From contig JAQTTU010000001.1 in assembly GCA_028710605.1 (NCBI GenBank), forward strand, positions 434,001 through 498,000: a stretch of DNA of 64,000 nt. The letters are read 5' to 3'. The notes below the pieces were generated by a model, which saw only the letters and a list, made by a program, of their open reading frames with translations, did not search any database and had not been told where the DNA came from. The DNA comes from Sideroxydans sp. (GTDB taxonomy: Bacteria > Pseudomonadota > Gammaproteobacteria > Burkholderiales > Gallionellaceae). Numbering within the stretch: position 1 is the first letter of the stretch; each line of letters opens with the position of its first letter. This document shows, piece by piece, positions 1 through 64,000 of this stretch. The position numbers were made by a program, and so were the translations under genes.

Positions 1-1038
1 GGTTATTGCAGGGTGTCCGACCTGCGCCCCCTCCGGACATGGAAACTTGCGCTGCTTCTCGACCATATCCAATCCCAGCTTGGCCGCTTCAGCGCGAATG
101 TCTTTTAGCGACTCTTCAGACACGTTTGGATTGTCGGTACGGTGGTAGGTGATGTGCCCCTGCTCGTTTAATTTCTGCGCCGCATGCATCGCAGCTTTTG
201 GATCGAGACTCAGCGCCACGCTGGCCGCCTGCAGCATGAGGGACGTATTGAATGGCGGCGGCGGGCTACGGCGCGCTTCATGCTCTTCGAAAGTTTTGAC
301 GACAACCGCCTTTACTTTGGTTACGGCAGTCGCAAAAGCTTTGTCCATGAAAAACGGACTGTCATCTGTGACAAATTCCGGTTTGATCAGCCACTCAGCA
401 AACCATTCGCTTTCCTGCTCACCAAAATATAGCTTCGCACCGAAATGGTTCGTTGGACGAAATGCTTTTATTTGCCGTTCGCGCTCAACGACCAAGCGCA
501 CAGCGGGACTTTGCACCCGGCCTGCAGATAACTTCTGGCCGGTTTGCTGACTTAAAACAGGGCTGACCAAATACCCCACCAAGCGATCCAGAACGCGTCT
601 TGCCTCCTGTGCGGCAACAAGGTTCATATCGATGGTGCGATGCGCCTTCAGCCCCGCATTCACTGCTGTGGCTGTGATTTCACCAAAGGTCACGCGTTTC
701 GGATTCGACAGCCCCAAGCATTCCTTCAAATGCCAGCTGATGCTCTCGCCTTCCCTGTCTGGGTCGGTTGCCAGGTAAATTGCTTCTGCGCCTTTGGCGA
801 GCTGTTTAAGGCCATCGATGCGCTCTTTCGATGATGGGTAGGATTTACCTGGTTGCCCGGGAATGGGTTGAGATGGGATGTACTCATACTGAGGTGCGAA
901 ATTCGGGGCGCTAACGCCCATTTCATTTCGGGGAAGATCGCGTATATGCCCTACGCTTGCAGCGATCTTCCAGCCATCGCCTAGTATGGCAGTGAGCTTT
1001 TTGATCTTGCCGGGGGACTCGATGATCATGAGCTTCAT
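1..1038 (-). CDS. topA: DNA topoisomerase I (type IA), N-terminal 345 residues, runs off the window
   Basis: Type IA topoisomerase that relaxes negative supercoils through a 5'-phosphotyrosine intermediate. The translation starts MKLMIIESPGKIKKL, the TOPRIM start with its catalytic Glu. It then shows ATDPDREGESISWHL (the acidic DxDxE signature) near residue 90 and GHITYHRTDNPNVS near residue 310, which carries the active-site Tyr. The C-terminus lies beyond position 1. The start codon overlaps the stop of the upstream gene as ATGA, so the two are probably translationally coupled. A topA copy on a mobile element is probably a second copy beside the host gene, which cannot be seen here. Family call is secure; length and zinc-finger content are unknown. 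Confidence 0.93.
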   Translation of the reverse strand, partial: MKLMIIESPGKIKKLTAILGDGWKIAASVGHIRDLPRNEMGVSAPNFAPQYEYIPSQPIPGQPGKSYPSSKERIDGLKQLAKGAEAIYLATDPDREGESISWHLKECLGLSNPKRVTFGEITATAVNAGLKAHRTIDMNLVAAQEARRVLDRLVGYLVSPVLSQQTGQKLSAGRVQSPAVRLVVERERQIKAFRPTNHFGAKLYFGEQESEWFAEWLIKPEFVTDDSPFFMDKAFATAVTKVKAVVVKTFEEHEARRSPPPPFNTSLMLQAASVALSLDPKAAMHAAQKLNEQGHITYHRTDNPNVSEESLKDIRAEAAKLGLDMVEKQRKFPCPEGAQVGHPAIT

Positions 1039-1628
1039 TTCGTCGCTCCCAGAATAGCGAGAAACGACGGCAGCGTGATCGCGATGGCAGCAGCTTCCTC
1101 AAAAGTTCTGACGGCCAGCTTGGTATCGCCAGCATCGTAGCGTGTCGCTGACATTTCATAGCTCATGCCGTAGCACACGCTGATATTCCGCTTCATGCGG
1201 TATTCGCCATCCTTGTCATGAGACAACGTTACTTTGTCGCCTTCACCAAGCACGGCCTGCCAGACTGTGTAGCCATCGTCACTGCAATTTGTTTGATACC
1301 ACATCACTCCTGCATGATCTTTGGTCGTCCATGCGAAGGCTTCTGCTGCTTCAGCAGCGGCACGTGCCGTTTCAAAAAATAAAGTAGCTTCCATATCTGC
1401 TCTGGGTACATCTGGCAGAACGCGCATGTTCAGCATAAAGTTTCCGCCCGATCCGCCACACTCCTTTATTGATGCCTTGCCTGCCGATACATCGCGCTGC
1501 AAGCAGCGCGAATGATCGAAATCCCACAAGGAGCGTGTCCATACAAGGCCATCAGTGAAGCTTGTGCATTCGCCGGTGAATTCCAGCCCTGATGTTTTAA
1601 ATGTTGGTTTTTCTGTAACTGCGTCCAT
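1035..1628 (-). CDS. Hypothetical protein coupled to topA
   Basis: A 197-residue soluble protein with no signal peptide or membrane segment and no family I recognise. A GGGAGGG ribosome site lies 4 bases before the ATG, and a good promoter (TTGCGC-16-TATAAT) sits about 35 bases upstream. Its stop overlaps the topoisomerase start (ATGA), so it is the first gene of a two-gene or longer operon. The C-terminal third is alanine-rich (FEEAAAIAITLPSFLAILGATK pattern). Its role could be linked to DNA processing by its partner gene, but that is inference from context only. Confidence 0.75.
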   Translation of the reverse strand: MDAVTEKPTFKTSGLEFTGECTSFTDGLVWTRSLWDFDHSRCLQRDVSAGKASIKECGGSGGNFMLNMRVLPDVPRADMEATLFFETARAAAEAAEAFAWTTKDHAGVMWYQTNCSDDGYTVWQAVLGEGDKVTLSHDKDGEYRMKRNISVCYGMSYEMSATRYDAGDTKLAVRTFEEAAAIAITLPSFLAILGATK

Positions 1629-1660
1629 GTCACCCTCCCGTTAATCGAGTCGTGATAAGG

Positions 1661-1688
1661 ATTATAGTCAAATTATATATATGCGCAA
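1661..1688 (-). promoter_or_regulatory. Sigma-70-like promoter of the hypothetical-topA operon
   Basis: On the minus strand a -35 TTGCGC (1683-1688) and a perfect -10 TATAAT (1661-1666) are separated by 16 bases. They lie just upstream of the GGGAGGG ribosome site and the ATG at 1628. Confidence 0.6.
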
Positions 1689-1741
1689 TGGTATCCTATG
1701 GTAATGTTTGGGCGAGTCCGCAATTATTTCTATGGGGAAGA

Positions 1742-1972
1742 ATGATGGCTTTTTGGCTAATGATTGCTGGTGTGGCACTCCTGCTTATTTTGATCTTCGA
1801 GCCGCTGCGCGCTCTTGTGTTCGGAAAATCAGGCGAACTGCTATTCAAGTGGGTATGGTTTTTCCTGAAACAGATAATCGATGCACACCTGTGCGTAATC
1901 AAGAATCTGATCACGCCGCGCAACCTCATCTATCCGACACTTGAGTCAGATAAAACGACCAAGCGCGAATGA
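1742..1972 (+). CDS. Small membrane protein
   Basis: A 76-residue protein starting MMAFWLMIAGVALLLILIF. One clear membrane helix covers residues 3-19, and an amphipathic stretch near 30-55 may be a second. The start at 1742 is chosen because GGGGAAG lies 4-8 bases upstream; an in-frame earlier ATG has no ribosome site. No family recognised. It is divergent from the topA operon. Confidence 0.5.
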   Translation: MMAFWLMIAGVALLLILIFEPLRALVFGKSGELLFKWVWFFLKQIIDAHLCVIKNLITPRNLIYPTLESDKTTKRE

Positions 1973-2070
1973 TTAGTCGCGTACTTACTGGCTCAATCAG
2001 CCCATTTCCGAAATAGGTAATGGCTTACAGGTAATGCCTACCGGCAAGCCTGAATTTGTTTTACGCCAGC

Positions 2071-2139
2071 TTCTTATCACCTCATGTTTCGCCAACATCC
2101 AATGAACCAATGTCGGTTCTCTTTTTTTGGAGAGAAATT
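2071..2139 (+). promoter_or_regulatory. Conserved leader repeat, copy A
   Basis: First of eight related leaders in the mobile element. It reads TTATCACCTCATG, then CCAACATCC, then the hairpin GAACCAATGTCGGTTC, a T-rich spacer, the ribosome site GGAGAG, and ATG. The outer segment TTCGCCAA can pair with TTGGAGAG across one mismatch, covering the ribosome site. It serves the gene at 2140. Confidence 0.75.
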
Positions 2140-2565
2140 ATGAGGTGCGTAATTAGTGAGAGAAAGCAGTTATCAAGGATGGATGCTGCAGTATCCCTCG
2201 GAAAAATGAAGGGCTTTATTGGGCATTCACAACTCGCCGCAATCGGAAAAGTTTGCTATTCGGAGGAACGCCAGTTCATGTACGCCAAGCTGGTCGAACT
2301 GGCAAATATCGTCGAGACAATGCCGAAGACCTACGAAACAGATGGCCAGGATGACCCAGATGTTTATTTGCATTATTTCTTGGGCGGTATGAATTGGCAT
2401 ATTACCGAACGCGACATGATGCCCGAGCAGCTGCAAGCCTTTGGGCGTGCAGATCTCGGATACGGTGGAGAGCTGGGCTACATCTCGATTGTAGAAATCA
2501 CAAAAGCAGGTGCAGAGATCGACCTGCATTGGCAAAAGAAACCATTGAGCCAATGCGCCGATTAA
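2140..2565 (+). CDS. DUF2958-like conserved element protein
   Basis: A 141-residue soluble protein whose C-terminal half (HYFLGGMNWHITERDM, FGRADLGYGGELGYISIVEI, EIDLHWQKKPL) resembles the DUF2958 family. That family is common on plasmids and integrative elements and has no established function. The start at 2140 follows leader copy A with GGAGAG at the right spacing; an in-frame upstream ATG would put coding sequence through the leader hairpin. It is followed closely by two small membrane proteins and a terminator, so the three form one leader-driven unit. Family assignment is from memory of motif shape and is moderate. Confidence 0.65.
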   Translation: MRCVISERKQLSRMDAAVSLGKMKGFIGHSQLAAIGKVCYSEERQFMYAKLVELANIVETMPKTYETDGQDDPDVYLHYFLGGMNWHITERDMMPEQLQAFGRADLGYGGELGYISIVEITKAGAEIDLHWQKKPLSQCAD

Positions 2566-2582
2566 ATATTCAGGAGAAGAAA

Positions 2583-2840
2583 ATGATGAAGCAATTGCTG
2601 ATATTTGGAAAATTCATCGGGCATTTATTGATGGGTGGAGGCATGTTCGCCGCACTTCTGCTTTTTGGAGGTTCGCTAAATATGCTTGTTCATTGGGCTG
2701 GGCCAATCATCGGGGATGAGACGTTTTTTGACTTGATGAGAAATGTCGAGAAGTTCATACTGTACGCTGATGTTGTGTTCACCGTTTGGTGGACGGTATA
2801 TTCGACCTACAAGGCAATTAAGGAGATGCATCATGAATAA
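2583..2840 (+). CDS. Small two-helix membrane protein
   Basis: An 85-residue protein starting MMKQLLIFGKFIGHLLMGGG, with membrane segments at about residues 12-34 and 58-76. AGGAGAAG precedes the ATG. Its stop overlaps the start of the next gene (ATGAATAA), so the two are probably co-translated. Unknown function; the preceding leader-controlled gene is 17 bases upstream. Confidence 0.65.
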   Translation: MMKQLLIFGKFIGHLLMGGGMFAALLLFGGSLNMLVHWAGPIIGDETFFDLMRNVEKFILYADVVFTVWWTVYSTYKAIKEMHHE

Positions 2841-2997
2841 TATCGGACGTGCATTAAAGATTTTCGGTGCCGGAATCGCTATTGGAGTAAAAGAAACCCC
2901 ACGAGGCTTCTTCGCACCAGCAGTGGTTATCTGGAACAGCTTGGTCGGTACGACAGATATGCTTACTAAGCAAAAGAACGGCACAAAACACGCGTAG
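2833..2997 (+). CDS. Small 54-residue protein
   Basis: Starts MNNIGRALKIFGAGIAIG and overlaps the previous stop. GGAGATG lies just upstream. The protein has a glycine/alanine-rich hydrophobic stretch (residues 9-19) and a Phe/Trp-containing segment, so it may sit at a membrane. It is the last gene before the terminator at 3016. Unrecognised. Confidence 0.5.
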   Translation: MNNIGRALKIFGAGIAIGVKETPRGFFAPAVVIWNSLVGTTDMLTKQKNGTKHA

Positions 2998-3015
2998 CCT
3001 GAAGCGATTCAACTA

Positions 3016-3046
3016 AACCCTCGTTCCTTTGGAGCGAGGGTTTTTT
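3016..3046 (+). terminator. Rho-independent terminator
   Basis: ACCCTCG and CGAGGGT pair around a short loop and are followed by six T. It ends the leader A unit. Confidence 0.85.
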
Positions 3047-3066
3047 CATGCCCACAAGATTTGAGG

Positions 3067-3300
3067 TTAGGAGTTGGCCAGGCTGTAGTATTTCTCGATC
3101 GCGTTCAAATGCTGCTCACCATAAATGCCTTTTTCGACAAAACTGGTGAAGTCGATAGTCACGGCTTTCGAATAAATCATAAATCCATAAATCTCCGCGA
3201 GCGCCGTTGCATCCGGCGAAAGAGAGTTGCCGTGCTGCGGAGTGGAGCGGACGCATTCATTGACCGCTTCCTCCACTCCCTTAATGGTAAGTATCTGCAT
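3067..3300 (-). CDS. DUF3717-like protein
   Basis: A 77-residue protein, MQILTIKGVEEAVNECVR, followed by SLSPDATALAEIYGFMIYS. This spacing of an E-A-x-N element and an ALA-x-Y-x-x-MI element resembles the DUF3717 family of small beta/gammaproteobacterial element proteins. It starts directly after the stop of the membrane protein upstream (TAG ATG), so it is in the same operon. No known function. Confidence 0.6.
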   Translation of the reverse strand: MQILTIKGVEEAVNECVRSTPQHGNSLSPDATALAEIYGFMIYSKAVTIDFTSFVEKGIYGEQHLNAIEKYYSLANS

Positions 3301-3582
3301 CTAGTCCTCTCTCACCAAAATCAATTGTTTCAAACGCACGGCCATTGCCACCCATGTCACGTTTCCAGTCACAAGCAGGATGCCCGCATAGAAGCTGAAC
3401 CATTGACCAAGCGATGGGTAGTAATAGAGGTTCCACACCCCCCAAACAGTAAAGAACAGTGAGGTTGGCCAATATACGCCGCGCACCTCACGGTCTTTCC
3501 ACAGCTGCCATGCGTTGCGCCAGGTGAACCATGCGCCCACGAGTTCGATCATTCCGTTAATGAGGTCGGGGGTAATCATCAT
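3301..3582 (-). CDS. Phage/element-type membrane protein
   Basis: A 93-residue protein with about three hydrophobic segments (residues 5-20, 38-55 and 62-84), rich in Trp and Tyr (VYWPTSLFFTVWGVWNLYYY). The ATG at 3582 is chosen because GGAGG lies 8 bases upstream; an in-frame ATG five codons earlier would overlap that site. I recall similar proteins in phages and integrative elements, with no established role. It sits downstream of the methyltransferase group. Confidence 0.6.
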   Translation of the reverse strand: MMITPDLINGMIELVGAWFTWRNAWQLWKDREVRGVYWPTSLFFTVWGVWNLYYYPSLGQWFSFYAGILLVTGNVTWVAMAVRLKQLILVRED

Positions 3583-3599
3583 GCGTTCAACCTCCATTG

Positions 3600-3911
3600 T
3601 TAATCTGACGCATGCCGCTCGCCGCTTTTGTTTGTATGAACACCAAATTTATGTCCTACGCTTCCGCGCCCCGTAGGGTAGCGATTCTCGATGTAACAAG
3701 CCTTGCAATAACCCGAGAGTCCATCTCCCTTCCCCTCGTTCGAGTAAAAAAACTCTGTGTCCGCTGGCCAGTATTCATTGCACTTGTTGCAGCGCTTCTC
3801 TAGGTCTCCATCTTCGCTGAATCGGTACACCTGCCTCTTCAAGCGAAGTGCTTTAAGGCTTTCAGTCGGATGCGCCGTTTTGATCTGCTCCTCATGAATA
3901 CGCATGCTCAT
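3600..3911 (-). CDS. Zinc-ribbon protein
   Basis: A 103-residue protein with CNKCNEYWPADTEFF followed by GYCKACYIENR. The paired CxxC motifs (about residues 41-44 and 68-71) form a zinc ribbon like those in small phage proteins and some HNH-associated proteins, but no HNH residues follow. The start at 3911 overlaps the stop of the cytosine methyltransferase as ATGA, so it is coupled to it. The C-terminus is Gly/Lys/His-rich. It may bind nucleic acid or assist the methyltransferase; that is inference. Confidence 0.7.
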   Translation of the reverse strand: MSMRIHEEQIKTAHPTESLKALRLKRQVYRFSEDGDLEKRCNKCNEYWPADTEFFYSNEGKGDGLSGYCKACYIENRYPTGRGSVGHKFGVHTNKSGERHASD

Positions 3912-5446
3912 TCCGCCCTCTGCGCAACACTCAATGCCACCGCCACCGGTCGCACCCAGATCGGTGTCAGCGCCAGGGACATCGTGCTTTCGGTGCGCGC
4001 CAGTATCAGCGTGCGGAACATCTCGCTGGCGATGGCTTCGGCGGCATGCGGCGGTACGGCGTTGCCGATGCGTTCGCGCCATGCCTGGTCGCTGAGTCCG
4101 TCGAGTTCCAGTTGCTCTTCCGGTTCGATCAGGCTTTGCAACGCGGCCAGCTCCAATGTGGTAAATGGCCGGTGCCATGTGCCATCCATCGAGCGGATGT
4201 GCGCGATCAGCTTTTCGTCGGCAGCTGGCATGCGAGGATCCGCGACTGACCATCTGCCGTTGTCCAGACAGGCCGAGCTGCTGACCGCCACCACGTTGCT
4301 GTTTCTGTCCCAATGGATGACTCGATACAAGTTGTAGTGACGATTAGCCGATGGAGACATGCGAGGGTCGGCGATGGTGTACTTGCCGCCGCCCGGCGCG
4401 GATTGACCGCTCACTGCGCCCATCGGCTCGTCGAACTTGAGCACGCCGTACTGGCTGTATTCCATTCCGCTGTAGCGCGGATCAGCTACTGAGAATGCAC
4501 CGTTCAATGGCAAACTGCGCCCAGCCACCACGCCGGTATGCTCATTCCAATCCCGCACGCCCAGAACAGTTCCGCGCATCTCCGGACAGATCAGGAAGTC
4601 GCGCAGCGCGCCATCCTCCACCGCCAGCTTGTTCAAACTACGCCAGTCGCTTCCAGCCTCCACGAACGCGAGACGCACCCATGTCTTCCACTGCAAGGCG
4701 GGGACGCGGTGCATAGGGCCACCGCGAACGTCGCCCGGCATCGGCATGCGGCTCAGCACTGAGCCAACCGATTGCAGTCGCTTTTTTGGTGGCTCATAAA
4801 GGAAGTGGGGCACTTTGTCGATGTGGCGGGCAACCAGCAGAAAACGCTTGCGGCTCTGCGCCAGCCCGCCGATCTCGCCGCAGTCGTGGGCGGTCTCGGC
4901 TACGGCATAACCATAGTAACGGAGCAAGTCCACGATCTGATCCAACAAGTGACGACCACGGTTAGCGATGCGCGGCACGTTTTCGAACAGGAGCAAATCT
5001 GCCGGATCGTCCTGGTATGCCTCCAGCGCCAACCAGATTCCGCGCAGCGTGAGGCGGTTCAGAGCCTGATACTTTTCAGTCTTACTCTTTCCCTCTGAAA
5101 GTAACCCAGAGAAGCCCTTGCATGGTGCAGAGAGAAACCAAATGTCCGGGCGCTCGTTATTCAGCGCGCGGCGAATGTCGGCAGGTGTCGCTTCGCGCCA
5201 TCCTGCTGGCGGCTCTTTGCCGTGGAAGGCGATGTATTGCGAACGATCGAACAGATCCATCACCCGCCCGTTGAGGCCGCCCAGCTTATGAAAATCGTTG
5301 ATTCCCGCTGCATCGACATCGATGCCGCCGATGCAGCGCGACTTGGATTGAACATTACCTACGCGCGCCTTGCCATTGTTGAAGCCCTTGGCACCGCCAC
5401 CAAGGCCACAGAATAAGTGGGCGTGTTTGAATTCCATGAAGCTCAT
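3908..5446 (-). CDS. DNA (cytosine-5) methyltransferase
   Basis: A 512-residue C5 methyltransferase. Motifs in order: FCGLGGGAKGF (motif I, SAM binding, about residue 12), SAPCKGFS (motif IV with the catalytic Pro-Cys, near 107), LLFENVPRI (motif VI), AQSRKRFLLVA (motif VIII) and RIGNAVPP (motif X, near 465). Between VIII and X there is a long target-recognition region holding three copies of an ADPR(M/Y)-ending unit with a Y-x-V-x-x-(F/W)-D element. Motif IV has Lys where Gln is usual. No restriction gene is adjacent, so it is probably an orphan modification enzyme protecting the element. ATGA overlaps on both sides couple it to the DUF5131 gene upstream and the zinc-ribbon gene downstream. 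Confidence 0.92.
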   Translation of the reverse strand: MSFMEFKHAHLFCGLGGGAKGFNNGKARVGNVQSKSRCIGGIDVDAAGINDFHKLGGLNGRVMDLFDRSQYIAFHGKEPPAGWREATPADIRRALNNERPDIWFLSAPCKGFSGLLSEGKSKTEKYQALNRLTLRGIWLALEAYQDDPADLLLFENVPRIANRGRHLLDQIVDLLRYYGYAVAETAHDCGEIGGLAQSRKRFLLVARHIDKVPHFLYEPPKKRLQSVGSVLSRMPMPGDVRGGPMHRVPALQWKTWVRLAFVEAGSDWRSLNKLAVEDGALRDFLICPEMRGTVLGVRDWNEHTGVVAGRSLPLNGAFSVADPRYSGMEYSQYGVLKFDEPMGAVSGQSAPGGGKYTIADPRMSPSANRHYNLYRVIHWDRNSNVVAVSSSACLDNGRWSVADPRMPAADEKLIAHIRSMDGTWHRPFTTLELAALQSLIEPEEQLELDGLSDQAWRERIGNAVPPHAAEAIASEMFRTLILARTESTMSLALTPIWVRPVAVALSVAQRAE

Positions 5447-6366
5447 AGCGATCCCCTCGATTCCGGATAACCGTCATGCAACAAGCCATCCAATAGGCGA
5501 CCCGCGTTCTTTACGCCGATACGCATAGAAAGTGATCCATCGCCCCATGAATTACATTGCACCCCCTTTGGATCGTGCTGATTCAAAACCCATCCCGTGC
5601 CACCTCCAAACCATTCACCCCACTGCTTAAAATGAAAAGGAGTCCCAGCTGCTTTGCATTGGGTGTACAGACTTCTTACCCAGTCAGGGTGCAACGGGCG
5701 CGCACGCACGCCGGATTCACCCTCGCAGATAACCCAGTTCAGCAGCCCAGAATCACATTCGGCGCGGCTATCACATCCACTCAGCATGTCGGCAGGAATG
5801 TTGTAGTTCGGGTGCTCGATGCGCCGAAGGTCGATTGCCCCAAGCATCGGCCCAATGCTCAAACCTCGCACAGCTGCCGGAATGCGCAATAGCTTCCAAA
5901 TATCCCTGTCGGCCTCTTCCTGATTGCACACCGTAATGAGCAGCCAGACATTCGCGTAGCCACAACCCCAGTCGTCTGGAAGCATCTTGGAGGCATTCCC
6001 AATACGTTTGGTGACTAGCAGCCAGTCGAGGTGCGGCGTGGCCCGTATCAGGCTCCAAAGTCTCTCGCGCTGGCCATGAGGGGCTTCGTTGTCGAACACG
6101 TCCGCAACGGAAGCGCAAAACACGCGCTGACGATGCCCATGGGTACGGAAAAACTGTTCGTGATCGCGTTCCCACTTTAACGGTGCCGACCAATATTTTT
6201 CACTGCGCAACATACGTGGCGCGCCAGCTCCCCAATTCTGCCCTTGGCTAAAACGCTTATTGCGCGCCTCGGCGTAACAGTTGTCACAGCCGGGGCCGAT
6301 CTTTGTACAACCTTCCCATGGATTGAAAGTCGAATCAGTCCACGTAATCCCCGATATTTTCGCCAT
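5443..6366 (-). CDS. DUF5131 family (phage Gp37/Gp68-like) protein
   Basis: A 307-residue protein starting MAKISGITWTDSTFNPWEGC, with a cysteine cluster CTKIGPGCDNCYAEA at about residues 20-34. The ITWTDxTFNPxxGC start and C-x7-C-x2-C spacing are the hallmark of the DUF5131/Gp37-Gp68 family. Its members are common in phages and islands and look like iron-sulfur or radical-SAM-type proteins; the biochemical function is not established. It is the first gene of an ATGA-coupled operon with the C5 methyltransferase and has a strong promoter upstream. Confidence 0.88.
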   Translation of the reverse strand: MAKISGITWTDSTFNPWEGCTKIGPGCDNCYAEARNKRFSQGQNWGAGAPRMLRSEKYWSAPLKWERDHEQFFRTHGHRQRVFCASVADVFDNEAPHGQRERLWSLIRATPHLDWLLVTKRIGNASKMLPDDWGCGYANVWLLITVCNQEEADRDIWKLLRIPAAVRGLSIGPMLGAIDLRRIEHPNYNIPADMLSGCDSRAECDSGLLNWVICEGESGVRARPLHPDWVRSLYTQCKAAGTPFHFKQWGEWFGGGTGWVLNQHDPKGVQCNSWGDGSLSMRIGVKNAGRLLDGLLHDGYPESRGSL

Positions 6367-6396
6367 TGCTATACACCGCGTAGTTATCCTGTTGCA

Positions 6397-6424
6397 AGTA
6401 TATATAAAGTGCCCCTTCTGTCAA
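6397..6424 (-). promoter_or_regulatory. Strong sigma-70 promoter of the DUF5131-methyltransferase operon
   Basis: Minus strand: perfect -35 TTGACA (6419-6424), 16-base spacer, -10 TATACT (6397-6402). The ATG is about 30 bases downstream. It is the best promoter match in the element. Confidence 0.8.
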
Positions 6425-6450
6425 CGAGCAAATCCCTCAAATAACCGTCG

Positions 6451-6513
6451 TTTTTATCACCCCATGCTTTGCCAATACGCAGTGAAGCCAGGTTCTTTCA
6501 TGGAGGAAGAATT
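6451..6513 (+). promoter_or_regulatory. Conserved leader repeat, copy B (degenerate)
   Basis: Reads TTTTTATCACCCCATG, then GCCAATACGCAGTGAA, then a decayed centre (GCCAGGTTC instead of ACCAATGTCGGTTC) and GGAGGAAGA. The central hairpin is lost while both flanks are kept. It lies upstream of the 30-residue ORF. Confidence 0.55.
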
Positions 6514-6542
6514 AGTGCTTCGCACTTTAAAGGGAGTTGATC

Positions 6543-6635
6543 ATGACAATCGCATTCGCAATGTGTGTAATGGCAGGAGTATTCCTGTACTTCGGTATGG
6601 TGCGTCCAGTATTGGGGCGTGCTGATTTGATCTGA
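6543..6635 (+). CDS. 30-residue single-helix membrane peptide
   Basis: MTIAFAMCVMAGVFLYFG followed by a basic tail (MVRPVLGRADLI). One hydrophobic helix fills most of the protein. GGGAG lies 7 bases before the ATG, and a strong terminator follows 24 bases after the stop, so the short gene is framed as a complete transcription unit behind leader copy B. A second frame starting at ATG 6500 also stays open for 41 codons but reads basic and irregular. Confidence 0.45.
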   Translation: MTIAFAMCVMAGVFLYFGMVRPVLGRADLI

Positions 6636-6659
6636 TCGCACGATCAGGCTTTAAACAAC

Positions 6660-6696
6660 AGCCCACGACTCTCTGAGCGTGGGCTGCTTTATTTTT
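6660..6696 (+). terminator. Rho-independent terminator
   Basis: AGCCCACG (6660-6667) and CGTGGGCT (6678-6685) pair and are followed by a T-rich tail that runs directly into leader copy C. Confidence 0.8.
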
Positions 6697-6757
6697 ATCA
6701 CCTCATGTTTCTCCAACACCCAGTGAACCAATGTCGGTTCTCTTTGTGGAGAAGAAC
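6691..6757 (+). promoter_or_regulatory. Conserved leader repeat, copy C
   Basis: TTTTTATCACCTCATG, then TTTCTCCAACACCCAGT, the hairpin GAACCAATGTCGGTTC, a spacer, and GTGGAGAA before the ATG at 6758. TTCTCC upstream is the exact complement of GGAGAA, so the outer stem would hide the ribosome site. Confidence 0.8.
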
Positions 6758-7285
6758 ATGAACGGGCAGCAAAAAATCAGCTGGAAAAAAGTGGGAAGTG
6801 TCTATGTAGCGGAATTTTTCTTAAACGGCATTTCGATTGCAGCCGAGATTTCACCGGATCGCACATCGAGGGCTGTTGCAAGTCAAATCGGAAGGGCAAA
6901 CCACGATTCATTTGGGGCAGCGTTGCGTTTACCCGATGGCCGTTGGTTTCACCCTGCAGTATCCCGAGTTGATCGCGCACGCGTTTACATGAATGCCGGC
7001 ATGCACAAAGATCGCGCACTGGCTAATGCGTGGATGGAAGAGAACGAAGCAGGAATGCGTTTTCTGGAAGTGGAAAATGGAACGCCGCATCTGCGCCTCC
7101 TGACTGTCAAAGCTCAGCGCGGCATCATCATGGAGAAAAAGGAGATCGGCGGACTTGATATGCCAATTCCCCTCTTTGGCGGCCCATGTGATGCATATAG
7201 CGAGCTGGCCAATGAAATGGCTGAAGAAACAGCCGCAAAGGTTCTCAAAGCCATCCGTGACCTTGTTGGCCACAAAGCGGCTTAA
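6758..7285 (+). CDS. Hypothetical leader-controlled protein
   Basis: A 175-residue soluble protein with no signal sequence and no family I recognise. The start at 6758 follows leader copy C with GGAGAAG spaced 4-9 bases. Its N-terminal third looks like a beta sheet (SWKKVGSVYVAEFFLNGISI) and the C-terminus is helical and acidic (SELANEMAEETAAKVLKAI). It is followed by a strong two-way terminator. Its control by the same leader as the antirestriction and methyltransferase genes suggests a role in early establishment of the element; inference only. Confidence 0.7.
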   Translation: MNGQQKISWKKVGSVYVAEFFLNGISIAAEISPDRTSRAVASQIGRANHDSFGAALRLPDGRWFHPAVSRVDRARVYMNAGMHKDRALANAWMEENEAGMRFLEVENGTPHLRLLTVKAQRGIIMEKKEIGGLDMPIPLFGGPCDAYSELANEMAEETAAKVLKAIRDLVGHKAA

Positions 7286-7297
7286 AAGCAGTATCGC

Positions 7298-7328
7298 AAC
7301 CGTCCCACCTCACTGAGGTGGGACGGTT
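7298..7328. terminator. Two-way terminator between convergent units
   Basis: AACCGTCCCACCTCA and TGAGGTGGGACGGTT form a near-perfect 15-bp stem between the + gene ending at 7285 and the minus-strand small-gene operon. Confidence 0.85.
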
Positions 7329-7329
7329 T

Positions 7330-7694
7330 CTTATTGTCGCCGCCCAGCTTCCGCGCTATTTCGATATTGGCACCACGCTTGAAAAAAACCGAACAGCCCG
7401 CCACGATAAAACCGTGGCTCTGGTTTGCCTTAACACTCCCTCCGCGATAAACCTGCTCCGGTCGCTCGAAACGGGCGTTGCCCGAAGTAAACAGGCTGCG
7501 CCTGATTCTTGCTGGCTTGCGCCAGATATACGCGCTGCGCGAGGCCTTAACCAGCTGGCGCTGGGTTAAGCGGCTTTGCCGCCAAAACCGCACCGGCTGC
7601 GCCGTCCAACTTGGTGGTAATGCGCAAATATTTATAGGGAAGACTACTGCTGACCGTGGTAAAACTGACAAGATATGAATTTGAATTTCCCCGA
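7330..7694 (-). ncRNA. Candidate structured RNA or long structured 3' UTR
   Basis: About 365 bases with no convincing gene. On the minus strand it carries serial short GC hairpins: CGGC-GCA-GCCG, GCGGC-AAA-GCCGC, TTAACC...GGTTAA, CTGGC-GCAA-GCCAG (a GNRA tetraloop), CAGGC-GCA-GCCTG, CGGGC-AAC-GCCCG and CCACG-N7-CGTGG. A terminator closes it at 7298-7328. A TTG-started frame (7698 down to 7282) is open, but its translation is Arg-rich with no ribosome site. The stretch follows directly after the last gene of a nine-gene operon, so it could be a 3' UTR RNA, a separate ncRNA, or a DNA structure. No known RNA family recognised. Confidence 0.4.
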
Positions 7695-8042
7695 TCAATT
7701 CGCCGCCTCGGCCCCAAGAATATTGCAGGACAACGGGGAACCAGCCACCAGTTTTTTAACCTGCCCATGAATTTTTTGCCTTGTGGATGAACAGTAACCT
7801 TTCTTTTGCAGGTGCATTGTAAATGCTCGTTCCACCTGTAAATTGCCGTGGGCATAAAAGAGACTGTAAGCCTGCCCATCAAATAACAGCATATCTCCAT
7901 CGACGGAGAGACTTAGCGACGGGACGCGGCTTGCCATCACCCGAGTTCTTAAAACTTTGCGGGATTGGCGTTGCGCAGCGGTATCGCGCATTTCAAAAAT
8001 TTTGCGTTGCTCATATTCCGCATAATTTTTGATACTCTCCAT
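7695..8042 (-). CDS. Hypothetical protein, last gene of small-gene operon
   Basis: 115 residues, MESIKNYAEYEQRKIFEMRD. The start at 8042 has GGAAGG 4-9 bases upstream; the frame is open further up without a good site. The N-terminus is charged and helical, and the middle has a short beta-like part (SLSLSVDGDMLLFDG). Basic Lys/Arg content suggests nucleic acid contact. Unrecognised. Confidence 0.6.
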   Translation of the reverse strand: MESIKNYAEYEQRKIFEMRDTAAQRQSRKVLRTRVMASRVPSLSLSVDGDMLLFDGQAYSLFYAHGNLQVERAFTMHLQKKGYCSSTRQKIHGQVKKLVAGSPLSCNILGAEAAN

Positions 8043-8058
8043 TTCGCCTTCCTTTCCC

Positions 8059-8307
8059 TTACTGCTTAACCCAGCACCAGTTATTTGCACCACGCAGAGC
8101 GATATTGCGAGCTTTCTTGTGTTTCTGAAGCATGCGATCCGCCACACGCATCGACACATCCACACCAGACAGGTTCAGGATGCCGAGCTTGGTTACTTGC
8201 TCGACAAGCTGGGAAGCACGGAACCCATTTTCGCCAACATGCGATTTCATCCAACTTTCCAACGCATTTTCTGAAGCTGGTGACACTTCAATGCCCATGA
8301 CGATCAT
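8059..8307 (-). CDS. Hypothetical protein
   Basis: 82 residues, MIVMGIEVSPASENALESWM. The central region (FRASQLVEQVTKLGI ... MRVADRMLQKHKKARNIAL) has the look of a small winged-helix or helix-turn-helix fold, but no family is recognised. AGGAAAGGA lies upstream of the ATG. Part of the minus-strand small-gene operon. Confidence 0.6.
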   Translation of the reverse strand: MIVMGIEVSPASENALESWMKSHVGENGFRASQLVEQVTKLGILNLSGVDVSMRVADRMLQKHKKARNIALRGANNWCWVKQ

Positions 8308-8323
8308 TTGTGAGAGTCCTTTC

Positions 8324-8746
8324 CTACACTAAACAAATCGCGGCATTTTCGGCGTTAGCTGGAAACACCTCATCTCGACACCAATCAATCCGCGCAACCC
8401 TGAATGCGCTGACAATCTCGCGTACCATCGCGTTGTAGAACTCTTCAACGGAATATTTCACATCAAGGCTTCGCGGCCCCATGAACTCGACGGCGAAATG
8501 TCCCTTGATTGGCGCAAGGAGTAGATTTCTCGATGCAGTGTCTGATGATCCGAATTCAAAACGTTTCTCGTTCATCACTTCACCATACTCTCGCAGCAAA
8601 ACCTGCATCAGGTCTTCAAGAGTCATCTGGAATCCGTACACCGGCTTCAGCGCATCAACGACATCGCGCCATGAGACCTTCTCGCCATTCAGATTCCGCT
8701 TGGAGTAGCGAAGCAAGGCAAGTGTTGTACTGTTAAGCGTTGGCAT
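8324..8746 (-). CDS. Hypothetical protein
   Basis: 140 residues starting MPTLNSTTLALLRYSKRNLN. Predominantly helical with a charged middle (LLREYGEVMNEKRFEFG), no signal peptide or membrane segment. It is the longest gene of the run of nine. No clear ribosome site lies before the ATG, so it may depend on translation of the small ORF just upstream (stop at 8764). Unrecognised. Confidence 0.65.
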   Translation of the reverse strand: MPTLNSTTLALLRYSKRNLNGEKVSWRDVVDALKPVYGFQMTLEDLMQVLLREYGEVMNEKRFEFGSSDTASRNLLLAPIKGHFAVEFMGPRSLDVKYSVEEFYNAMVREIVSAFRVARIDWCRDEVFPANAENAAICLV

Positions 8747-8763
8747 ACAAGAAGTCTTGTCAG

Positions 8764-8898
8764 TTAGATACAGCTCATCTGAAACAAATATTTATACTTA
8801 CGTGCCCAAGTATTCTTTTCGATATTTGCTTGTCTGCACCTCATCATGCGAGTTTTTATTCGACGTTTGCAGCGCAAATCCCACTCCAAATATTTCAT
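8764..8898 (-). CDS. Very small basic protein (44 residues)
   Basis: MKYLEWDLRCKRRIKTRMMR, then an Arg/Lys-rich tail ending YLFQMSCI. GGAAAGG lies 7 bases before the ATG, which is the main reason to call it. It fills the gap between two other genes of the operon and ends 17 bases before the next start. Strongly basic; could bind nucleic acid. Confidence 0.45.
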   Translation of the reverse strand: MKYLEWDLRCKRRIKTRMMRCRQANIEKNTWARKYKYLFQMSCI

Positions 8899-8919
8899 GT
8901 CGCAGACCTTTCCGATTGG

Positions 8920-9186
8920 TCAATTAGTCGGCGCATCAGGCATCACCTTGATGCCTGCGCCGATCCGCTTTACTTCATCAACAAACCACTGCGGTACGCC
9001 GCGAGCTGCTGCCATTTCAACCAGCACGCTCAGATTCTGTTTTGCCCAGCCCGCCGTCGTATTAGTCACCAGCGCATCTCTCATCCGCTGATTGTCTTCC
9101 AGCGGGTGTGCGCACTTGATGCAGGTAACATGCCTCTCCCAAGGGAGAAAGTCGGGCCTTATGTGCTGTTGATCACCTTCTGCCAT
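8920..9186 (-). CDS. Hypothetical protein with CxxC
   Basis: 88 residues, MAEGDQQHIRPDFLPWERHV, then TCIKCAHPLEDNQRMRDALV. One CxxC at about residues 22-25 near a His could hold a metal, but no second pair follows. The start at 9186 is preferred over an in-frame ATG seven codons earlier because of GGAAAAG upstream. Unrecognised. Confidence 0.55.
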   Translation of the reverse strand: MAEGDQQHIRPDFLPWERHVTCIKCAHPLEDNQRMRDALVTNTTAGWAKQNLSVLVEMAAARGVPQWFVDEVKRIGAGIKVMPDAPTN

Positions 9187-9203
9187 GTCGCACTTTTCCA
9201 ATA

Positions 9204-9476
9204 TCAATTCAGTATCGGTTCCGGCAATGGTACAACTCCAAGTCCGCCATCCCCGCCGCCACGTTTGTTATTCAATTTCTCAAGCCAAAGGTAATCAGAT
9301 TCTTTGGATAGCACTTTCAATTGCACGCTCGCCGCCTCGCCGCCAGTGCAGTGAAACTTTCTCCAATATCTTTTTGCCAACACCCAGTCGATCAGCAATT
9401 CGCTCGGTGCGTGTCGCGCCCGTTTCCATGCGCCTCGAAATCCATCCTCGAATGTTTGCCAGTCGCAGCACGCCAT
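9204..9476 (-). CDS. Hypothetical protein
   Basis: 90 residues, MACCDWQTFEDGFRGAWKRA, with Trp- and basic-rich N-terminal half and a Gly-rich C-terminal end (KRGGGDGGLGVVPLPEP). GGAAAGG lies upstream of the ATG. Part of the nine-gene run. Unrecognised. Confidence 0.55.
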   Translation of the reverse strand: MACCDWQTFEDGFRGAWKRARHAPSELLIDWVLAKRYWRKFHCTGGEAASVQLKVLSKESDYLWLEKLNNKRGGGDGGLGVVPLPEPILN

Positions 9477-9497
9477 TGCAGCCTAGCCTTTCCGGTT

Positions 9498-9671
9498 TTA
9501 CGCAGCCGCACGAATTGCGGCATGAAGCTCTTCGTAGTACGAGGCAAGATACCAACCAGCAGCACCTGCAAGAAGCGCCGCAACTGCCCACCATGGTTTA
9601 TTTTGACGCACAACCAAGACAAGCGCGGCTCCAACAGATCCCGACATGCAAACAAATTGAAGCGTGTTCAT
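9498..9671 (-). CDS. Small membrane protein (57 residues)
   Basis: MNTLQFVCMSGSVGAALVLV, then a short basic turn and AVAALLAGAAGWYLASYYEE. Two hydrophobic helices (about residues 9-21 and 28-43) form a hairpin. GGTGATC precedes the ATG. Two-helix proteins of this size in phages can be holins or superinfection proteins, but nothing here proves that. Confidence 0.5.
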   Translation of the reverse strand: MNTLQFVCMSGSVGAALVLVVRQNKPWWAVAALLAGAAGWYLASYYEELHAAIRAAA

Positions 9672-9691
9672 TTAGAGATCACCTTTCCGAT

Positions 9692-9844
9692 CTATTTCTT
9701 GATAGCCAGATGCTTCTGAAAATACCCAGAAACGAATTCCGTAATGTCTTTGCGCTCAGATGTGTCAAGCGGCGCGATAATCATCGCCCAACCAAGACAC
9801 TTTTCTGCAAGAGCTAGACGCAATTGTTTGACGAGATTATTCAT
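9692..9844 (-). CDS. Small hypothetical protein (50 residues)
   Basis: MNNLVKQLRLALAEKCLGWA followed by MIIAPLDTSERKDITEFVSG. GGAAAGG lies 6 bases before the ATG, and the frame fits tightly between neighbours. Unrecognised. Confidence 0.5.
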   Translation of the reverse strand: MNNLVKQLRLALAEKCLGWAMIIAPLDTSERKDITEFVSGYFQKHLAIKK

Positions 9845-9860
9845 CTACACCTTTCCAGCT

Positions 9861-10103
9861 TTAAATCCAACGAAGGTACGGCAAGCACGAAAACCAGCGC
9901 CGTTCTAGCTTATGCTGCCGCTCTATCTCTTCCTGGTAATCTTCATCAGAAAACGTTGAATCGAATTCTTCATCGTCCGGTCTGTATGGCAGGCTTTCAA
10001 TTGGGTGATAACGATGCCCCCGCACACTACACACTTGCCGACCAAGCCAGCGAACAAATGCAACACCAAGTCTTGTCACTGGATCATTCCGAGTTGTCAC
10101 CAT
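9861..10103 (-). CDS. Hypothetical protein, first gene of the small-gene operon
   Basis: 80 residues, MVTTRNDPVTRLGVAFVRWL, with an acidic middle (RPDDEEFDSTFSDEDYQEEI) and a Trp/Arg tail. AAGGGCGG lies upstream of the ATG, and a promoter candidate (TTGCAA-16-GATAAT) is about 45 bases further up. Unrecognised. Confidence 0.6.
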   Translation of the reverse strand: MVTTRNDPVTRLGVAFVRWLGRQVCSVRGHRYHPIESLPYRPDDEEFDSTFSDEDYQEEIERQHKLERRWFSCLPYLRWI

Positions 10104-10145
10104 GTTCCGCCCTTCATGTTATAGATACGTGCAACGGCATTACTA

Positions 10146-10173
10146 ATTATCCATTGATCGACATAACTTGCAA
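10146..10173 (-). promoter_or_regulatory. Candidate promoter of the small-gene operon
   Basis: Minus strand -35 TTGCAA (10168-10173), 16-base spacer, -10 GATAAT (10146-10151), upstream of the gene starting at 10103. Confidence 0.45.
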
Positions 10174-10262
10174 GTTTTTATTGGAAATTCCCACTCTGAT
10201 TTGTGGTCAAGCTGAAATAATTTGAGGGAAATCCTTTGGGGGGCGCAGCAATTAGCGGGCAT

Positions 10263-10298
10263 GAAAAATCCCTGGCCACCATAGGTGGCCAGGGATTT
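10263..10298 (-). terminator. Terminator of the DUF4942 methyltransferase cassette
   Basis: AAATCCCTGGCCACC and GGTGGCCAGGGATTT form a perfect 15-bp stem with a 3-base loop and a T-run on the minus strand. Confidence 0.9.
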
Positions 10299-10311
10299 GG
10301 TTGTTGCATTC

Positions 10312-10343
10312 TACGTTGAAACGTTACTACGTTGAAACGTTAC
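10312..10343. repeat. Two perfect tandem copies of a 16-bp unit
   Basis: TACGTTGAAACGTTAC occurs at 10312-10327 and 10328-10343. Each unit holds the palindrome AACGTT. The second copy contains the TAA stop of the methyltransferase gene. Confidence 0.9.
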
Positions 10344-12079
10344 GCTGCCTCCAACAGCAGGTGCTCTTGCTGTTTCGATTGCAGCAAGAAGTCCACGTTG
10401 ATGCCGTGGCGCTCCAGAACTGCCGTAATGGCCACATCCATAGATTCATGGGCTTTGGTCTTACGCTCATCATCGCAACCCGTCAGATGGCTCAGCGGAT
10501 TGTCCCAGTAGTTGCGGATACCCTTCTGCACTTCGACTCGGATCTCTTTATCGAATTTCTCGGCATTGTCGTACTGCAGCCAGAAGGCATCGCTCACGCG
10601 TGCTTCTTCAGGCGGCAACCATTTACGATGCCGTCCGACCAGCCGATTCAGCCTGTCCACCAACTTTTTGTCGCGGGCAAAAAAATGAATTGTGCCAGCC
10701 CCGGGATAGAACCGAACATCAAAGTACGAACTGCTCACACGACCACCCGTCCGCAGATCCCGATAATGATGATCAAAAACATACTCCAAACTGATCGCAG
10801 GCTGGTGCTTGCCGTCCAGCATGGCAAACACCTTGTCGAAATCACGAAGCAGCTGCATGGACTCATACTGCAGGTTATTCGCATAGCCTGAACGACCTGG
10901 CAGTATGAAGCGCGTAGTCTTAATCCTCATCCCCGCCGTGCGGTGCTTATCGTTCGACTTCCAACCCTTGTAAAACACCGTGTTGTCAGAGTGGTAGCGC
11001 GTAATCAGATCAAACACATCACAAGCCATGTCCAGCTGAATCTTGCCTTGGCTATTCACGATCCCACACAGGAAGCCGTAGATTGTCTGTACCGTGAATT
11101 CAAGCTGTTTGATTTGCTCGAATTCACTCTCAACACGTTTTTGTGCAGCGGAAGACAGCTTGGATGTCACATTGGCAGAGCGTAGGATCCCGCTCCACGC
11201 ACGATCCTTGAGATCATCGTAGCGCTTCCCAATCGTATTGCGAACGTAATCCACAGAAGTATCACCTGCAGCCTCACGATCAGCGTGATCCCCACTCCTG
11301 ACAGCCATCGTTTCACCAAGCAAACGAGAGTAGTATTCCGCCCTCGCTTCTTTGAGGACCGCTTCACGCATCGCCCGGACAGCCGCGTTGAACGCCGCTA
11401 CCGAATTCTCAACTAGCGAGTTCGGCAATGCGAGTTCCGCCGCTTCCCGGTAGTTGTCAGAAAGATCCGCTTCAGTCTTCGAATCGCGCTTCAGTTCGTC
11501 CAGTATCGGGCCGATGATGTCTTCACTCTCATTGGCTTGCTTGCGCAAATACACCAACGCCACATCAACCTGCGTTTTACGTTTGGCTTCTTCCACTGAG
11601 AATGCACCCTCAATGAATTCTACCTCGCCATGTTGCTCAATCAATCTCACGAGATGTTGCCGCTCCGCCGAAAACGGATTGCGAATCGTTTCCGCATTGA
11701 GAATGGCGCTAATCTCACCATCCCAAAGAATGTCCCAAGCCTTCAGAACATGCTTTGTACCAACAGCAAATGGCGGATTCATGATGATGTGCGAGTAGAT
11801 CGCCCCGCTGGTGAACGTCATGAAGTCGAGACCTACAACCTTCAGCCCTTTGCTCTGAAGTGTTGCGTGCCTGGTGATGTCGATTTCGATGCAGTCTGGC
11901 TTGAACTGCTTGCTGCGCCACGAATCTACATGTGGGTTAGCGTCTGCCAGATCGCCGTTCCCAGCCTCTGGATCGAGCACGCGTTTGAAGTCGTGATTCT
12001 TGAACTTCTTCCATGCGCGACGGGCCAAATCGGGCGGGGTTGGATAAAACTGTAAGTCATTCATTTGTTGCTGTTGCAT
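10340..12079 (-). CDS. Adenine-specific DNA methyltransferase with DUF4942 C-terminal domain
   Basis: 579 residues. N-terminal class I SAM methyltransferase: YPTPPDLARRAW, motif I LDPEAGNGDLA (near residue 40) and motif IV IMNPPF (near 105), typical of N6-adenine enzymes. The C-terminal half (ITRYHSDNTVFYKGWKSNDK, FDKVFAMLDGK) matches the DUF4942 domain often fused to such methyltransferases on integrative elements. The ATG at 12079 is chosen because GGAG lies 6 bases upstream; an in-frame TTG further up lies inside leader copy D. Likely role: modification of incoming element DNA to escape host restriction (inference). It forms a leader-gene-terminator cassette. Confidence 0.85.
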   Translation of the reverse strand: MQQQQMNDLQFYPTPPDLARRAWKKFKNHDFKRVLDPEAGNGDLADANPHVDSWRSKQFKPDCIEIDITRHATLQSKGLKVVGLDFMTFTSGAIYSHIIMNPPFAVGTKHVLKAWDILWDGEISAILNAETIRNPFSAERQHLVRLIEQHGEVEFIEGAFSVEEAKRKTQVDVALVYLRKQANESEDIIGPILDELKRDSKTEADLSDNYREAAELALPNSLVENSVAAFNAAVRAMREAVLKEARAEYYSRLLGETMAVRSGDHADREAAGDTSVDYVRNTIGKRYDDLKDRAWSGILRSANVTSKLSSAAQKRVESEFEQIKQLEFTVQTIYGFLCGIVNSQGKIQLDMACDVFDLITRYHSDNTVFYKGWKSNDKHRTAGMRIKTTRFILPGRSGYANNLQYESMQLLRDFDKVFAMLDGKHQPAISLEYVFDHHYRDLRTGGRVSSSYFDVRFYPGAGTIHFFARDKKLVDRLNRLVGRHRKWLPPEEARVSDAFWLQYDNAEKFDKEIRVEVQKGIRNYWDNPLSHLTGCDDERKTKAHESMDVAITAVLERHGINVDFLLQSKQQEHLLLEAA

Positions 12080-12148
12080 ACAAATCTCCATGGTGAACAA
12101 ACCGACATTGGTTCACCGGGTATTGGAGGAACACGCACCAATAAAAAA
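12080..12148 (-). promoter_or_regulatory. Conserved leader repeat, copy D
   Basis: Minus strand: TTTTTTTATTGG, TTCCTCCAATACCC, then GGTGAACC-AATGTC-GGTT with TTCACC restoring a longer stem, then ATGGAG. CTCCA pairs with TGGAG, so the ribosome site is again the 3' arm of the outer stem. Confidence 0.8.
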
Positions 12149-12175
12149 ACCCTCGATCTCATAGAGAAAGAGGGC
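12143..12175 (-). terminator. Terminator of the cassette at 12206
   Basis: Minus strand CCCTC...GAGGG stem with an inner CTC/GAG pair, followed by seven T that lead into copy D. Confidence 0.65.
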
Positions 12176-12205
12176 TTGGTTACTACATGATACTGAAATA
12201 TCGCA

Positions 12206-12868
12206 TTATTGAATTGCAATGGAACGGTCTCCATTGCTGGAGAATTCATATCCATTCATCGCAATATTTTCATCTACCGCCTCATTGCTGACAAAAAAGT
12301 CGTATTCCTTTTCAAGGCTACGATATATCCAGCGCATGAAGTTGCGAAGCACTTCTTCCACTTGTTCGTGAACTTCGATGCTGACGTAGCGTTGATTTCC
12401 GTGACGGTCATCAGTAATTTCCACTTCAATGTTGGTACAGTTTTCATGCTGGTAGTGCCCACTGTGTTTGACGTTGGCCGTGATGCCATAGAAATTCTTG
12501 CGTTGAATCGCTTGAAGTTCGTCGGCGATGCGATGTAAATCTGCATCTTGCGATGGGTATTCGCGGATTTCTTTCGCTGCACCCCTGACATAACTGTAAC
12601 GTCCCTCGAAGTGCGCACCGTCCCCCTGGCTGCTGAAACCCGAGAACCCGATATTGATACCATCGTAGCTGGTTGTGCCATTGCGATACGACACCTTGCG
12701 GTTGCGGATGTCGATACCGAGGATGTCGGCGATATTTGCCACATCTTCATAAACGCTCTCATACCACTGGTCAGAAGCTGATGTTTCGCGATACCAAGCT
12801 CGCGCCTTTTCTTTTGCCGCCTCTGATAGCTCGGAAAAATTAAATACAGGTTTGCATAATGTTCTCAT
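12206..12868 (-). CDS. Conserved element protein (sometimes named antitoxin of a stability system)
   Basis: 220 residues. N-terminal FNFSELSEAAKEKARAWYRE, then INIGFSGFSSQGDGAHFEG near residue 73. I recall proteins with this pattern on plasmids and phages under names such as antitoxin of toxin-antitoxin stability system; the evidence for that name is unknown to me and no toxin gene is adjacent. The start at 12868 follows leader copy E with GGAGAGAG 3-10 bases upstream. The C-terminal half is charged and probably helical. It forms its own leader-gene-terminator cassette. Confidence 0.65.
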   Translation of the reverse strand: MRTLCKPVFNFSELSEAAKEKARAWYRETSASDQWYESVYEDVANIADILGIDIRNRKVSYRNGTTSYDGINIGFSGFSSQGDGAHFEGRYSYVRGAAKEIREYPSQDADLHRIADELQAIQRKNFYGITANVKHSGHYQHENCTNIEVEITDDRHGNQRYVSIEVHEQVEEVLRNFMRWIYRSLEKEYDFFVSNEAVDENIAMNGYEFSSNGDRSIAIQ

Positions 12869-12930
12869 GACTCTCTCCAAGGAAAAAACCGACATGGTTC
12901 AGAGAGTATTGGATGAACATCTACACGTAA
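12869..12930 (-). promoter_or_regulatory. Conserved leader repeat, copy E
   Basis: Minus strand: CATCCAATACTCTCT, then GAACCATGTCGGTT and TTGGAGAGAG before ATG. Here the ribosome site reads GAGAG and the upstream arm has changed to CTCTC, keeping the pairing. Confidence 0.8.
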
Positions 12931-12960
12931 AAGCCCCGGCAGCATAGCTGCGCGGGGCTT
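12927..12960 (-). terminator. Terminator of the ardC cassette
   Basis: AAGCCCCG (minus) and CGGGGCTT pair around a loop with an inner GCAGC/GCTGC stem, followed by TTTAC. Confidence 0.8.
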
Positions 12961-13038
12961 GGGTACTTCTTTGATGATTTGGGATATAATCGTGCTGCGG
13001 ATTCCGGCTCCGAGGTCTTGCACCAAAGCCGGATCAGC

Positions 13039-13923
13039 TTACGCTGCCATCGCTACGCTTTCCTCCCCCTCTTGTTCCTGCTCCACCTTCCCGATCAGGA
13101 ATTCAGATGCCTTTCGCGCAGCGCTTGAAGCTGTGAAAATTGCCTTCTTGTCGCCCTTTAGCACCTTGATCCAACTGGCAATGTAGGAAGCGTGTTGCAG
13201 CTGGCCATCAACCCCACAATGAGCGCATGAGAATGCCGCGCCCAGTTCGGCGATCAGTTCCTCAAAAGCGTATGCACTGTCACCGAAGCGTCCACTAAAG
13301 TCCCGAGCCAAGCGACTTTTGTGGCCAGTCCAGTGGGTCAATTCATGCAGTGCCACTGAGTAGTAATCGGGAATCGACTTGAACTCCTGCTTATTCGGCA
13401 TGTGGATTTCATCAATCGACGGGACGAAGCATGCGCGATTGCTTCCATGCACAACACTGGCCTGCGCCAAAAGCCGTTCTGCTTCCACATTGTCCGTAAA
13501 CTGGTCAATGAGCGGTTTAGGCTGAACGCTGTATTTCTCAGGCAAATTGTCGATCTGCAGGGAATTGAACACGGTGAAGGTGCGCAACAGAGGGATGGTC
13601 TTCTCTGTGGCCTCACCATCGCCGGTCGCGTTCACGTCTTTCACTTTGAAGGGCTTGAATAGCACAATGCGCGTGCCATGCTCACCCTTGCGCACATTAC
13701 CGCCAACGTCTGCGGCCTGTTTGAATGTCATCCAGAGCGACGAAGCGAAAGGTGTCATGGCCAACAACACGGTATTGATGCCGGAATATTCCCGACCAGT
13801 TATTGCGTTGCGGGGATTACCGCAACTTGACCATGGTTTAACCCATGGGGCAGTTCCGACTTCGAGTGCGGCAACGATCTTGTCTGTGATTTCTTGATAC
13901 GCATCATATTTCTGGTCTTTCAT
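13039..13923 (-). CDS. ardC: ArdC-like antirestriction protein / zincin-like metallopeptidase
   Basis: 294 residues. N-terminal ssDNA-binding ArdC domain (YQEITDKIVAALEVGTAPWV, NAITGREYSGINTVLL, FKQAADVGGNVRKGEHGT) and C-terminal zincin-like peptidase domain with ALHELTHWTGH (HExxH-type, near residue 200) and EELIAELGAAF (third ligand Glu). ArdC of plasmid pSa binds single-stranded DNA and protects incoming DNA from type I and II restriction. The start at 13923 follows leader copy F with GGAGATC. Upstream of it lie three more leader cassettes, so it is one of a series. High confidence in family; the peptidase activity is not proven in general. Confidence 0.9.
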   Translation of the reverse strand: MKDQKYDAYQEITDKIVAALEVGTAPWVKPWSSCGNPRNAITGREYSGINTVLLAMTPFASSLWMTFKQAADVGGNVRKGEHGTRIVLFKPFKVKDVNATGDGEATEKTIPLLRTFTVFNSLQIDNLPEKYSVQPKPLIDQFTDNVEAERLLAQASVVHGSNRACFVPSIDEIHMPNKQEFKSIPDYYSVALHELTHWTGHKSRLARDFSGRFGDSAYAFEELIAELGAAFSCAHCGVDGQLQHASYIASWIKVLKGDKKAIFTASSAARKASEFLIGKVEQEQEGEESVAMAA

Positions 13924-13990
13924 GGTGATCTCCAATACTTAGAGAACCGACATTGGTTCACTGGGTATTGGAGAAACAGCAGCCAATAAA
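13924..13990 (-). promoter_or_regulatory. Conserved leader repeat, copy F
   Basis: Minus strand: TTTTTTATTGG, TTTCTCCAATACCCAGT, GAACCAATGTCGGTTC, then GTATTGGAGA before ATG. TCTCCAATAC and GTATTGGAGA are perfect 10-base complements, the longest outer stem of the family. Confidence 0.85.
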
Positions 13991-14020
13991 AAACCCCGCC
14001 AGTCATGGACTGGCGGGGTT
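13987..14020 (-). terminator. Terminator of the cassette at 14038
   Basis: AACCCCGCCAGTC (13992-14004) and GACTGGCGGGGTT (14008-14020) form a perfect 13-bp stem with a 3-base loop and T-run on the minus strand. Confidence 0.9.
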
Positions 14021-14037
14021 TACTTGCGCGACGCGTA

Positions 14038-14256
14038 TTATTGATCGCTACCCCAGGAGTGCAGGTAGAAGCTAATTCCCTCATCCTGTATCCCTGCTGA
14101 AAACAATCTATCCCGAGCCGCCTCAGCATCGCCCGAAAAAAATAGCCGATGGGCATCTGATACTGCCGTCTCGTTGGCTATTCGAGCCACTTCCATTCGT
14201 GCCGCTCGTTGCTCTGGTGAGTGGTACGCGACATATCGCTCTTGTTCTGGACTCAT
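14038..14256 (-). CDS. Small hypothetical protein
   Basis: 72 residues, MSPEQERYVAYHSPEQRAAR, largely helical and charged, ending FYLHSWGSDQ. AAAGGGGA precedes the ATG. A seven-codon open frame (ATG at 14276) spans this ribosome site and ends TGA overlapping the start codon, so translation may be coupled. It belongs to the leader G cassette. Unrecognised. Confidence 0.6.
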   Translation of the reverse strand: MSPEQERYVAYHSPEQRAARMEVARIANETAVSDAHRLFFSGDAEAARDRLFSAGIQDEGISFYLHSWGSDQ

Positions 14257-14276
14257 AGCAATCCCCTTTCATTCAT
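14253..14276 (-). other. Seven-codon upstream open frame (MNERGLL) in leader G
   Basis: ATG at 14276 stands where other leaders place their gene start. The frame crosses the AAAGGGGA site and stops TGA overlapping the ATG of the 72-residue gene. It may couple or attenuate translation; alternatively it is the worn start of a lost gene. Confidence 0.4.
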
Positions 14277-14340
14277 GGTTTTCATTAAAAATAATTGACA
14301 TTGGTTCAATGAGTATTGGAGGAACAGCAGGCAATAAAAA
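14277..14340 (-). promoter_or_regulatory. Conserved leader repeat, copy G (centre decayed)
   Basis: Minus strand: TTTTTATTG, TTCCTCCAATACTCATT, GAACCAATGTC, then AATT in place of GGTTC and no GGAG arm. The 5' half is intact and the 3' half is lost. Confidence 0.65.
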
Positions 14341-14366
14341 TCCCTGCCAGTCATGGACTGGCGGGG
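14335..14366 (-). terminator. Terminator of the IS-interrupted cassette
   Basis: Stem CCGCCAGTC/GACTGGC with the same loop sequence (CCAGTCCATGACTGG) as the terminator at 13987, followed by ATTTTTATTG. The shared loop suggests the two cassette ends share ancestry. Confidence 0.75.
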
Positions 14367-14540
14367 GAGGTTGCGTTTCAAATGCAATTGCCGTATTTCT
14401 GGTAAAGGCCGTCAAGGTAGGCCACTTGCTTGTCAGTCAGATTCGCAAGCTCGCCGCCCATCCGTCCATCCCGGTCAAATTGTGTGCTTTTGGTTTCCAG
14501 ACTTCTAACAAATTTGGCATCCTTTTCAGGAATAGCATCA

Positions 14541-14551
14541 ATGGCTGCCAC
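14541..14551. repeat. Target-site duplication, left copy (11 bp)
   Basis: ATGGCTGCCAC, matching 16055-16065 exactly on the far side of the IS. Confidence 0.9.
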
Positions 14552-16054
14552 TCATGGCACTCGGATAAGCCAAAACACCCATAAAAACAGCGGGCTGAAC
14601 ACTTCAGAATGGTAAGCTTTTGTTACGACACGAAAGCCACCCATCACAGGAGGTCAGCCCAAATGAAGAATACCAAAGTTGCACGGATTCGGCAGAAAGT
14701 TGCGATGTTGAAGCAGCAGTTTATACAAAGCGATTCCGGCTTATTCGACCAAGCACTCGATGAACATGAGATTGAAGCTGTCATGCAGAAGTTGGACGAA
14801 CCGTACCGTGAACGCATCTATTCCCCGTTGGATACATTGCGCCTATTCGTGGGGCAAGTCCTATCGGCAGACCGCGCCTGCCAAGACGTAGTGGGTCGCC
14901 GCTTATCCGAACGCGTCGCACAAGGCCAAACGCCGAGCGCGCTCAACACCAGCGCCTACTGCGAAGCACGCCAGCGTTTGCCGACCAGCTTGCCAGTGAC
15001 ACTGAGCTTGCTGATCGGCGCACGGCTGGAAGCATTGACCCCCACGGCGTGGCGTTGGCATGGGCGCTGCGTCAAACTGTTCGACGGTACAACGGTTACC
15101 ATGCCCGATACGCCGAGCAACCAGGAAACCTACCCGCAAAGCCGTGAACAACAGCCGGGGCTGGGCTTTCCCATTGCTCGTATTGGCGCGCTCATCGGCC
15201 TGTCCAGCGGCGCGATGCTGGGCTACCAAGTGTCTGCCTGCAAAGGCAAGGGGACGGGAGAGCAAAGTTTGCTGGCAAACCTGCTGGATCAGCTCAACAA
15301 CGAGGATGTATTGCTGGCCGATGCGTTGCTGGCGACTTGGTGGATCATCCATGGCGCAACAAGCCGAGGGGTGGATATAGTCATGTCCCAGCATGGCGTG
15401 CGCATCACCGACTTTGCGCAAGGCGAGCGGTTGGGCAAACAAGACCATCTGGTGCAATGGCCGCGCCCGCTGAAGCCGAAAGCGATGAGTGCGGAAGAAT
15501 ACGCGACTTACCCGGAATTCATCACGATGCGAGAAGTGAAGGTCGATGGGCGCATACTGGTGACGACATTGCTTGATCCGCTGCAAGTCCCGGTGCAATC
15601 GCTGGGTGCGCTGTACAAGATGCGCTGGAATATCGAAGTGGATTTCCGCACAATCAAAGCGACGCTGGAGATGGATGTGCTGCGTTGCAAGTCGCAGCCG
15701 ATGGTGGACAAGGAGATTGCGGTATATATCTTGGCCTACAATCTGGTGCGCTGGGCGATGGCGAAAGCGGCATTACTTGCGGACATCCTGCCGAGGACGT
15801 TGAGTTTTGCCGGAGCCAAGCGGCTGCTGGGTTCATTCGCCGATCAGCTTCGCCGAACCACGGGAGATCAAGTTCGCACTTTGATTGCCACCGTTACGGC
15901 CTGTATGGCGACACTGCGGTTACAGCAGCGGCCTGACCGAATCGAACCGCGCGCGAAGAAACGAAGACCCAAAAAGTTGCCGTTGTTAACCGTGCCGCGA
16001 CAAGTCGCGCGAGACCTCATTCTTGCTCGGAGAGCGCTTATCCGAGTGCCATGA
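14552..16054 (+). mobile_element. IS4-family insertion sequence, 1503 bp
   Basis: Ends are 19-bp inverted repeats, TCATGGCACTCGGATAAGC at 14552-14570 and its complement at 16036-16054. An 11-bp direct target duplication flanks them. The transposase stop codon TGA is formed by the last three bases of the right repeat. Target duplication length and DDE motif fit the IS4 family. Both ends are intact, so it is probably active or recently so. Confidence 0.93.
14663..16054 (+). CDS. IS4-family DDE transposase
   Basis: 463 residues from the ATG at 14663, chosen because AGGAGGT lies 8 bases upstream; the frame is open 18 codons further up without a site. DDE centre: KLFDGTTVTMPDT (first Asp, near residue 154), LLADALLATW (second Asp, near 223), and YKMRWNIEVDFRTIK, the Y-x2-R-x3-E-x6-K signature of IS4 transposases. 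Length matches the family. No frameshift, so the enzyme should be functional. Confidence 0.93.
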   Translation: MKNTKVARIRQKVAMLKQQFIQSDSGLFDQALDEHEIEAVMQKLDEPYRERIYSPLDTLRLFVGQVLSADRACQDVVGRRLSERVAQGQTPSALNTSAYCEARQRLPTSLPVTLSLLIGARLEALTPTAWRWHGRCVKLFDGTTVTMPDTPSNQETYPQSREQQPGLGFPIARIGALIGLSSGAMLGYQVSACKGKGTGEQSLLANLLDQLNNEDVLLADALLATWWIIHGATSRGVDIVMSQHGVRITDFAQGERLGKQDHLVQWPRPLKPKAMSAEEYATYPEFITMREVKVDGRILVTTLLDPLQVPVQSLGALYKMRWNIEVDFRTIKATLEMDVLRCKSQPMVDKEIAVYILAYNLVRWAMAKAALLADILPRTLSFAGAKRLLGSFADQLRRTTGDQVRTLIATVTACMATLRLQQRPDRIEPRAKKRRPKKLPLLTVPRQVARDLILARRALIRVP

Positions 16055-16065
16055 ATGGCTGCCAC
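16055..16065. repeat. Target-site duplication, right copy (11 bp)
   Basis: ATGGCTGCCAC directly after the right inverted repeat. Confidence 0.9.
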
Positions 16066-16206
16066 GAGTGAGGATGCCTTGATTTTGCGCTCATCAATTT
16101 GAAGCAGAATTTGCGCTTCCAACCTGTTCCAAGCTGCTTCCCGATCTGCTTCGCGTTGCTCAGGCGTTTTGTTCCTGATGGCATCGAAGTCAATTTTGAA
16201 TGCCAT

Positions 16207-16272
16207 GACATTACTCCCGAAATAGAACCGATATTGGTTCATCTGGTATTGGTGGGGCATGAGGTGATAAAA
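16207..16272 (-). promoter_or_regulatory. Conserved leader repeat, copy H
   Basis: Minus strand: TTTTTATCACCTCATG, CACCAATACCAGAT, GAACCAATATCGGTTC, spacer, GGGAG, ATG at 16206. The central stem is perfect; the outer pairing is weak (CCC with GGG). Confidence 0.75.
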
Positions 16273-16671
16273 ATTGCTTGGGAATGCTAAATGTGCTTTC
16301 GGTTATCCATTAACGGTTATGGTTTAGCTATTACATACTTCGGAAATGCCACGCTTAATCTAGGAATTCCGCCAAATGTTCGAAGTTTGCCTTCTAAGAA
16401 TTGGGGGGCGCATATCTAATGTTTGAGGGTGCGTAGGGCGAATTTTGACCAACCAGCAACCGGCTCGATGCCGGTTGCTGGTTGCAGCACGTGTCAATCA
16501 AGACTGCACCTGGCCATGCAACCACTGCTCCAGCGACGGCGCGGCGCTTGCAGTTTTTTCGCAAGCGCCGTGACGGAGCGGTAAACAACGCGGTGATTTT
16601 CAGTGATGAGTTGCAGGTGGCTCATTCTGAAAATCCATATTCCCGCAAGCACTCTATTTCGCGCCCCTTCG
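16273..16671. other. Intergenic stretch with no convincing gene
   Basis: About 400 bases. It holds a GGTTATCCATT motif (16312), a GGGGGGCGCA motif also seen at 10240, and the perfect palindrome at 16450. A 64-codon frame on the minus strand (16494-16688) lacks a ribosome site. Nothing else is visible. Confidence 0.6.
16450..16484. repeat. Perfect 15-bp inverted repeat
   Basis: CAACCAGCAACCGGC and GCCGGTTGCTGGTTG around TCGAT. No T-run on either strand, so a simple terminator is unlikely; it could be a cruciform or protein site. Confidence 0.85.
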
Positions 16672-16713
16672 TTGTTGATATATGCCATTGCACTTATACT
16701 TAATCATCAACAA
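16672..16713 (+). promoter_or_regulatory. Promoter flanked by inverted repeats
   Basis: -35 TTGTTG (16672-16677), 17-base spacer, -10 TATACT (16695-16700). TTGTTGAT (16672-16679) and ATCAACAA (16706-16713) are exact complements bracketing the promoter, as expected of an operator. Confidence 0.6.
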
Positions 16714-16730
16714 ACGGTATAGGGGGTTGC

Positions 16731-16937
16731 ATGGGCAATGGTCTGGGCATGACACGTATTCGAGTGGTGTACGACTGCTTGATTCCCAATGGGGTGGCCA
16801 GTGAAAAAGACGTGACGGAATGGGTAGCCTTCCATCACAAGGTCGGCGGTATATCGAATAACAATCCTTTGTACGAGGTCGCGCCAACGCCGATCGCTGA
16901 CGCGATTGGCTGGGGGACGGTCGGGGTAGAGCAATGA
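16731..16937 (+). CDS. Hypothetical protein (68 residues)
   Basis: MGNGLGMTRIRVVYDCLIPN, then VTEWVAFHHKVGGISNNNPL. GGGGG lies 5-9 bases before the ATG, and a promoter with flanking operator-like repeats lies upstream. Beta-strand rich at the N-terminus. Its position beside direct repeats and a highly structured DNA region suggests a part in element maintenance or transfer, but no family is recognised. Confidence 0.5.
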   Translation: MGNGLGMTRIRVVYDCLIPNGVASEKDVTEWVAFHHKVGGISNNNPLYEVAPTPIADAIGWGTVGVEQ

Positions 16938-16978
16938 GGCGCTTGGTGATCGAGCTGGGCACGGGCGGCTCGTTTGTC

Positions 16979-17035
16979 GGTAGGTATAGGTCGCGGGTCG
17001 CGCTATTATCCGGTAGGTAGGTATAGGTCGCGGGT
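16979..17035. repeat. Two direct 20-bp repeats, iteron-like
   Basis: GGTAGGTATAGGTCGCGGGT occurs at 16979-16998 and 17016-17035, 37 bases apart, with an extra partial GGTA before the second. A CGCCGCC/GGCGGCG hairpin follows at about 17043-17061. Confidence 0.8.
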
Positions 17036-17160
17036 GATCTAGTCGCCGCCGCACTGGCGGCGAAACAATTGTGGCATTGCCTTGAAATATTATTGGTCTA
17101 TCCGTTAAGGTTGAATGCTTGTCCTGAATACGTTTGCGGGTTGCCATCTAAACATTTGAG

Positions 17161-17443
17161 GGTGGCCACGGGGGCAGGGGCACCGAAGCGCACAGTCTTA
17201 TCGTGCGCTTCGGGGATGAGCGACGAGCGAAATCCTCCTGGAGCGCAAGCGGAAGGATTGGGGGACCCGTTCTGTTTTTGCGTCGAGTAAGCGGCTTTAT
17301 CGCGCACCGAGACCAAAAATAGAACGGGGGCGAAGCCCGGAGTCCCATAAGCGAAGCGTTGGGGCTACGGCTTTTGACTTGCCGGAGGTGAGCCGACAGG
17401 CGAAAGGGGCGCTTCCCAGCCCCGTCCGTAGGATGCCTTTGAC
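17161..17443. other. Highly structured non-coding region (candidate ncRNA or transfer origin)
   Basis: Stems visible: CCGAAGCGCAC/GTGCGCTTCGG (17183-17213, 11 bp), AATCCT/AGGATT (17231-17259), and a 15-bp stem of CCCGTTCT plus TTTTTG with CAAAAA plus AGAACGGG (17266-17280 with 17314-17328, one G-T pair). GGGC-GAA-GCCC follows directly. Together with 16938-17160 it makes about 500 bases with no gene. It lies at the 3' end of the gene at 17444. Confidence 0.5.
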
Positions 17444-18133
17444 TTACGTTATAGCCTCATCCGAACCATAAAGGTTTTTGGATATTTGTTTTGACAAGGC
17501 CGCGCTTCTGGCCGCGATGTAGTGAATGTTGCTTTCTTTTGCCTTCAGTGCGCTCGATACGCGCTTGAATCTTCCAAGTTCGAAGAATAGTTTTTCTCGC
17601 ATCTCATACAGGTTTGCGAGCGTTGCAAGTATCTCTTTGGTTAGCTCATAGTTGATCGAGAAGGTGCTGGTGGATCTGGCTTTCTTGGTGATGTTCTTTT
17701 TTTCAATTCTCTTGCCCGAGAGTTTACCAGCCCTGTTTCGGTACAGAACCATGAATACTGGCGTGGATCCACCGGCGCGACCACGAGCACCTACCTTCCA
17801 CCAGCGAACAAGTATTTTCCCTGATGAGCCGGGCTGAGAATCGTTAAGCAACTTTCCATATTTGACGATGTTCTTGTCGATTTCACGCAGGCGATTTATC
17901 AGTTCGTCATTAAATACCAAGACAAACCCGCTAACTTCATCTGCGCATGACTTCCAGTGCTCAACACCCGGGTCGGCACCGTACCCACTTTCAGCTGTGT
18001 GAACTCTGGCTTTGGTTTCAGGCTCGACTACCTGCTGAGGCTTCGCTACCGGTTCATTTGCTGTACCGGGCTTTGGTTTTTGACTTCGCTTTTTCTCGCT
18101 GAAGATTAGCTTGGTTTCGTCGGGTTTTTTCAT
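17444..18133 (-). CDS. Hypothetical element protein, basic
   Basis: 229 residues from ATG 18133; a GTG 23 codons earlier is also possible and neither has a strong ribosome site. The N-terminal 60 residues are Lys/Pro/Gln-rich and probably disordered. Then comes a folded part with VFNDELINRLREIDKNIVKY, GKILVRWWKVGARGRAGGST and a C-terminal coiled-coil-like segment (LTKEILATLANLYEMREKLF). This layout faintly recalls MobI-type accessory proteins found beside transfer origins, but I cannot confirm that. It is divergent from parM. Confidence 0.6.
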   Translation of the reverse strand: MKKPDETKLIFSEKKRSQKPKPGTANEPVAKPQQVVEPETKARVHTAESGYGADPGVEHWKSCADEVSGFVLVFNDELINRLREIDKNIVKYGKLLNDSQPGSSGKILVRWWKVGARGRAGGSTPVFMVLYRNRAGKLSGKRIEKKNITKKARSTSTFSINYELTKEILATLANLYEMREKLFFELGRFKRVSSALKAKESNIHYIAARSAALSKQISKNLYGSDEAIT

Positions 18134-18202
18134 GCGTTTTGGGGCTTTCTGGAATGTTGTGCAGGAGTGTTTAAAAAAACGATATTGAAACCTTCGGTTC
18201 AC

Positions 18203-18460
18203 TTATTGATGTTATGTCGTTAGGGCAACCATCAAGTGCTTGCGGAAGTTGATTTTCAGTTATCCATTTTGGAAATACAAGTGCATTTAGTTGTAATTAA
18301 ATATAGACTTCGCAAAGTGTTTATATATAATTGCATCGGTATTATTTGTAATAGGTTATAACTTATCCATTAGCCATTTCGGATTGTGGTTGTTTTATCC
18401 AGTCGTGGCGTTATGGGCGGTCTATTTTGGGATGAATTACTTGGCGAGAGGGGTTCAGTG
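18203..18460. other. AT-rich divergent intergenic region
   Basis: About 260 bases between divergent genes, very AT-rich (ATATAGACTTCGC...TTTATATATAATTGC). It holds two TTATCCATT motifs (18259, 18363); a third is at 16313. They differ from the DnaA box TTATCCACA at two positions. Promoters for both genes and a ParR binding site (parC) would be expected here. Confidence 0.5.
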
Positions 18461-19465
18461 ATGAATAAGAGTTTCCATGATGCAATCGGTTTCGATGTGG
18501 GGCATTCCACAACAAAGATTTCATGCCTTGTTGATGGCGTGAAGCACGACATTATTTTTCCTTCGGTGGCGACACCGGCATTCACTATTTCAGATGAGAA
18601 CGAACAACGTCGAGCTGCTGAAGAAACGGTGGACGTTGATGGGAAGCCATACTTTTTTGGCAAAACAGCACTCATTCAAGGTGGTATGTCCGGCTCTACC
18701 GGATTGTCTGAAAACTGGACTGATACCCCCGAGTACGAAGCGCTGATGCGAGGAGGGTTTGCAAAGGTTCGTGCGCTTGGAATCGATCCTGATAACTGCG
18801 TCATCGTCATGGGCTTACCCACAAATCTGCACTCCCGCCAGAAGGCTGTCTTGAAGTCAGTCGCTGCAAAATGCACGAAGGGACGTGTTTTGGTTGTACC
18901 TCAGTCTCTTTCGCCTTACCACGGCATGATGCTTGATGAATCCGGCAACCCGTCAATGCAAAACAGCATGGAAACTGAATCGTGGGCGGTGGTCGAACTT
19001 GGCTACTGGTCCACAGACATTATGTTGATGCAGGCAGGTGGTATTTGGGTTGAAAAAGCAGCGGGGTCAAGTCGTGGTGTTGCTTTGGCAGCCGACGCGC
19101 TGATGCGGGCGCTGGGTGAAAAGAATGTCACTGTTGGTTTGAATGAGGCTGAGCAAGCTCTTCAAACAAAAACCATCAAGAATTTTGGCAAAAATCTGGA
19201 TGTATCCAAAGAGGCTGAAATTGCCATTGGCACTATCGTTGCAGACGTGCTGGATATGTCCACCAAACTAATTGAACCCCACGTCAGAAAACTCGACGGC
19301 GTGATCATTGCTGGTGGTGGCGCTCCTTTGGTGTTTGAAGCGATTAAGGCGAAATGGCCGCATGCGATTTTGGCTGAAAACCATCGGTTTGCTGTTGCCG
19401 AAGGGATGCGGCGCTATGCGTTGGTGACGCTTCGCCTGGATGCCATGAGTTCTTTTAGTCGCTAA
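18461..19465 (+). CDS. parM: ParM/StbA-type actin-like partition ATPase
   Basis: 334 residues. Actin-fold ATPase signatures: phosphate-1 loop AIGFDVGHSTTKISCL (residues 8-23), a conserved ELGYWSTDIMLM (phosphate-2 type, near 183), and VIIAGGGAPLVFEAIK (adenosine motif, near 286). ParM proteins form filaments that push plasmid copies apart. The ATG at 18461 has GAGAGGGG 6-13 bases upstream; an in-frame earlier start would cross the intergenic region. A ParR-like gene follows 10 bases later. A partition system on an integrated element suggests it replicates as a plasmid at some stage. Confidence 0.88.
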   Translation: MNKSFHDAIGFDVGHSTTKISCLVDGVKHDIIFPSVATPAFTISDENEQRRAAEETVDVDGKPYFFGKTALIQGGMSGSTGLSENWTDTPEYEALMRGGFAKVRALGIDPDNCVIVMGLPTNLHSRQKAVLKSVAAKCTKGRVLVVPQSLSPYHGMMLDESGNPSMQNSMETESWAVVELGYWSTDIMLMQAGGIWVEKAAGSSRGVALAADALMRALGEKNVTVGLNEAEQALQTKTIKNFGKNLDVSKEAEIAIGTIVADVLDMSTKLIEPHVRKLDGVIIAGGGAPLVFEAIKAKWPHAILAENHRFAVAEGMRRYALVTLRLDAMSSFSR

Positions 19466-19474
19466 GGGGCTGCC

Positions 19475-19801
19475 ATGGCTTGGGTTAGGGATGGTGGCGC
19501 ACCCGACGAAGTGAAGGTCAGCTTTGTGGTCAACAAAGCTGAACATCCAGAATTGGTTGAATGGCTGTGGGGGCTGCCGTTTCGCAAACAGTCTTCTGTG
19601 ATCCGTGACGTTTTGAGCGAGGCGGCCAAGATGGTTTCAGGTGGTGCTGCGCAATCCATGGCTTTGAGCGGGCAGCCATCATTTGCAGTTACCTCGCCCA
19701 CAAAATCAAATCCAAAAGTTGTTGCTTCAAAGACTTCGCCATCTGGTGGCATGACTGCCGCTACTGCGGCAATTCTGAGAAACATGCAGGAAAAGTTCTG
19801 A
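19475..19801 (+). CDS. ParR/StbB-like DNA-binding adaptor
   Basis: 108 residues. The segment DEVKVSFVVNKAEHPELVEW ... KQSSVIRDVLSEAAKM (about residues 10-52) has the strand-helix-helix form of ribbon-helix-helix ParR/StbB proteins, and the tail is Ser/Thr-rich and probably flexible. AAGGGG precedes the ATG. It lies directly after parM as ParR genes do, and its TGA overlaps the ATG of the topoisomerase III-like gene. Call rests on position and fold pattern. Confidence 0.65.
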   Translation: MAWVRDGGAPDEVKVSFVVNKAEHPELVEWLWGLPFRKQSSVIRDVLSEAAKMVSGGAAQSMALSGQPSFAVTSPTKSNPKVVASKTSPSGGMTAATAAILRNMQEKF

Positions 19802-20901
19802 TGCGTTTATTCATTGCATCCAGCCATGTCCTTGCCCGCGATATAGCTAGAGCGCTGCCGGGCATTCAGGAGAGCGCTGATGAATATTTTTCTGTTGGCA
19901 ACGACGTGGTGACATGGTGCGATGGTCGATTGCTACAGCTTTGTGATCCTGATTACTACGATAGTCGCTGGGCAAAGTGGGATGCCTCAACTTTGCCCAT
20001 CAGAATTCCGTATGACAAATGGCAGCTTACACCCGAGTTGGACAAAACAAGCAAGTCTATCAATCCGGTCGTAAAAAAACAGCTTGCAACAATCGAAGCA
20101 TTCTTGAGAAAAGCAACGATAGTTGTAAATGCCAGTGGCGCACGTCACATATTTATTGATGAGGTTATTGATTACTTCGGATACCTCGGCAAAGTTATGC
20201 GCTTGCACTTGAATATAAACAGCGTCATTTCTGCAAACGTTATTGAAGATTCAATGCAGGACAACTTTAAATTTCGGAATGCTTTTTTGTCCGAAGTTTG
20301 TAGATCAAGGGCTAATTGGTTGGTTGGACATAATTTGTCGCGAGCCGTTACCAAGCTACTTGCGCGTGATCGGTTAATTTCAATTGGCCGCATTCAAACA
20401 CCTATGCTCGCCTTGCTAGTTCAACGTTGTATTGAAGTTGAGAAGCGTGAGGCCTCTCCTCGCAATGCTTATTTCACAGCCCACACGCTGATCCACGAGA
20501 TGCAGTTATTTGCTCGTTGTGGAATCAGTGACATCACTACTTTGAAAAACAGAGGGTTCATTGAGACCAAGGGCGATCAAATAAAAGACACCCAACTCGG
20601 ACGATCTCTTATCCAGGTATTGCCTGAAAAATTGAAGGATTTAGCTGTAACAGCGGCATGGGAAAACGCGCTAGAGCAGGTCGCTTCAGGGAATTACTCA
20701 CCAGAAGATTTCATGTGGCGACTCGATATTTTTATTCAGAACCGGCTTGATGAGATAAGAGCTTTGGCCGGAAGAGTCACTATTGCTTCACAACCGGAGC
20801 TTCAGTCCCATCAAAAAACGATGTCCGGGCAGCACGTTCGTACAACAAACATATCAGCAGCTTCAATGAGGGGTCAGCATGTTGCCAAACCTTCTTGTTA
20901 G
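19801..20901 (+). CDS. Topoisomerase III-like protein lacking the catalytic residues
   Basis: 366 residues collinear with TopB/TraE type IA topoisomerases: MRLFIASSHVLARDIARALP, VVTWCDGRLLQLCDPDYYDS, RANWLVGHNLSRAVTKLLAR, ISIGRIQTPMLALLVQRCIE and a C-terminal LGRSLIQVLPEKLKDLAVTA. Three catalytic features are missing. The TOPRIM Glu in IAEKPS is changed (IASSHV). The DPDREG acidic triad is replaced by NASGARH in VVNASGARHIFIDEVIDYFG. The whole middle block with the active-site Tyr (TYPRTD in active enzymes) is absent, the sequence jumping from QLFARCGI to TLKNRGFIETKGD. No stop or frameshift is present, so it looks like a maintained non-enzymatic derivative. It is coupled to the ParR-like gene (TGATG). 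The last 40 residues are antisense to the next gene. Confidence 0.85.
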   Translation: MRLFIASSHVLARDIARALPGIQESADEYFSVGNDVVTWCDGRLLQLCDPDYYDSRWAKWDASTLPIRIPYDKWQLTPELDKTSKSINPVVKKQLATIEAFLRKATIVVNASGARHIFIDEVIDYFGYLGKVMRLHLNINSVISANVIEDSMQDNFKFRNAFLSEVCRSRANWLVGHNLSRAVTKLLARDRLISIGRIQTPMLALLVQRCIEVEKREASPRNAYFTAHTLIHEMQLFARCGISDITTLKNRGFIETKGDQIKDTQLGRSLIQVLPEKLKDLAVTAAWENALEQVASGNYSPEDFMWRLDIFIQNRLDEIRALAGRVTIASQPELQSHQKTMSGQHVRTTNISAASMRGQHVAKPSC

Positions 20902-21304
20902 GCGTGTGGGCGGTCCACAGCGGATCGTTGCGCATTGCCTCCAGCGCGTACTGCATTTTTTCGTCTTGGGTGGGTTCAAAAATAAAGTCTTCGGGAGACA
21001 GCGCGCCGGCCAACAAATAGACCTGTCCAACGGGCAGGCTGAGGTATTTGGCTACGCTCACGAGGTGAACCCTAGTCATGCCACTTGTCGGGCGTTCGCC
21101 GCGCGCCAAGGCCAGCAAATATGGGTACGAAATATCAAGGCTGGCAGCGAGTTCCGCAGGCGATTCATTATTTGCAGCCGCCTTTTCCCAGAGCTTCAAC
21201 ATCAACGCTTCATACGTCTCTTGAGGAGTTTCCGCTCGTGGTTTGGGAGTTGTTCTTTTGACGGACTGTTGACGACTTTTGCTTTTATCTTTGGGGGTGA
21301 CCAT
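20780..21304 (-). CDS. HTH-containing regulator
   Basis: 174 residues. N-terminal Lys/Arg-rich arm (KDKSKSRQQSVKRTTPKPR), then an Xre-type helix-turn-helix (ESPAELAASLDISYPYLLAL, followed by RGERPTSGMTRVHLVSVAKY) and a helical C-terminus. Probably a DNA-binding regulator of the divergent gene at 21445 or of itself. Its 3' end overlaps the 3' end of the topoisomerase III-like gene by 122 bases in convergent orientation. Confidence 0.75.
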   Translation of the reverse strand: MVTPKDKSKSRQQSVKRTTPKPRAETPQETYEALMLKLWEKAAANNESPAELAASLDISYPYLLALARGERPTSGMTRVHLVSVAKYLSLPVGQVYLLAGALSPEDFIFEPTQDEKMQYALEAMRNDPLWTAHTPNKKVWQHADPSLKLLICLLYERAARTSFFDGTEAPVVKQ

Positions 21305-21444
21305 GAATACACCTTTTTTGAAGCCAGAGCACCTTAACGGGTTTGCAAGTGTCTCTTCTTCATCATCATTTAGTTCAACTTTTTAATGTCTTACGGCGTT
21401 GTTGTCAATATCTATTAAATCATTTGTCAGGTCAGGAGGTAATT

Positions 21445-22410
21445 ATGCTTTCCGCAGATTCCCGTAATCACTCGGTAGGCTTCAAATATGTGAACGAAAT
21501 GCTGAATATCAGCTATTTGTCCGGGTGGGTTAGAAAACCCACAAAGGATGGGTTTCTGCTGCAGCAAACCAACAGTCTAGCGCACGCCATTTTCATCACG
21601 GTTGATCCTGGCACGCGCATTCCGAAAGAAACCACTCCGGTCACCGTCGTTTGCCATGCTTTCGGCAAAAAAAGGGAGGACGGAAAAAGCATTGTGCAAC
21701 TACGCGCGATCGACATCAAAAAACCATCGTCTCGATCAATGCCGATTGACCTGATTTGGAAAAGTTCACTGGCTCCAGGAGCCAGCATTGATGCGTTCGA
21801 ACCTTTCAAGCCGGACGGATCCTTCAAGGGCATGATCGCCGAACAGATCGACGATTCGGAAAGCAATGAAATCGCAGATATTTTCAGGGTGCTGGAAGCA
21901 ACCAAGGGACGGCTCAACACAAAGCTGGGAGAAAACGCCAATGTGGTGATGCTGGCCGGATTCGTTGAAGGAGCAGCTGTGGTCCGTGCTACACACCTCG
22001 GCGGCAAAGAGCAAAGAGCGTACATCTCGATTTTGCTTCGCCAGCACCGCGATGCATCTGTTGCGATTCCAATCAGGTTGTATGAAGCGCCTGAAATGTT
22101 GCCGGGTATTCTGAAAACTATTCCTGTTGGCTATCCAGTGTCGATGGTTGGGCATGTGCAGATCAAGGTCATCCCGAATGATGAAAAATTGGAAGAAATC
22201 GCTGATTCCTTTTTGTATATCCGCACCCGGAATTTGTCAGGCGTGACTAAAGGCGTGGAGATCCTGCAGGAGCCTGTCTGGTGGGGTGAAATGGCACGGC
22301 GCATTGTGGGTGAGCGCCAAGACCGTCAAAAGAAGGCGGCACAGCCCGCTGTAGCCGCCGCGCCAGGTGCGCAGGGCGGTGCGTCCGTTCTGGTCGATGA
22401 AACGCTTTAG
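21445..22410 (+). CDS. Hypothetical element protein
   Basis: 321 residues from the ATG at 21445, which has a perfect AGGAGGT 6-12 bases upstream. Early part VGFKYVNEMLNISYLSGWVR followed by a long beta-rich soluble protein (NVVMLAGFVEGAAVVRATHL, AYISILLRQHRDASVAIPIR) and an Ala/Pro-rich tail. The repeated strand pattern and the Gly-x-Val elements would fit an OB-fold or single-stranded-DNA-binding role, but this is a guess. Single gene with a terminator after it. Confidence 0.7.
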   Translation: MLSADSRNHSVGFKYVNEMLNISYLSGWVRKPTKDGFLLQQTNSLAHAIFITVDPGTRIPKETTPVTVVCHAFGKKREDGKSIVQLRAIDIKKPSSRSMPIDLIWKSSLAPGASIDAFEPFKPDGSFKGMIAEQIDDSESNEIADIFRVLEATKGRLNTKLGENANVVMLAGFVEGAAVVRATHLGGKEQRAYISILLRQHRDASVAIPIRLYEAPEMLPGILKTIPVGYPVSMVGHVQIKVIPNDEKLEEIADSFLYIRTRNLSGVTKGVEILQEPVWWGEMARRIVGERQDRQKKAAQPAVAAAPGAQGGASVLVDETL

Positions 22411-22467
22411 CTGATCTGAATACCTTCCCACTTGCCTCCCCGGCAAGTTGCTCCACCCCGGAGCTTG

Positions 22468-22494
22468 ATCCCGCCCCAGTGCGGGATTTTTTTC
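22468..22494 (+). terminator. Rho-independent terminator
   Basis: ATCCCGC (22468-22474) and GCGGGAT (22481-22487) pair and are followed by seven T. Confidence 0.85.
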
Positions 22495-22664
22495 GGAACA
22501 CTTGATTCTGAGGTTATGCCAAATTCCCTTGAATCCTTGAGCTATTGTGGCCATTCCTCATGGGACGACGTTTTTTATTGCATCCCCTTATACCCGCGCC
22601 ATTGCTCGCGTAATGCCATTTTAATCCTGTTGCATGTGTTTATACTATGCGATAAGATCAAAAC

Positions 22665-22901
22665 ATGGACACCCCACTTTTCCTAAGCGCCGACGAGCTA
22701 TATTTACTGACTGGCTTCAAATTTAAAGCCAAGCAGATCACCCAGCTACGCACTATGGGCATTGCCTTCCGCATCAATGGATGCGGAAGGCCAGTTGTAA
22801 CGCGTTCGGCAATAGAGGGGGGTAAGGAATCGAAAACATCACAAAAGCAAAAGCAGGAATGGCAGCCAACCTTGTTGCAGTTTGATCCAAGGGCGGCGTA
22901 A
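22665..22901 (+). CDS. DUF4224 protein (integrase-linked, excisionase-like)
   Basis: 78 residues, FLSADELYLLTGFKFKAKQI, then LRTMGIAFRINGCGRPVVTR. This is the DUF4224 pattern of small proteins encoded directly before tyrosine integrases in phages and islands. They are thought to act as recombination directionality or regulatory factors. Its stop is 1 base before the integrase ATG, so the two are one operon. Confidence 0.85.
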   Translation: MDTPLFLSADELYLLTGFKFKAKQITQLRTMGIAFRINGCGRPVVTRSAIEGGKESKTSQKQKQEWQPTLLQFDPRAA

Positions 22902-22902
22902 C

Positions 22903-23964
22903 ATGGCTGCCACCATGGGACGCAGACCGTCAAAAAACTTAAACCTTCCACCAAAAATGCGCGCCCGCCCAAAAGCGGGCGGCATACTTTGGTACTACTA
23001 CGATGCTGGCGGAAAACCGCGCAAGGAAATACCTCTCGGCTGCGATTACACCGCCGCTGTGCGCAAATGGGCTGAACTTGAACAAGACAAACCTGAAAAG
23101 GCCGCACAGCTACTTACCTTCAAGAACGTCGCAGATCGTTACATCCGAGACGTTCTACCAACCAAGGCGGCACGCACTCAGCGCGACAACCTAATCGAGC
23201 TGGAATGGCTATTCAAATTCTTCAACGCCCCTCCCGCTCCACTCGATAGTATTAAACCTGGTCACATCCGACAATATATGGATTTGCGGGGCAAAACCGG
23301 CAAGATACGAGCCAACCGCGAGAAAGCTTTGTTTTCTCACATCTGGAACATGGCCAGGTCGTGGGGTCTAACCGACAAACCAAACCCCTGCGCCGGCATT
23401 AAAGGCTTTAGTGAGGTAGGCCGCGATATCTACATCGAGGATGCCGTGCTAGAAGCCGTATGGGAGGCCGCAGACATCACCCTACGCGACGCGCTTGACC
23501 TTGCCTACCTTACTGGCCAGCGACCGGCTGATGCGCTCTCTATGCGTGAAACTGATATACGCGACGGCATGCTTGTTGTTGAGCAAAACAAAACAGGCAA
23601 AAAACTCCGTATTGAACTTGTTGGCGAACTAGCTGATCTAGTCGCACGAATCAAAAAACGCAAAGAGTCTTACAAGATACACACCCTTGCATTGATTTGC
23701 ACAGAAGCTGGTCGCGCTCTTACCGAAGGCGCGTTACGGTCTCGTTTTGATAAGGCAAGAACAGCGGCAGTCAAAACCAAGCCTGAACTCGCCGAAGCCA
23801 TTAAGGCATTCCAGTTTCGCGACCTGCGCGCAAAAGCAGGAACCGACAAGGCAGACACGGATGGCATGCGCGCAGCACAAGAGCAACTTGGACATGAGAA
23901 CATGGCCATGACAGAGCATTATGTCCGCTCACGAAAAGGACAGAAAGTAAGTCCTACAAGATAG
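22903..23964 (+). CDS. int: Tyrosine-type site-specific integrase
   Basis: 353 residues. N-terminal arm-binding and SAM-like core (TFKNVADRYIRDVLPTKAAR), then the catalytic domain with Arg I in AYLTGQRPADALSM (near residue 208), the box II FRDLRAKAGTDKA (Arg in place of the first His, usual for this phage subgroup), and QLGHENMAMTEHYVR with His and the nucleophile Tyr (near 339). It mediates insertion at the adjacent tRNA-Lys 3' end. An in-frame ATG four codons downstream is an alternative start. Complete and probably active. Confidence 0.93.
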   Translation: MAATMGRRPSKNLNLPPKMRARPKAGGILWYYYDAGGKPRKEIPLGCDYTAAVRKWAELEQDKPEKAAQLLTFKNVADRYIRDVLPTKAARTQRDNLIELEWLFKFFNAPPAPLDSIKPGHIRQYMDLRGKTGKIRANREKALFSHIWNMARSWGLTDKPNPCAGIKGFSEVGRDIYIEDAVLEAVWEAADITLRDALDLAYLTGQRPADALSMRETDIRDGMLVVEQNKTGKKLRIELVGELADLVARIKKRKESYKIHTLALICTEAGRALTEGALRSRFDKARTAAVKTKPELAEAIKAFQFRDLRAKAGTDKADTDGMRAAQEQLGHENMAMTEHYVRSRKGQKVSPTR

Positions 23965-24048
23965 ATTTATATAAATTGAAATTGCGGAGTAAACCAAGAA
24001 CAGAACTGACTTAAAGGCTTACATTGTTGTAAGCCTTTATTTTATTGG
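23934..24048. repeat. Tandem diverged repeat at the attachment region, copy 1
   Basis: Starts AAAAGGACAGAA inside the integrase 3' end, continues TAAGTCCTA, ATAGATTT, ATTGCGGA, AAACC, then a hairpin AAAGGCTTA/TAAGCCTTT and ends TTTTATTGG. Copy 2 follows 28 bases later. Confidence 0.75.
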
Positions 24049-24076
24049 CATTTATGGCGATATTTAAACTCGCATA

Positions 24077-24188
24077 AAAAGGACAGAATTTAAGTCCTAA
24101 AACATAGATTTTGGGTGAATTGCGGACCAAACCTAGAATTGCGGACTGCTCAAAAGCTTAACCAATCTCTAAGCTTTTGTTTTATTGG
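24077..24188. repeat. Tandem diverged repeat at the attachment region, copy 2, abutting tRNA-Lys
   Basis: Same order of blocks as copy 1 (AAAAGGACAGAA, TAAGTCCTA, ATAGATTT, ATTGCGGA, AAACC, hairpin AAAAGCTTA/TAAGCTTTT, TTTTATTGG). Its last bases overlap the CCA end of tRNA-Lys, so the attachment core probably starts here. The matching left end is outside the window. Confidence 0.75.
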
Positions 24189-24261
24189 TGGGTCGGGCGA
24201 GATTCGAACTCGCGACCAACGGATTAAAAGTCCGCTGCTCTACCGACTGAGCTACCGACCC
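24186..24261 (-). tRNA. tRNA-Lys (anticodon TTT)
   Basis: Minus strand 76-nt cloverleaf: acceptor GGGTCGG/CCGACCC, D arm AGCTCAGTCGGTAGAGC, anticodon loop with CTTTTAA (TTT), T arm with GTTCGAATC, and encoded CCA at 24186-24188. Its 3' end points to the integrase, the usual arrangement for an island inserted at a tRNA gene. Confidence 0.97.
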
Positions 24262-24324
24262 CTGCAAAAAGGAGCGCGCATTATACGGGTTTGACCCCGA
24301 CTGTCAAACAAACCGGCAACAGAG

Positions 24325-24999
24325 TTACTCGCTGCGATAGCGCGTGGAATCGGGCACTCCGGCAGATTGGAATCCTTCGCGGCGCAGGCGGCAGGAATCG
24401 CAGCGACCGCAGGCGTGACCGGCCTCATCGGCCTGATAACAGGAGACGGTGAGCGCGTAGTCCACCCCAAGCCGCACGCCCTCCTTGATGATCTCGGCCT
24501 TGGACAAATGCAACAGCGGCGCATGCAGCGTGAGCGGCTTGCCTTCCACCGCCGCCTTGGTCGCCAGGTTCGCCATCTTTTCAAAAGCGGCCACAAATTC
24601 GGGGCGGCAATCGGGGTAGCCGGAATAGTCCACCGCATTCACGCCAAAGAAAATATCCTGCGCTTGCAGCACTTCGGCCCACGCCAGCGCCAGCGACAGC
24701 ATGATGGTGTTGCGCGCAGGAACATAGGTGGACGGAATGCCGCTGCTCGCGCTTTCCGGCACGGCGATATTGTCGTCGGTGAGCGCCGAACCGCCGAACG
24801 CGGTGAGGTCTATGCTGATGACGCGATGTTCAAACGCGCCCAGCTTGCGCGCCACGCGCTGCGATGCGGCAAGTTCGGCGTGGTGGCGCTGGCCGTAGTT
24901 CACGCTCAGGGCATAGCACTCGAAGCCCTGCGCGCGCGCCATCGCCAGCACGGTGGCGGAATCCAGTCCGCCGGAAAGTAAAATTACGGCTCGTTTCAT
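24325..24999 (-). CDS. queC: 7-cyano-7-deazaguanine synthase
   Basis: 224 residues. Converts CDG to preQ0 with ATP and ammonia in queuosine synthesis. PP-loop [18 protein letters not shown] (residues 4-21), [13 protein letters not shown], and the C-terminal zinc site [14 protein letters not shown] (with an upstream Cys in TVSCYQAD). Start at 24999 lies 1 base after the queE stop, so they are co-transcribed. Length is normal for the family. Confidence 0.97.
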
Positions 25000-25000
25000 C

Positions 25001-25657
25001 TCAGCGCCCCACCTCATTGCCCCACAAAATTTTGTGCAACTGCACTTGCAAACGCACCGGCAAGTGATCGCGCAATATCCATTCCGCCAAATCCTTTGGA
25101 GCAAGCTTCCCCTGCGTGGGCGAGAACAGTACCTCGCAACGTTGCGCCAGCCGGTGCTCGCTCATCACCTGTTTCGCCCACTGGTAATCCGCCTCATCGC
25201 ACAGCACGAACTTGATCTCGTCGTGCGCGTGCAAATGTTCCAGATTGCTCCACAAGTTCTTTGCCATTTCACCGGATGCGGGAGTCTTGATGTCCAGCAC
25301 TTTGACCACCCGCGCATCCACTCCGCTCACGTCCAGTGCGCCGCCGGTTTCCAGCGAAACCCGATAACCCGCATCGCACAAGGCGCGCAGCAACAGCAAA
25401 CAATTTTTCTGCGCCAGCGGCTCGCCGCCGGTAACCGTCACATAGCGCGGCGCGTGGCTTGCCACTTCCTGCAAAATGGACGCAAGCGTCATCGTCTGCC
25501 CGCCGGTGAAGGCGTAACTGGTATCGCAATAGGTGCAGCGCAGCGGGCAGCCGGTCAAGCGCACGAACACCGTGGGCAAACCGACGCGGCTGGTCTCGCC
25601 CTGTAGAGAAAAAAATATTTCGCTGATGCGCAACGACTCGCTGGCTAATAATGTCAT
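25001..25657 (-). CDS. queE: 7-carboxy-7-deazaguanine synthase (radical SAM)
   Basis: 218 residues. Radical SAM enzyme turning CPH4 into CDG, the step before QueC. The cluster-binding motif is [11 protein letters not shown] near residue 36, the variant CxxxCxxC spacing seen in the family. [20 protein letters not shown] at the N-terminus and [12 protein letters not shown] confirm. Followed directly by queC; preceded by cpoB, the last gene of the tol-pal group. Confidence 0.96.
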
Positions 25658-25675
25658 GGACTTCTGCTGGTCGGC

Positions 25676-26446
25676 TTACTTGAGGGTGGCGAGACGTTTC
25701 TTGGCTTTGTCCGACGCATCGCTTCCGGGGAACTGCGTGATGACTTGTTTCAGGGTTTTTTGTGCCGCGAATTTATTCTTCAACTCCAGCTGGCACTCAG
25801 CGATATTCAGCAACGCTTCCGGCACGCGCGGATGGTCTTGAAATTTGCTGACCAGCGCCTGATAACTGTCCAGACTGTTGGCGTAATCCTTGGACAGGAA
25901 ATACGCGTTGCCCATCCAGTAGTTGACGTTGGCCTCGTGCACCGATTGCGGAAACTGCTTGAGGAAATCGCGGAAAGCGGTAGCCGCATTCTGGTAATTT
26001 TCGGCCTTGTACAATCCGTAAGCCGCTTCAAAAGTTTTGTTTTCTCCTACGGGATTGGCGGCTCCGTCAGCCGCGTTTTTCGCGCCCTGAAGCGGCAGCG
26101 CGGATCCATCAGCCGACTCAAAGCGGCGCACCCGCGCATCCAGATCGACGTAATAATCTTTTTGCCGTTTCTCCGCATCCTGCAAACTGTGCGCCAGCTC
26201 TTCATTCTGCCCGTTCAGTTTGCGCAATTCGGCGGCCTGCGCCTCCAGTTGCGTTTGCAATTCCAGCAGCGCGCGAATGCGTATCTTGCTGTCTTCCTCG
26301 GCACGCGCCAGCGCTTCTTCCAGTTTGAGAACGCGCGCTTCGAGCACTTGAACCTGTTTGCGCGCATCGTCATCGGCAAACAGTCCCGCCCAAGCGGGGC
26401 TGCTCACCAAATACACACCGAGTAACAGCCAGCGCAACTTGAACAC
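25676..26446 (-). CDS. cpoB: Cell division coordinator CpoB (YbgF)
   Basis: 256 residues. Signal peptide (WLLLGVYLVSSPAWA), N-terminal coiled coil for trimer formation (residues 25-110), then three TPR units (FEAAYGLYKAENYQNAATAF, VNYWMGNAYFLSKDYANSLD, AECQLELKNKFAAQKTLKQV). Periplasmic partner of TolA and PBP1B that links outer-membrane constriction to peptidoglycan synthesis. Last gene of the tol-pal operon, 6 bases after pal. Confidence 0.95.
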   Translation of the reverse strand: MFKLRWLLLGVYLVSSPAWAGLFADDDARKQVQVLEARVLKLEEALARAEEDSKIRIRALLELQTQLEAQAAELRKLNGQNEELAHSLQDAEKRQKDYYVDLDARVRRFESADGSALPLQGAKNAADGAANPVGENKTFEAAYGLYKAENYQNAATAFRDFLKQFPQSVHEANVNYWMGNAYFLSKDYANSLDSYQALVSKFQDHPRVPEALLNIAECQLELKNKFAAQKTLKQVITQFPGSDASDKAKKRLATLK

Positions 26447-26452
26447 GATGGA

Positions 26453-27124
26453 TTACTCGCCAACCTTGATGTCGGCGCGGCGGTTTTGCGCCCAGGATGC
26501 TTCGTCGTGGCCGGTTGCGCGCGGCTTCTCTTCGCCGTAGCTGACCGTCTCGATTTGGTCGGAACGCGCTCCGCCCAGCACCAGCGCCTTCTTGGTGTTA
26601 TTGGCGCGGCGCTGCCCCAAAGCCAGGTTGTACTCGCTGCTGCCGCGCTCGTCCGCATTGCCTTCGACACGCGCGCTCAAACTCGCATGGGCGGAAAGAT
26701 TTTTTGCCTGAGCCAGAATTGTGTCCATATCTTCCGCCTGCACCGCATCGACATCGAACGGGAAATAAACGCTGCCTCCGCCTTGCGCGCTATCGCCGGC
26801 CACCGACGCGGTTCTGGCCTCCTTGGTGTATTTCGCTTCCTGCGCTGCGCTCGTTGCCGTTGCGGGCATTACCGCAGTATTTTCGGGCTCAGCTGCGGGC
26901 GCGGCCTTGGTGACAGTGGATGCGGGAGAAGGCGCGGCATTGGCCTGCGCTGCCGCTGCGGGCGCTACGGCAGAGGTCGTTGCGGGCTGGTTCGCCGCAG
27001 GTGCGGCAACTGCGGTCGCTTCAGACTGGGCCGGCTTTGCATCGGCAACTTCCGCTTTGGGCGGGTTGCTGCCGCAAGCCGCCAACAGGTTGAGCAATAG
27101 CACGCTAATAATCAACTTTTTCAT
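26453..27124 (-). CDS. pal: Peptidoglycan-associated lipoprotein Pal
   Basis: 223 residues. Lipoprotein signal with lipobox LLAACG (Cys near residue 17), a long Ala/Pro-rich linker to about residue 90, then the OmpA-like domain: VYFPFDVDAVQAEDMDTILA, ARVEGNADERGSSEYNLALG and RRADIKV. Binds peptidoglycan and TolB. The linker is about 50 residues longer than in E. coli Pal, explaining the extra length. Confidence 0.96.
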   Translation of the reverse strand: MKKLIISVLLLNLLAACGSNPPKAEVADAKPAQSEATAVAAPAANQPATTSAVAPAAAAQANAAPSPASTVTKAAPAAEPENTAVMPATATSAAQEAKYTKEARTASVAGDSAQGGGSVYFPFDVDAVQAEDMDTILAQAKNLSAHASLSARVEGNADERGSSEYNLALGQRRANNTKKALVLGGARSDQIETVSYGEEKPRATGHDEASWAQNRRADIKVGE

Positions 27125-27143
27125 CGCATCGTCCTCATAAAAG

Positions 27144-28406
27144 TCATTGTTTCAGGAAAGGCCCCCAAGTCGGTTCGCGTATGTCGCCGGACTGCGCCAC
27201 CATTTTTTGCTTCACTCTGCCGTCGCTGGAAATGGTCGCCAATATACCACGACCCTGCGACTCGCTCCCAAACAGGATCAGCTTGCCGTTGGGCGCAAAA
27301 CTGGGCTTTTTCTCCCATCCACCGGCGGTCAAAGTTTGCATTTGCCTGCTCGAAAAATCCTGCGTCGCGATGTAAAACTTGCCGCCTTCATAATGCGAGA
27401 ACACAAAACTTTTGCCGTCCGGGCAAAAGCGCGCGGAGAAATTATTGCCGCCCTCAAAGGTGAGGCGTTCGGCGGAGCCGCCGTCCAGCGCCATCCGGTA
27501 AATCTGCACGCTGCCGCCGCGATCCGAAGTGAACAGAATGGACTTGCCATCCGGCGAAAAGTTCGGCTCGGTATCAATCGACCCGCTAAAACTGATGCGG
27601 CGCAAATTGCTGCCATCGCTGTTTATCAAATAGAGCTGAGAACTGCCTTCGTGCGTCAGCACCAGCGCCAGCTGCTTGCCATCAGGCGACCACGCCGGTG
27701 CACTGTTGCTGCCGGGAAAACTCGCCAGCAAAGTGCGCTGCCTCGAACTCAGGGTTTGCACATAGATCATGGCGCGCCGCTGCTCGAAACTGACATAGGC
27801 GAGCTGCTTGCCGTCCGGCGACCACGCCGGAGACATGATGGGCTCGTTGGAAGCCAGCAAACTCTGCTCGCCGTAACCGTCGCTATCCGCCACCACCAGA
27901 CGATAGCGTCCTTTATCGCGGCTCACGTAGGCGATGCGCGTGCTGAACACCCCGGCGCTGCCGGTCAGGCGCTCGTACACCATGTCGGCGATGCGGTGCG
28001 CGATGTCGCGCACCTGCCCGCTTTGCGCCATCAACACTTGCGTCTCCAGTTCGGTGCGCCGCACCATATCCAGCAGGCTGAACTTGACCGTCACATTGCC
28101 GTTGCCCAACTGTTTGATGCTGCCCAGGAGCAGCGCTTCCACGCCCGACCACTCGGCATATTTCACCTCGCCCGGCTCATGCGGCACTTTGCCCGCCGCA
28201 TCCACCAGCTTGAACAATCCGGTGCGCAGCAAATCGTTTGACACCACACCGGCGATACCCTGCGCGCCCATATCTTCACTGGCAAAGCGCACCACCGAGA
28301 TCGGGGTTTGATGCTCGCCCGCACCGGTGATTTCGATGTCGAGTTCGGCCTGTGCCGACCATGCAACGCAAGACAAAAAGATGAAACCCAATATACGCAT
28401 TTTCAA
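27144..28406 (-). CDS. tolB: Tol-Pal system beta-propeller protein TolB
   Basis: 420 residues with a signal peptide (FIFLSCVAWSAQA), an N-terminal domain, and a six-bladed propeller built of WSPDGKQLAYVS-type repeats (WSPDGKQLALVL, FSPDGKSILFTS, FCPDGKSFVFSH, FAPNGKLILFGS). Periplasmic partner of Pal and TolA. Normal length and position between tolA and pal. Confidence 0.97.
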   Translation of the reverse strand: MKMRILGFIFLSCVAWSAQAELDIEITGAGEHQTPISVVRFASEDMGAQGIAGVVSNDLLRTGLFKLVDAAGKVPHEPGEVKYAEWSGVEALLLGSIKQLGNGNVTVKFSLLDMVRRTELETQVLMAQSGQVRDIAHRIADMVYERLTGSAGVFSTRIAYVSRDKGRYRLVVADSDGYGEQSLLASNEPIMSPAWSPDGKQLAYVSFEQRRAMIYVQTLSSRQRTLLASFPGSNSAPAWSPDGKQLALVLTHEGSSQLYLINSDGSNLRRISFSGSIDTEPNFSPDGKSILFTSDRGGSVQIYRMALDGGSAERLTFEGGNNFSARFCPDGKSFVFSHYEGGKFYIATQDFSSRQMQTLTAGGWEKKPSFAPNGKLILFGSESQGRGILATISSDGRVKQKMVAQSGDIREPTWGPFLKQ

Positions 28407-28412
28407 AATCCC

Positions 28413-29117
28413 TTACGGCCTGATCGTCAGGCGCAATTCCCTGAACATCTTCTGCAATCCGCTGTCGGCGGGCACCGGCAACGGCTGCGCCTTATAGATC
28501 GCGCGCTCGGCGGCATCGTCGTAAGCCGTGTTGCCGCTGCTCTTTTGCAGCAGCGCATCCATCACCATGCCGCCCGGCAACAGCGTCACCTTGAATTCCG
28601 CCACCGCGCTGTCCGGCACATCCGGCGGCATCACGATGTTGCGCCTGATCTTGCTGCGGATCATGTCCTGATAGCGCCCCACTTCCGCCGCCGTGGCGGC
28701 ATCCACTTCGGCGCGCACGCGCGCCTGCTCGGCCTGTCTGCGCTTCTCGGAATACTCGGCCAACTGGCGCTGCTCCTCCGCATCGCGCTGCGCTTTGAGT
28801 TCCTGCTCGGTCGGTTTGGCGGGTTCGACCTTGCTGACTTTTTTCTCGCGCATCTCGATGTCTGCCTTGACCGGTTGCGGCGGCGCGGCCTTGGTCACCG
28901 GCGCGGGAACAGCCTCGACGGGCGGCATCACATCCTGTTGCTGAGCAACCTCCATTACCGGCAAGTTACTCCACAACTCGACCGAGAATTCTTCCGGCGG
29001 ATGCGGCTGCCAACGCATGCCGGACATCAACAACGCAAAGAAAGCCGCATGCACCGCCAGAGCCAACGCTCCCGCTGGAAATAAATACGGTTCACGATAT
29101 GACGATGCGCGATTCAT
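28413..29117 (-). CDS. tolA: Tol-Pal system protein TolA
   Basis: 234 residues, much shorter than the roughly 420 residues of E. coli TolA because the central helical stalk (residues 85-150, Glu/Lys/Arg/Gln/Ala-rich) is short. N-terminal membrane helix (PAGALALAVHAAFFALLMSG) and C-terminal TonB/TolA fold (FKVTLLPGGMVMDALLQKSS). Inner-membrane link energised by TolQR. Start overlaps the tolR stop as ATGA. Confidence 0.94.
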   Translation of the reverse strand: MNRASSYREPYLFPAGALALAVHAAFFALLMSGMRWQPHPPEEFSVELWSNLPVMEVAQQQDVMPPVEAVPAPVTKAAPPQPVKADIEMREKKVSKVEPAKPTEQELKAQRDAEEQRQLAEYSEKRRQAEQARVRAEVDAATAAEVGRYQDMIRSKIRRNIVMPPDVPDSAVAEFKVTLLPGGMVMDALLQKSSGNTAYDDAAERAIYKAQPLPVPADSGLQKMFRELRLTIRP

Positions 29118-29533
29118 TTTGCCTTGGTGAGCAAACCGATCTTCTGAATGTGCTGCTGCTGCAACATATCCATCACGTTAATCACTTCCTCGTAACGCAC
29201 TTTTTTGTCGGCGGAGATCACCACCGATTGCTCCGGGTGCTGGGCCAACTTCTGCTTCAGCAACGCGCTCAGCTCATCGATTGAAACCGGCAACTCCTGC
29301 TCGCCTTTACTGTGATCGCGCAGCGCCAGCGTCGTATCTTTTTTGATAATCACTTCCAGCGGCGCAACCGGCGGAGCCAGCGACTTGCCCACGCTGGGCA
29401 GATCGATCTGTCCGGGATTCATCAGCGGCGCGGTAATCATAAAGATCACCAGCAACACCAGCATCACGTCGATGTATGGCACGACGTTGATCTGACTCAT
29501 CGGCTGATGCGAGGAGCGCCGACTTTGCGTCAT
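29114..29533 (-). CDS. tolR: Tol-Pal system protein TolR
   Basis: 139 residues of the ExbD/TolR family. N-terminal membrane helix with the essential Asp, QINVVPYIDVMLVLLVIFMI (Asp near residue 22), and a periplasmic domain ending with the VMDMLQQQHIQKIGLLT element. Uses proton force with TolQ to drive TolA. Overlaps tolA; separated from tolQ by 94 bases. Confidence 0.96.
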   Translation of the reverse strand: MTQSRRSSHQPMSQINVVPYIDVMLVLLVIFMITAPLMNPGQIDLPSVGKSLAPPVAPLEVIIKKDTTLALRDHSKGEQELPVSIDELSALLKQKLAQHPEQSVVISADKKVRYEEVINVMDMLQQQHIQKIGLLTKAK

Positions 29534-29627
29534 GGCTGCACCTCCGACACGTTACTGGCGTAGCCAGCCGTTTGCGGGAGGAGGTGCAAGGCAGCCATTC
29601 CCGCACCCATCGCTATCGCGCACCGTG

Positions 29628-30305
29628 TCATGGCTGCCTCTGCAACACGTTGGAAAACTCTTCGATGAAACTCTCGAAGCGCGACGACAAGCGCGTCACG
29701 TCATGCACGTAGCGGTTGTACGCCACCACCGCAGGAATCGCCGCGAACAAGCCCATCGCCGTCGCCACCAGCGCCTCGGCGATGCCCGGTGCGACTTGCG
29801 CCAGCGTCGCCTGCCCCACGTTCGACAAGCCTCGGAACGCATTCATGATGCCCCACACCGTGCCGAGCAAACCCACATACGGGCTGACCGAACCGACCGT
29901 CGCCAGAAAAGACAAATGCGATTCCAGATGATCCATCTCGCGCTGGTAGCAGGCGCGCATAGCGCGGCGCGTACCGTCCAGCAGCGCCGCGCTGTCCACA
30001 CCGTGCGTCTTTTTCAGTTTGACGAACTCGGCAAAACCCGCCGCAAAGATGCGTTCCAGCGCGCCCTGATCCCGGCGCGACACCAGCGTCGCGTGCTGGT
30101 AAAGCCCCATCAGATCCGGGTTGCTCCAAAACTCGTCTTCAAATTCGCGCGTTTGCTTCACCGCCGCGCGCACCGCGAACAGCTTGAGAAAGATGTACCA
30201 CCACGACATCAGCGACACCAGCAGTAACAGCCCCAGCACCAACTGCACCAGCAAACTGGCGTTGGCGATCAGATGAACGAACGACAAATCCTGAATCACA
30301 TTCAT
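29628..30305 (-). CDS. tolQ: Tol-Pal system protein TolQ
   Basis: 225 residues of the ExbB/TolQ family with three membrane helices: residues 12-35, and GSVSPYVGLLGTVWGIMNAF and the AEALVATAMGLFAAIPAVVA helix that line the channel. Start at 30305 is chosen as MNVIQDLSFVHLI, 4 bases after the ybgC stop. Forms the proton-driven motor with TolR. Confidence 0.96.
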   Translation of the reverse strand: MNVIQDLSFVHLIANASLLVQLVLGLLLLVSLMSWWYIFLKLFAVRAAVKQTREFEDEFWSNPDLMGLYQHATLVSRRDQGALERIFAAGFAEFVKLKKTHGVDSAALLDGTRRAMRACYQREMDHLESHLSFLATVGSVSPYVGLLGTVWGIMNAFRGLSNVGQATLAQVAPGIAEALVATAMGLFAAIPAVVAYNRYVHDVTRLSSRFESFIEEFSNVLQRQP

Positions 30306-30309
30306 TTGT

Positions 30310-30717
30310 TTAATCCCATTGTTTGCGCAACACCTCCGGCACACTCACCGGCTTGAATGTCTGCATATTCACACATACCAGATGCACCTCCCCTTCGGTC
30401 AGCAACTCATCTCCGCGCAGCACGCTTTGCGTCAACGTCACCCGACTGCGCCCGATGTCCTTCACCAGCGCCGTCACCGTCAGCAAATCGTCCAGCACCG
30501 CCGGTTTCAGATAATCCATCTTCAAGGAACGCACCACGAAGGCCACGCCGAACTCTTTCAGCAACCCGCCGTTGCTGTAACCGAACGTGCGCAACCACTC
30601 AGTCCGCGCCCGCTCCATAAAGTTCACATAATTCGCGTGATAAACCACCCCGCCCGCGTCGGTGTCTTGAAAATACACGCGGACAGGCATTGTAAAAACA
30701 TGGTCTCTCTTTTTCAT
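30310..30717 (-). CDS. ybgC: Acyl-CoA thioesterase YbgC
   Basis: 135 residues, hotdog fold. Active-site signature YFQDTDAGGVVYHANYVNFM (Asp near residue 18) and FMERARTEWLR. First gene of the tol-pal group as in many Proteobacteria. Hydrolyses short-chain acyl-CoA and is linked to phospholipid enzymes. Confidence 0.95.
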   Translation of the reverse strand: MKKRDHVFTMPVRVYFQDTDAGGVVYHANYVNFMERARTEWLRTFGYSNGGLLKEFGVAFVVRSLKMDYLKPAVLDDLLTVTALVKDIGRSRVTLTQSVLRGDELLTEGEVHLVCVNMQTFKPVSVPEVLRKQWD

Positions 30718-30790
30718 TTTGTTCTTCCTTGATGCATCGCGCTCAATGCATGATTATTTTGCCTCGCGCGCATTTTCCAGCAAGGCGCGA

Positions 30791-31109
30791 TCACGACAAT
30801 TCGCTACGCGCTGTGTAGCGAATCTCATCTAAAGAAAAATTCAAATAAAACTGACGGAAGTTGCGCAGGTTGGGCAAGGAAAATCCCTTGCCGAATTCAG
30901 CCGAAAGTCGCTTGGCCAGCTCGGGAAGTACACGCTTGCCATACTCAGCTCGCCGCTCTCCGCCTTGCTCATCCTCCACAATCAAACGCCCAATCTGCCA
31001 ATAAGTCTGCACCATTGTGGTGTTGACCGTCTGCCGCACCTGCGTCCGCGCGGACAGCAGAATTTCGCGGATACCCTGATACAAATTCGCATCCGTTGCT
31101 TGTGGCAAC

Positions 31110-31117
<8 letters not shown>
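30791..31117 (-). CDS. Truncated YhcG-type protein (DUF1016 N-terminal domain only)
   Basis: 108 residues from ATG 31117, overlapping the ruvB stop (ATGAGTGA). [20 protein letters not shown] and [20 protein letters not shown] match the DUF1016 N-terminal domain of YhcG-like PDDEXK proteins, which normally run to about 350 residues. Here the frame stops TGA directly after [10 protein letters not shown], where full-length members continue with a Trp, and nothing of the nuclease domain follows before ybgC. Either a remnant or a stand-alone DNA-binding part. Confidence 0.75.
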
Positions 31118-32161
<1,044 letters not shown>

Positions 32162-32165
<4 letters not shown>

Positions 32166-34057
32166 GCTGGTTTATCTTGGGTTAAGTTCTGCGCATCTTG
32201 GTCATCGCACACTGTCACCAACCACGCGACGAACTCGGGCGATTCGCGCACGGCATTCAGGTCTTTGTCTTCTCGTAAATGCGCGCACTCTGGTAAAGTT
32301 TTATGCGTATGGCCAACCTTTAGCCAGTACAAACACTGATGAACATCGCCAAGTCGGCCATACACACAAGCCAAGTTGTATGCCACCAAACCTGGTGCTG
32401 CGTCGGCATGGTCAAGCAGAAGCTGTTCTGCTTTTGCCAATTGCCGTTTGGATTCATCCCCACCGCTGTCCGTAAGCACATTCACCTCAAACAACAGCGT
32501 AGCTCCCCAGTTGTTTGCAGCATCGTGCTTGTCGGGTTTTATATTAAGAGCTTGCTGAAATTTTTCTCCGGCCTGTTTCCATAGAATGCGTGCAATAGCT
32601 AGGTCTTGTGCAGACATCGCACTTGCCTCAGCATCCAGCGCAATTCCCCAGTTGTTTGCAGCTTCGTACATGTCTGGTTTGAGAGTGATGGCTTGCAGGT
32701 ATTTTTCTCCGGCCTCCTTCCATAGCGCGCGGGCGCTGGGCAGGTCTTGAGCGGACAGGGCGCGCGCCTCATCAGCCAGCGCAGTTCCCCAGTTATTTGC
32801 AGCTTCTGACATTTCGGGTTTGAGGCTGAGGGCTTGCTGGTATTTTTTCCCCGCCTGTTTCCATAGCGCGCAGGCGCTGGGCAGGTCTTGGGCGGATATG
32901 GCGCGTGCTTCGGCCGCCAGCACAGCTCCCCAGCTATTTGCTGCTTCGTAATCGTCGGGCTTGAGACTGAGGGCTTGCAGGAATTTTTCTCCGGCCTGCT
33001 TCCATAGCGCGCGGGCGCTGGGCAGGTCTTGAGCGGAGAGGGCGCGCGCCTCATCAGACAGAGCGGTTCCCCAGTTGTTTGCAGCTTCGTACATGTCTGG
33101 TTTGAGAGTGAGGGCTTGCAGGTATTTTTCTCCGGCCTGCTTCCATAGCATGTGGGCGCTGGAGAGGTCTTGGACGGATGCGGCGCTCGCTTCATTTGCC
33201 AGAGCACTTCCCCAGTTGTTTGCGGCTTCATGAAAGTCTGGTTTAAGCCTAAGTGCTTGTTCGTTGTATTGCGAAACCAGTCGAATCCAATACAGTTTTT
33301 CTTCGCCAACTTTTGTATCACTTAGTTGCGCCGCCCAATACCCTGCATTGAAATGCGTGCTTGCATCGTTTGGCACAAGCGCAATCAGCGCATTCCAAAG
33401 TGCATAAGCTTTGGTGGCATCTTGGGCCTGGCTGGCGGCAATCGCTTCGGCGCGTAGGCGCAATGGTGTGTCTGCACTCTTATCCTGCTCGATAGTCGCA
33501 ACCGCTTCACTAATTTTGCTGTCGCTTGCGTCTGATGGTTTGCCGCTCTGGAAGCCTTCCAGTATTTTTTCAGCTTCCACTTCTTTTTGATGAATTTTCT
33601 CAACAGTGCCTTCGGCATCGGCTTTCATGCCTTTAACCTCTTCCAGCAACTTCCTGATCTGTGCTTTATCTTGCTCAATTATTTCCTTATCTTTGCGCCC
33701 CATGAGATAAGGAATGAACCCGCCAGAAATAGCCACAATTGCCGCCAATATTGCTAGAAAGCTAAACCACCAGTCTATTTTCTTGCGTTGACCTTCCAGC
33801 TCCATTGCATAGTTTTGCCGCTCCTTGGCTTCAAGCTCTTTGATTCTTTCTTTAATTTCTTGAATATCCGCATTGTCAGCGCTCGCATCCTTTGCTGGTA
33901 CAGCAATGGCTGCTTGCTTCGGCGCGGGATGGCTTGCATCCCCAGCAGAATCATTGCCGGAATAAGCAGGCGATACGCTCCACGCAAACAAGCTGCCAAC
34001 CAACAAAGGTGCAATCACCCAGCGCGATAGAGGACGGAAAGAAAATTTGTTTTTCAT
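32162..34057 (-). CDS. Membrane-anchored TPR repeat protein
   Basis: 631 residues. Signal-like first helix ([18 protein letters not shown]), a coiled-coil stretch ([20 protein letters not shown]), a second membrane helix near residues 92-116 ([20 protein letters not shown]), another coiled coil, then from about residue 265 five near-identical 46-residue TPR units of the form [20 protein letters not shown] followed by [13 protein letters not shown], plus a partial sixth. Probably a scaffold exposed to one side of the membrane. It is inserted between ruvA and ruvB, and its stop overlaps the ruvB start. Function unknown. Confidence 0.8.
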
Positions 34058-34059
34058 TG

Positions 34060-34098
34060 GCGCGGCTCGAAGGTGAGGTCGTCGTTGTGGATCATGCT
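34060..34098. repeat. Direct repeat of the ruvB 5' end, vestigial copy
   Basis: Upstream of the TPR gene this copy still encodes [13 protein letters not shown] followed by a stop on the minus strand. It appears to be the old ruvB start left behind when the TPR gene entered. Confidence 0.85.
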
Positions 34099-34134
34099 AT
34101 TGGTCAGTTTCTCGCTTCAGTTTTAATACGGCAA

Positions 34135-34587
34135 TCATTTAAACAACCGAAAATCAAACGGAAAGCTCCCGTGTGATTTGATTTTAATTTTTTTGGTATC
34201 CCGATGGGCGGGGTTTATCAAATAGTTTTGCGTATGCGGAACAATCGCGCTGGGGACGGCTAACAAGGCGGTCTCGAATTCGTTCAACCACTTGTCGCCT
34301 ATCGCCCGGCTTTCATCAAAGTTGTTGCGCCAATCGGCGCTCAAGCTACCTTCATCCACTTCGGCGATGAGAATGTTTTCCGGCACTTCCACCTTCAGCA
34401 GTTGATACGAATCCGGCAGGTTCATCGGATCGCCGAGTTCCAGATGCACCAGCACTTCCAGCAGCGCCGAGGCGGGCGAGCTGGCGGTATAAACCACGGG
34501 CGCTCCGGCATTGTGCCAGCGTGCCGCCGCGCGCAAACCGCCTAGACCGGACAGGTCGAGGTAGTTGCTGATGCGCCAAACGATCAC
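34135..34587 (-). CDS. RES-domain toxin
   Basis: 150 residues. RES family: Arg in MIVWRISNYLDL, RWHNAGAPVVYTASSPASAL (the R...Y..S arrangement, with Glu in LLEVLVHLE), and NYLINPAH near the end. RES toxins of Xre-RES modules break down NAD+. Its start overlaps the antitoxin stop as ATGA. Confidence 0.9.
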   Translation of the reverse strand: MIVWRISNYLDLSGLGGLRAAARWHNAGAPVVYTASSPASALLEVLVHLELGDPMNLPDSYQLLKVEVPENILIAEVDEGSLSADWRNNFDESRAIGDKWLNEFETALLAVPSAIVPHTQNYLINPAHRDTKKIKIKSHGSFPFDFRLFK

Positions 34588-35168
34588 GCGAAGAAGCCTT
34601 CGTCGATCTGCACCAGCGCTTCTTCGACCATGCGGCTACCCACGTCGGTGACCAGCATTTCGATGGGGGAAAGCCCCTCGAAACGTTTCATCGGTTGGCG
34701 CAACCACGCCATGGCTTTTTCCTTGTTGCCGAACACCGATTCGGTTTGCGCCACCACGCGCGCCAGACGCACCGCACGGTCGGACTCGTCAATCGTCAGC
34801 CGCTCTTCATTGGCGCGACGGTGCGCCAGCGTTCTTTGCGGCGCGACCAAGTTGATCTCCTGCTTGCTCACGCCCTCGGCCAGCAGGCGATCAATCACAC
34901 TGAGCGGCAGGCGGTTGTGAACCAGATTCACGATGCCCATGTCGCGGGAAAAATCGCCGGTGAGATCATCCGGCGCGAGCAGCACGGAAAACAGGGAACG
35001 TTCGCTACGCAGCCGCTGTTCGCGCGCAGAATAAACCGCTTGCGACTCGGCTACTTTGTTGGGGCTTGCCGCAAACGGTACAGCACGCGCGACAGACTTT
35101 TGGGCAACCGCTTTTGCGGCGACTGCAATTTTGGTTTTGGGTGAAGCTTCGGACTTATTGGCTAACAT
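34584..35168 (-). CDS. Xre/MbcA/ParS-type antitoxin
   Basis: 194 residues from ATG 35168 with GCGAGGTGC upstream; the frame is open further up but without a start signal. Ala/Lys-rich N-terminal arm (residues 1-45), a central Xre-like helix set (SVIDRLLAEGVSKQEINLVA, RTLAHRRANEERLTIDESDR) and the C-terminal toxin-binding domain (VFGNKEKAMAWLRQPMKRFE, GLSPIEMLVTDVGSRMVEEA), which is the Xre-MbcA-ParS signature. Pairs with the RES toxin and should repress its own promoter through the palindrome at 35181. Confidence 0.9.
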   Translation of the reverse strand: MLANKSEASPKTKIAVAAKAVAQKSVARAVPFAASPNKVAESQAVYSAREQRLRSERSLFSVLLAPDDLTGDFSRDMGIVNLVHNRLPLSVIDRLLAEGVSKQEINLVAPQRTLAHRRANEERLTIDESDRAVRLARVVAQTESVFGNKEKAMAWLRQPMKRFEGLSPIEMLVTDVGSRMVEEALVQIDEGFFA

Positions 35169-35180
35169 GGCGCACCTCGC

Positions 35181-35219
35181 TTTGGCAATTTGCCGAAAGA
35201 TTACAGGCAAATTGCCAAA
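35181..35219. promoter_or_regulatory. Palindromic operator of the RES/Xre module
   Basis: Perfect 14-bp inverted repeat: TTTGGCAATTTGCC (35181-35194) and GGCAAATTGCCAAA (35206-35219), 11 bases apart. Each arm holds a small palindrome GGCAA-T-TTGCC. It lies 12 bases upstream of the antitoxin start. Confidence 0.8.
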
Positions 35220-35244
35220 AATACAAATTTTCCGTTTGCTCGGA

Positions 35245-35616
35245 TTACAGCTTGCGCCAGTTTTTTTCAGTAATCCTTTCAACAGCCGCGTTGTAACGGG
35301 CTTGCGATGTCGCGGCATCATCCTTCGAGTTGAAAAGATCGTTGATGTGCGACACCAGAACATAAACGATGGCGTGAATTGAGTCATGCCGCGTCAGCCC
35401 TTGTTTTGCGAGACGCTCCATCGCCCGCAACACCGACTCCAAGCCTTCGGCAATCTGGTTTTCAACTACAGCATGAAAGGCTGCGTGGGCGGTGAGATTT
35501 GGGAGCTTGATCCGCGCGGCTTCGTGAAAATCTTCGACCAGAATAATCCGCTCCTGCTCGTCAAGTGCGAGCCACTCTTCTGAATTTGGCGTGCTTTCCG
35601 GGTCGTATTGGTACAT
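35245..35616 (-). CDS. Conserved hypothetical protein
   Basis: 123 residues, mostly helical: EEWLALDEQERIILVEDFHE, then HAAFHAVVENQIAEGLESVL and GLTRHDSIHAIVYVL. The paired His-x3-His-x3-Glu and Arg-His-x2-Ile-His-Ala elements recur in a widespread family of unknown role that I know only as conserved hypothetical. It lies between ruvA and the toxin-antitoxin pair, in the same direction. Confidence 0.65.
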   Translation of the reverse strand: MYQYDPESTPNSEEWLALDEQERIILVEDFHEAARIKLPNLTAHAAFHAVVENQIAEGLESVLRAMERLAKQGLTRHDSIHAIVYVLVSHINDLFNSKDDAATSQARYNAAVERITEKNWRKL

Positions 35617-35673
35617 TTTATGTCTCCGTTGCTAGCCAGCGTGGGCACAAAAAACGTGCCCACCCTACCTTGG

Positions 35674-36255
35674 CTATCCTTTTGACAACAGCTTCAACGC
35701 CTGCCGGATGCCGTCCGAAACACCCACCTCTTTGGGCAATTGTTTCGCCGCCCAATCGGCTTCTTTCTCGTTGTAACCCAAGGCCTGCAAGGCGTTGATG
35801 ATGTCGCTATTGCTCGATGCGACAGGCGCACCTTGCGTTGCGCCTGCGCCGGTCACGCTGAATTTTCCTTGCAGTTCCAGCAGCAAACGCTCGGCGGTTT
35901 TCTTGCCCACGCCGGGAATCTTGGTAAGGCGCGCGGCATCCTTGTTTGCCACGGCAAGCGCCAGATCGGAGAGACTCAGGCCGGATAACACCGACAGCGC
36001 GAGCTTGGGGCCAACACCGCTGATCTTGAGCAACTGACGGAAGGCGATGCGCTCTTCGTGCGTCAGGAATCCGTACAGCAGATGCGCGTCTTCGCGCACG
36101 ATGAGCTGCGTGTGCAGCACGACTTTTTCGTTGAGCGCGGGCAGGTTGTAGAAGGTGCTCATCGGCACATCCAGTTCGTATCCGACACCTTGCACGTCCA
36201 GCAAAATTTGCGGCGGGTTCTTTTCCAGCAAGATGCCGCTGAGTCTTCCGATCAT
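35674..36255 (-). CDS. ruvA: Holliday junction branch migration protein RuvA
   Basis: 193 residues. Domain I OB fold ([20 protein letters not shown]), two helix-hairpin-helix motifs ([20 protein letters not shown] and [20 protein letters not shown]) and domain III ([20 protein letters not shown]). Tetramer that holds the junction open for RuvB. In many Proteobacteria ruvB follows directly; here four other genes intervene. Confidence 0.98.
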
Positions 36256-36275
36256 ACTGTTTCTCTCCAGAGGAC

Positions 36276-36395
36276 AATTCCCTTCTCCCGCAGGCGGGAG
36301 AAGGGTTGGGGATGAGGGTCTGTGAACGCCGGATAGTTTTGGCTACTACACAACACCCCTCACCCTAGCCCTCTCCCGCAGGCGGGAGAGGGAAT
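36276..36395. repeat. Long imperfect inverted repeat (CCCTCTCCCGCAGGCGGGAGAGGG type)
   Basis: Two outward copies of a CTCTCCCGC-AGG-CGGGAGAG hairpin with CCCTAGCC/GGTTGGGG shoulders flank a unique centre. REP-like dispersed repeat; related ends occur at 37992, 46082 and in the lnt 3' end. Confidence 0.75.
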
Positions 36396-36504
36396 GAATT
36401 ACAACCCACCTACGTCGCAATGCCCGCCGATAGGCGATCTACAACGTTCACATATTGAAGATGCCCGTATTTTCTGCCTTGCGCGCAAGGCGCATTTTCA
36501 AAAA

Positions 36505-37449
36505 TCATTTGCTGAACAACAACGCCAGCGACAGCAGCGAGCCGTGCACCATCATCGCGCCTATGGTGGCTTTGATCGCGTCGCCCAGTTGTTGCGGTTG
36601 GGCGGCGTGTTGCAGCAGCAGGCGCGCGGCTTTGATGCTCAATGGCAGCGCGAGAAAAGCGGCGAGGGCGAGCAGCGGCAACCAGCCGAGCAGCACGCTG
36701 GCCAGCAGCCAGGCGTAACACAGCAACACGATCAGCGCATAGCCCCAGCGCGCGGTTTGAATTTGCAGGCGCGCCACCCAGTGCAGTTTTCCGGCGGCGG
36801 TGTCGGCGCTGCGGTCGGGGAACTGGTTGATGTAGAGCAGGTTGGTGACCAACAATGCGTAGGACAATCCGGCGATGAAGGGCGCGCTGTCGAAGCCTTT
36901 GCGTTGCACGAAGTCGGTGCCGACGGTGATGGCGAGGAAGCCCGCCGCGACGCACGCCTCGCCCAGACCGCGACTGTTCAAACGGAAAGGAGGCGCGGAA
37001 TATGCCCAGCCGATAAACAATCCGGCGAGGCCGACGTACATCAGTTGCGGCGCGGAACGTTCCATCAGCCACAGCCCGGCGGCGGCCACGCAGGCCATCA
37101 GCGCGAAGCCGTAATTGCGCGTCTGCGCCCGGGTAAACACGCCGTTCTGGATGAAGCGGCTGCCGCCGGTGAAGGGAAAAATGCGGTCGGTGTTTTGCGC
37201 GTCGGTGCCGTTCAGGTCATCGTAGTAATCGTTGAGTACGTTCACCCCGGCATGCGCGAACAACGCGAACAGCAAGGTCACCAGCGCCAGCGATACGCTG
37301 AAGTCCAGCCCGTCATGCCAGGCAATCGACAAGCCGATCAGACAGGACATCAGGCTGGCGGTCAAGAACGCCGGGCGCGTCGCGGCAAAATAGCGCGCGA
37401 ACGGATTTTGAAATGTGGCAAGCGTCGGTTCCAGCGGTTGCATCGTCAT
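36505..37449 (-). CDS. UbiA-family prenyltransferase (MenA-like)
   Basis: 314 residues with about eight membrane helices. First Asp-rich motif [19 protein letters not shown] (near residue 72) and second motif [17 protein letters not shown] (near residue 205), both needed to bind Mg-prenyl diphosphate. [13 protein letters not shown] is typical of MenA, the dihydroxynaphthoate polyprenyltransferase, but UbiA-type substrates cannot be excluded. ATG overlaps the ruvC stop (ATGA), placing it between ruvC and ruvA. Confidence 0.85.
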
Positions 37450-37991
37450 ACCAGTCTCCCTTTTTTCACTCGAAAATTTTTTGTTATAAGTGCCCCCAGC
37501 CCCATGCCGCCGTGTGCGTGGCAGATAGCGCAAGCCAGCGCATCCGCCGCATCCGGGCTGGGTGTACCGGACAGTTTCAGCAAGCGTTGCACCATCGCCT
37601 GCACCTGTTCCTTATCGGCGTGGCCGTTGCCCACCACCGCCTGTTTCACTTGCAGCGCGGTGTATTCCGCCACCGGCAAATCGGCCAGCACCGCCGCGCA
37701 GATCGCCGCGCCGCGCGCCTGTCCGAGCAACAACGTGGATTGCGGATTCACGTTGACGAATACTTTTTCCACCGCCACCTGTTGCGGCTGATGCTGCGCG
37801 ATGACTTCGCCCAATCCACTCAAAATCACCTTCAAACGCTGCGGCAACTCGCCGTCCGGTGTCTTGATGCAACCGCTGGCCACGTAATGCAGGTGCTGGC
37901 CTTGCTTGTCGATGATGCCGAAGCCGGTGATTCTTAATCCCGGATCAATGCCAAAAATACGAACAGAAGTACTCGAATTCAGCAAAACCAA
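37446..37991 (-). CDS. ruvC: Crossover junction endodeoxyribonuclease RuvC
   Basis: 181 residues. RNase H-fold resolvase: first Asp in [16 protein letters not shown] (near residue 16), Glu in [15 protein letters not shown], and the C-terminal acidic pair in [16 protein letters not shown]. Cuts Holliday junctions at RuvAB complexes. The TTG at 37991 is used because AGAGGGGG lies 4 bases upstream; no ATG is available in frame. Confidence 0.96.
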
Positions 37992-38064
37992 CCCCCTCTA
38001 ACTCCCCCTTGTCAGGGGGAGAACCGTTCGCTCCTCCCCTGATAAGGGGAGGCTGGGAGGGGTT
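37992..38064. repeat. Inverted repeat of the CCCCTTGTCAGGGGGAG type
   Basis: CTCCCCCTTGTCAGGGGGAG and CTCCCCTGATAAGGGGAG with CTCCCAG/GGAGGGG shoulders, upstream of ruvC. The ribosome site of ruvC (AGAGGGGG) is formed by its edge. Confidence 0.65.
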
Positions 38065-38106
38065 GCTGTTGACTCAATCCTCAATCCCCAATCCTCAACC
38101 TGCCTT

Positions 38107-38832
38107 TCATTCCTCTATCACCGCCGTCGTATAAACCTGCTGCACATCGCCCACGTCTTCCAGCGCATCCAGCAGTTTCTGCATCTTCACTGCATCTTCG
38201 CCGGTGAACGACACTTCGTTCAGCGGTTTCATGGTGACTTCGCCCATCTCCGGTTTGAAGCCCGCCGCTTCCAGACGCTGCTTCACGTTGACGAAATCGC
38301 CGGGCGAGGTGATGACTTCGATGCTGCCGTCGTCGTTGTTGATGATGTCTTCCGCGCCCGCGTCCAGCGCCACTTCCAGCAGTGCGTTCTCGTCGGTGCC
38401 GGGGGCGAAGATCATTTGTCCGCAATGTTTGAACAGGAAGGAAACGGAGCCATCGGTGCCGAGGTTGCCGCCGTATTTGGTGAAGGCGTGGCGCACGTCG
38501 GCCACGGTGCGCGTCTTGTTGTCGGTCATACAATCGACCATCACTGCCGCGCCGTTGATGCCGTAACCTTCGTAGCGCAGCTCCATGTAGTCCACGCCTT
38601 CCAGCTCACCCGCGCCGCGTTTGATGGCGCGCTCGACGTTATCCTTGGGCATGTTCTGGTCGTAGGCTTTTTCCATCGCCAGCCGCAGGCGCGCATTGAT
38701 GTCGGGATCGCTGCCGCCCAACTTTGCTGCAACGGTGATTTCCTTGATGAGACGGGTGAATATCTGGCCGCGCTTGGCATCCTGCCTGCCTTTGCGGTGT
38801 TGGATGTTCGCCCATTTACTGTGACCGGCCAT
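38107..38832 (-). CDS. yebC: YebC/PmpR family regulatory or translation factor
   Basis: 241 residues. [20 protein letters not shown] start and [20 protein letters not shown] are invariant in the YebC/TACO1 family, as is [20 protein letters not shown]. Family members have been described as DNA-binding regulators and as ribosome factors relieving proline-stretch stalling. Located upstream of ruvC as in many bacteria. Confidence 0.97.
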
Positions 38833-38908
38833 AGCAATTCCTCAAATATGCGTAATAGGCCGGATGGTAGCATTTCGCGCCGCATTGACCAAAACCGGCC
38901 ACGCCAAA

Positions 38909-38943
38909 AACAAACAGGCCGGCATCAAGCCGGCCTGTTTGTT
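38909..38943. terminator. Terminator between yebC and the EF-hand gene
   Basis: AACAAACAGGCCGGC and GCCGGCCTGTTTGTT, a perfect 15-bp stem with a 5-base loop, T-rich on the minus strand. It serves the EF-hand gene ending at 38966. Confidence 0.85.
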
Positions 38944-38965
38944 GATCCTGTCAAAGCGTCTGAAA

Positions 38966-39451
38966 TTATTGCTTGCTGCGCTTTTTCATCATTTCGCAGT
39001 TATCGCCCATCGCCCCGCCCATCATCGGCATGCGCACCGGCAATTCCTCCTTTGTCACCTTGCCATCCTTGTTGGCATCCAGCTCGTCGAAATTCGCCGA
39101 TACCATAGGCATCTGTTCCGCTTCCACTTTGCTCAAGCCGCCATCATGGTTGGTATCGGCGGCATCGAAATGCTGCTCCATCATGGATTGCCCTGCACCC
39201 TGCGCCGGACAGGGCGGCGTACCCAACTCATCCGCAGTCAGTTTGCCATCGTGGTTGGCATCCAATTCCTTGAAGTGCGTTTCGTGGAACGCGTTGAATT
39301 CCTTCTTGCTGATCGCGCCGTCGCCGTTCTTGTCCATCTGCTTGAACATGCCTCCGCTACATTTGGCGCAAGGCTTGCCGTTGCAGGCCAGCACCAGCGG
39401 TGCCGCCCCCAGCAAACAAGCCGCCACCATCAGTTTGGACAATACCTTCAT
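38966..39451 (-). CDS. Exported EF-hand calcium-binding protein
   Basis: 161 residues from ATG 39451 (CAGGAGAG 5-12 bases upstream). Signal peptide (MVAACLLGAAPLVLA), a CxxC-type element (CNGKPCAKCSGG), then four EF-hand loops: DKNGDGAISKKE, DANHDGKLTADE, DTNHDGGLSKVE and DANKDGKVTKEE. All have the D-x-N/D-x-D-G pattern, so they should bind calcium. Periplasmic by its signal. Role unknown; single gene with its own terminator. Confidence 0.9.
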   Translation of the reverse strand: MKVLSKLMVAACLLGAAPLVLACNGKPCAKCSGGMFKQMDKNGDGAISKKEFNAFHETHFKELDANHDGKLTADELGTPPCPAQGAGQSMMEQHFDAADTNHDGGLSKVEAEQMPMVSANFDELDANKDGKVTKEELPVRMPMMGGAMGDNCEMMKKRSKQ

Positions 39452-39580
39452 GTTTTCTCTCCTGTTTATGTTGTAAGTTCGTCCGCGCTTCAAACCGCGC
39501 GACGCGGATAGGTTAACACGAACGGAATGAGAGTCAGGCCGTCAGGTTATAATCCGCCCGACTTTTTTCAGCACCTCCCA

Positions 39581-41431
39581 ATGAATATATTTTACGAAGA
39601 AGACGGCGGTTTCAAGGTCGGCAATATCCTTACCGACAACACCACCTCGCTACAGGTTGAAAACACCCACGGCAAACGTAGCAAAATCAAATCGGCCAAC
39701 GTGATGCTGCGTTTCGCGCAACCCGGCATGTCCGAGTTCATGACACAAGCGGAGCAGATCGCCGCCGACATCGACGTGGAATTCCTGTGGGAAGCCTCGC
39801 CGCAGGAGGAGTTCGAGTTCGGCACGCTGGCCCAGGAATATTTCGGCCACGCGCCGAATCCCATCGAAGCGGCGGGCGCGTTGATCCGCTTGCATTCGTC
39901 GCCGATGTATTTTTACAAGAAAGGCAAAGGCCGCTACAAAGCCGCGCCGCCCGACGCGCTGAAATCCGCGCTGGCCAGCGCCGAAAAAAAGCGCCTGCAA
40001 GCCGAACTGCAAGCGCGCTACATCGCCCAGCTCACCGCATTCCAGTTGCCTGCGGAATTCGGCGACAAGTTATCCATGATCCTGTATCAGCCGGATCGCA
40101 ACACCATCGAAGTCAAAGCGTTGGAAGCCGCCTGTGCCGCCACGCACTTGTCGGCGGCGCATCTGCTGCACCAGTGCGGCGCGCTGCCTTCCACCCACGA
40201 TTACCACTTGAACAAATTCCTGTTCGAGCATTTTCCGCGTGGCACAGGCTTCCCCGAAGTCACGGTGGAAGAACATCCCGAATTGCCGAAAGCGGCAGTC
40301 AACGCGTTCAGCATCGACGACGCGAGCACCACCGAAATCGACGATGCGTTCTCGGTGGAAAAATTACCCAACGGCAACTGGCGCATCGGCGTGCATATCG
40401 CCGCGCCCACGCTGGGCATCGCGCCCGGTTCGCCGATTGATGTCATCGCCGCGCAGCGCATGTCCACCGTGTATATGCCGGGCGACAAGATCACCATGCT
40501 GCCGGACAACGTGGTGCAAGCCTTCACGCTGTGCGCCGACAAGGTGTGCCCCGCGCTGTCGCTGTATGTGGAAGTCGATGCCGAAACGCTGGCGATCATC
40601 AACAGCGAAAGCCGCGTCGAACGTTTGCACATCGCCGCCAACCTGCGTCACGACACGCTCGAACCCTTGTTCAACGAAGACACGCTGGCCGCTGGCAAAC
40701 TCGATTACGCCTACGCGCCCGAACTCAAACTGCTGTGGGATTTCGCCAACAAACTGGAAGCCGCGCGCGGCAAATCCGCCGACAACAGCACGCAACAAAT
40801 CGACTACACCTTCCACGTGGAAAACGACCGCGTCACTATCGGCAATCGCCTGCGCGGCTCACCCATCGACAAAGTGGTGTCGGAACTGATGATTCTCGCC
40901 AACAGCAGTTGGGGAAAATTGCTGGACGACCACGACGTGGCCGGCATCTACCGCACGCAGAACAACGGCAAGGTCAAGATGAGCACCGTCGCCGCGCCGC
41001 ACCAAGGCTTGGGCGTGGCGCATTACGCGTGGTCCAGTTCGCCGCTGCGGCGCTATGTTGACTTGGTAAACCAGCGCCAACTCATCAGCGTGTTACGCGG
41101 CGAAACGCCGACCTACGGAAAAAACGACACCGCGCTGTTCACCATCCTGCGCGACTTCGATACCGCCTACACCACTTACAACGACTTCCAGCGCGAGATG
41201 GAGCGCTACTGGTGCTTGCGCTGGCTGATACAGGAAGACATCGAGCAAGTCGAAGCGATGGTATTGCGCGAAAATCTGGTCAAGCTCGCCGACATCCCGC
41301 TGGTCGGGCGCATCCCGTCGCTGCCCGAAACGCCGCCCAACACCAAAGTGACGCTGGACATCGTCTCTATAGATTTGCTCGATTTGAATTTTGAGGCGCG
41401 GTTTGTGGGCGCAATTCAAGAGGCGTCATGA
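39581..41431 (+). CDS. rnb: RNase II/R-type exoribonuclease
   Basis: 616 residues from ATG 39581 (MNIFYEEDGGFKVGNILTDN); a TATAAT box lies 28 bases upstream and an earlier in-frame ATG would start before it. RNB domain with the acidic centre DDASTTEIDDAFSVEKLPNG (near residue 245) and IGVHIAAPTLGI, then HYAWSSSPLRRYVDLVNQRQ near residue 485. Processive 3'-5' RNA hydrolase. The N-terminal region is more like the betaproteobacterial VacB-type group than E. coli Rnb. Followed by tonB with ATGA overlap. Confidence 0.9.
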   Translation: MNIFYEEDGGFKVGNILTDNTTSLQVENTHGKRSKIKSANVMLRFAQPGMSEFMTQAEQIAADIDVEFLWEASPQEEFEFGTLAQEYFGHAPNPIEAAGALIRLHSSPMYFYKKGKGRYKAAPPDALKSALASAEKKRLQAELQARYIAQLTAFQLPAEFGDKLSMILYQPDRNTIEVKALEAACAATHLSAAHLLHQCGALPSTHDYHLNKFLFEHFPRGTGFPEVTVEEHPELPKAAVNAFSIDDASTTEIDDAFSVEKLPNGNWRIGVHIAAPTLGIAPGSPIDVIAAQRMSTVYMPGDKITMLPDNVVQAFTLCADKVCPALSLYVEVDAETLAIINSESRVERLHIAANLRHDTLEPLFNEDTLAAGKLDYAYAPELKLLWDFANKLEAARGKSADNSTQQIDYTFHVENDRVTIGNRLRGSPIDKVVSELMILANSSWGKLLDDHDVAGIYRTQNNGKVKMSTVAAPHQGLGVAHYAWSSSPLRRYVDLVNQRQLISVLRGETPTYGKNDTALFTILRDFDTAYTTYNDFQREMERYWCLRWLIQEDIEQVEAMVLRENLVKLADIPLVGRIPSLPETPPNTKVTLDIVSIDLLDLNFEARFVGAIQEAS

Positions 41432-42297
41432 AAAGACTCCTCGTCAGCGCGCTGTTAATCAAGGAACGCATCGCGTTCGCCACCGCGTTTTCGTTCGCGC
41501 TGCACGCCTTCGTGCTGTTCGGCATCACCTTCACCATGCCCGACGCGCGCAACCTCTTTACCAAACTGGAGCCGCTGGAAGTCACGCTGGTCAACAGCAA
41601 ATCGAAAAACAAACCGAACAAGGCCCACTCCTACGCGCAGCACAATCTGGACGGCGGCGGCAACACCGAAGAGGACAGACGCGCGGGAACGCCCTTCCCC
41701 GTGCTGGGCAACGACAGCCGCTTCAGCGCGGAACAAGCCACGCAGCGTGTGAAAGCACTGGAAGAAGAACAAAAGCGCCTGCTCACGCAAACCAAAAGCA
41801 ATTACCGCCTCGACCAGGACAAGAAAATTGCGAAGCCGACCGATAGCCAGCTCAGCGGCCAGGACCTGGTGGATAGCGCACTGGAAATCGCGCGCCTGGA
41901 AGCCGAGATCGCCAAAAATGTTTCGCTCTACGAAAAAATGCCCAAGCGCAAATTCCTGGGCGCGCGCACCGAGGAATATCGCTACGCCAGATATGAAGAT
42001 GACTTCCGCGCCAAAGTGGAACGCATAGGCACCCTGAATTATCCCGAAGCCGCGCGCCAGCAAAAACTCTACGGCAAGCTGCGCCTCACCGTGAGCATCC
42101 GTTCCGACGGCACCGTGGAAAAAGTTGAAATCGAACATTCCTCCGGGCAACGCATGCTCGATGCCGCCGCCATCCACATCGTCAAACTCGCCGCCCCCTA
42201 CGCCCCCTTCCCGCCCGACATCCGCAAGGAGGTGGACATCCTCAGCATCACCCGCACCTGGACATTTACCAGCAGCGACAAGCTGGAAAGCGAGTAG
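41428..42297 (+). CDS. TonB-type energy transducer
   Basis: 289 residues. N-terminal membrane helix (FATAFSFALHAFVLFGITF), a charged helical middle (residues 85-180), and the C-terminal TonB domain with LNYPEAARQQKLYGKLRLTV and VRIRSDG-type strand (SIRSDGTVEKVEIEHSSGQR). Carries proton-force energy from ExbBD or TolQR to outer-membrane receptors. Gene order rnb-tonB-aroE-mtgA is common in related bacteria; here a zinc group has entered before aroE. Confidence 0.85.
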   Translation: MKRLLVSALLIKERIAFATAFSFALHAFVLFGITFTMPDARNLFTKLEPLEVTLVNSKSKNKPNKAHSYAQHNLDGGGNTEEDRRAGTPFPVLGNDSRFSAEQATQRVKALEEEQKRLLTQTKSNYRLDQDKKIAKPTDSQLSGQDLVDSALEIARLEAEIAKNVSLYEKMPKRKFLGARTEEYRYARYEDDFRAKVERIGTLNYPEAARQQKLYGKLRLTVSIRSDGTVEKVEIEHSSGQRMLDAAAIHIVKLAAPYAPFPPDIRKEVDILSITRTWTFTSSDKLESE

Positions 42298-42350
42298 CGG
42301 TTTTTACCCGTTTTTCAAGCACCTTCTTGCCCGCAAGGCAGTAAATTCGG

Positions 42351-42406
42351 GCATCTCCATCAAGCGCAAGGCGTAGAACGCCTATTGACGGGCGTTCCCG
42401 TGAAGT
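42351..42406. repeat. Dispersed intergenic repeat, copy 1 of 3
   Basis: CGGGCATCTCCATCAAGCGCA, a variable part, then CGCCTATTGACGGGCGTTC. Relatives at 54779 and 60352. Confidence 0.75.
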
Positions 42407-42455
42407 TGGGCAATTGAAATACATCATTTCAGCCTGTGAACTATCTTGCGCTAGA

Positions 42456-42767
42456 ATGCCGCGCATGTTGCGCTCCGCCTTCCTGAAATCGCTGCTCGTT
42501 CTCGCTCTGCTGTTCGCCCAGCAAGGGGCGATGACGCACGCCATCGCGCACACGCTGGAAGAACTGACGCAAGACCAGTCGCAGCCGAACGACAAGCATT
42601 GCGAGCTGTGCGCGGTCTATGCGCAGATCGGCAGCGCGATCGGAAGCAGCCTCGTGCATTTCGATTTCGCTTCAACCTTTGAAGAAAAACTTTCCAGCCA
42701 GCCCGTTTCATTCCGCTCCTTCGCGTTCACCGCTTTCGCGGCACGCGCGCCGCCTTTCTCCGTTTAA
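42456..42767 (+). CDS. Small exported or membrane protein at the head of the zinc group
   Basis: 103 residues. N-terminal hydrophobic helix (LLVLALLFAQQGAMTHAIAH), then QPNDKHCELCAVYAQIGSAI with His and two Cys that could bind metal. No clear ribosome site; an ATG three codons later is an alternative. A GAAAT-N5-ATTTC palindrome lies 40 bases upstream and could be a weak Zur-like site, though it is shorter than known Zur boxes. Similar small proteins occur before zinc uptake genes; function unknown. Confidence 0.6.
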   Translation: MPRMLRSAFLKSLLVLALLFAQQGAMTHAIAHTLEELTQDQSQPNDKHCELCAVYAQIGSAIGSSLVHFDFASTFEEKLSSQPVSFRSFAFTAFAARAPPFSV

Positions 42768-42783
42768 ACCTAAATACCAAAAT

Positions 42784-42928
42784 TCAAGCCACAGAGTTCA
42801 CAGAGAACACAGAGAAAGAAACAGTTTCTCTTCGTTCAGCTGGCTCATTCGGGGTGTAAGTCACAATTTTGTGACAACCGTTTGTTTCTCCTCTGTGGCC
42901 TCTGTGTTCTCTGTGGCTAATTTAGTTT
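42784..42928. repeat. Long inverted repeat with CACAGAG words
   Basis: Left arm GCCACAGAGTTCACAGAG and AACACAGAGAAAGAAAC; right arm GTTTCTCCTCTGTGGCC and TCTGTGTTCTCTGTGGC. Each arm is built of three CACAGAG words about 9-10 bases apart. Confidence 0.85.
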
Positions 42929-42942
42929 TTTGTGGAGTAACC

Positions 42943-44145
42943 ATGTTAAAAAAAATCTGCCTTCGCGCGGCCATCGTCGCGCTGTGCGGCCATGCCGCGC
43001 TGGCTCAAGCTGGCAACGACAACGCTTTCAACCCCGCTTTCTCGCTCATCCTCTCCGGCACTTACGCCGGCTTGCAGCGCGACCCCGCCATCCCCGCCAC
43101 CGGCTTCGCCATGAACCCCAATCCGGGACACGAACAAGGCTTCAATCTGGGCGAATCGGAAATGGGCATCGCGTCCAACATCGACCCCGAGTTTCGCGGC
43201 GTGGCCACGCTCGCGCTGGCTTCCGCCGGGGGCATCAGCGTGGAGAACGCCTTCGTGCAAACCACCGCGCTGGGCGACGGGCTCAACCTCAAATTCGGCC
43301 GCTATTTTTCCGGTCTGGGTTATCTCAACGAGCAGCACGCGCACGCCTGGGATTTCGTCGATCAGCCGCTGGTGTACGCCGTGTTGTGGGACAACCAGTT
43401 GGGTGAGGACGGCGTGCAACTGAAGTGGCTCGCGCCCACCGACCTGTTCGTCGAGGTGGGCGGCGAGATGGGCAAAGGTCGCGGTTTCCCCGGCACCGAC
43501 CGCGCCAAGAACGGCAACGGTGCGGCGGTGCTGTTCGCGCATGTCGGCGACGACATCGGCGTTGAGCACAGCTGGCGCGCCGGTGTTTCGCTGCACCGCA
43601 CGCGCGCGGCCAACCGTCCCAGCGATAACGTGCCGGATTTATTGAACACAGCAGGCGGCGTGAGCAACAGTTTCAGCGGCGACAGCCAAACCGGCGGGCT
43701 GGACTTCGTGTGGAAATATTCGCCCAACGGCAATTTCCGCGAGCGCTATCTGAAGGTGCAAAGCGAATATTTCCGGCGCAAGGAAAACGGTTCGCTGACT
43801 TACGACACGGCGGGCGCGAACACCACCGACAGCTACTCCGTCACGCAGAGCGGCTGGTATGTGCAAAGCGTGTATCAGTTCATGCCGACCTGGCGCACGG
43901 GTATTCGCTACGACCGTCTTGATCCCGGTGTCGCCACGGTGGGCGCGCTGAACGCGGGCAACGTCATCGGCAATTACGCGTTCAATCCCTCGCGCGTCAC
44001 GTGGATGGCGGATTACAGCCCCAGCGAGTTTTCGCGCATCCGCCTGCAACTGGCGCACGACAACTCGCGCCAGGGACTGCCGGACAACCAAATGTTCGTG
44101 CAATACATCATGAGCCTGGGCGCACACGGCGCGCACCAGTATTAA
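42943..44145 (+). CDS. Outer-membrane beta-barrel protein of the zinc group
   Basis: 400 residues from ATG 42943 (TGGAG 6-10 bases upstream). Signal peptide (AAIVALCGHAALAQA) followed by alternating strands typical of a porin (LNLKFGRYFSGLGYLNEQHA, LRIRLQLAHDNSRQG) and a C-terminal aromatic residue (HGAHQY), as required for BAM insertion. It precedes a zinc-binding protein gene, so it is probably a zinc-regulated outer-membrane channel; substrate is inference. Confidence 0.8.
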   Translation: MLKKICLRAAIVALCGHAALAQAGNDNAFNPAFSLILSGTYAGLQRDPAIPATGFAMNPNPGHEQGFNLGESEMGIASNIDPEFRGVATLALASAGGISVENAFVQTTALGDGLNLKFGRYFSGLGYLNEQHAHAWDFVDQPLVYAVLWDNQLGEDGVQLKWLAPTDLFVEVGGEMGKGRGFPGTDRAKNGNGAAVLFAHVGDDIGVEHSWRAGVSLHRTRAANRPSDNVPDLLNTAGGVSNSFSGDSQTGGLDFVWKYSPNGNFRERYLKVQSEYFRRKENGSLTYDTAGANTTDSYSVTQSGWYVQSVYQFMPTWRTGIRYDRLDPGVATVGALNAGNVIGNYAFNPSRVTWMADYSPSEFSRIRLQLAHDNSRQGLPDNQMFVQYIMSLGAHGAHQY

Positions 44146-44154
44146 AACAACAAC

Positions 44155-44271
44155 CGTCATTCCGGCGCAGGCCGGAATCCAGTTATTCAAACAATTCCCG
44201 CAACGCGGGACAACGCCAAAAGGCATATTGAATAAAACCGCTGGATTCCGGCCTGCGCCGGAATGACGAAA
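44155..44271. repeat. Inverted repeat of the CCGGAATCCAG type
   Basis: CGTCATTCCGGCGCAGGCC plus GGAATCCAG, and inverted CTGGATTCC plus GGCCTGCGCCGGAATGACG, around a 60-base centre. A dispersed repeat type seen in several proteobacterial genomes. Confidence 0.8.
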
Positions 44272-44287
44272 CTGAAAGGGCTATGCC

Positions 44288-45187
44288 ATGAATAAAATTC
44301 TCTCTGTAATTACTTTGCTGCTACTCAGCACTTCTGCCCACGCCGCGCTCAACGTGTTCGCCTGCGAACCGGAATGGGCGGCGCTCACGCAGCAATTGGC
44401 GGGCGACAAAGCCAGCATTTACACCGCCACCGGCGCGCTGCAAGACCCGCATCAGGTGCAGGCGCGTCCCAGCCTGATCGCCAAGGCGCGCAGCGCGCAA
44501 TTGCTGGTGTGCACCGGCGCGGAGCTGGAGGTCGGCTGGATGCCGGTGGTGTTACGCGAATCCGCCAACAGCAAAATCCAACCCGGCAACCCCGGGCATT
44601 TTGAAGCGGCGCAATACGTCACCATGCTGGAAGTGCCGACCAGATTGGACCGCGCCGATGGCGATGTGCATGCGGCGGGCAATCCGCACATCCAGACCGA
44701 TGCGCGCAATTTTCTGCCGGTGGCGCAAGCGCTCAGCCAGCGCCTGATCCAACTCGATCCGGCCAACACCGCTTATTACCAACAACAGCTTGCGACGTTC
44801 AACCAGCAGTGGCGCGCGGCGATTGCGAAATGGGAAAAACAGGCCGCACCGCTGAAAGGCATTCCCGTCATCGTGCAGCATAGAGGCTTCCCCTATCTCA
44901 ACAACTGGCTGGGCTTGCACCAAGTCGCCGAACTCGAACCCAAGCCCGGCATGGAACCCAGCGCGGCGTATTTGGGCAAGGTGCTGAACGATTTGCAGCA
45001 ACATCCGGCACGCATGGTATTGCGCGCGGCGTATCAGGATGGACGGCCTTCGGAATGGATCGCGGAACGCGCAAAGGTCGCCGCCGTGGTCGTGCCGTTC
45101 ACCGTGGGCGGCACGCCGCAATCGAACGATTTGTTTGCGCTGTTTGACGACACGATTGCACGGCTGCTGGCTGCACTAAATCACTAA
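44288..45187 (+). CDS. znuA: Zinc ABC transporter substrate-binding protein
   Basis: 299 residues. Signal peptide (VITLLLLSTSAHA) and cluster 9 (ZnuA/TroA) fold: LNVFACEPEWAALTQQLAGD, DPHQVQARPSLIAKARSAQL with a ligand His, NPHIQTDARNFLPVAQALSQ with another, and VIVQHRGFPYLNNWLG with a third. The His-rich loop seen in many ZnuA proteins is absent. A permease follows, but no ATP-binding gene is in the cluster. Confidence 0.88.
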   Translation: MNKILSVITLLLLSTSAHAALNVFACEPEWAALTQQLAGDKASIYTATGALQDPHQVQARPSLIAKARSAQLLVCTGAELEVGWMPVVLRESANSKIQPGNPGHFEAAQYVTMLEVPTRLDRADGDVHAAGNPHIQTDARNFLPVAQALSQRLIQLDPANTAYYQQQLATFNQQWRAAIAKWEKQAAPLKGIPVIVQHRGFPYLNNWLGLHQVAELEPKPGMEPSAAYLGKVLNDLQQHPARMVLRAAYQDGRPSEWIAERAKVAAVVVPFTVGGTPQSNDLFALFDDTIARLLAALNH

Positions 45188-45198
45188 CAACCTTTCCC

Positions 45199-45317
45199 GC
45201 AGATTACGCAGATTAAACAGATTAAAACCAATTCACATACCGCTCACCTCAAACGCAAATCATTGTTTGGTTTACTTGGGTTTAATCTGCGTGAATCTGC
45301 GTAATCTGCGGGCAAAA
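45199..45317. repeat. Long inverted repeat with GCAGATTA words
   Basis: Left arm CCCGCAGATTACGCAGATTA then AACAGATTAAAA; right arm TTTAATCTGCGTGAATCTGC then GTAATCTGCGGGC. Same build as the repeat at 47750. Confidence 0.85.
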
Positions 45318-45333
45318 AAGGATTTTAAAAACC

Positions 45334-46110
45334 ATGAACCCCATCGAACTCACCATCCTCCTCCCCGCCTTCCTCGCCGGTTTGCTGGTGCTCGCCACGC
45401 ACATTCCGCTGGGCATGAAAGTGCTGCAACGCGGGGTGATTTTCGCCGACCTCGCGGTGGCGCAGATCGCCGGTCTCGGCGTGGTCATCGCGGGCTTGCT
45501 CGATCTCACCGACAAGCCGCTGCTGGTGCAACTGGTTGCCGCCATCAGCGCGCTGTGCGGCGCGGCGTTGCTGGCCTGGATTGAACGGCGCGTGCCCGAG
45601 GTCAAGGAAGCCTGCATCGGCCTGACCTTTGTGCTCGCCGCCAGCCTCGGCATTTTGCTGATGAGCCGCGATGTGCACGCGGGCGAACACTTGAAGGATA
45701 TGCTGGTCGGGCAAATTCTTTGGGTGAATGTCGAACAGTTGATCGTCACCGCCATTCTCACCGCCGCCCTGCTCGCGCTGTGGCATTGGACCAAACTGAA
45801 AAACAGCAACCTCGGCTTCTACGGCCTGTTCGCGCTGGCCGTCACCGCCTCGGTGCAACTGGTCGGCATCTATCTGGTGTTCGCCAGCCTGATCGTGCCC
45901 GCGCTCGCCACTTACCGCGTCAAACAGCGCCGCATGGCTATTGCGTTTGCCATCGGTGTTTTAGGATATGCGCTCGGCTTGTTGCTATCGGCCTGGTTCG
46001 ATTTGCCCAGCGGCGCGACCGTGGTGTGGGCGATGGCTGCCGCAGGGCTGCTGACTGCGTTAATGAAGCGCGCACGGCTAATCCCCTCCCCCTTGCAGGG
46101 GGAGGGCTAG
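45334..46110 (+). CDS. Metal ABC transporter permease (ABC-3 family)
   Basis: 258 residues with seven or eight membrane helices. ABC-3 signatures: GVIFADLAVAQIAGLGVVIA (residues 32-51) and LVGIYLVFASLIVPALATYR near residue 180. Pairs with the preceding ZnuA-like protein; the ATPase must be encoded elsewhere. The last residues (IPSPLQGEG) come from a dispersed repeat that supplies the stop codon, so the natural C-terminus has been replaced or extended. Confidence 0.9.
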   Translation: MNPIELTILLPAFLAGLLVLATHIPLGMKVLQRGVIFADLAVAQIAGLGVVIAGLLDLTDKPLLVQLVAAISALCGAALLAWIERRVPEVKEACIGLTFVLAASLGILLMSRDVHAGEHLKDMLVGQILWVNVEQLIVTAILTAALLALWHWTKLKNSNLGFYGLFALAVTASVQLVGIYLVFASLIVPALATYRVKQRRMAIAFAIGVLGYALGLLLSAWFDLPSGATVVWAMAAAGLLTALMKRARLIPSPLQGEG

Positions 46111-46186
46111 GGTAGGGGTAGAAACGTTAGCGTTTAGCAACTCTACCCCCATCCCAACCTTCCCCCTGCAAGGGGGAAGGAGCCGA
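46082..46186. repeat. Inverted repeat CCCCTTGCAGGGGGAGG type
   Basis: CCTCCCCCTTGCAGGGGGAGG with GGGTAGGGGTAG, and inverted CTACCCCCATCCC with CCCCCTGCAAGGGGGAAGG. The left part overlaps the permease stop. Confidence 0.75.
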
Positions 46187-46234
46187 CTGGCAAATACTTT
46201 ACAATGCGCGCACTAATTTTCATGCGCATCGAAC

Positions 46235-47041
46235 ATGACCGACAAATACGCCGTGATCGGCAACCCCGTATCGCACAGCAAGTCGCCGCTGATCCATTCC
46301 CTGTTCGCGCAGCAGACCGGGCAGGACATGAGTTACGAGGCCATTGAAGCGCCGCTGGACGGCTTCGCGGCGACCATCGAACGGCTGCGCGCGGAAGGCT
46401 ACAAAGGCTGCAACGTGACCGTGCCGTTCAAGTTCGAGGCCTACCAGTTATGCACCCGCCTCGGCGACCGCGCGCGCGATGCCAAGGCGGCCAACACGCT
46501 GATTTTCCGCGACGGCGAAATCCTCGGCGCGAACACCGACGGCGCGGGCTTGCTGGCCGACATCGAAAAAAATCTGGGTTTCAAACTGATGTGGAAAGAC
46601 GCGCTGCTGCTCGGCGCGGGCGGTGCGGCGGCAGGCGTGTTGTGGCCGTTGTTCAACGCCGGAGTCGGCATCGTCATCGCCAACCGCACCATCGAAAAAG
46701 CGCAGTTGCTGGCGGACGAATTCAAAGGGTCGGGCACGGTGTACGCGCGGCGCTACGACGAACTGGCGGGCAAACAATTCGATCTGGTTATCAACGCGAC
46801 TTCCAGCGGGCTGAAAGACGAATTGCCGCCGTTGCCTGACGGGATTTTCAAACCCGGCGCGCTGGCCTACGACATGATGTACGGTCGCGAAACGCCGTTC
46901 CTGCGCTATGCCAGAGAACAAGGTGCGACGGCCATCTCCGACGGATTGGGCATGCTGGTGGAACAGGCCGCAGAAGCGTTCTACCTGTGGCGCAACGTGC
47001 GCCCCGACACAAAACCCGTGCTGGAAAAGTTGCGCGCATGA
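46235..47041 (+). CDS. aroE: Shikimate dehydrogenase
   Basis: 268 residues. NADP-dependent reduction of 3-dehydroshikimate. Substrate site YAVIGNPVSHSKSPLIHSLF (residues 5-24), catalytic Lys in CNVTVPFKFEAY, NTDGAGLLADI, nucleotide fold LLLGAGGAAAGVLW and ANRTIEKA, then DMMYGRETPFL. Normal length. Stop overlaps mtgA start. Confidence 0.98.
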   Translation: MTDKYAVIGNPVSHSKSPLIHSLFAQQTGQDMSYEAIEAPLDGFAATIERLRAEGYKGCNVTVPFKFEAYQLCTRLGDRARDAKAANTLIFRDGEILGANTDGAGLLADIEKNLGFKLMWKDALLLGAGGAAAGVLWPLFNAGVGIVIANRTIEKAQLLADEFKGSGTVYARRYDELAGKQFDLVINATSSGLKDELPPLPDGIFKPGALAYDMMYGRETPFLRYAREQGATAISDGLGMLVEQAAEAFYLWRNVRPDTKPVLEKLRA

Positions 47042-47733
47042 AGCTGCCCAAGAGCCTATTCTGGCGCATCACTCTGGCGCTGGCAGCACTGCTGGTGCTG
47101 TACCAGTTGTGGCTGTTCGCCCACATCTGCTGGTGGATCAAATTCAACCCTTCCAGCAGCGCGTTCATGGATGATCGTCTCGAAGTGATGCAGGACAAAA
47201 ATCCGAATGCCGAGCTGAAACACCAGTGGGTTTCGTACTCCAAAATTTCCAACAACCTGAAGCGCGCGCTGATCGTTTCCGAAGACGCGAAGTTCGTCGA
47301 TCACGAAGGTTTCGATTGGGAAGGCATCGCCAAGGCTTACGAGAAAAACAAAAAGAAAGGCAAGATCGTCGCGGGCGGTTCCACCATCAGCCAGCAACTG
47401 GCGAAAAATTTATTCCTCTCCACCAAACGCACGCCGTGGCGCAAGGGCGAAGAAGTGCTGATCACGCTGATGCTGGAAGCGGTGATGGACAAGCAACGCA
47501 TCTTCGAGATTTATCTGAACGTGATCGAATGGGGCAACGGCGTGTTCGGCGCGGAAGCGGCGGCAAGACATTACTTCGGCGTGAGCGCCGCAAAACTCAG
47601 CCCGGAGCAGGCCGCCAAACTCGCCGCCATGGTGCCCAACCCGCGCTACTACGACAAACACCGCGAAGCGCGCGGCATGCTGTCCAAGACCTTGGTCATC
47701 CTCGACCGCATGCCGGATGCGGAGATTCCGTAA
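47038..47733 (+). CDS. mtgA: Monofunctional peptidoglycan transglycosylase
   Basis: 231 residues. One membrane helix (ITLALAALLVLYQLWLFAHI), then GT51 domain with catalytic Glu in IVSEDAKFVDHEGFDWEGI and motif GGSTISQQLAKNLFLSTKRT, plus EIYLNVIEWGNGVFGAEAAA. Polymerises lipid II. Overlaps aroE by ATGA, an arrangement usual in related bacteria. Confidence 0.97.
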   Translation: MKLPKSLFWRITLALAALLVLYQLWLFAHICWWIKFNPSSSAFMDDRLEVMQDKNPNAELKHQWVSYSKISNNLKRALIVSEDAKFVDHEGFDWEGIAKAYEKNKKKGKIVAGGSTISQQLAKNLFLSTKRTPWRKGEEVLITLMLEAVMDKQRIFEIYLNVIEWGNGVFGAEAAARHYFGVSAAKLSPEQAAKLAAMVPNPRYYDKHREARGMLSKTLVILDRMPDAEIP

Positions 47734-47749
47734 AACTGAAAAACCTTTG

Positions 47750-47846
47750 CCCGCAGATTACACAGATTAACCCGGATTAAAAACCACACCGAACTTCGCG
47801 GCGAATCAGGTGTTAATCTTTTTAATCTGTGTAATCTGCGGGCAAA
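47750..47846. repeat. Long inverted repeat with GCAGATTACACAGATTA words
   Basis: Left arm CCCGCAGATTACACAGATTA; right arm TTTAATCTGTGTAATCTGC and GGGC. It lies between convergent mtgA and corA and could act as a two-way transcription stop. Confidence 0.85.
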
Positions 47847-47858
47847 GGCTTTTAACAC

Positions 47859-49196
47859 TCAATCCTGCAACCGGCTCGGATTTAGTCTCTCGCGCTGCTC
47901 GAAGAAGCGCAGCAGCAGGTAAGTCACCCACGCCACGACACCCAGCGCCAAGGTGAACAGCGAGTAGGAAATCGGCCACGGGATGCCCTGCGTCATCATC
48001 GAAAATTCCGACATGCCGCCGATTCCCGCCAGCACGTTGAGCGGCATGAACACCACGCTCAACACGGTCAAGCGCTTCAAGTTTTTATTCTGGTTGTTGT
48101 TGATGAAACCGACCGTGGCATCCATCAGGAAGTTGATCTTGTCGAAGATGAAGGCGGTGTGTCCGTCGAGCGAGTCGATGTCGCGCAGGATCTGCTGCGC
48201 ATCTTCCAGCTGCTGCTTGGTCAAAAATTTGCTGCGCATCAGGAACGACACGGCGCGCCGCGTATCCAGCACGTTGCGGCGGATCAAACCGTTCAGGTCT
48301 TCTTCGTGGGCAATCGCGGTCAGCGTGCTGTCCGCATGTTCGCCGACCTTGTCGTTGTTGAGCACTTGCTTGCTCACCTCGCGCAGCCCCTGGTAAACAT
48401 CTTCCAGCGCATCGGCGGAATATTCGGCATCCGCCGCGTACAGATCGAGCAGCACGTCTTTGGAATCGAGCACGTAGTTGGGCTGGGTGAGCGCGCGCAG
48501 GCGCTGCAAACGGAATATCGGCAATTCGACTTTGCGTATCGAAAACAGCGTGTCCTGAAACAGCACAAAGGCCACCGTCACACTGCGCGACACATCTTCT
48601 TTGTCGAGCAGAAAGTCGGAGCGCAAATGCACCGCACTGTTGTCTTCGACGTAGAAACGCGCGCTCGATTCCAAGTCGTTCAACTTGTCCGGGTCGGGCA
48701 GTTCCAGGCCGAAGATGGCTCCCACCCACAGCCGTTCCTCGAACGACGGATTCACCATGTCGATCCAGATCGGCTTGAACTTGATCAAATCGTCGCGGGT
48801 GCTGATGGCGATCTCGCGCAGGCGGCCTTCGTGCAGCTCGAACGCCTTGATGCTGGATTTCTCGTTCTGGTATTCGCGCTTGCCCAGCGCCTGAATCAGC
48901 GAGATCGGCACATCCTGCAGGATATGCTCCTTGCGCTCATCGTTGATCTGATCCCACACGAACAACTGGTCTTCCGGCTCCAGCTCTTCCAGAATTTGCG
49001 AGACCTCGATCGAGGAAATCTGGTTGAGTATCTGCTGCATTTTTGCCAGATTCTGCTTGCGCACCAGCGTCTCCACCAGGTCGCGGCGGGGGATGTCCTG
49101 CTTGTGGACAAAATCCTCGACGAGCCGGTGCTTTTTAATTAGATTAAGCACTGTCTGCTGGCTGGTTTGATGTTCGATATCCGAGTCGAGTGTCAT
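47859..49196 (-). CDS. corA: CorA-family divalent cation transporter
   Basis: 445 residues, with a large cytoplasmic N-terminal domain and two C-terminal membrane helices (VLSVVFMPLNVLAGIGG and a final helix near 420). The pore motif, normally YGMN, reads IGGMSEFSMMTQGIP, so Asn is Ser. The N-terminal part (residues 1-130) is longer than in standard CorA and starts with a helical segment similar in style to the MgtE N-domain. Divergent from mgtE across 92 bases. Function as Mg or other divalent channel is likely; the pore change is notable. Confidence 0.85.
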   Translation of the reverse strand: MTLDSDIEHQTSQQTVLNLIKKHRLVEDFVHKQDIPRRDLVETLVRKQNLAKMQQILNQISSIEVSQILEELEPEDQLFVWDQINDERKEHILQDVPISLIQALGKREYQNEKSSIKAFELHEGRLREIAISTRDDLIKFKPIWIDMVNPSFEERLWVGAIFGLELPDPDKLNDLESSARFYVEDNSAVHLRSDFLLDKEDVSRSVTVAFVLFQDTLFSIRKVELPIFRLQRLRALTQPNYVLDSKDVLLDLYAADAEYSADALEDVYQGLREVSKQVLNNDKVGEHADSTLTAIAHEEDLNGLIRRNVLDTRRAVSFLMRSKFLTKQQLEDAQQILRDIDSLDGHTAFIFDKINFLMDATVGFINNNQNKNLKRLTVLSVVFMPLNVLAGIGGMSEFSMMTQGIPWPISYSLFTLALGVVAWVTYLLLRFFEQRERLNPSRLQD

Positions 49197-49288
49197 GAGA
49201 ATGCTGCCCCGTGGAAATGCAAAAAGTGGCGGAATTATAAGTTATCCTCCCGCGTTGTCCGTCAGTTATCTATCGCCAATTTTCAGGA

Positions 49289-50755
49289 ATGTCCGCCATG
49301 AACATACCCGAGCACGAACACCGCCATCACCCGACTGTGCAGACTCATTTGCAGCAGGTGCAAGACTTGCTGCAAAAGCAGGCGCTGGTGGAGTCGATGA
49401 CGCAGCGGCATGAAGCGGGGCACGACGAGCGCCACGAGCTGCTGGGCAAAATGTTGCACAAACGGCATCTGGCGGAATTGCGCGAACTGCTGGACGAACT
49501 GCACTCCGCCGACATCGCCTACATCCTGGAATCGCTGCCCATAGAACAGCGCCTGATGCTATGGGAAATGGTAAAGGCAGACCGCGACGGCGATATTCTG
49601 ATCGAGGTTTCCGACTCGGTGCGCGAATCGCTGATCGCCAGCATGAACCGCGAAGAATTGCGTGCGGCCACCGAGCAACTCGATACCGACGAGATCGCCG
49701 ACCTCGCCCCCGACCTGCCGCAGAACGTGATGCGCGACGTGTTCAAGTCGCTGTCCATCGAAGAGCGCGAACAGTTGCGCGAGGCGATGTCGTACTCCGA
49801 AGATTCCGTCGGCGCGCTGATGGATTTCAACATGGTGCATGTGCGCGAGGACGTGACGCTGGAAGTGGTGTCGCGTTACCTGCGCCGCTTCGACGAACTG
49901 CCCGACCATACCGATCAGGTGTTCGTGGTGGACAGGGAAGACTGTTTCAAAGGCGTGTTACCGATCAACATGATCGTGGTCAACGAGCCGGAAATTGAAG
50001 TCGGCAAATTGATGCTGACCGACACCATCCAGCTCCACCCCGACGACAAAGCAGAACAGGCCGCGCACTCGTTCGAACGCTACGACCTGGTGTCGGCACC
50101 GGTGGTGGCCGAGGACGGCAAGCTGGTGGGCCGGGTGACGGTGAACGTGGTGCTGGACTTCATCCGAGCCGAATCGGAAACCGACTTGCTCAAACTGGCC
50201 GGCCTGCGCGAAGAGGAAGATATTTTCGCTTCAGTGTGGAAGTCGGCGCAGAACCGCTGGACCTGGCTGGCGCTGAATCTGGCTACCGCGTTTTTCGCCT
50301 CGCGCGTGATCGGCAGTTTTGAAGACACCATCGCAAAATTCGTCGCCCTCGCCACGCTAATGCCCATCGTCGCAGGCATCGCCGGCAACTCGGCCAACCA
50401 GACCACCACCATCATCATCCGCTCGCTGGCGCTCGGCCAGATTACCCATGACAACGCGCGCCGCCTGATGATGAAAGAGCTGACAATCAGCGGCTTGAAC
50501 GGCCTGGTGTGGGGCGGCATCGCCGGATTGTTCGCCTACTTCCTTTATCACAATGTCGCCCTCGGCCTGGTGATGACCAGCGCCATGCTGCTCAACCTGA
50601 TCGTGGGCGCGCTCGTCGGCCTGTTCATCCCGCTCGCCATGCACAAACTCGGGCGCGACCCCGCCATCGGTGCCAGCGTGATGATTACCGCCATCACCGA
50701 CAGCGGCGGGTTCTTTATTTTCTTGGGGTTGGCGGCGATATTTTTGATTCACTGA
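49289..50755 (+). CDS. mgtE: Magnesium transporter MgtE
   Basis: 488 residues. N-terminal superhelical domain (AELRELLDELHSADIAYILE), tandem CBS domains (near residues 165-280; EVVSRYLRRFDELPDHTDQV), and five membrane helices with GNSANQTTTIIIRSLALGQI and SVMITAITDSGGFFIFLGLA, the Mg-selective pore motifs. Paired divergently with corA, which suggests shared magnesium regulation. Confidence 0.96.
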   Translation: MSAMNIPEHEHRHHPTVQTHLQQVQDLLQKQALVESMTQRHEAGHDERHELLGKMLHKRHLAELRELLDELHSADIAYILESLPIEQRLMLWEMVKADRDGDILIEVSDSVRESLIASMNREELRAATEQLDTDEIADLAPDLPQNVMRDVFKSLSIEEREQLREAMSYSEDSVGALMDFNMVHVREDVTLEVVSRYLRRFDELPDHTDQVFVVDREDCFKGVLPINMIVVNEPEIEVGKLMLTDTIQLHPDDKAEQAAHSFERYDLVSAPVVAEDGKLVGRVTVNVVLDFIRAESETDLLKLAGLREEEDIFASVWKSAQNRWTWLALNLATAFFASRVIGSFEDTIAKFVALATLMPIVAGIAGNSANQTTTIIIRSLALGQITHDNARRLMMKELTISGLNGLVWGGIAGLFAYFLYHNVALGLVMTSAMLLNLIVGALVGLFIPLAMHKLGRDPAIGASVMITAITDSGGFFIFLGLAAIFLIH

Positions 50756-50950
50756 ATCGAAGAATTGAAAAATGGATAGCAATACGCCCGCAGACCGACA
50801 GTCGGGAGCGGAGAATAATAAGGGGTGAACAACAGACGGTTCGTTGAAAAAATCAACAAACTTGAGAGGACAAAACAACCACTCCGCAGGCGGCGGAAAT
50901 CGAAGAAAGGGCGAAACGCAAAACCCGGCGCCCGCCCCAATCTACGAAGC

Positions 50951-51424
50951 TTAGGCGCCGAGGATACCTTTGCCTGATGGAGCAGCAGCTTTCGCTACGG
51001 CTTTTTTGGCAGGTTTTTTCGCAGCTGTTTTTTTCACAGCGGGCTTGGCTGCCGCTTTTTTCGCTGCCGGTTTCTTGGCGGCAACTTTTTTAGCGGCGGG
51101 CTTTTTCGCTGCCACAACTTTTTTCGCTGCCGGTTTCTTGGCAGCTACTTTTTTGGCTGCCGGTTTCTTGGCGGCAACTTTTTTCGCTGCCGGCTTAGCG
51201 GCTACTTTTTTGGCGGCGGGCTTTTTCGCTGCCACAACTTTTTTCGCTGCCGGTTTCTTGGCAACTACTTTTTTGGCAGCCGGTTTAGCGGCTGCTTTTT
51301 TGGCGGCTGGCTTTTTCGCTGCCGGTTTAGCGGCTGCTTTTTTCGCGGCGGGCTTGGCTGCTGCTTTTTTCACAGCAGGTTTCTTGGTAGTGGTGCTCTT
51401 TGCTTTGGTATCGGCAGTTGCCAT
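50951..51424 (-). CDS. Histone H1-like Ala/Lys/Pro repeat protein
   Basis: 157 residues made of KKPAAKK and KVAAKPAAKK units after a short start MATADTKAKS. This is the H1-like/AlgP type of bacterial nucleoid protein with a very basic, disordered chain. The ATG at 51424 is chosen because AAGGA lies 7 bases upstream; an ATG two codons earlier is too close. The low-complexity DNA is prone to length change. The 195 bases between mgtE and this gene hold nothing recognisable. Confidence 0.85.
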   Translation of the reverse strand: MATADTKAKSTTTKKPAVKKAAAKPAAKKAAAKPAAKKPAAKKAAAKPAAKKVVAKKPAAKKVVAAKKPAAKKVAAKPAAKKVAAKKPAAKKVAAKKPAAKKVVAAKKPAAKKVAAKKPAAKKAAAKPAVKKTAAKKPAKKAVAKAAAPSGKGILGA

Positions 51425-51598
51425 TTTCATTCCTTAATAAAAGTTTGACGGACTAACCAGGTACTACTTTTTTCGTGCAACCACTGCACTCCCGGTGCGC
51501 CTTTCTTGCGTTTGAAATCTCCCATCACGCACGGTGACCGCATTCTATGCGCGAATATTTTTTATGCGCAATAGATTTATGCAACTTGTGCAAAAAAA

Positions 51599-52846
51599 TC
51601 AACCGATCATTTTTTCTGCGGCATACATCTGCGCCACTTTTTCGCGCTCGCGGATGAGGTGTATCTGCTCACCGTCCACCATCACTTCGGCGGCGCGAGG
51701 CCGCGTGTTGTAGTTGGAACTCATGCTCATTCCATAAGCGCCCGCCGACATCACCGCCAGCGCATCGCCTTGATTGACGGCCATCTCACGCGCATGGCCG
51801 ATAAAATCGCCGGTCTCGCAGATGGGGCCGACCACGGAATATTGCGCCATCGCGGCATCGCGTTTTTGCAGCGGCAGGATGGCGTGCCAGGCATCGTAAA
51901 GTGCCGGACGCATCAAATCGTTCATCGCCGCATCGACGATGGCGAAATTTTTTTCTTCGCCGTGTTTCAAATACTCGATGCGCGTGAGCAGCACGCCCGC
52001 GTTGCCCACCAGCACTCTTCCCGGCTCGACGATGATTTTTTCGGTGCGCCCCCGCAGCACGCCCAGCAAGGCTTGCGCGTATTCGGCGATGGACGGCGGT
52101 GTCTCGTCGTCATAGCGAATTCCCAGTCCGCCGCCGAGATCGAGATGCTCCAGCGCGATGCCCGCTGCGGCCAGTTGATCGACCAGCACCAATATTTTTT
52201 CCGCTGCGGCGATGAACGGGCTGACCTCGGTGAGTTGCGAACCGATGTGGCAATCCATGCCGGTGATGCGCAGATGCGGCATGGCGGCAGCCTTGAGATA
52301 CAGCGCCAGCGCTTCGGTGTAGGCCACGCCGAATTTGTTCTGCTTGAGTCCGGTGGAGATGTAGGGATGGGTCTTGGCATCCACATCGGGGTTCACGCGC
52401 AAGCTGATCGGCGCAACCTTGCCCACGCTGCCCGCCACCGCGTTCAAACGATCCAGCTCGGGAGCCGACTCGACGTTGAAGCACAGAATTCCCGCTTCCA
52501 GCGCTTGGCGCATTTCGGCTTCGCTCTTGCCCACGCCGGAGAACACCACTTTGTTTGCCGCGCCGCCAGCCGCCAGCACGCGTTGCAGTTCGCCGCCGGA
52601 AACGATGTCGAAGCCCGCACCGAGACGCGCGAACACATTGAGAATGGCGAGGTTGGAGTTGGCCTTCGCCGCGTAGCAGATCAGATGCTCGCGCGATTTG
52701 AATGCCTCGGCGAACTGGCGGTAGTCGTCCGTCAGCGCGGCGCGCGAATAGACGTAGCAGGGAGTGCCGAAGCGTTGCGCGATGTCGTTCAGCGCGACGT
52801 TCTCGACGAATAACTGGTCTTGCCGGTAATGAAAATAGTCGTTCAT
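51599..52846 (-). CDS. lysA: Diaminopimelate decarboxylase
   Basis: 415 residues. PLP-dependent last step of lysine synthesis. The PLP Lys lies in LICYAAKANSNLAILNVFAR (near residue 60), HIGSQL, a glycine loop LDLGGGLGIRY, EPGRVLVGNAG, and the substrate Cys/Glu in VGPICETGDFIGH. Overlaps lptM by ATGA. Normal length. Confidence 0.97.
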   Translation of the reverse strand: MNDYFHYRQDQLFVENVALNDIAQRFGTPCYVYSRAALTDDYRQFAEAFKSREHLICYAAKANSNLAILNVFARLGAGFDIVSGGELQRVLAAGGAANKVVFSGVGKSEAEMRQALEAGILCFNVESAPELDRLNAVAGSVGKVAPISLRVNPDVDAKTHPYISTGLKQNKFGVAYTEALALYLKAAAMPHLRITGMDCHIGSQLTEVSPFIAAAEKILVLVDQLAAAGIALEHLDLGGGLGIRYDDETPPSIAEYAQALLGVLRGRTEKIIVEPGRVLVGNAGVLLTRIEYLKHGEEKNFAIVDAAMNDLMRPALYDAWHAILPLQKRDAAMAQYSVVGPICETGDFIGHAREMAVNQGDALAVMSAGAYGMSMSSNYNTRPRAAEVMVDGEQIHLIREREKVAQMYAAEKMIG

Positions 52847-52980
52847 GGTTGCTTGTTGTGCTCGGGTTGATCGGATGAGGTTGAAGAATTGGCCGCAGGC
52901 GCGGGCAACATTAGCGGCCCTTTGCGTCCGCAGCCTTGCAAGCTGACAAGCAACAGCAACATAATGCCAAGGGTACGCAT
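52843..52980 (-). CDS. lptM: Small lipoprotein LptM (YifL)
   Basis: 45 residues. MRTLGIMLLLLVSLQGCGRK followed by GPLMLPAP; the lipobox LQGC and the CGxKGPLxLP element after it define LptM (YifL). It helps mature the LPS translocon LptD. Upstream of lysA as in many Proteobacteria, with the stop overlapping the lysA start. Confidence 0.92.
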   Translation of the reverse strand: MRTLGIMLLLLVSLQGCGRKGPLMLPAPAANSSTSSDQPEHNKQP

Positions 52981-53020
52981 GATTTGATTCTTCCGCGAAA
53001 TAAAAAACGTTGGCGATTAT

Positions 53021-54331
53021 ATGACGGAAAACACCGGCAACGAACTTGGCAGCGCGCTGTTCTCACATATCCGGCAGATAGTGAACGGGCGCGGCGTGGA
53101 TATTATCCAGCAGCAGAACGGCAATTCGCTCAAGCTGGAATTCGCCGACGGGCAACGCATCCTGGTCAACTTCAATGCGCAGACGCACGGCGTGTGGCTG
53201 GCCGCGCGTTCCGGCGGCATCGAGTTCGCCCATCACCACGGCAACTGGCGCGCGCACGACCAGAGCGATTTCTTCAGCAAGCTGCACGAGACTATCGAAC
53301 AAACCATCGCCAGCAATCCGCTCAACGCGCGCGCGCCCGGCACGCGCACCCCGCATGTCGAGCGCCCCGCCACCGTCATCTACCACGAAGAAGCGCAGAG
53401 CCATCTGCTGCGCAATTTGCTCATACTGCTGCTGGCCGGCGTGCTCGGTTTCTGGGCGGCACTGCGCATGGTGCAACCGCCCGCCGCAGGCAACTCCGAC
53501 AGACCAATGCAAACGCTGGCGCTAGGCAACGCGGACACGAACCAAACCTGCGAAGCCGACTATCCCGCCAACGGCAACATCACCGTCTTCGGCAGCGGCC
53601 TGCGCACCGACGGCCCCAACGATCCCGAGATCACGCTCAAAAACGACCACGCTTTTCCCATGCTGATGATCCTCAGCGCGCCGCGTTCCGCCATCCCCGC
53701 GCTGTCGGTATTGATCCGCGCGCGGCAGAGCACCACACTGCATTTGCCCGCCGGGCAATACGACATGATGTTCAGCAGCGGCAACGCCTGGTGCAATCCG
53801 CGCAAAGGATTTTCCGACGGGCATCTGGTCAAGTTCGAGCAGGCGCTGAGCGTGCAGATGGACAAACCGATGCAGCTCGCCATGCAGTCTTCCGGCGCGG
53901 GCGCGAGTGACTTCCAGTTGTTCGTCCACACCGAAACGCCGCAAATCGAACTACCCAAACCGACGTTTACCGGCGACGGCAGCATGGAAGTGAAGCGCGC
54001 CACCAACGGCCATTTCTATCTGCCCGGCTCGATCGAAAACGAACCGGTCACTTTCATGGTGGACACCGGCGCGACCGTCACCTCCATCTCCAGCAGCGTC
54101 GCGCGCCAGGCCGGTATCCACGGCTGCAAGGAAGTGCAATTCCAGACCGCGAACGGCGCGGCCGCCGGATGCCTCGCCCTCGTGTCGCGCATGACGCTGG
54201 GCAACTTCACGCTGCAAAACATCACCGTCGCCGTGATGCCCAACATGGAAATCAACCTGCTCGGCGCAAACGTGCTGCGCAATTTTCAAGTGAGCCAGAA
54301 CGACAGCGGCATGCTGATCGGGCTGCGATAA
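53021..54331 (+). CDS. Frataxin-like domain fused to a membrane-anchored retropepsin-like aspartic protease
   Basis: 436 residues. Residues 1-95 align with CyaY: ALFSHIRQIVNGRGVDIIQQ, LKLEFADGQRILVNFNAQTH, GVWLAARSGGIEFAHHHGNW, DFFSKLHETIEQ. The neighbour CyaY has WLAAKSGGFHYAMQDGNW at the same place. The acidic iron-binding ridge of helix 1 is not kept. A membrane helix follows (LLRNLLILLLAGVLGFWAAL, about 125-145), then a beta-rich extracytoplasmic part with Cys residues. Residues 325-436 form a clan AA protease with VTFMVDTGATVTSISSSVAR (catalytic Asp-Thr-Gly) and MEINLLGANVLRNF, as in TIGR02281-type proteins. It lies between lptM-lysA and cyaY. Confidence 0.82.
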   Translation: MTENTGNELGSALFSHIRQIVNGRGVDIIQQQNGNSLKLEFADGQRILVNFNAQTHGVWLAARSGGIEFAHHHGNWRAHDQSDFFSKLHETIEQTIASNPLNARAPGTRTPHVERPATVIYHEEAQSHLLRNLLILLLAGVLGFWAALRMVQPPAAGNSDRPMQTLALGNADTNQTCEADYPANGNITVFGSGLRTDGPNDPEITLKNDHAFPMLMILSAPRSAIPALSVLIRARQSTTLHLPAGQYDMMFSSGNAWCNPRKGFSDGHLVKFEQALSVQMDKPMQLAMQSSGAGASDFQLFVHTETPQIELPKPTFTGDGSMEVKRATNGHFYLPGSIENEPVTFMVDTGATVTSISSSVARQAGIHGCKEVQFQTANGAAAGCLALVSRMTLGNFTLQNITVAVMPNMEINLLGANVLRNFQVSQNDSGMLIGLR

Positions 54332-54340
54332 ACAAGGCCA

Positions 54341-54403
54341 TTGTAGGTGCGAATTTATTCGCACGAATTGCATGCCATGTGCGAATAAATTCGCACCTAC
54401 AAA
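54341..54403. repeat. Near-perfect inverted repeat TTGTAGGTGCGAATTTATTCG
   Basis: TTGTAGGTGCGAATTTATTC and GAATAAATTCGCACCTACAA around GCACGAATTGCATGCCATGTGC. It forms a long hairpin between two + genes; a dispersed repeat type known from other Proteobacteria. Confidence 0.85.
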
Positions 54404-54436
54404 AATCTCAACTGCATTTTTAATCAGGGAGTCACA

Positions 54437-54748
54437 ATGACTGAAAACGAATTCAAACAACAAGCCGATGCCGTGTTCCAGCGCATCGAACACGCACTCG
54501 ACAACAGCGATAGCGACATCGACTACGACAGCAACGGCACGGTGCTGGAAATGGAATTTGAGGACGGCAGCAAAGTCATCGTCAACCGCCACGTGCCCAA
54601 CCGCGAGATCTGGCTGGCCGCAAAATCCGGCGGCTTTCATTACGCCATGCAGGACGGTAACTGGATGAGCCAGCGCGATGGCAGCGAATTGTTTGCCAGA
54701 CTGGGGGAGTTGGTACAAAACGGTTGCGGCAAAACGCTGGATTTCTGA
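54437..54748 (+). CDS. cyaY: Frataxin homologue CyaY
   Basis: 103 residues. N-terminal acidic helix (DSDSDIDYDSNGTVLEMEFE) and the beta sheet with VIVNRHVPNREIWLAAKSGG and GNWMSQRDGSELFARLGELV. Binds iron and regulates iron-sulfur cluster assembly by IscS. Position beside lysA is usual. The frataxin fusion gene directly upstream looks like a duplicated relative. Confidence 0.96.
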   Translation: MTENEFKQQADAVFQRIEHALDNSDSDIDYDSNGTVLEMEFEDGSKVIVNRHVPNREIWLAAKSGGFHYAMQDGNWMSQRDGSELFARLGELVQNGCGKTLDF

Positions 54749-54778
54749 AATACACCTTGCCTGAAAGCTCCTATCGGC

Positions 54779-54835
54779 GGGCATCTCCATCAAGCGCACA
54801 ACGCGGATCGCCTATTGACGGGCATCTTCACGCGA
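54779..54835. repeat. Dispersed intergenic repeat, copy 2 of 3
   Basis: GGGCATCTCCATCAAGCGCA, then GATCGCCTATTGACGGGCAT and CTTCACG, between convergent cyaY and the YgjP-type gene. Confidence 0.8.
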
Positions 54836-54839
54836 TTGC

Positions 54840-55580
54840 TTATTCTGAAATGCCGCGACTGCGCAGTTCGGCGCGGCATTGTTTGTAGTCGGGGCAGACG
54901 CTTTCGACCACGCGCCAGAACGCGGGCGAGTGGTTCATCTCTTGCAGATGCGCGAGTTCGTGCACCACCACGTAGTCGATCAGGTGCAGCGGCATTTTCA
55001 CCAGTTGCCAGTTCAGGCGCACCACGCCGTGCGCGGTGCAACTGCCCCACTGGGTGCGCGCCGCCGACAGTTTGATTTCGCGCGCATTCACCTTCAGCAA
55101 CGGCGCGAAATATTCCACACATTCGCCGAACACGCGCAGCGCTTCGTGGCGATACCAATGGGTTACGGCTTTTTCGATATGCGCCGCTTCCGCTTCCACG
55201 CCGACCGGCACGTGCAGAATTTCGCCGTGCAGTTGCGCCATTGCGCCGCGCAGTTTGGGCATCAACTGCAACGCAAATTCTTCGCCGCGAAACGGGATGC
55301 GCGCGCCATCTGCCCACAAAATCGGCGGCGCTTTTTTCGACTGCCAGCTATCCAGTTTCTGCACCAGCCAATCGGCTCTTTCGTGCAGCACTTCGTGCAG
55401 CCATTTTTCCGAAGCGCGCAGCGGCATGCTCACCGTAAGGCCGCGCTCGTCGATGCGCAAGCCTATGCTGCGCCGCTTGCCGCTGCGTTTGAGGGTGTAG
55501 CTGATGTGTTTGTCGGAAAGCTGTAGCGTGCGCTGTTCGGCGGCGGGTGGAGGTATTGGTGAGCGTTTCGATTTGAACAT
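54840..55580 (-). CDS. YgjP-type M48-like metallopeptidase
   Basis: 246 residues. DUF45/YgjP family with the zinc site VVHELAHLQEMNHSPAFWRV near residue 212 (HExxH variant HELAH, third ligand His in NHS). N-terminal basic part and IGLRIDERGLTVSMPLRASE. The ATG at 55580 is preferred; the frame is open 7 codons further up. Cytoplasmic putative peptidase of unknown target. Confidence 0.88.
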   Translation of the reverse strand: MFKSKRSPIPPPAAEQRTLQLSDKHISYTLKRSGKRRSIGLRIDERGLTVSMPLRASEKWLHEVLHERADWLVQKLDSWQSKKAPPILWADGARIPFRGEEFALQLMPKLRGAMAQLHGEILHVPVGVEAEAAHIEKAVTHWYRHEALRVFGECVEYFAPLLKVNAREIKLSAARTQWGSCTAHGVVRLNWQLVKMPLHLIDYVVVHELAHLQEMNHSPAFWRVVESVCPDYKQCRAELRSRGISE

Positions 55581-55595
55581 TAGAAAAACAATTCC

Positions 55596-55691
55596 AGCCA
55601 CGGATGCACACGGATTAACACCGATAAAACCAACGCCTTCTCTATCCGAGCTTTGTTTTTCATCCGTGCCTATCCGTGTTCATCCGTGGCT
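55596..55691. repeat. Long inverted repeat with CACGGAT words
   Basis: Left arm AGCCACGGATGCACACGGAT then TAACACCGATAAA; right arm CATCCGTGCCTATCCGTGTT then CATCCGTGGCT. Same family as 61352. Confidence 0.85.
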
Positions 55692-56404
55692 CAATTTTCT
55701 TTTTCCAGCTTGACCATCTCGCCTTCGATCCAGTTTTCGACGAGTGCGTTGATCTCTTCGGCTTTGAGTCCGCTGGTGTCTATGGGTTTGCCGATGACCA
55801 TGGTGATGGTGCCGGGATGTTTGATGAAGGCGTTGCGTCCCCAGAATTTTCCGGCGTTGTGCGCCACGGGCAATATGGGAACGGCGCAATGCGCGGCCAG
55901 CAGCGCGCCGCCGATTTTGTATTTGCCGCGCTCGCCGTAAGGGATGCGCGTGCCTTCGGGGAACAGCACCACGCTGAAGCCCTGTTGTATTTTTTCTTTA
56001 CCTTTTTTCAGCAACTGACGCACCGACTCTTTACCTTTACTGCGATCCAGCGCGATGGGGTTGGACAGCGCCAGCAACCAGCCGAAGAACGGGATCCACA
56101 GCAGCTCGCGCTTGGCCACCCAGCAATGCGCGGGCAGCACGGTTTGCAGCGACAGCGTCTCCCACGCGGACTGGTGTTTGCTCAACACCACGCAGGATTG
56201 GGCCGGAATGTTTTCCAGTCCGCGCACTTCCATTTTGATGTTGCAGATGACGCGCAGCAGCCACAGCGTGCCCGGCGCATAACCGGACAGCAGGCGATGG
56301 CGATTGTGCTGGTTGAACGGAAAAATGAACGGCGACAACAGCGCGTAAAACACGGTGAACACGGCATGCACGAGAAAAAACAAAATGGAACGAATCAGTT
56401 TCAT
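55691..56404 (-). CDS. plsC: 1-acyl-sn-glycerol-3-phosphate acyltransferase
   Basis: 237 residues. N-terminal membrane helix, then VVLSKHQSAWETLSLQTVLP, where the HX4D catalytic motif reads HQSAWE (Glu for Asp, seen in betaproteobacterial PlsC), and VVLFPEGTRIPYGERGKYKI (phosphate-binding motif). Makes phosphatidic acid. Overlaps gmhB by ATGA. Confidence 0.94.
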   Translation of the reverse strand: MKLIRSILFFLVHAVFTVFYALLSPFIFPFNQHNRHRLLSGYAPGTLWLLRVICNIKMEVRGLENIPAQSCVVLSKHQSAWETLSLQTVLPAHCWVAKRELLWIPFFGWLLALSNPIALDRSKGKESVRQLLKKGKEKIQQGFSVVLFPEGTRIPYGERGKYKIGGALLAAHCAVPILPVAHNAGKFWGRNAFIKHPGTITMVIGKPIDTSGLKAEEINALVENWIEGEMVKLEKEN

Positions 56405-56931
56405 ATCAGGGTTGCCGCCACGCTGGCGAGGTCGGGATAAATTAAAGTGCCTGCGGGCAAGCCGCCCGCCGCTTGGGTTTTTGCGCCTTTGCCGGTGAGC
56501 ACCAGATAAGGCTGCGCTTCCACGCGCGCGGCCGCTTCCAGATCGCGCAGCGAATCGCCCACGGCGGGCACGCCTTTCAGACTCGCGCCGTAGCGCACGG
56601 CGATTTCTTCAATCATGCCGCTCTTCGGTTTGCGGCAAGTGCATTCCGTCTCGCTGGTATGCGGGCAGAAAAATATCGCGTCGATGCGGCCACCGACCAG
56701 CGCCAGCGATTTGTGCATTTTGTTGTGGATGGCGTTCAGCGTCGGCATATCGAACAGGCCGCGCCCGATGCCGGACTGGTTGGTCGCCACCACCACGCGA
56801 TAGCCCGCCTGGTTCAGGCGCGCGATGGCTTCCAGGCTGCCGGGAATCGGCTTCCATTCATCGGGGCTTTTGATGAATTGGTCGGAGTCGAAATTGATGA
56901 CACCGTCGCGGTCGAGGATGATGAGTTTCAT
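56401..56931 (-). CDS. gmhB: D-glycero-beta-D-manno-heptose-1,7-bisphosphate 7-phosphatase
   Basis: 176 residues, HAD superfamily. LIILDRDGVINFDSDQFIKS (nucleophile Asp, residue 8), VVVATNQSGIGRG, the zinc loop FFCPHTSETECTCRKPKSGM, and VPAVGDSLRDLEAA. Supplies heptose for the LPS core. Coupled to plsC; glyS lies upstream, separated by repeats. Confidence 0.96.
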   Translation of the reverse strand: MKLIILDRDGVINFDSDQFIKSPDEWKPIPGSLEAIARLNQAGYRVVVATNQSGIGRGLFDMPTLNAIHNKMHKSLALVGGRIDAIFFCPHTSETECTCRKPKSGMIEEIAVRYGASLKGVPAVGDSLRDLEAAARVEAQPYLVLTGKGAKTQAAGGLPAGTLIYPDLASVAATLI

Positions 56932-56979
56932 TGGTCTTGGCCTTTAATCACTACCAGATAAATATTGTCAAAACATGAC

Positions 56980-57114
56980 AAGATTTTCTCACGCGGAGGC
57001 GCGGAGAATACTAGCCCGCTTTGTTTTTCCTCCGCACCTCCGCGCCTCCGCGTGAAACCCTGTTTGATTCCGGCTTGTCCGGCTTTGACATGTCGGGCTA
57101 AAGCCCGACCTACA
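56980..57114. repeat. Inverted repeats CACGCGGAGGCGCGGAG and TTGTAGGTCGGGCTTTAGCC types
   Basis: First unit: TCACGCGGAGGCGCGGAG against CTCCGCGCCTCCGCGTGA around about 35 bases. Second: TGTCGGGCTAAAGCCCGAC followed by CTACAA (57088-57114). Confidence 0.8.
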
Positions 57115-57121
57115 ACTGCAC

Positions 57122-59269
57122 TCACGCCGCCAGTTTGGAAATATCCGCCGACTGGTTCATCAAACGTCCCAGTTGTTGCAGCAGGATGGCGCGGTTCATG
57201 CGCAGCGCTTTGTCTTCGTCCATCACCATCACTTTGTCGAAGAAGTCGTCGATGAACGATTTGAGCGTGACCAGCGTTTTCAGATTATTGCTGTAATCGC
57301 CGCGCTCGAAATAGTTGCGCGCCATCGGCGTGATGTCCTGGATCGCCTGATACAGTTCGCGTTCGGCATCATCCTTGAGCAAAGCCGGGTTGATCGCGGC
57401 CTGCGACAGGTCGCCCAACTCTTCGCGGTTTTTGCGCATGATGTTTTGCACGCGCTTGTTGGCCGCCGCCAAGTCTTTGGCCACTTCCAGCGCGGCGAAT
57501 GTGCGCACGCCCTGCAAGCGCGGCAACACTTGATCGAGATGTCCGTTCAACACGGCCAGCACCGCTTCGATATGCGCCACTTCAAAGCCGCGTTCGCGCA
57601 GATAGCCGCGCAGCCGGTCCAGCATGAAGGCTTCCACATCCGCCGTCACCGTGGCGCTCAACATGCCTGCGGGGAAATTATCCGCCGCCGCTTTGAGCAG
57701 CGCGGGCAAGGCCAGATCCAGCGGGGTCTCGACCAGAATACGCAAGATGCCCAGCGCCTGACGACGCAGCCCGAACGGGTCTTTGTCGCCGGTCGGCACC
57801 TGGCCGATGCCGTAAATGCCGATGATGGTTTCCAGTTTGTCGGCCAGCGCCACGGCACACGACAAGCCGCCCTGCGGCAAGGTGTCGCCGGCAAAACGCG
57901 GGTGGTAATGCGCTTCGATGGCGTTGGCGACTTCGAGTTTTTCGCCGTCGTGAAAAGCGTAGTAACGCCCGATGATGCCTTGCAACTCGGGGAATTCGCC
58001 CACCATGTCGGTAATCAGATCGGCCTTGCACAGACGCGCCGCCAGTTCGGCATCGGCTTTGTCCGCGCCCAGCAGCCGCGCGATGGTTCCGGCCAGCGTG
58101 GTGATGCGCTCGACGCGCTGCAACTGCGTGCCCAGCTTGTTGTGATAGACCACGTCGCCCAGCTTCTCGACGCGCGATTCCAGCCGCTGCTTGCGATCCT
58201 GATTGAAGAAGAAACGCGCATCCGACAAACGCGGGCGTACCACGCGCTGGTTGCCTTCGATGATGTGGTGCGGATCGCTCACCTGCATGTTGGAAACGAT
58301 CAGAAATTTATTCAGCAGCCTGCCGTCTTTATCCAGCAGCGGGAAATATTTCTGGTTCTGCTGCATGGTGAGGATCAGGCATTCCTGCGGCACGTTGAGG
58401 AATTCCGGGTCGAACTCGCCGACATACACTTCCGGCCATTCCACCAGCCCGGTCACCTCGTCCAGCAGCGTGCTCAACACGCTGCGCTCTTCGTTGGACA
58501 TGCTCAATAATTTTTGCAAATCGAAGTTGGCGTGGCCTATCCACATCGCATGGTTTTCCTCCGCCAATTGATCCAGACGCGCGGCGATGCTCTCGCGCCG
58601 GTTGGCAAAGCTGACCACCACGCGACCGGCTTGCGCCATGGTCGTTTCGTATTCTTCCGCATGTTCGATGGTGATGCGCTCGCTGCATAGAAAACGGTGG
58701 CCGCCGGTGACATTGCCGCTGCTCAAGCCCATCACTTCCGCCTGCACCACACGCCTGCCGTGCAGAACCATCAGACCGTGTACCGGACGCACGAACTGGT
58801 GGTCAAAATCGCCCCAGCGCATCATCTTCGGCACGGGCAGCTTCTTCAGCGCCGCCGCGATAATGTCTTGCAGGTAGGCATCCAGCGGCTTGCCTTTTTG
58901 TTCGACGCGCGCCACAAAACATTCCGCTTTGCCTTCGCCCGTGCGATGCAATTGCGCCAGCACCACGTTGGCCGAACGCATGAAACCTTCCAGCGCCTTG
59001 GTCGGATTGCCTGCGGCATCCAGCCCGGCACTCACCGCCGGACCTTTGCGCTCGATGATGCGGTCGGGTTGTTGCGATTGCACGTCGTTGATGCTCAGCG
59101 CCAGCCGGCGCGGCGTGCAGTACGGCGTGCACACACTATCGTCACACAGCAGCGCCTGCTCGTTCAGCGCGGCAAATACTTCGTTGGCAAACGTGGTGGA
59201 GAGTTTCTCCAGCACCTTGGGAGGCAGCTCTTCGGTGAGCAGTTCGATCAATAACGTTTCTGTGGTCAT
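57122..59269 (-). CDS. glyS: Glycyl-tRNA synthetase beta subunit
   Basis: 715 residues, full family length. Starts [20 protein letters not shown], contains [20 protein letters not shown] and QFRRQ-type [20 protein letters not shown], and ends with the anticodon-binding helical domain. Works as a heterotetramer with GlyQ. Start overlaps glyQ stop (ATGA). Confidence 0.98.
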
Positions 59270-60291
59270 GCTGATTTCTCCAATTTTTTAGCCATGGGGA
59301 AACCCAATGCCTCGCGCGAATCGTAATACGCCTGCGCCACCTGGCGCGCCAGCGCGCGCACTTTGCCGATGTAGGCCGCGCGCTCGGTGACCGAGATCGC
59401 GCCGCGCGCATCCAGCAGGTTGAAGGTGTGCGAACACTTCATCACCATCTCGAAACCGGGCAACGGCAAACCGGCTTCCATCAGGCGTTTGGCTTCGCTT
59501 TCATATTCGTTGAAGTGGCGGAACAGCATCTCGACATTGGAATGCTCGAAGTTGTATTTGGATTGTTCCACTTCGTTCTGGTGATACACGTCGCCATAAG
59601 TCACCACCGTGTCGCCGTTCTTAGCCCACACCAGATCGAACACGTTTTCCACGCCCTGCAAATACATGGCCAGACGTTCCAAACCGTAAGTGATTTCGCC
59701 CAGCACCGGCTTGCAAGCCAGCGAGCCGACTTCCTGAAAATACGTGAACTGCGTCACTTCCATGCCGTCCAGCCACACTTCCCAACCTAGGCCCCACGCG
59801 CCCAAGGTCGGCGATTCCCAATCGTCCTCGACGAAACGGATGTCGTGTTCCTGCGTGTTGATGCCCAGCGCGCGCAGGCTGTCGAGATACAGCTCCTGGA
59901 TGTTGTCGGGGGAAGGTTTCAGCACCACCTGGTATTGGTAGTAATGCTGCAAGCGGTTGGGGTTCTCGCCATAACGCCCGTCTTTGGGGCGGCGCGAAGG
60001 TTGCACGTAGGCCGCGCGCCAAGGCTCGGGACCGATTGCGCGCAGAAAAGTGGCGGTATGGAACGTGCCCGCGCCGACTTCAATATCGTAAGGTTGCAGC
60101 AGCGCGCAGCCCTGCTTGTCCCAGAATTGTTGCAGCGTCAGGATGACTTGTTGAAAACTTGGCTTTGGGCCAAGTTTCGGTGAAGGCTCATGCGCGGAGC
60201 GCGTGATGTCGAAGCCAAAACCTGAAGCACCAGGTTTTGTTGAAGACTCATGCCCGCTTGCGGGCGTTACGTCGGAACCAAAGGTGTGCAT
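59266..60291 (-). CDS. glyQ: Glycyl-tRNA synthetase alpha subunit with N-terminal extension
   Basis: 341 residues against about 300 in most bacteria. The core starts at residue 45 ([20 protein letters not shown]) and carries class II motifs ([40 protein letters not shown]). The extra 44 residues come from two 63-base units, each with a palindrome, encoding [20 protein letters not shown] and [20 protein letters not shown]. No other in-frame ATG exists, so the extension is probably translated. No good ribosome site before the ATG. Confidence 0.95.
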
Positions 60292-60351
60292 TTGCTTTAT
60301 TAAACCGGCATGTTTGCGAAGGGGCGCATTTTACGGGTTTTCGGGGAACGC

Positions 60352-60407
60352 CGTCATCCCCATCGGACAGATGCGTGCAGATCGCCGATTGACGGGCATC
60401 TTCACGG
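60352..60407. repeat. Dispersed intergenic repeat, copy 3 of 3
   Basis: TCATCCCCATCGGACAGATG, then GATCGCCGATTGACGGGCAT and CTTCACGGGG. Its right end enters the last codons of the J-domain gene. Confidence 0.7.
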
Positions 60408-61298
60408 GGTGGAATCGCGCGTCCCGCCAATCTTGCTCACCGTGAATGATTCCGGCAGCAACGCCTCGATCACGCCGTAGCGCCCCGGTGATTCGCCGGG
60501 AGAAGGTGGATAGTCCTCGTGGCGGTTGGTACCGCTGGCTTCGTCGATGGCATCCAGGATCATGTTTTTCAGATACTGCTCGCCGCCGATTTTGGCGAGC
60601 TCATCGTAATCGGCTTTGGCCAGTTTTTTCTCCAGCTTCTGCCTGATATAGGTTTCGTTTGCTTCGAGATGGCGGATCACTTTCAAACTGTCGAACGTGC
60701 CCACCTTGACCCCCAGCACCGGTATAGCCAACACATTGCCGGAATCTTCCCAGATTTCCTGCGCGGCATCCGGCGTATTGCCCGCATCGGCGGACGGTTT
60801 TTTGAGAGTCAGCAAATTGATGTTCAGCCGCACCAAAAAGAGCGGCAGCGTTCTCGCCTCATCCGATGCCGCGCTTGCAACGGTCGCTTGCTGGATGGCC
60901 GCCGGTTCGGGCACCGGCTGGCTTCTGGTGAGAAACAAAACCAGCATGCTGGCCGCCATCGTCAGGCCGATGAGCGTCCACACAATCCAATAAAGATTCC
61001 GGTGTTGATCTTCCTCGGGCGCGACGGCGTAACGAACTTCGCGCTGGTTGTCGCGGCTGGCAACCTGCGGCGCGGCAGGCTGCTGGCTCAGCGTCATATC
61101 GTAAGCGGCGCGTTTGGCCGGATCGGATAACACTTCGTAAGCCTGTACCACCTGCGACGCATGCTCCGCGATTTGCGCGTCGCCAGGGTTCCTGTCCGGG
61201 TGATAACGCTGCATCAGGCTTTTGAACGCGGCCTTGATAACGGCGGGGCTGGCGTTGGGGCTTACTTCCAGAATTTCGTAGCAATTCATGTCGGGCAT
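60402..61298 (-). CDS. J-domain membrane protein
   Basis: 298 residues. N-terminal J domain CYEILEVSPNASPAVIKAAF with the HPD in LMQRYHPDRNPGDAQI (residues 31-33) and AYEVLSDPAKRAAYDMTL, so it should stimulate DnaK ATPase. One membrane helix near residues 105-125 (WIVWTLIGLTMAASMLVLFL). The C-terminal part is of unknown fold. An HPD-less relative lies at 61948. Confidence 0.88.
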   Translation of the reverse strand: MPDMNCYEILEVSPNASPAVIKAAFKSLMQRYHPDRNPGDAQIAEHASQVVQAYEVLSDPAKRAAYDMTLSQQPAAPQVASRDNQREVRYAVAPEEDQHRNLYWIVWTLIGLTMAASMLVLFLTRSQPVPEPAAIQQATVASAASDEARTLPLFLVRLNINLLTLKKPSADAGNTPDAAQEIWEDSGNVLAIPVLGVKVGTFDSLKVIRHLEANETYIRQKLEKKLAKADYDELAKIGGEQYLKNMILDAIDEASGTNRHEDYPPSPGESPGRYGVIEALLPESFTVSKIGGTRDSTP

Positions 61299-61351
61299 TT
61301 AATTCGTGCAGGGGAGTTAGAAAAAGAACGAGGTATTCAAAAAAACGTAAT

Positions 61352-61488
61352 TGAGCCACGGATGAACACAGATGAAACACGGATAAATAACTGCTTATCC
61401 GGCAACCTTGCCCACACCCTTCTGGTGAGTTGCAGCCCTCATGTAACGCGCAGTTTTATCTGTGCAAATCCGTGTTCATCCGTGGCTA
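61352..61488. repeat. Long inverted repeat with CACGGAT/CACAGAT words
   Basis: Left arm AGCCACGGATGAACACAGAT then GAAACACGGATAAA; right arm TTTTATCTGTGCAAATCCGT then GTTCATCCGTGGCT. Confidence 0.85.
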
Positions 61489-61866
61489 ATTAGGATTTTC
61501 AGGTTCAATCCGGGTAAACGTGGTGTGGCTACCGTCTTGTTCGATCACCTGAAATTCATTCGGTTTTACATACACCACGGGATCGGGGTCGTGCTCCAAA
61601 TTCCCGCGCTGAATATCGCTCCAGATAATTTGCTGCCCCTTGATCTGCCACACGCCATATTGCATCGCTGCGCCGCCATCCGCCTTGATCTCCCACTCGC
61701 CATTGGCATACAGATAAATCGGGGTGGCCGATCTGGAAGATGTCCATTTGCCCACAAAGTCCTTTTCGGCAATCGCACCGGGCCCGCTGCTCGAAGCGAA
61801 CACCAGCAAAGCAACAATCGCCGCCAGAACCAAAAACAGCTTGAGATGTTTGTGCAGAAATTCCAT
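61486..61866 (-). CDS. Membrane-anchored beta-rich hypothetical protein
   Basis: 126 residues, MEFLHKHLKLFLVLAAIVAL with one N-terminal helix, then a lipocalin-like strand series (FVGKWTSSRSATPIYLYANG, YGVWQIKGQQIIWSD, HTTFTRIEP). Probably facing the periplasm. Between two J-domain-type genes in the same direction. Unrecognised. Confidence 0.7.
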   Translation of the reverse strand: MEFLHKHLKLFLVLAAIVALLVFASSSGPGAIAEKDFVGKWTSSRSATPIYLYANGEWEIKADGGAAMQYGVWQIKGQQIIWSDIQRGNLEHDPDPVVYVKPNEFQVIEQDGSHTTFTRIEPENPN

Positions 61867-61947
61867 GTTTAACCCGAGCCGGTAATGACCGAATACCAAA
61901 GGCAAATGTCTGCTTAACCTAAAAACTTTCTGGCGGATGACCCAGGC

Positions 61948-62868
61948 TTAATTCAACCCCAACCTTCTTCTGGCCTCTTCGGTTTGGCGGCGCTCCTCCT
62001 CGATGCGGTCGCGCTCCGCCTGTTCCCGCTGTTGTTTCTCGTATTCCGCGCGCATCCTTTGCTGCTCTTCCTCGTAGCGCGCTTGCTGTTCGGCGCGCCT
62101 TAATTCTTCAGACACTCTTTCCCCCATGCGTCTGGACTCTTCGGCAAATTTGCGCGCATCCGCTTCCTGTTTTCGCGCCTCTTCTTCCTGTTTTCTGATT
62201 GCGAGTTCCTCTTCGCGCTTCTCGTTTTCGCGGCGGCGATTGGCGGCATCCAGCATTTCGCCTTCGGCCCGGCTGTTCACCCGCACCCCGTTCTCCTGAT
62301 AATAGTTCTGGATATACGCTCTTTCTGCGGCTTTGGCCGCCTCGTTCGCGGACAGCGCGGAGCCGCCCGCCGACCGCAAAGCCATCAGCGAAAAACCCAC
62401 TTGCATCACCAGCCCGATCGCCATAAAAGTCGCGATGACGGTCAGAATCATTCTCAGCGGCGATTTCTGGCTGCCACTGCTCTTCAGCGTCTCGGCATCG
62501 GCTCTCAGCGAAACCGCATCAGCGCGCAGCGACATCGCGTCCGCCTTGAGCAACATGGCATCGGATTTCATGCTCGCCGGATTGTCCACGGGAGTCAGCG
62601 CGAGCGCCGCAGTTTGCGGCACGACCACCACGGAATGCGTATCCATCACCAGGCGCGCGTCGTATTCCGCGCGGGTACTTTCGGTAGAAAGCGTTTTTGC
62701 TGCCACATTCAACACGCGCAGCTTGAACTCGATAGCGCCGCGATTCTCGTCGTTGATTTCCGCCCGAAGTTTTTGCGAGATGCGCTCGTGTGCCGCTTGA
62801 ATTTCAGCATACGAAGCATGCGGCGAGACTTCCAATATCTCGTACAACGTTTGCTTTTTGATAGTCAT
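61948..62868 (-). CDS. Degenerate J-domain membrane protein with coiled coil
   Basis: 306 residues from ATG 62868 (MTIKKQTLYEILEVSPHASY). The first 70 residues follow the J fold (LYEILEVSPHASYAEIQAAH ... STRAEYDARL), but the HPD loop is replaced by KLRAEINDENRG. Then come three tandem units of the form (A/V)(M/V)SLRADA, a membrane helix (LRMILTVIATFMAIGLVMQV) and a long Glu/Arg/Gln coiled coil (residues 205-300). Without HPD it cannot stimulate DnaK in the normal way. A paralogue with intact HPD lies at 60402. Confidence 0.8.
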   Translation of the reverse strand: MTIKKQTLYEILEVSPHASYAEIQAAHERISQKLRAEINDENRGAIEFKLRVLNVAAKTLSTESTRAEYDARLVMDTHSVVVVPQTAALALTPVDNPASMKSDAMLLKADAMSLRADAVSLRADAETLKSSGSQKSPLRMILTVIATFMAIGLVMQVGFSLMALRSAGGSALSANEAAKAAERAYIQNYYQENGVRVNSRAEGEMLDAANRRRENEKREEELAIRKQEEEARKQEADARKFAEESRRMGERVSEELRRAEQQARYEEEQQRMRAEYEKQQREQAERDRIEEERRQTEEARRRLGLN

Positions 62869-63006
62869 GCCAATTCCGATAATTTGGGTAGAAAAAGAGA
62901 ACGCTCCCCGCCAGCACGCCGCGCGAGACCGCGACGAATTTAAGCGCAATTCACCCATAAGTAAAGTGGGATTGCCGCGATATTTTGCCGCAAGCGCAAA
63001 CGCGGA

Positions 63007-63279
63007 TCAGCGCGCGCCAAGTTCCCCACACAACGCCAGCTTCTCGCTTCGCGGCATTTTCTTGATTTGCATCTCGCGCTTCAAGGCCGCAGATTTGTCA
63101 TCGTAAAATTCCCGGTAAACCAGCGTAACCGGCGAACGCCCCCGCGTGTACTTCGCTCCCTCGCCCGCATTGTGCGCGGCGAGGCGTTTGTCGAGATCGT
63201 TGGTAATGCCGCAGTAAAGGGTTTGATCGGCGCATTGGAGGAGGTAGCAAACCCAGTTGATTTTGGTTGGTGAAGTCAT
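63007..63279 (-). CDS. GIY-YIG nuclease family protein (UPF0213/YhbQ)
   Basis: 90 residues. [20 protein letters not shown] carries the GIY-YIG signature as CYLLQ...YCGIT, with [20 protein letters not shown] and the Glu in [10 protein letters not shown]. Small stand-alone URI/GIY-YIG proteins have nuclease activity on branched DNA in some species. Confidence 0.93.
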
Positions 63280-63288
63280 TTGTCTAGT

Positions 63289-64000
63289 CTAATTTCTTTG
63301 ATGCCGTTCATGGTGGACACCTCCAATTCCCTCTCCCGCCGGGGGAGGGGACGTGCGGCGTTGCAGCCACCACGCGGAAAACAGCATCACCGCAATCAAC
63401 ACCAACATCCCCGCATTCCCACACCTCACATACGGCGTACTGCCCACATAGCCTTGCACTTCGGCAGTCAGCACGCCCTCTTCATGCTGCGGCAGCATTT
63501 CGAGAATGCGGCCATCGACTCCGATGACGGAAGTCACTCCGGTGTTGGTGGCGCGCAGCATCATGCGGCCGGTTTCCAGGGCGCGCATTTGCGAGAGTTG
63601 GTTGTGCTGCATGGCGGCGTGGGAATGGCCGTACCACGCGTCGTTGGTGACATTCACCAACAAGGTCGCTTGCGGCAGAGCGCGGATAATTTCTTCGCCG
63701 AAGGCATCTTCGTAGCAGATGTTGACGGCGATTTTTTGTCCGGCGACGGCGAGCGGCGGCTGGTGCGCGCCGCCGCTGGTCTGGTCGCCCATGGGGATTT
63801 GCAGCACTTCGTTGATGAGCCAGCCGAACAAAGAGCGCAGCGGGATGAATTCGCCGAAGGGGACGAGGTGGTCTTTGCGGTAGTGCTGGCTATCGGCTGC
63901 GCCCAGCGAATACACGCTGTTGTAGAAGTTGCCGTTTTCTCTTTCAAACGCGCCGATGAGAATGTCACCGCCGTTTCTCCGCGCGTGGTCGCCGAGAATT
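63289..64000 (-). CDS. lnt: Apolipoprotein N-acyltransferase, C-terminal part, runs off the window
   Basis: C-terminal 236 residues of a nitrilase-fold enzyme. Visible catalytic parts are the Lys region HYRKDHLVPFGEFIPLRSLF and the nucleophile Cys in VAVNICYEDAFGEEIIRALP (second half of the E-K-C triad), plus TNDAWYGHSHAAMQHNQLSQ. It N-acylates lipoproteins in the inner membrane. The start lies beyond 64000. The end (RRTSPPPAGEGIGGVHHERH) is supplied by a dispersed CCCTCTCCCGCC repeat. Confidence 0.95.
   Translation of the reverse strand, partial: ILGDHARRNGGDILIGAFERENGNFYNSVYSLGAADSQHYRKDHLVPFGEFIPLRSLFGWLINEVLQIPMGDQTSGGAHQPPLAVAGQKIAVNICYEDAFGEEIIRALPQATLLVNVTNDAWYGHSHAAMQHNQLSQMRALETGRMMLRATNTGVTSVIGVDGRILEMLPQHEEGVLTAEVQGYVGSTPYVRCGNAGMLVLIAVMLFSAWWLQRRTSPPPAGEGIGGVHHERHQRN

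Follow-up and report, generated by a model that had tools for sequence, protein, structure and literature searches.

Leaders, cassette genes and the carrier element

The window, i.e. the whole stretch of 64,000 nucleotides analysed here, belongs to Sideroxydans sp. (Gallionellaceae), a relative of iron-oxidising bacteria. It contains eight related leaders, A to H, at the positions and on the strands that an earlier sequence-only reading had given them. Genes follow the copies in the window, and terminators lie between several cassettes, in agreement with the modular leader-gene-terminator organization proposed in that reading. The features referred to below are:

2071–2120, plus: leader A, core and exact palindrome (2104–2119), heads its array
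2140–2565, plus: cassette A gene, 141 aa, weak DUF2958 match below the Pfam cut-off
6451–6500, plus: leader B, core intact, palindrome replaced by the GAAGCCAGGTTC type
6543–6635, plus: small ORF after leader B, read by eye
6692–6741, plus: leader C, core and exact palindrome (6725–6740)
6758–7285, plus: cassette C gene, 175 aa, no family in Pfam, NCBIfam or PHROGs
10340–12079, minus: cassette D gene, 579 aa, DUF4942 (1e-47), MTS methyltransferase match below the Pfam cut-off
12098–12147, minus: leader D, core and palindrome with one change
12206–12868, minus: cassette E gene, 220 aa, PHROG 5162 (unknown function, 2e-39)
12885–12933, minus: leader E, palindrome shorter by one base
13039–13923, minus: ardC-like anti-restriction gene of cassette F, 294 aa, ArdcN 9e-36, MPTase-PolyVal 5e-46
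13943–13992, minus: leader F, core and exact palindrome
14038–14256, minus: cassette G gene, 72 aa, no family in Pfam or PHROGs
14291–14340, minus: leader G, right arm of palindrome broken
14542–16064, no strand assigned: insertion sequence in the gene after leader H, DDE_Tnp_1 transposase ORF 14663–16054 (plus)
16224–16273, minus: leader H, core and palindrome with one change, its gene interrupted by the insertion sequence
20780–21304, minus: HTH-like backbone protein, 174 aa, candidate regulator, weak PHROG 3949 repressor match (E 0.0009)
22903–23964, plus: tyrosine integrase, at the element end
24186–24230, no strand assigned: att core, a 45-bp direct repeat at the right end of the element, within the tRNA-Lys gene 24186–24261 (minus)

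Downstream of the cassette A gene, more small ORFs extend up to 2997, and a terminator-like site lies at 3026–3050. The insertion sequence has inverted ends of 29 nt that are 93% complementary. When the proteins of the cassette region were scanned against Pfam, 3 of 20 scored above the curated cut-off (ArdC, DUF4942 and RadC). The ArdC-like gene announced in the earlier reading was thereby upheld; for the methyltransferase placed in cassette D, the firm match is to DUF4942, and the methyltransferase call combines the sub-cut-off MTS match with motifs recognized by eye.

The carrier is an integrative and conjugative element of 79,707 bp, in which an integrase, a tRNA-Lys att repeat, a coupling protein and transfer genes (F-type TraG_N, TraC, TraK and TraN proteins) are all present. 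Next to the coupling protein lies a 503-aa protein without a Pfam match, whose sole NCBIfam match, to cas3_HD, is below the cut-off; calling it a MobH-type relaxase is a guess. The assembly shows two identical tandem units sited in the tRNA-Lys gene. The array is larger than the eight copies first described, as each unit holds 12, eight within the window (three on the plus and five on the minus strand) and four beyond it, all minus. Of 158 genomes in the host's family, 6 contain the repeat core, and 8 of 10 public stretches carrying the repeat belong to MAGs whose titles name Gallionella(ceae) or Nitrosomonadales. A scan for the half core allowing up to two mismatches gave 24 matches within both element units and eight elsewhere, all with two mismatches, and the reversed control gave four. 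Background-level two-mismatch matches aside, this genome has the half core nowhere but in the element, and a regulon of a host sigma factor was rejected on the same counts.

Architecture of the repeat and cassette joints

Over 31 non-redundant copies the repeat displays a rigid DNA core, TTTTTAT-N7-TGTTY-N2-CCAATW-N5-TGAA, made up of near-identical blocks between variable bases. In 26 copies the core is followed by the palindrome GAACCAATGTCGGTTC or a variant, and then by a variable stretch up to the ribosome site; three downstream types thus stand behind one core (palindrome 26 copies, B type 2, C type 3). The core alignment is nearly gap-free, with one-base indels in three copies, at or to the right of CCAAT. 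None of the 31 copies differs at the TTA of the T-run, the TG of TGTT or CCAA, nor at one A of TGAA and at the C that follows two bases later; these figures should be interpreted with some caution, since CCAA anchored the alignment and the genome-scan pattern contained CCAAY and TGAACCAATRTYGGTT, so that TTTTTAT and TGTT alone are free of this selection. Homologous copies were taken from loci found by this pattern, which favours its blocks. The conserved CTCCAATACCC of the sequence-only reading did not hold: the constant part is CCAAT (29 of 31; CCAAC in two), preceded by CT, AA, AG, CA, AT, CG or other pairs of bases. The set of 31 was obtained from 36 by dropping near-identical copies. L101-5317 and L098-8934, found later, stand outside it, and the counts exclude a match in an archaeal MAG (L031, by hand) and one in IMG/VR (L036, by the E-value limit), both of which retain the core only partially and resemble chance matches.

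The T-run reads TTTAT in 29 and TTAT in 30 of the 31 copies, and is retained where no stem precedes it (TTTTTAT in B and H, TTCTTAT in A). It had been taken for the tail of the upstream terminator. The T-run itself is kept, but a terminator-like stem was detected before 17 of the 31 copies, against 87 of 620 mononucleotide shuffles, by a finder that overlooks imperfect stems. The ∼36 bp from TTTTTAT to TGAA start at the end of the upstream terminator and are promoter-sized. A-type copies have their start codon 27–49 nt past the core (median 33) and in sense orientation (25 of 26); in the A-type copy L033 the script found no start codon, and L033 is consequently absent from the 25-copy sets used below. 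Four copies that come first in their arrays (A, H, L024-2598 and L097-3796) are preceded by a second conserved module, promoter-like by eye.

The hairpin described as common to all eight leaders is exact in just three of them, A, C and F. A single change is seen in D and in H, E is a base short, the right arm of G is broken and B lacks the hairpin. With up to three mismatches its pattern matches 11 times in the window, compared with 1.5 ± 1.4 in shuffles, and these matches fall on six leader sites, of which four were counted twice, once per strand, and on an unrelated site at 27161. Among 22 aligned copies the palindrome centre AAT is as invariant as the arms. The element contains 11 AACC-N6-GGTT sites, nine of these in leaders, whereas spacers of 2–5 and 7–9 give 0–3.

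Comparison of the flanks of copy pairs places the cassette joints within the repeat. ELEM D and L026-7929 share a terminator that is 95% alike over 22 nt, and downstream they are only 20% alike; L026-7116 and L024-6324 are 95% alike downstream and 41% upstream. The copy pairs are non-independent, and correlation P-values are nominal and were not relied on. Such joints could mean that the repeat is mainly a site of cassette exchange, homologous or site-specific, and the short palindrome arms flanking a 6-bp spacer would suit this, as would a second tyrosine-recombinase-like protein of the element (220 aa, Phage_integrase match just under the Pfam cut-off). We consider this explanation quite improbable, because a pure recombination site needs neither the sense orientation nor the narrow distance to the start codon, and because ordinary homologous exchange between repeats is expected to leave the same joints. 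The small recombinase, present in one of six repeat-bearing genomes, was rejected as a partner of the repeat.

Tests for an RNA leader

It could be hypothesized that the repeat acts on translation as RNA, through a fold or a bound protein, with or without pairing to the ribosome site. The sequence-only reading had proposed the former, with a 5' arm that changes together with the ribosome site. Leaders C, D, E and F do allow such arm pairs, but the E arm, CTCTC, lies downstream of CCAAT, elsewhere than in C, D and F, and the four pairs are therefore not homologous. Matched pairs do not exceed mispaired ones in complementarity: in a set of 25 non-redundant copies, duplexes of arm and ribosome site had a mean energy of −6.33 when matched and −6.36 ± 0.23 when mispaired, and a fraction of 0.56 of the permutations was as low as the matched pairing. 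That reading had itself named missing covariation in homologues as refuting it, and among the 14 homologues alone no covariation was found (fraction 0.89); the 11 copies of this element taken by themselves are near-suggestive (0.067). Predicted accessibility of the ribosome site, given here as plain means with no significance value attached, was slightly lower with the own than with a swapped leader in one of two settings (0.417 vs 0.461 for a transcript start at +11; 0.369 vs 0.366 at −14). Sequestration of the ribosome site by a covarying arm was rejected on the permutation and accessibility results, and another possible anti-ribosome-site stretch did not covary either (fraction 0.33).

Pairing of the palindrome arms GAACC/GGTTC is possible in 96.4% of cells, which speaks for an RNA hairpin. 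In the alignment of 22 rows, from which three indel copies, five palindrome-less copies and one row identical over 53 nt were left out, the palindrome showed no compensatory double changes; since the arms hardly vary, it is uninformative on covariation rather than contrary to it. A conserved hairpin with compensatory change was rejected, as was the alternative GTTY/GAAC stem, for which there were no double changes. Leader F with its upstream part gave a strong extended fold (z −4.9), unique among the four leaders folded, but the remaining five folds, of F cut to begin at TGAA and of the three other leaders, reached z −0.5 to −0.9. The promoter-like module before A, H and the two homologues might let transcripts run into the repeat from outside, which counts for an RNA leader and against a promoter within the repeat; in many copies, however, the T-run of the core is a terminator tail, so that it would rarely lie within RNA. 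A structured cis-regulatory RNA would be recognized by covarying pairs and an Rfam match, and neither was found for the repeat: no Rfam family matches it, so that a known RNA family was rejected, and the sole gathering-score match in the window is a tRNA. On this balance we regard an RNA leader as unlikely. The repeat is real and the earlier observation is partly confirmed; its interpretation is supported in part, the proposed RNA mechanism not being among the supported parts.

A putative promoter with a built-in operator

Our results favor, by a modest degree of probability, the hypothesis that the repeat is an element-specific promoter with a built-in operator, uniting ardC and other variable cassette genes in one regulon. 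What was observed is a rigid core that stands in sense orientation within a narrow distance of the start codon and that is confined, in this genome, to the element, together with joints within the repeat and a lack of RNA covariation; the promoter nature, the transcription start, the palindrome as operator and expression tied to transfer are inferred. According to this hypothesis a family of Gallionellaceae integrative elements would set the module before its variable gene cassettes. RNA polymerase and an element-specific factor would read the core, transcription would begin near TGAA, and the palindrome, located at the transcription start, would be bound by an element-encoded regulator. The cassette genes, ardC included, would share one control, which probably keeps them off while the element is resident and turns them on briefly at transfer, in a mode comparable to ArdK and the p576 (pLS20-family) repressor acting on establishment genes.

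A scan for the sigma-70 consensus found no site in any window leader, and 10 sites in the region against 14.3 ± 3.7 expected. An ordinary sigma-70 promoter was accordingly rejected for want of recognizable −35/−10 boxes in these leaders, and a promoter here would be unusual or activator-dependent. One could go further and propose, because the usual boxes are lacking, that the core represents a promoter class peculiar to this element family, which RNA polymerase could use only with the help of an element-encoded activator or sigma-like factor, and that it is at the same time the joint, or "plug", at which cassettes are swapped; a captured gene would then enter the establishment regulon at once. 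We hold this extended version to be doubtful.

The position of the repeat before ardC in a conjugative element, where no double-strand sigma-70 promoter is seen, also recalls the Frpo/ssi single-strand promoters, which conjugative elements have ahead of anti-restriction genes. A promoter active on the transferred strand seems very improbable here, since copies occur on both strands of one element, unlike the anti-defence gene families enriched in leading regions elsewhere, which lie on the transferred strand (PMC11541004). Moreover, the unit is short (∼50 nt) and no −35/−10 pair is recognized in a stem.

Only a few plasmid families (IncN/IncW ArdK, pLS20) have known establishment regulons, and ardC is a known establishment gene. 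Our best reading by analogy is that the promoter/operator module would work like the ArdK/CUP and pLS20 regulons while being, in sequence, a member of neither. In ArdK (R388, IncW) and CUP (pKM101, IncN) a short repeated element stands before ard genes, ardC or others, and before several early genes, with one common regulator of the KorA family; here leader F precedes ardC, 11 further copies lie in the same element, and the element codes for a KORA-family protein (Pfam 1.1e-8). The conceptual parallel to CUP-type regulation drawn earlier is supported, and so is the statement that there is no sequence identity to IncN, leader C having no blastn match in 72,556 plasmids. The ArdK operator is a direct TTGACA repeat next to the −35 box (PMC9723621), whereas two TTGACA occur in none of the 31 copies, a single one in leader G only, on the other strand, and TTGAC in two.

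EGeRS1 and EGeRS2 of the pLS20 family (Bacillus) are conserved sequences that stand directly before the ribosome sites of ardC and other mosaic establishment operons, and EGeRS1-B showed no constitutive sigma-A promoter (PMC8708921); the repeat resembles them in both respects, in that it precedes ardC and varied cassette genes near the ribosome site and holds no visible sigma-70 promoter. EGeRS1 differs in being inverted-repeat-rich and 420–751 bp long, compared with ∼50 bp here. EGeRS2 uses a ribbon-helix-helix repressor. The host phylum differs too.

If the promoter/operator hypothesis is right, the repeat, with at least 31 non-redundant copies, would define a compact establishment regulon in an integrative element of environmental Betaproteobacteria. 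Its conserved sequence would be a handle for finding more, mostly unnamed, cassette genes, which may counter host defences, and it would be a case of an apparent RNA hairpin better read as a DNA operator.

With respect to the regulator, the KORA-family protein is present in one of seven repeat-bearing genomes, the other six, mostly incomplete assemblies, being without a match, and as far as these assemblies go this speaks against a KORA repressor tied to the repeat. The operator of the MqsA antitoxin, AACCT-N3-AGGTT (PMC4894380), has the same AACC/GGTT half sites as the palindrome, with five bases between them where the repeat has six. The element encodes a candidate regulator, an XRE/MqsA-like HTH protein, at element positions 51279–52028, with a weak MqsA_antitoxin match (E 0.0037, below the Pfam cut-off) and homologues in three of six repeat-bearing genomes, mostly incomplete assemblies. 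The base-contacting residues of MqsA are presumably not kept in it. No repeat copy was found in this element at the gene starts of the KORA, XRE/MqsA-like or 174-aa HTH proteins, which counts against the promoter/operator hypothesis because autoregulation would predict copies there. The 174-aa HTH-like protein and a ParM/PRTRC-D-like backbone protein each occur in 3 of 158 family genomes, all of them repeat carriers.

The carrier element and the anatomy of the repeat

A 79,707-bp element, present as two tandem units with no differences between them (genome and contig G000:C15, 298772-458230), reaches with its right end into the first 24.2 kb of the window (G000:C15:434001-498000; window part 1-24230). 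A 45-bp direct repeat lies at both outer ends and at the unit junction, its right-end copy within a tRNA-Lys gene. The two units are either a real tandem array or a circular form assembled beside an integrated copy. Encoded on the element are a tyrosine integrase, a TraG/TraD-type coupling protein, a topoisomerase-domain protein, the F-type transfer proteins TraG_N, TraC, TraK and TraN, and a ParM/PRTRC-D-like protein (match below the NCBIfam cut-off); no relaxase was identified with confidence among its proteins. We take it to be an integrative and conjugative element. Element coordinates equal window coordinates plus 55,522.

The sequence-only reading had described eight copies of a leader repeat, A to H. 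The observation was sound, but its scope proved larger: each unit holds 12 copies, the eight in the window and four outside it.

Element 6959, minus strand: repeat copy
Element 7485, minus strand: repeat copy
Element 8749, minus strand: repeat copy
Element 53984, minus strand: repeat copy

The gene behind leader H, both halves of which are still recognisable, is split by another feature.

Window 14542-16064: insertion sequence encoding a DDE transposase, its inverted ends 29 nt long

Searching with an nhmmer profile yielded 36 usable copies, 31 once near-duplicates were removed (12 of the 31 from the G000 element). In the information profile four blocks stand out, TTTTTAT, TGTTY, CCAATW and TGAA, separated in turn by gaps of 7, 2 and 5 bases; TTTAT is in register in 29 of the 31 copies, TGTT in 25, CCAAT in 29 and TGAA in 29. 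Since the alignment was anchored on CCAA, and the scan pattern contained CCAAY and TGAACCAATRTYGGTT, TTTTTAT and TGTT are the independent part of this conservation. The one core precedes three kinds of downstream sequence, a palindrome (26 copies), a GAAGCGAGGTTCTTTC-like sequence (2) and the GAAGCAAAACTTTAGTGG type (3), and the boundary at TGAA is thus common to all. The palindrome is AACC-N6-GGTT in 23 copies, has an N5 spacer in two and is broken in one; in 25 palindrome-bearing (A-type) copies the start codon lies 27-49 nt from TGAA (median 33). The GAAGCAAAACTTTAGTGG-type copies run on into a different, longer leader. C-type copies at L098 (L026) 358-480 and 957-1080 and at L097 1676 and 1025, all in homologous loci, enter a conserved leader of ~110 nt with possible nested hairpins upstream of the start codon, which could be a separate structured RNA.

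A mosaic of cassettes

Cassette genes are named here by their first residues. Contig comparison gave the order ardC, MFFEK, MKTEL, MKKQND at locus L024, and MFFEK, MKAEL, MKKQND, other genes and a D-type gene at L098; in the G000 element it is ardC, E, D. When copies are compared, identity ends within the repeat, on either side, which makes the terminator plus repeat the joint of a mosaic. G000 D shares its terminator with L024-4918 and L026-7929 and differs in gene, as do G000 F and G, whereas L026-7116 and L024-6324 share a gene and differ in terminator. The copies at element 6959 and 7485 have leader, ribosome site and first codons (MCNLAKHN) in common, after which their genes diverge.

Element 6636-6908: gene of copy 6959, outside the window
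Element 7045-7434: gene of copy 7485, its neighbour, outside the window

RNA pairing or a promoter on DNA

Translational control, by pairing of a 5' leader arm with the ribosome site through compensatory changes, had been proposed, with covariation as its test; the mechanism fails that test. A co-changing arm should pair more strongly with its own ribosome site than with ribosome sites taken from other copies, but duplex energy was -6.33 for matched and -6.36 +/- 0.23 for mispaired combinations (fraction 0.56; homologues alone 0.89, the 11 copies of the G000 element alone 0.067), and the longest perfect run was 4.36 against 4.56. F does have a run of 10 bases, which no other copy matches: C follows with 7 and the element 8749 copy with 6. 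Another candidate arm, at GGTTCTC, did not prefer its own site either (fraction 0.33). Predicted ribosome-site accessibility, compared without a significance test, was slightly lower with the own than with a swapped leader in one setting (0.417 vs 0.461); in a second setting the two were equal (0.369 vs 0.366). Four leaders were folded in six versions, and a strong fold came only from F when its upstream part was included (z -4.9; remainder -0.5 to -0.9). In 22 copies of the palindrome no pair showed a double change, the score being that of all 500 shuffles; the invariance of its arms neither supports nor opposes pairing. Its central AAT is equally invariant, which fits sequence recognition.

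We lean, with little more than even confidence, towards the repeat being a promoter/operator module specific to the element, within an establishment-type regulon of mosaic make-up. The rigid spacing of T-run, CCAAT and TGAA argues for a protein complex on DNA, as an RNA would seldom include the T-run. This T-run is the terminator tail in many copies (a simple finder placed a stem before 17 of 31, vs 14% of shuffles), and keeps its position where the finder sees no stem. Because the terminator ends where the core starts, a separately transcribed cassette would need its own promoter within the ~50 bases of the repeat. Against a promoter, no sigma-70 boxes are recognisable in the leaders. The region's best sigma-70-like promoter (11 of 12; window 6424-6397, minus strand) lies in no leader, upstream of the divergent gene 5443-6366.

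Within G000 the half core occurs in the element alone, save eight two-mismatch matches elsewhere vs four in the reversed control (background level). A host sigma factor is therefore an unlikely reader of the core, and a factor encoded on the element the more likely one. Candidate regulators are:

Element 3187-3399: KORA-family protein (Pfam 1.1e-8)
Element ~51-52.5 kb: two adjoining HTH proteins, the first matching HTH_3 and, weakly, MqsA
Window 20780-21304: 174-aa HTH-like protein

Among seven repeat-bearing genomes the KORA-family protein occurs in G000 only; the first HTH protein has homologues in genomes G034 and G199. Of the 158 family genomes, 3 encode the 174-aa protein, every one of them repeat-bearing. 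This association does not point to the protein in particular, since, like the ParM-like protein, it marks the element backbone. The cassette protein behind copy 53984 is found in 2 of the 158, each of which also has the repeat.

A second dispersed element, CTGGATTAA-N6-CATTTCCGAAATNGNTAATGGATAAC, includes a small palindrome ATTTCCGAAAT and ~8-bp direct repeats. Placed ahead of first-of-array leaders and of the ParM-like region, it appears to be a further promoter/operator.

Window 1988-2040, plus strand
Window 16363-16300, minus strand
Window 18402-18350, minus strand
Element 7555 and 26519
L024:2508, L097:3877, L100:16332 and L102:2331

Known systems and distribution

In function the array would most resemble the ArdK regulon and the pLS20-family establishment regulons, although it is a sequence member of neither. 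The ArdK regulon is described as placing ardC, ssb and other early genes under one KorA-family repressor (PMC9723621), with CUP elements presented as ArdK binding sites (PMC6289460). In pLS20, EGeRS1-B is a described case in which an establishment gene has no constitutive sigma-A promoter that can be seen (PMC8708921). Unlike the leading-region anti-defence genes that PMC11541004 places on the transferred strand in other elements, the repeat copies occupy both strands of the G000 element, which, judged from copy orientation, makes it less likely that all of them are single-strand promoters.

Scanning 84,980 genomes with a pattern brought up 10 stretches. Eight belong to MAGs with Gallionella(ceae) or Nitrosomonadales in the title and one to a Melainabacteria-labelled MAG; the tenth, from an archaeal MAG, matches part of the core only and resembles a chance hit. 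With at most one mismatch the core occurs in 6 of 158 genomes of the host family, G000 counted, and in an order-wide sample of 399 genomes in G000 only. An exact 19-base search of IMG/VR gave no match and a degenerate one a single, chance-like match; leader C had no blastn match among plasmids, and leader F with its terminator matched phage sequences in three short stretches of 26 to 37 bases (best E 0.007). A lone repeat-bearing cassette at L101:5317-5615 adjoins a different integrase and proteins whose likeness to transfer-region proteins of the G000 element is only about 27-36%; the cassette thus appears to have passed from one type of element to another.
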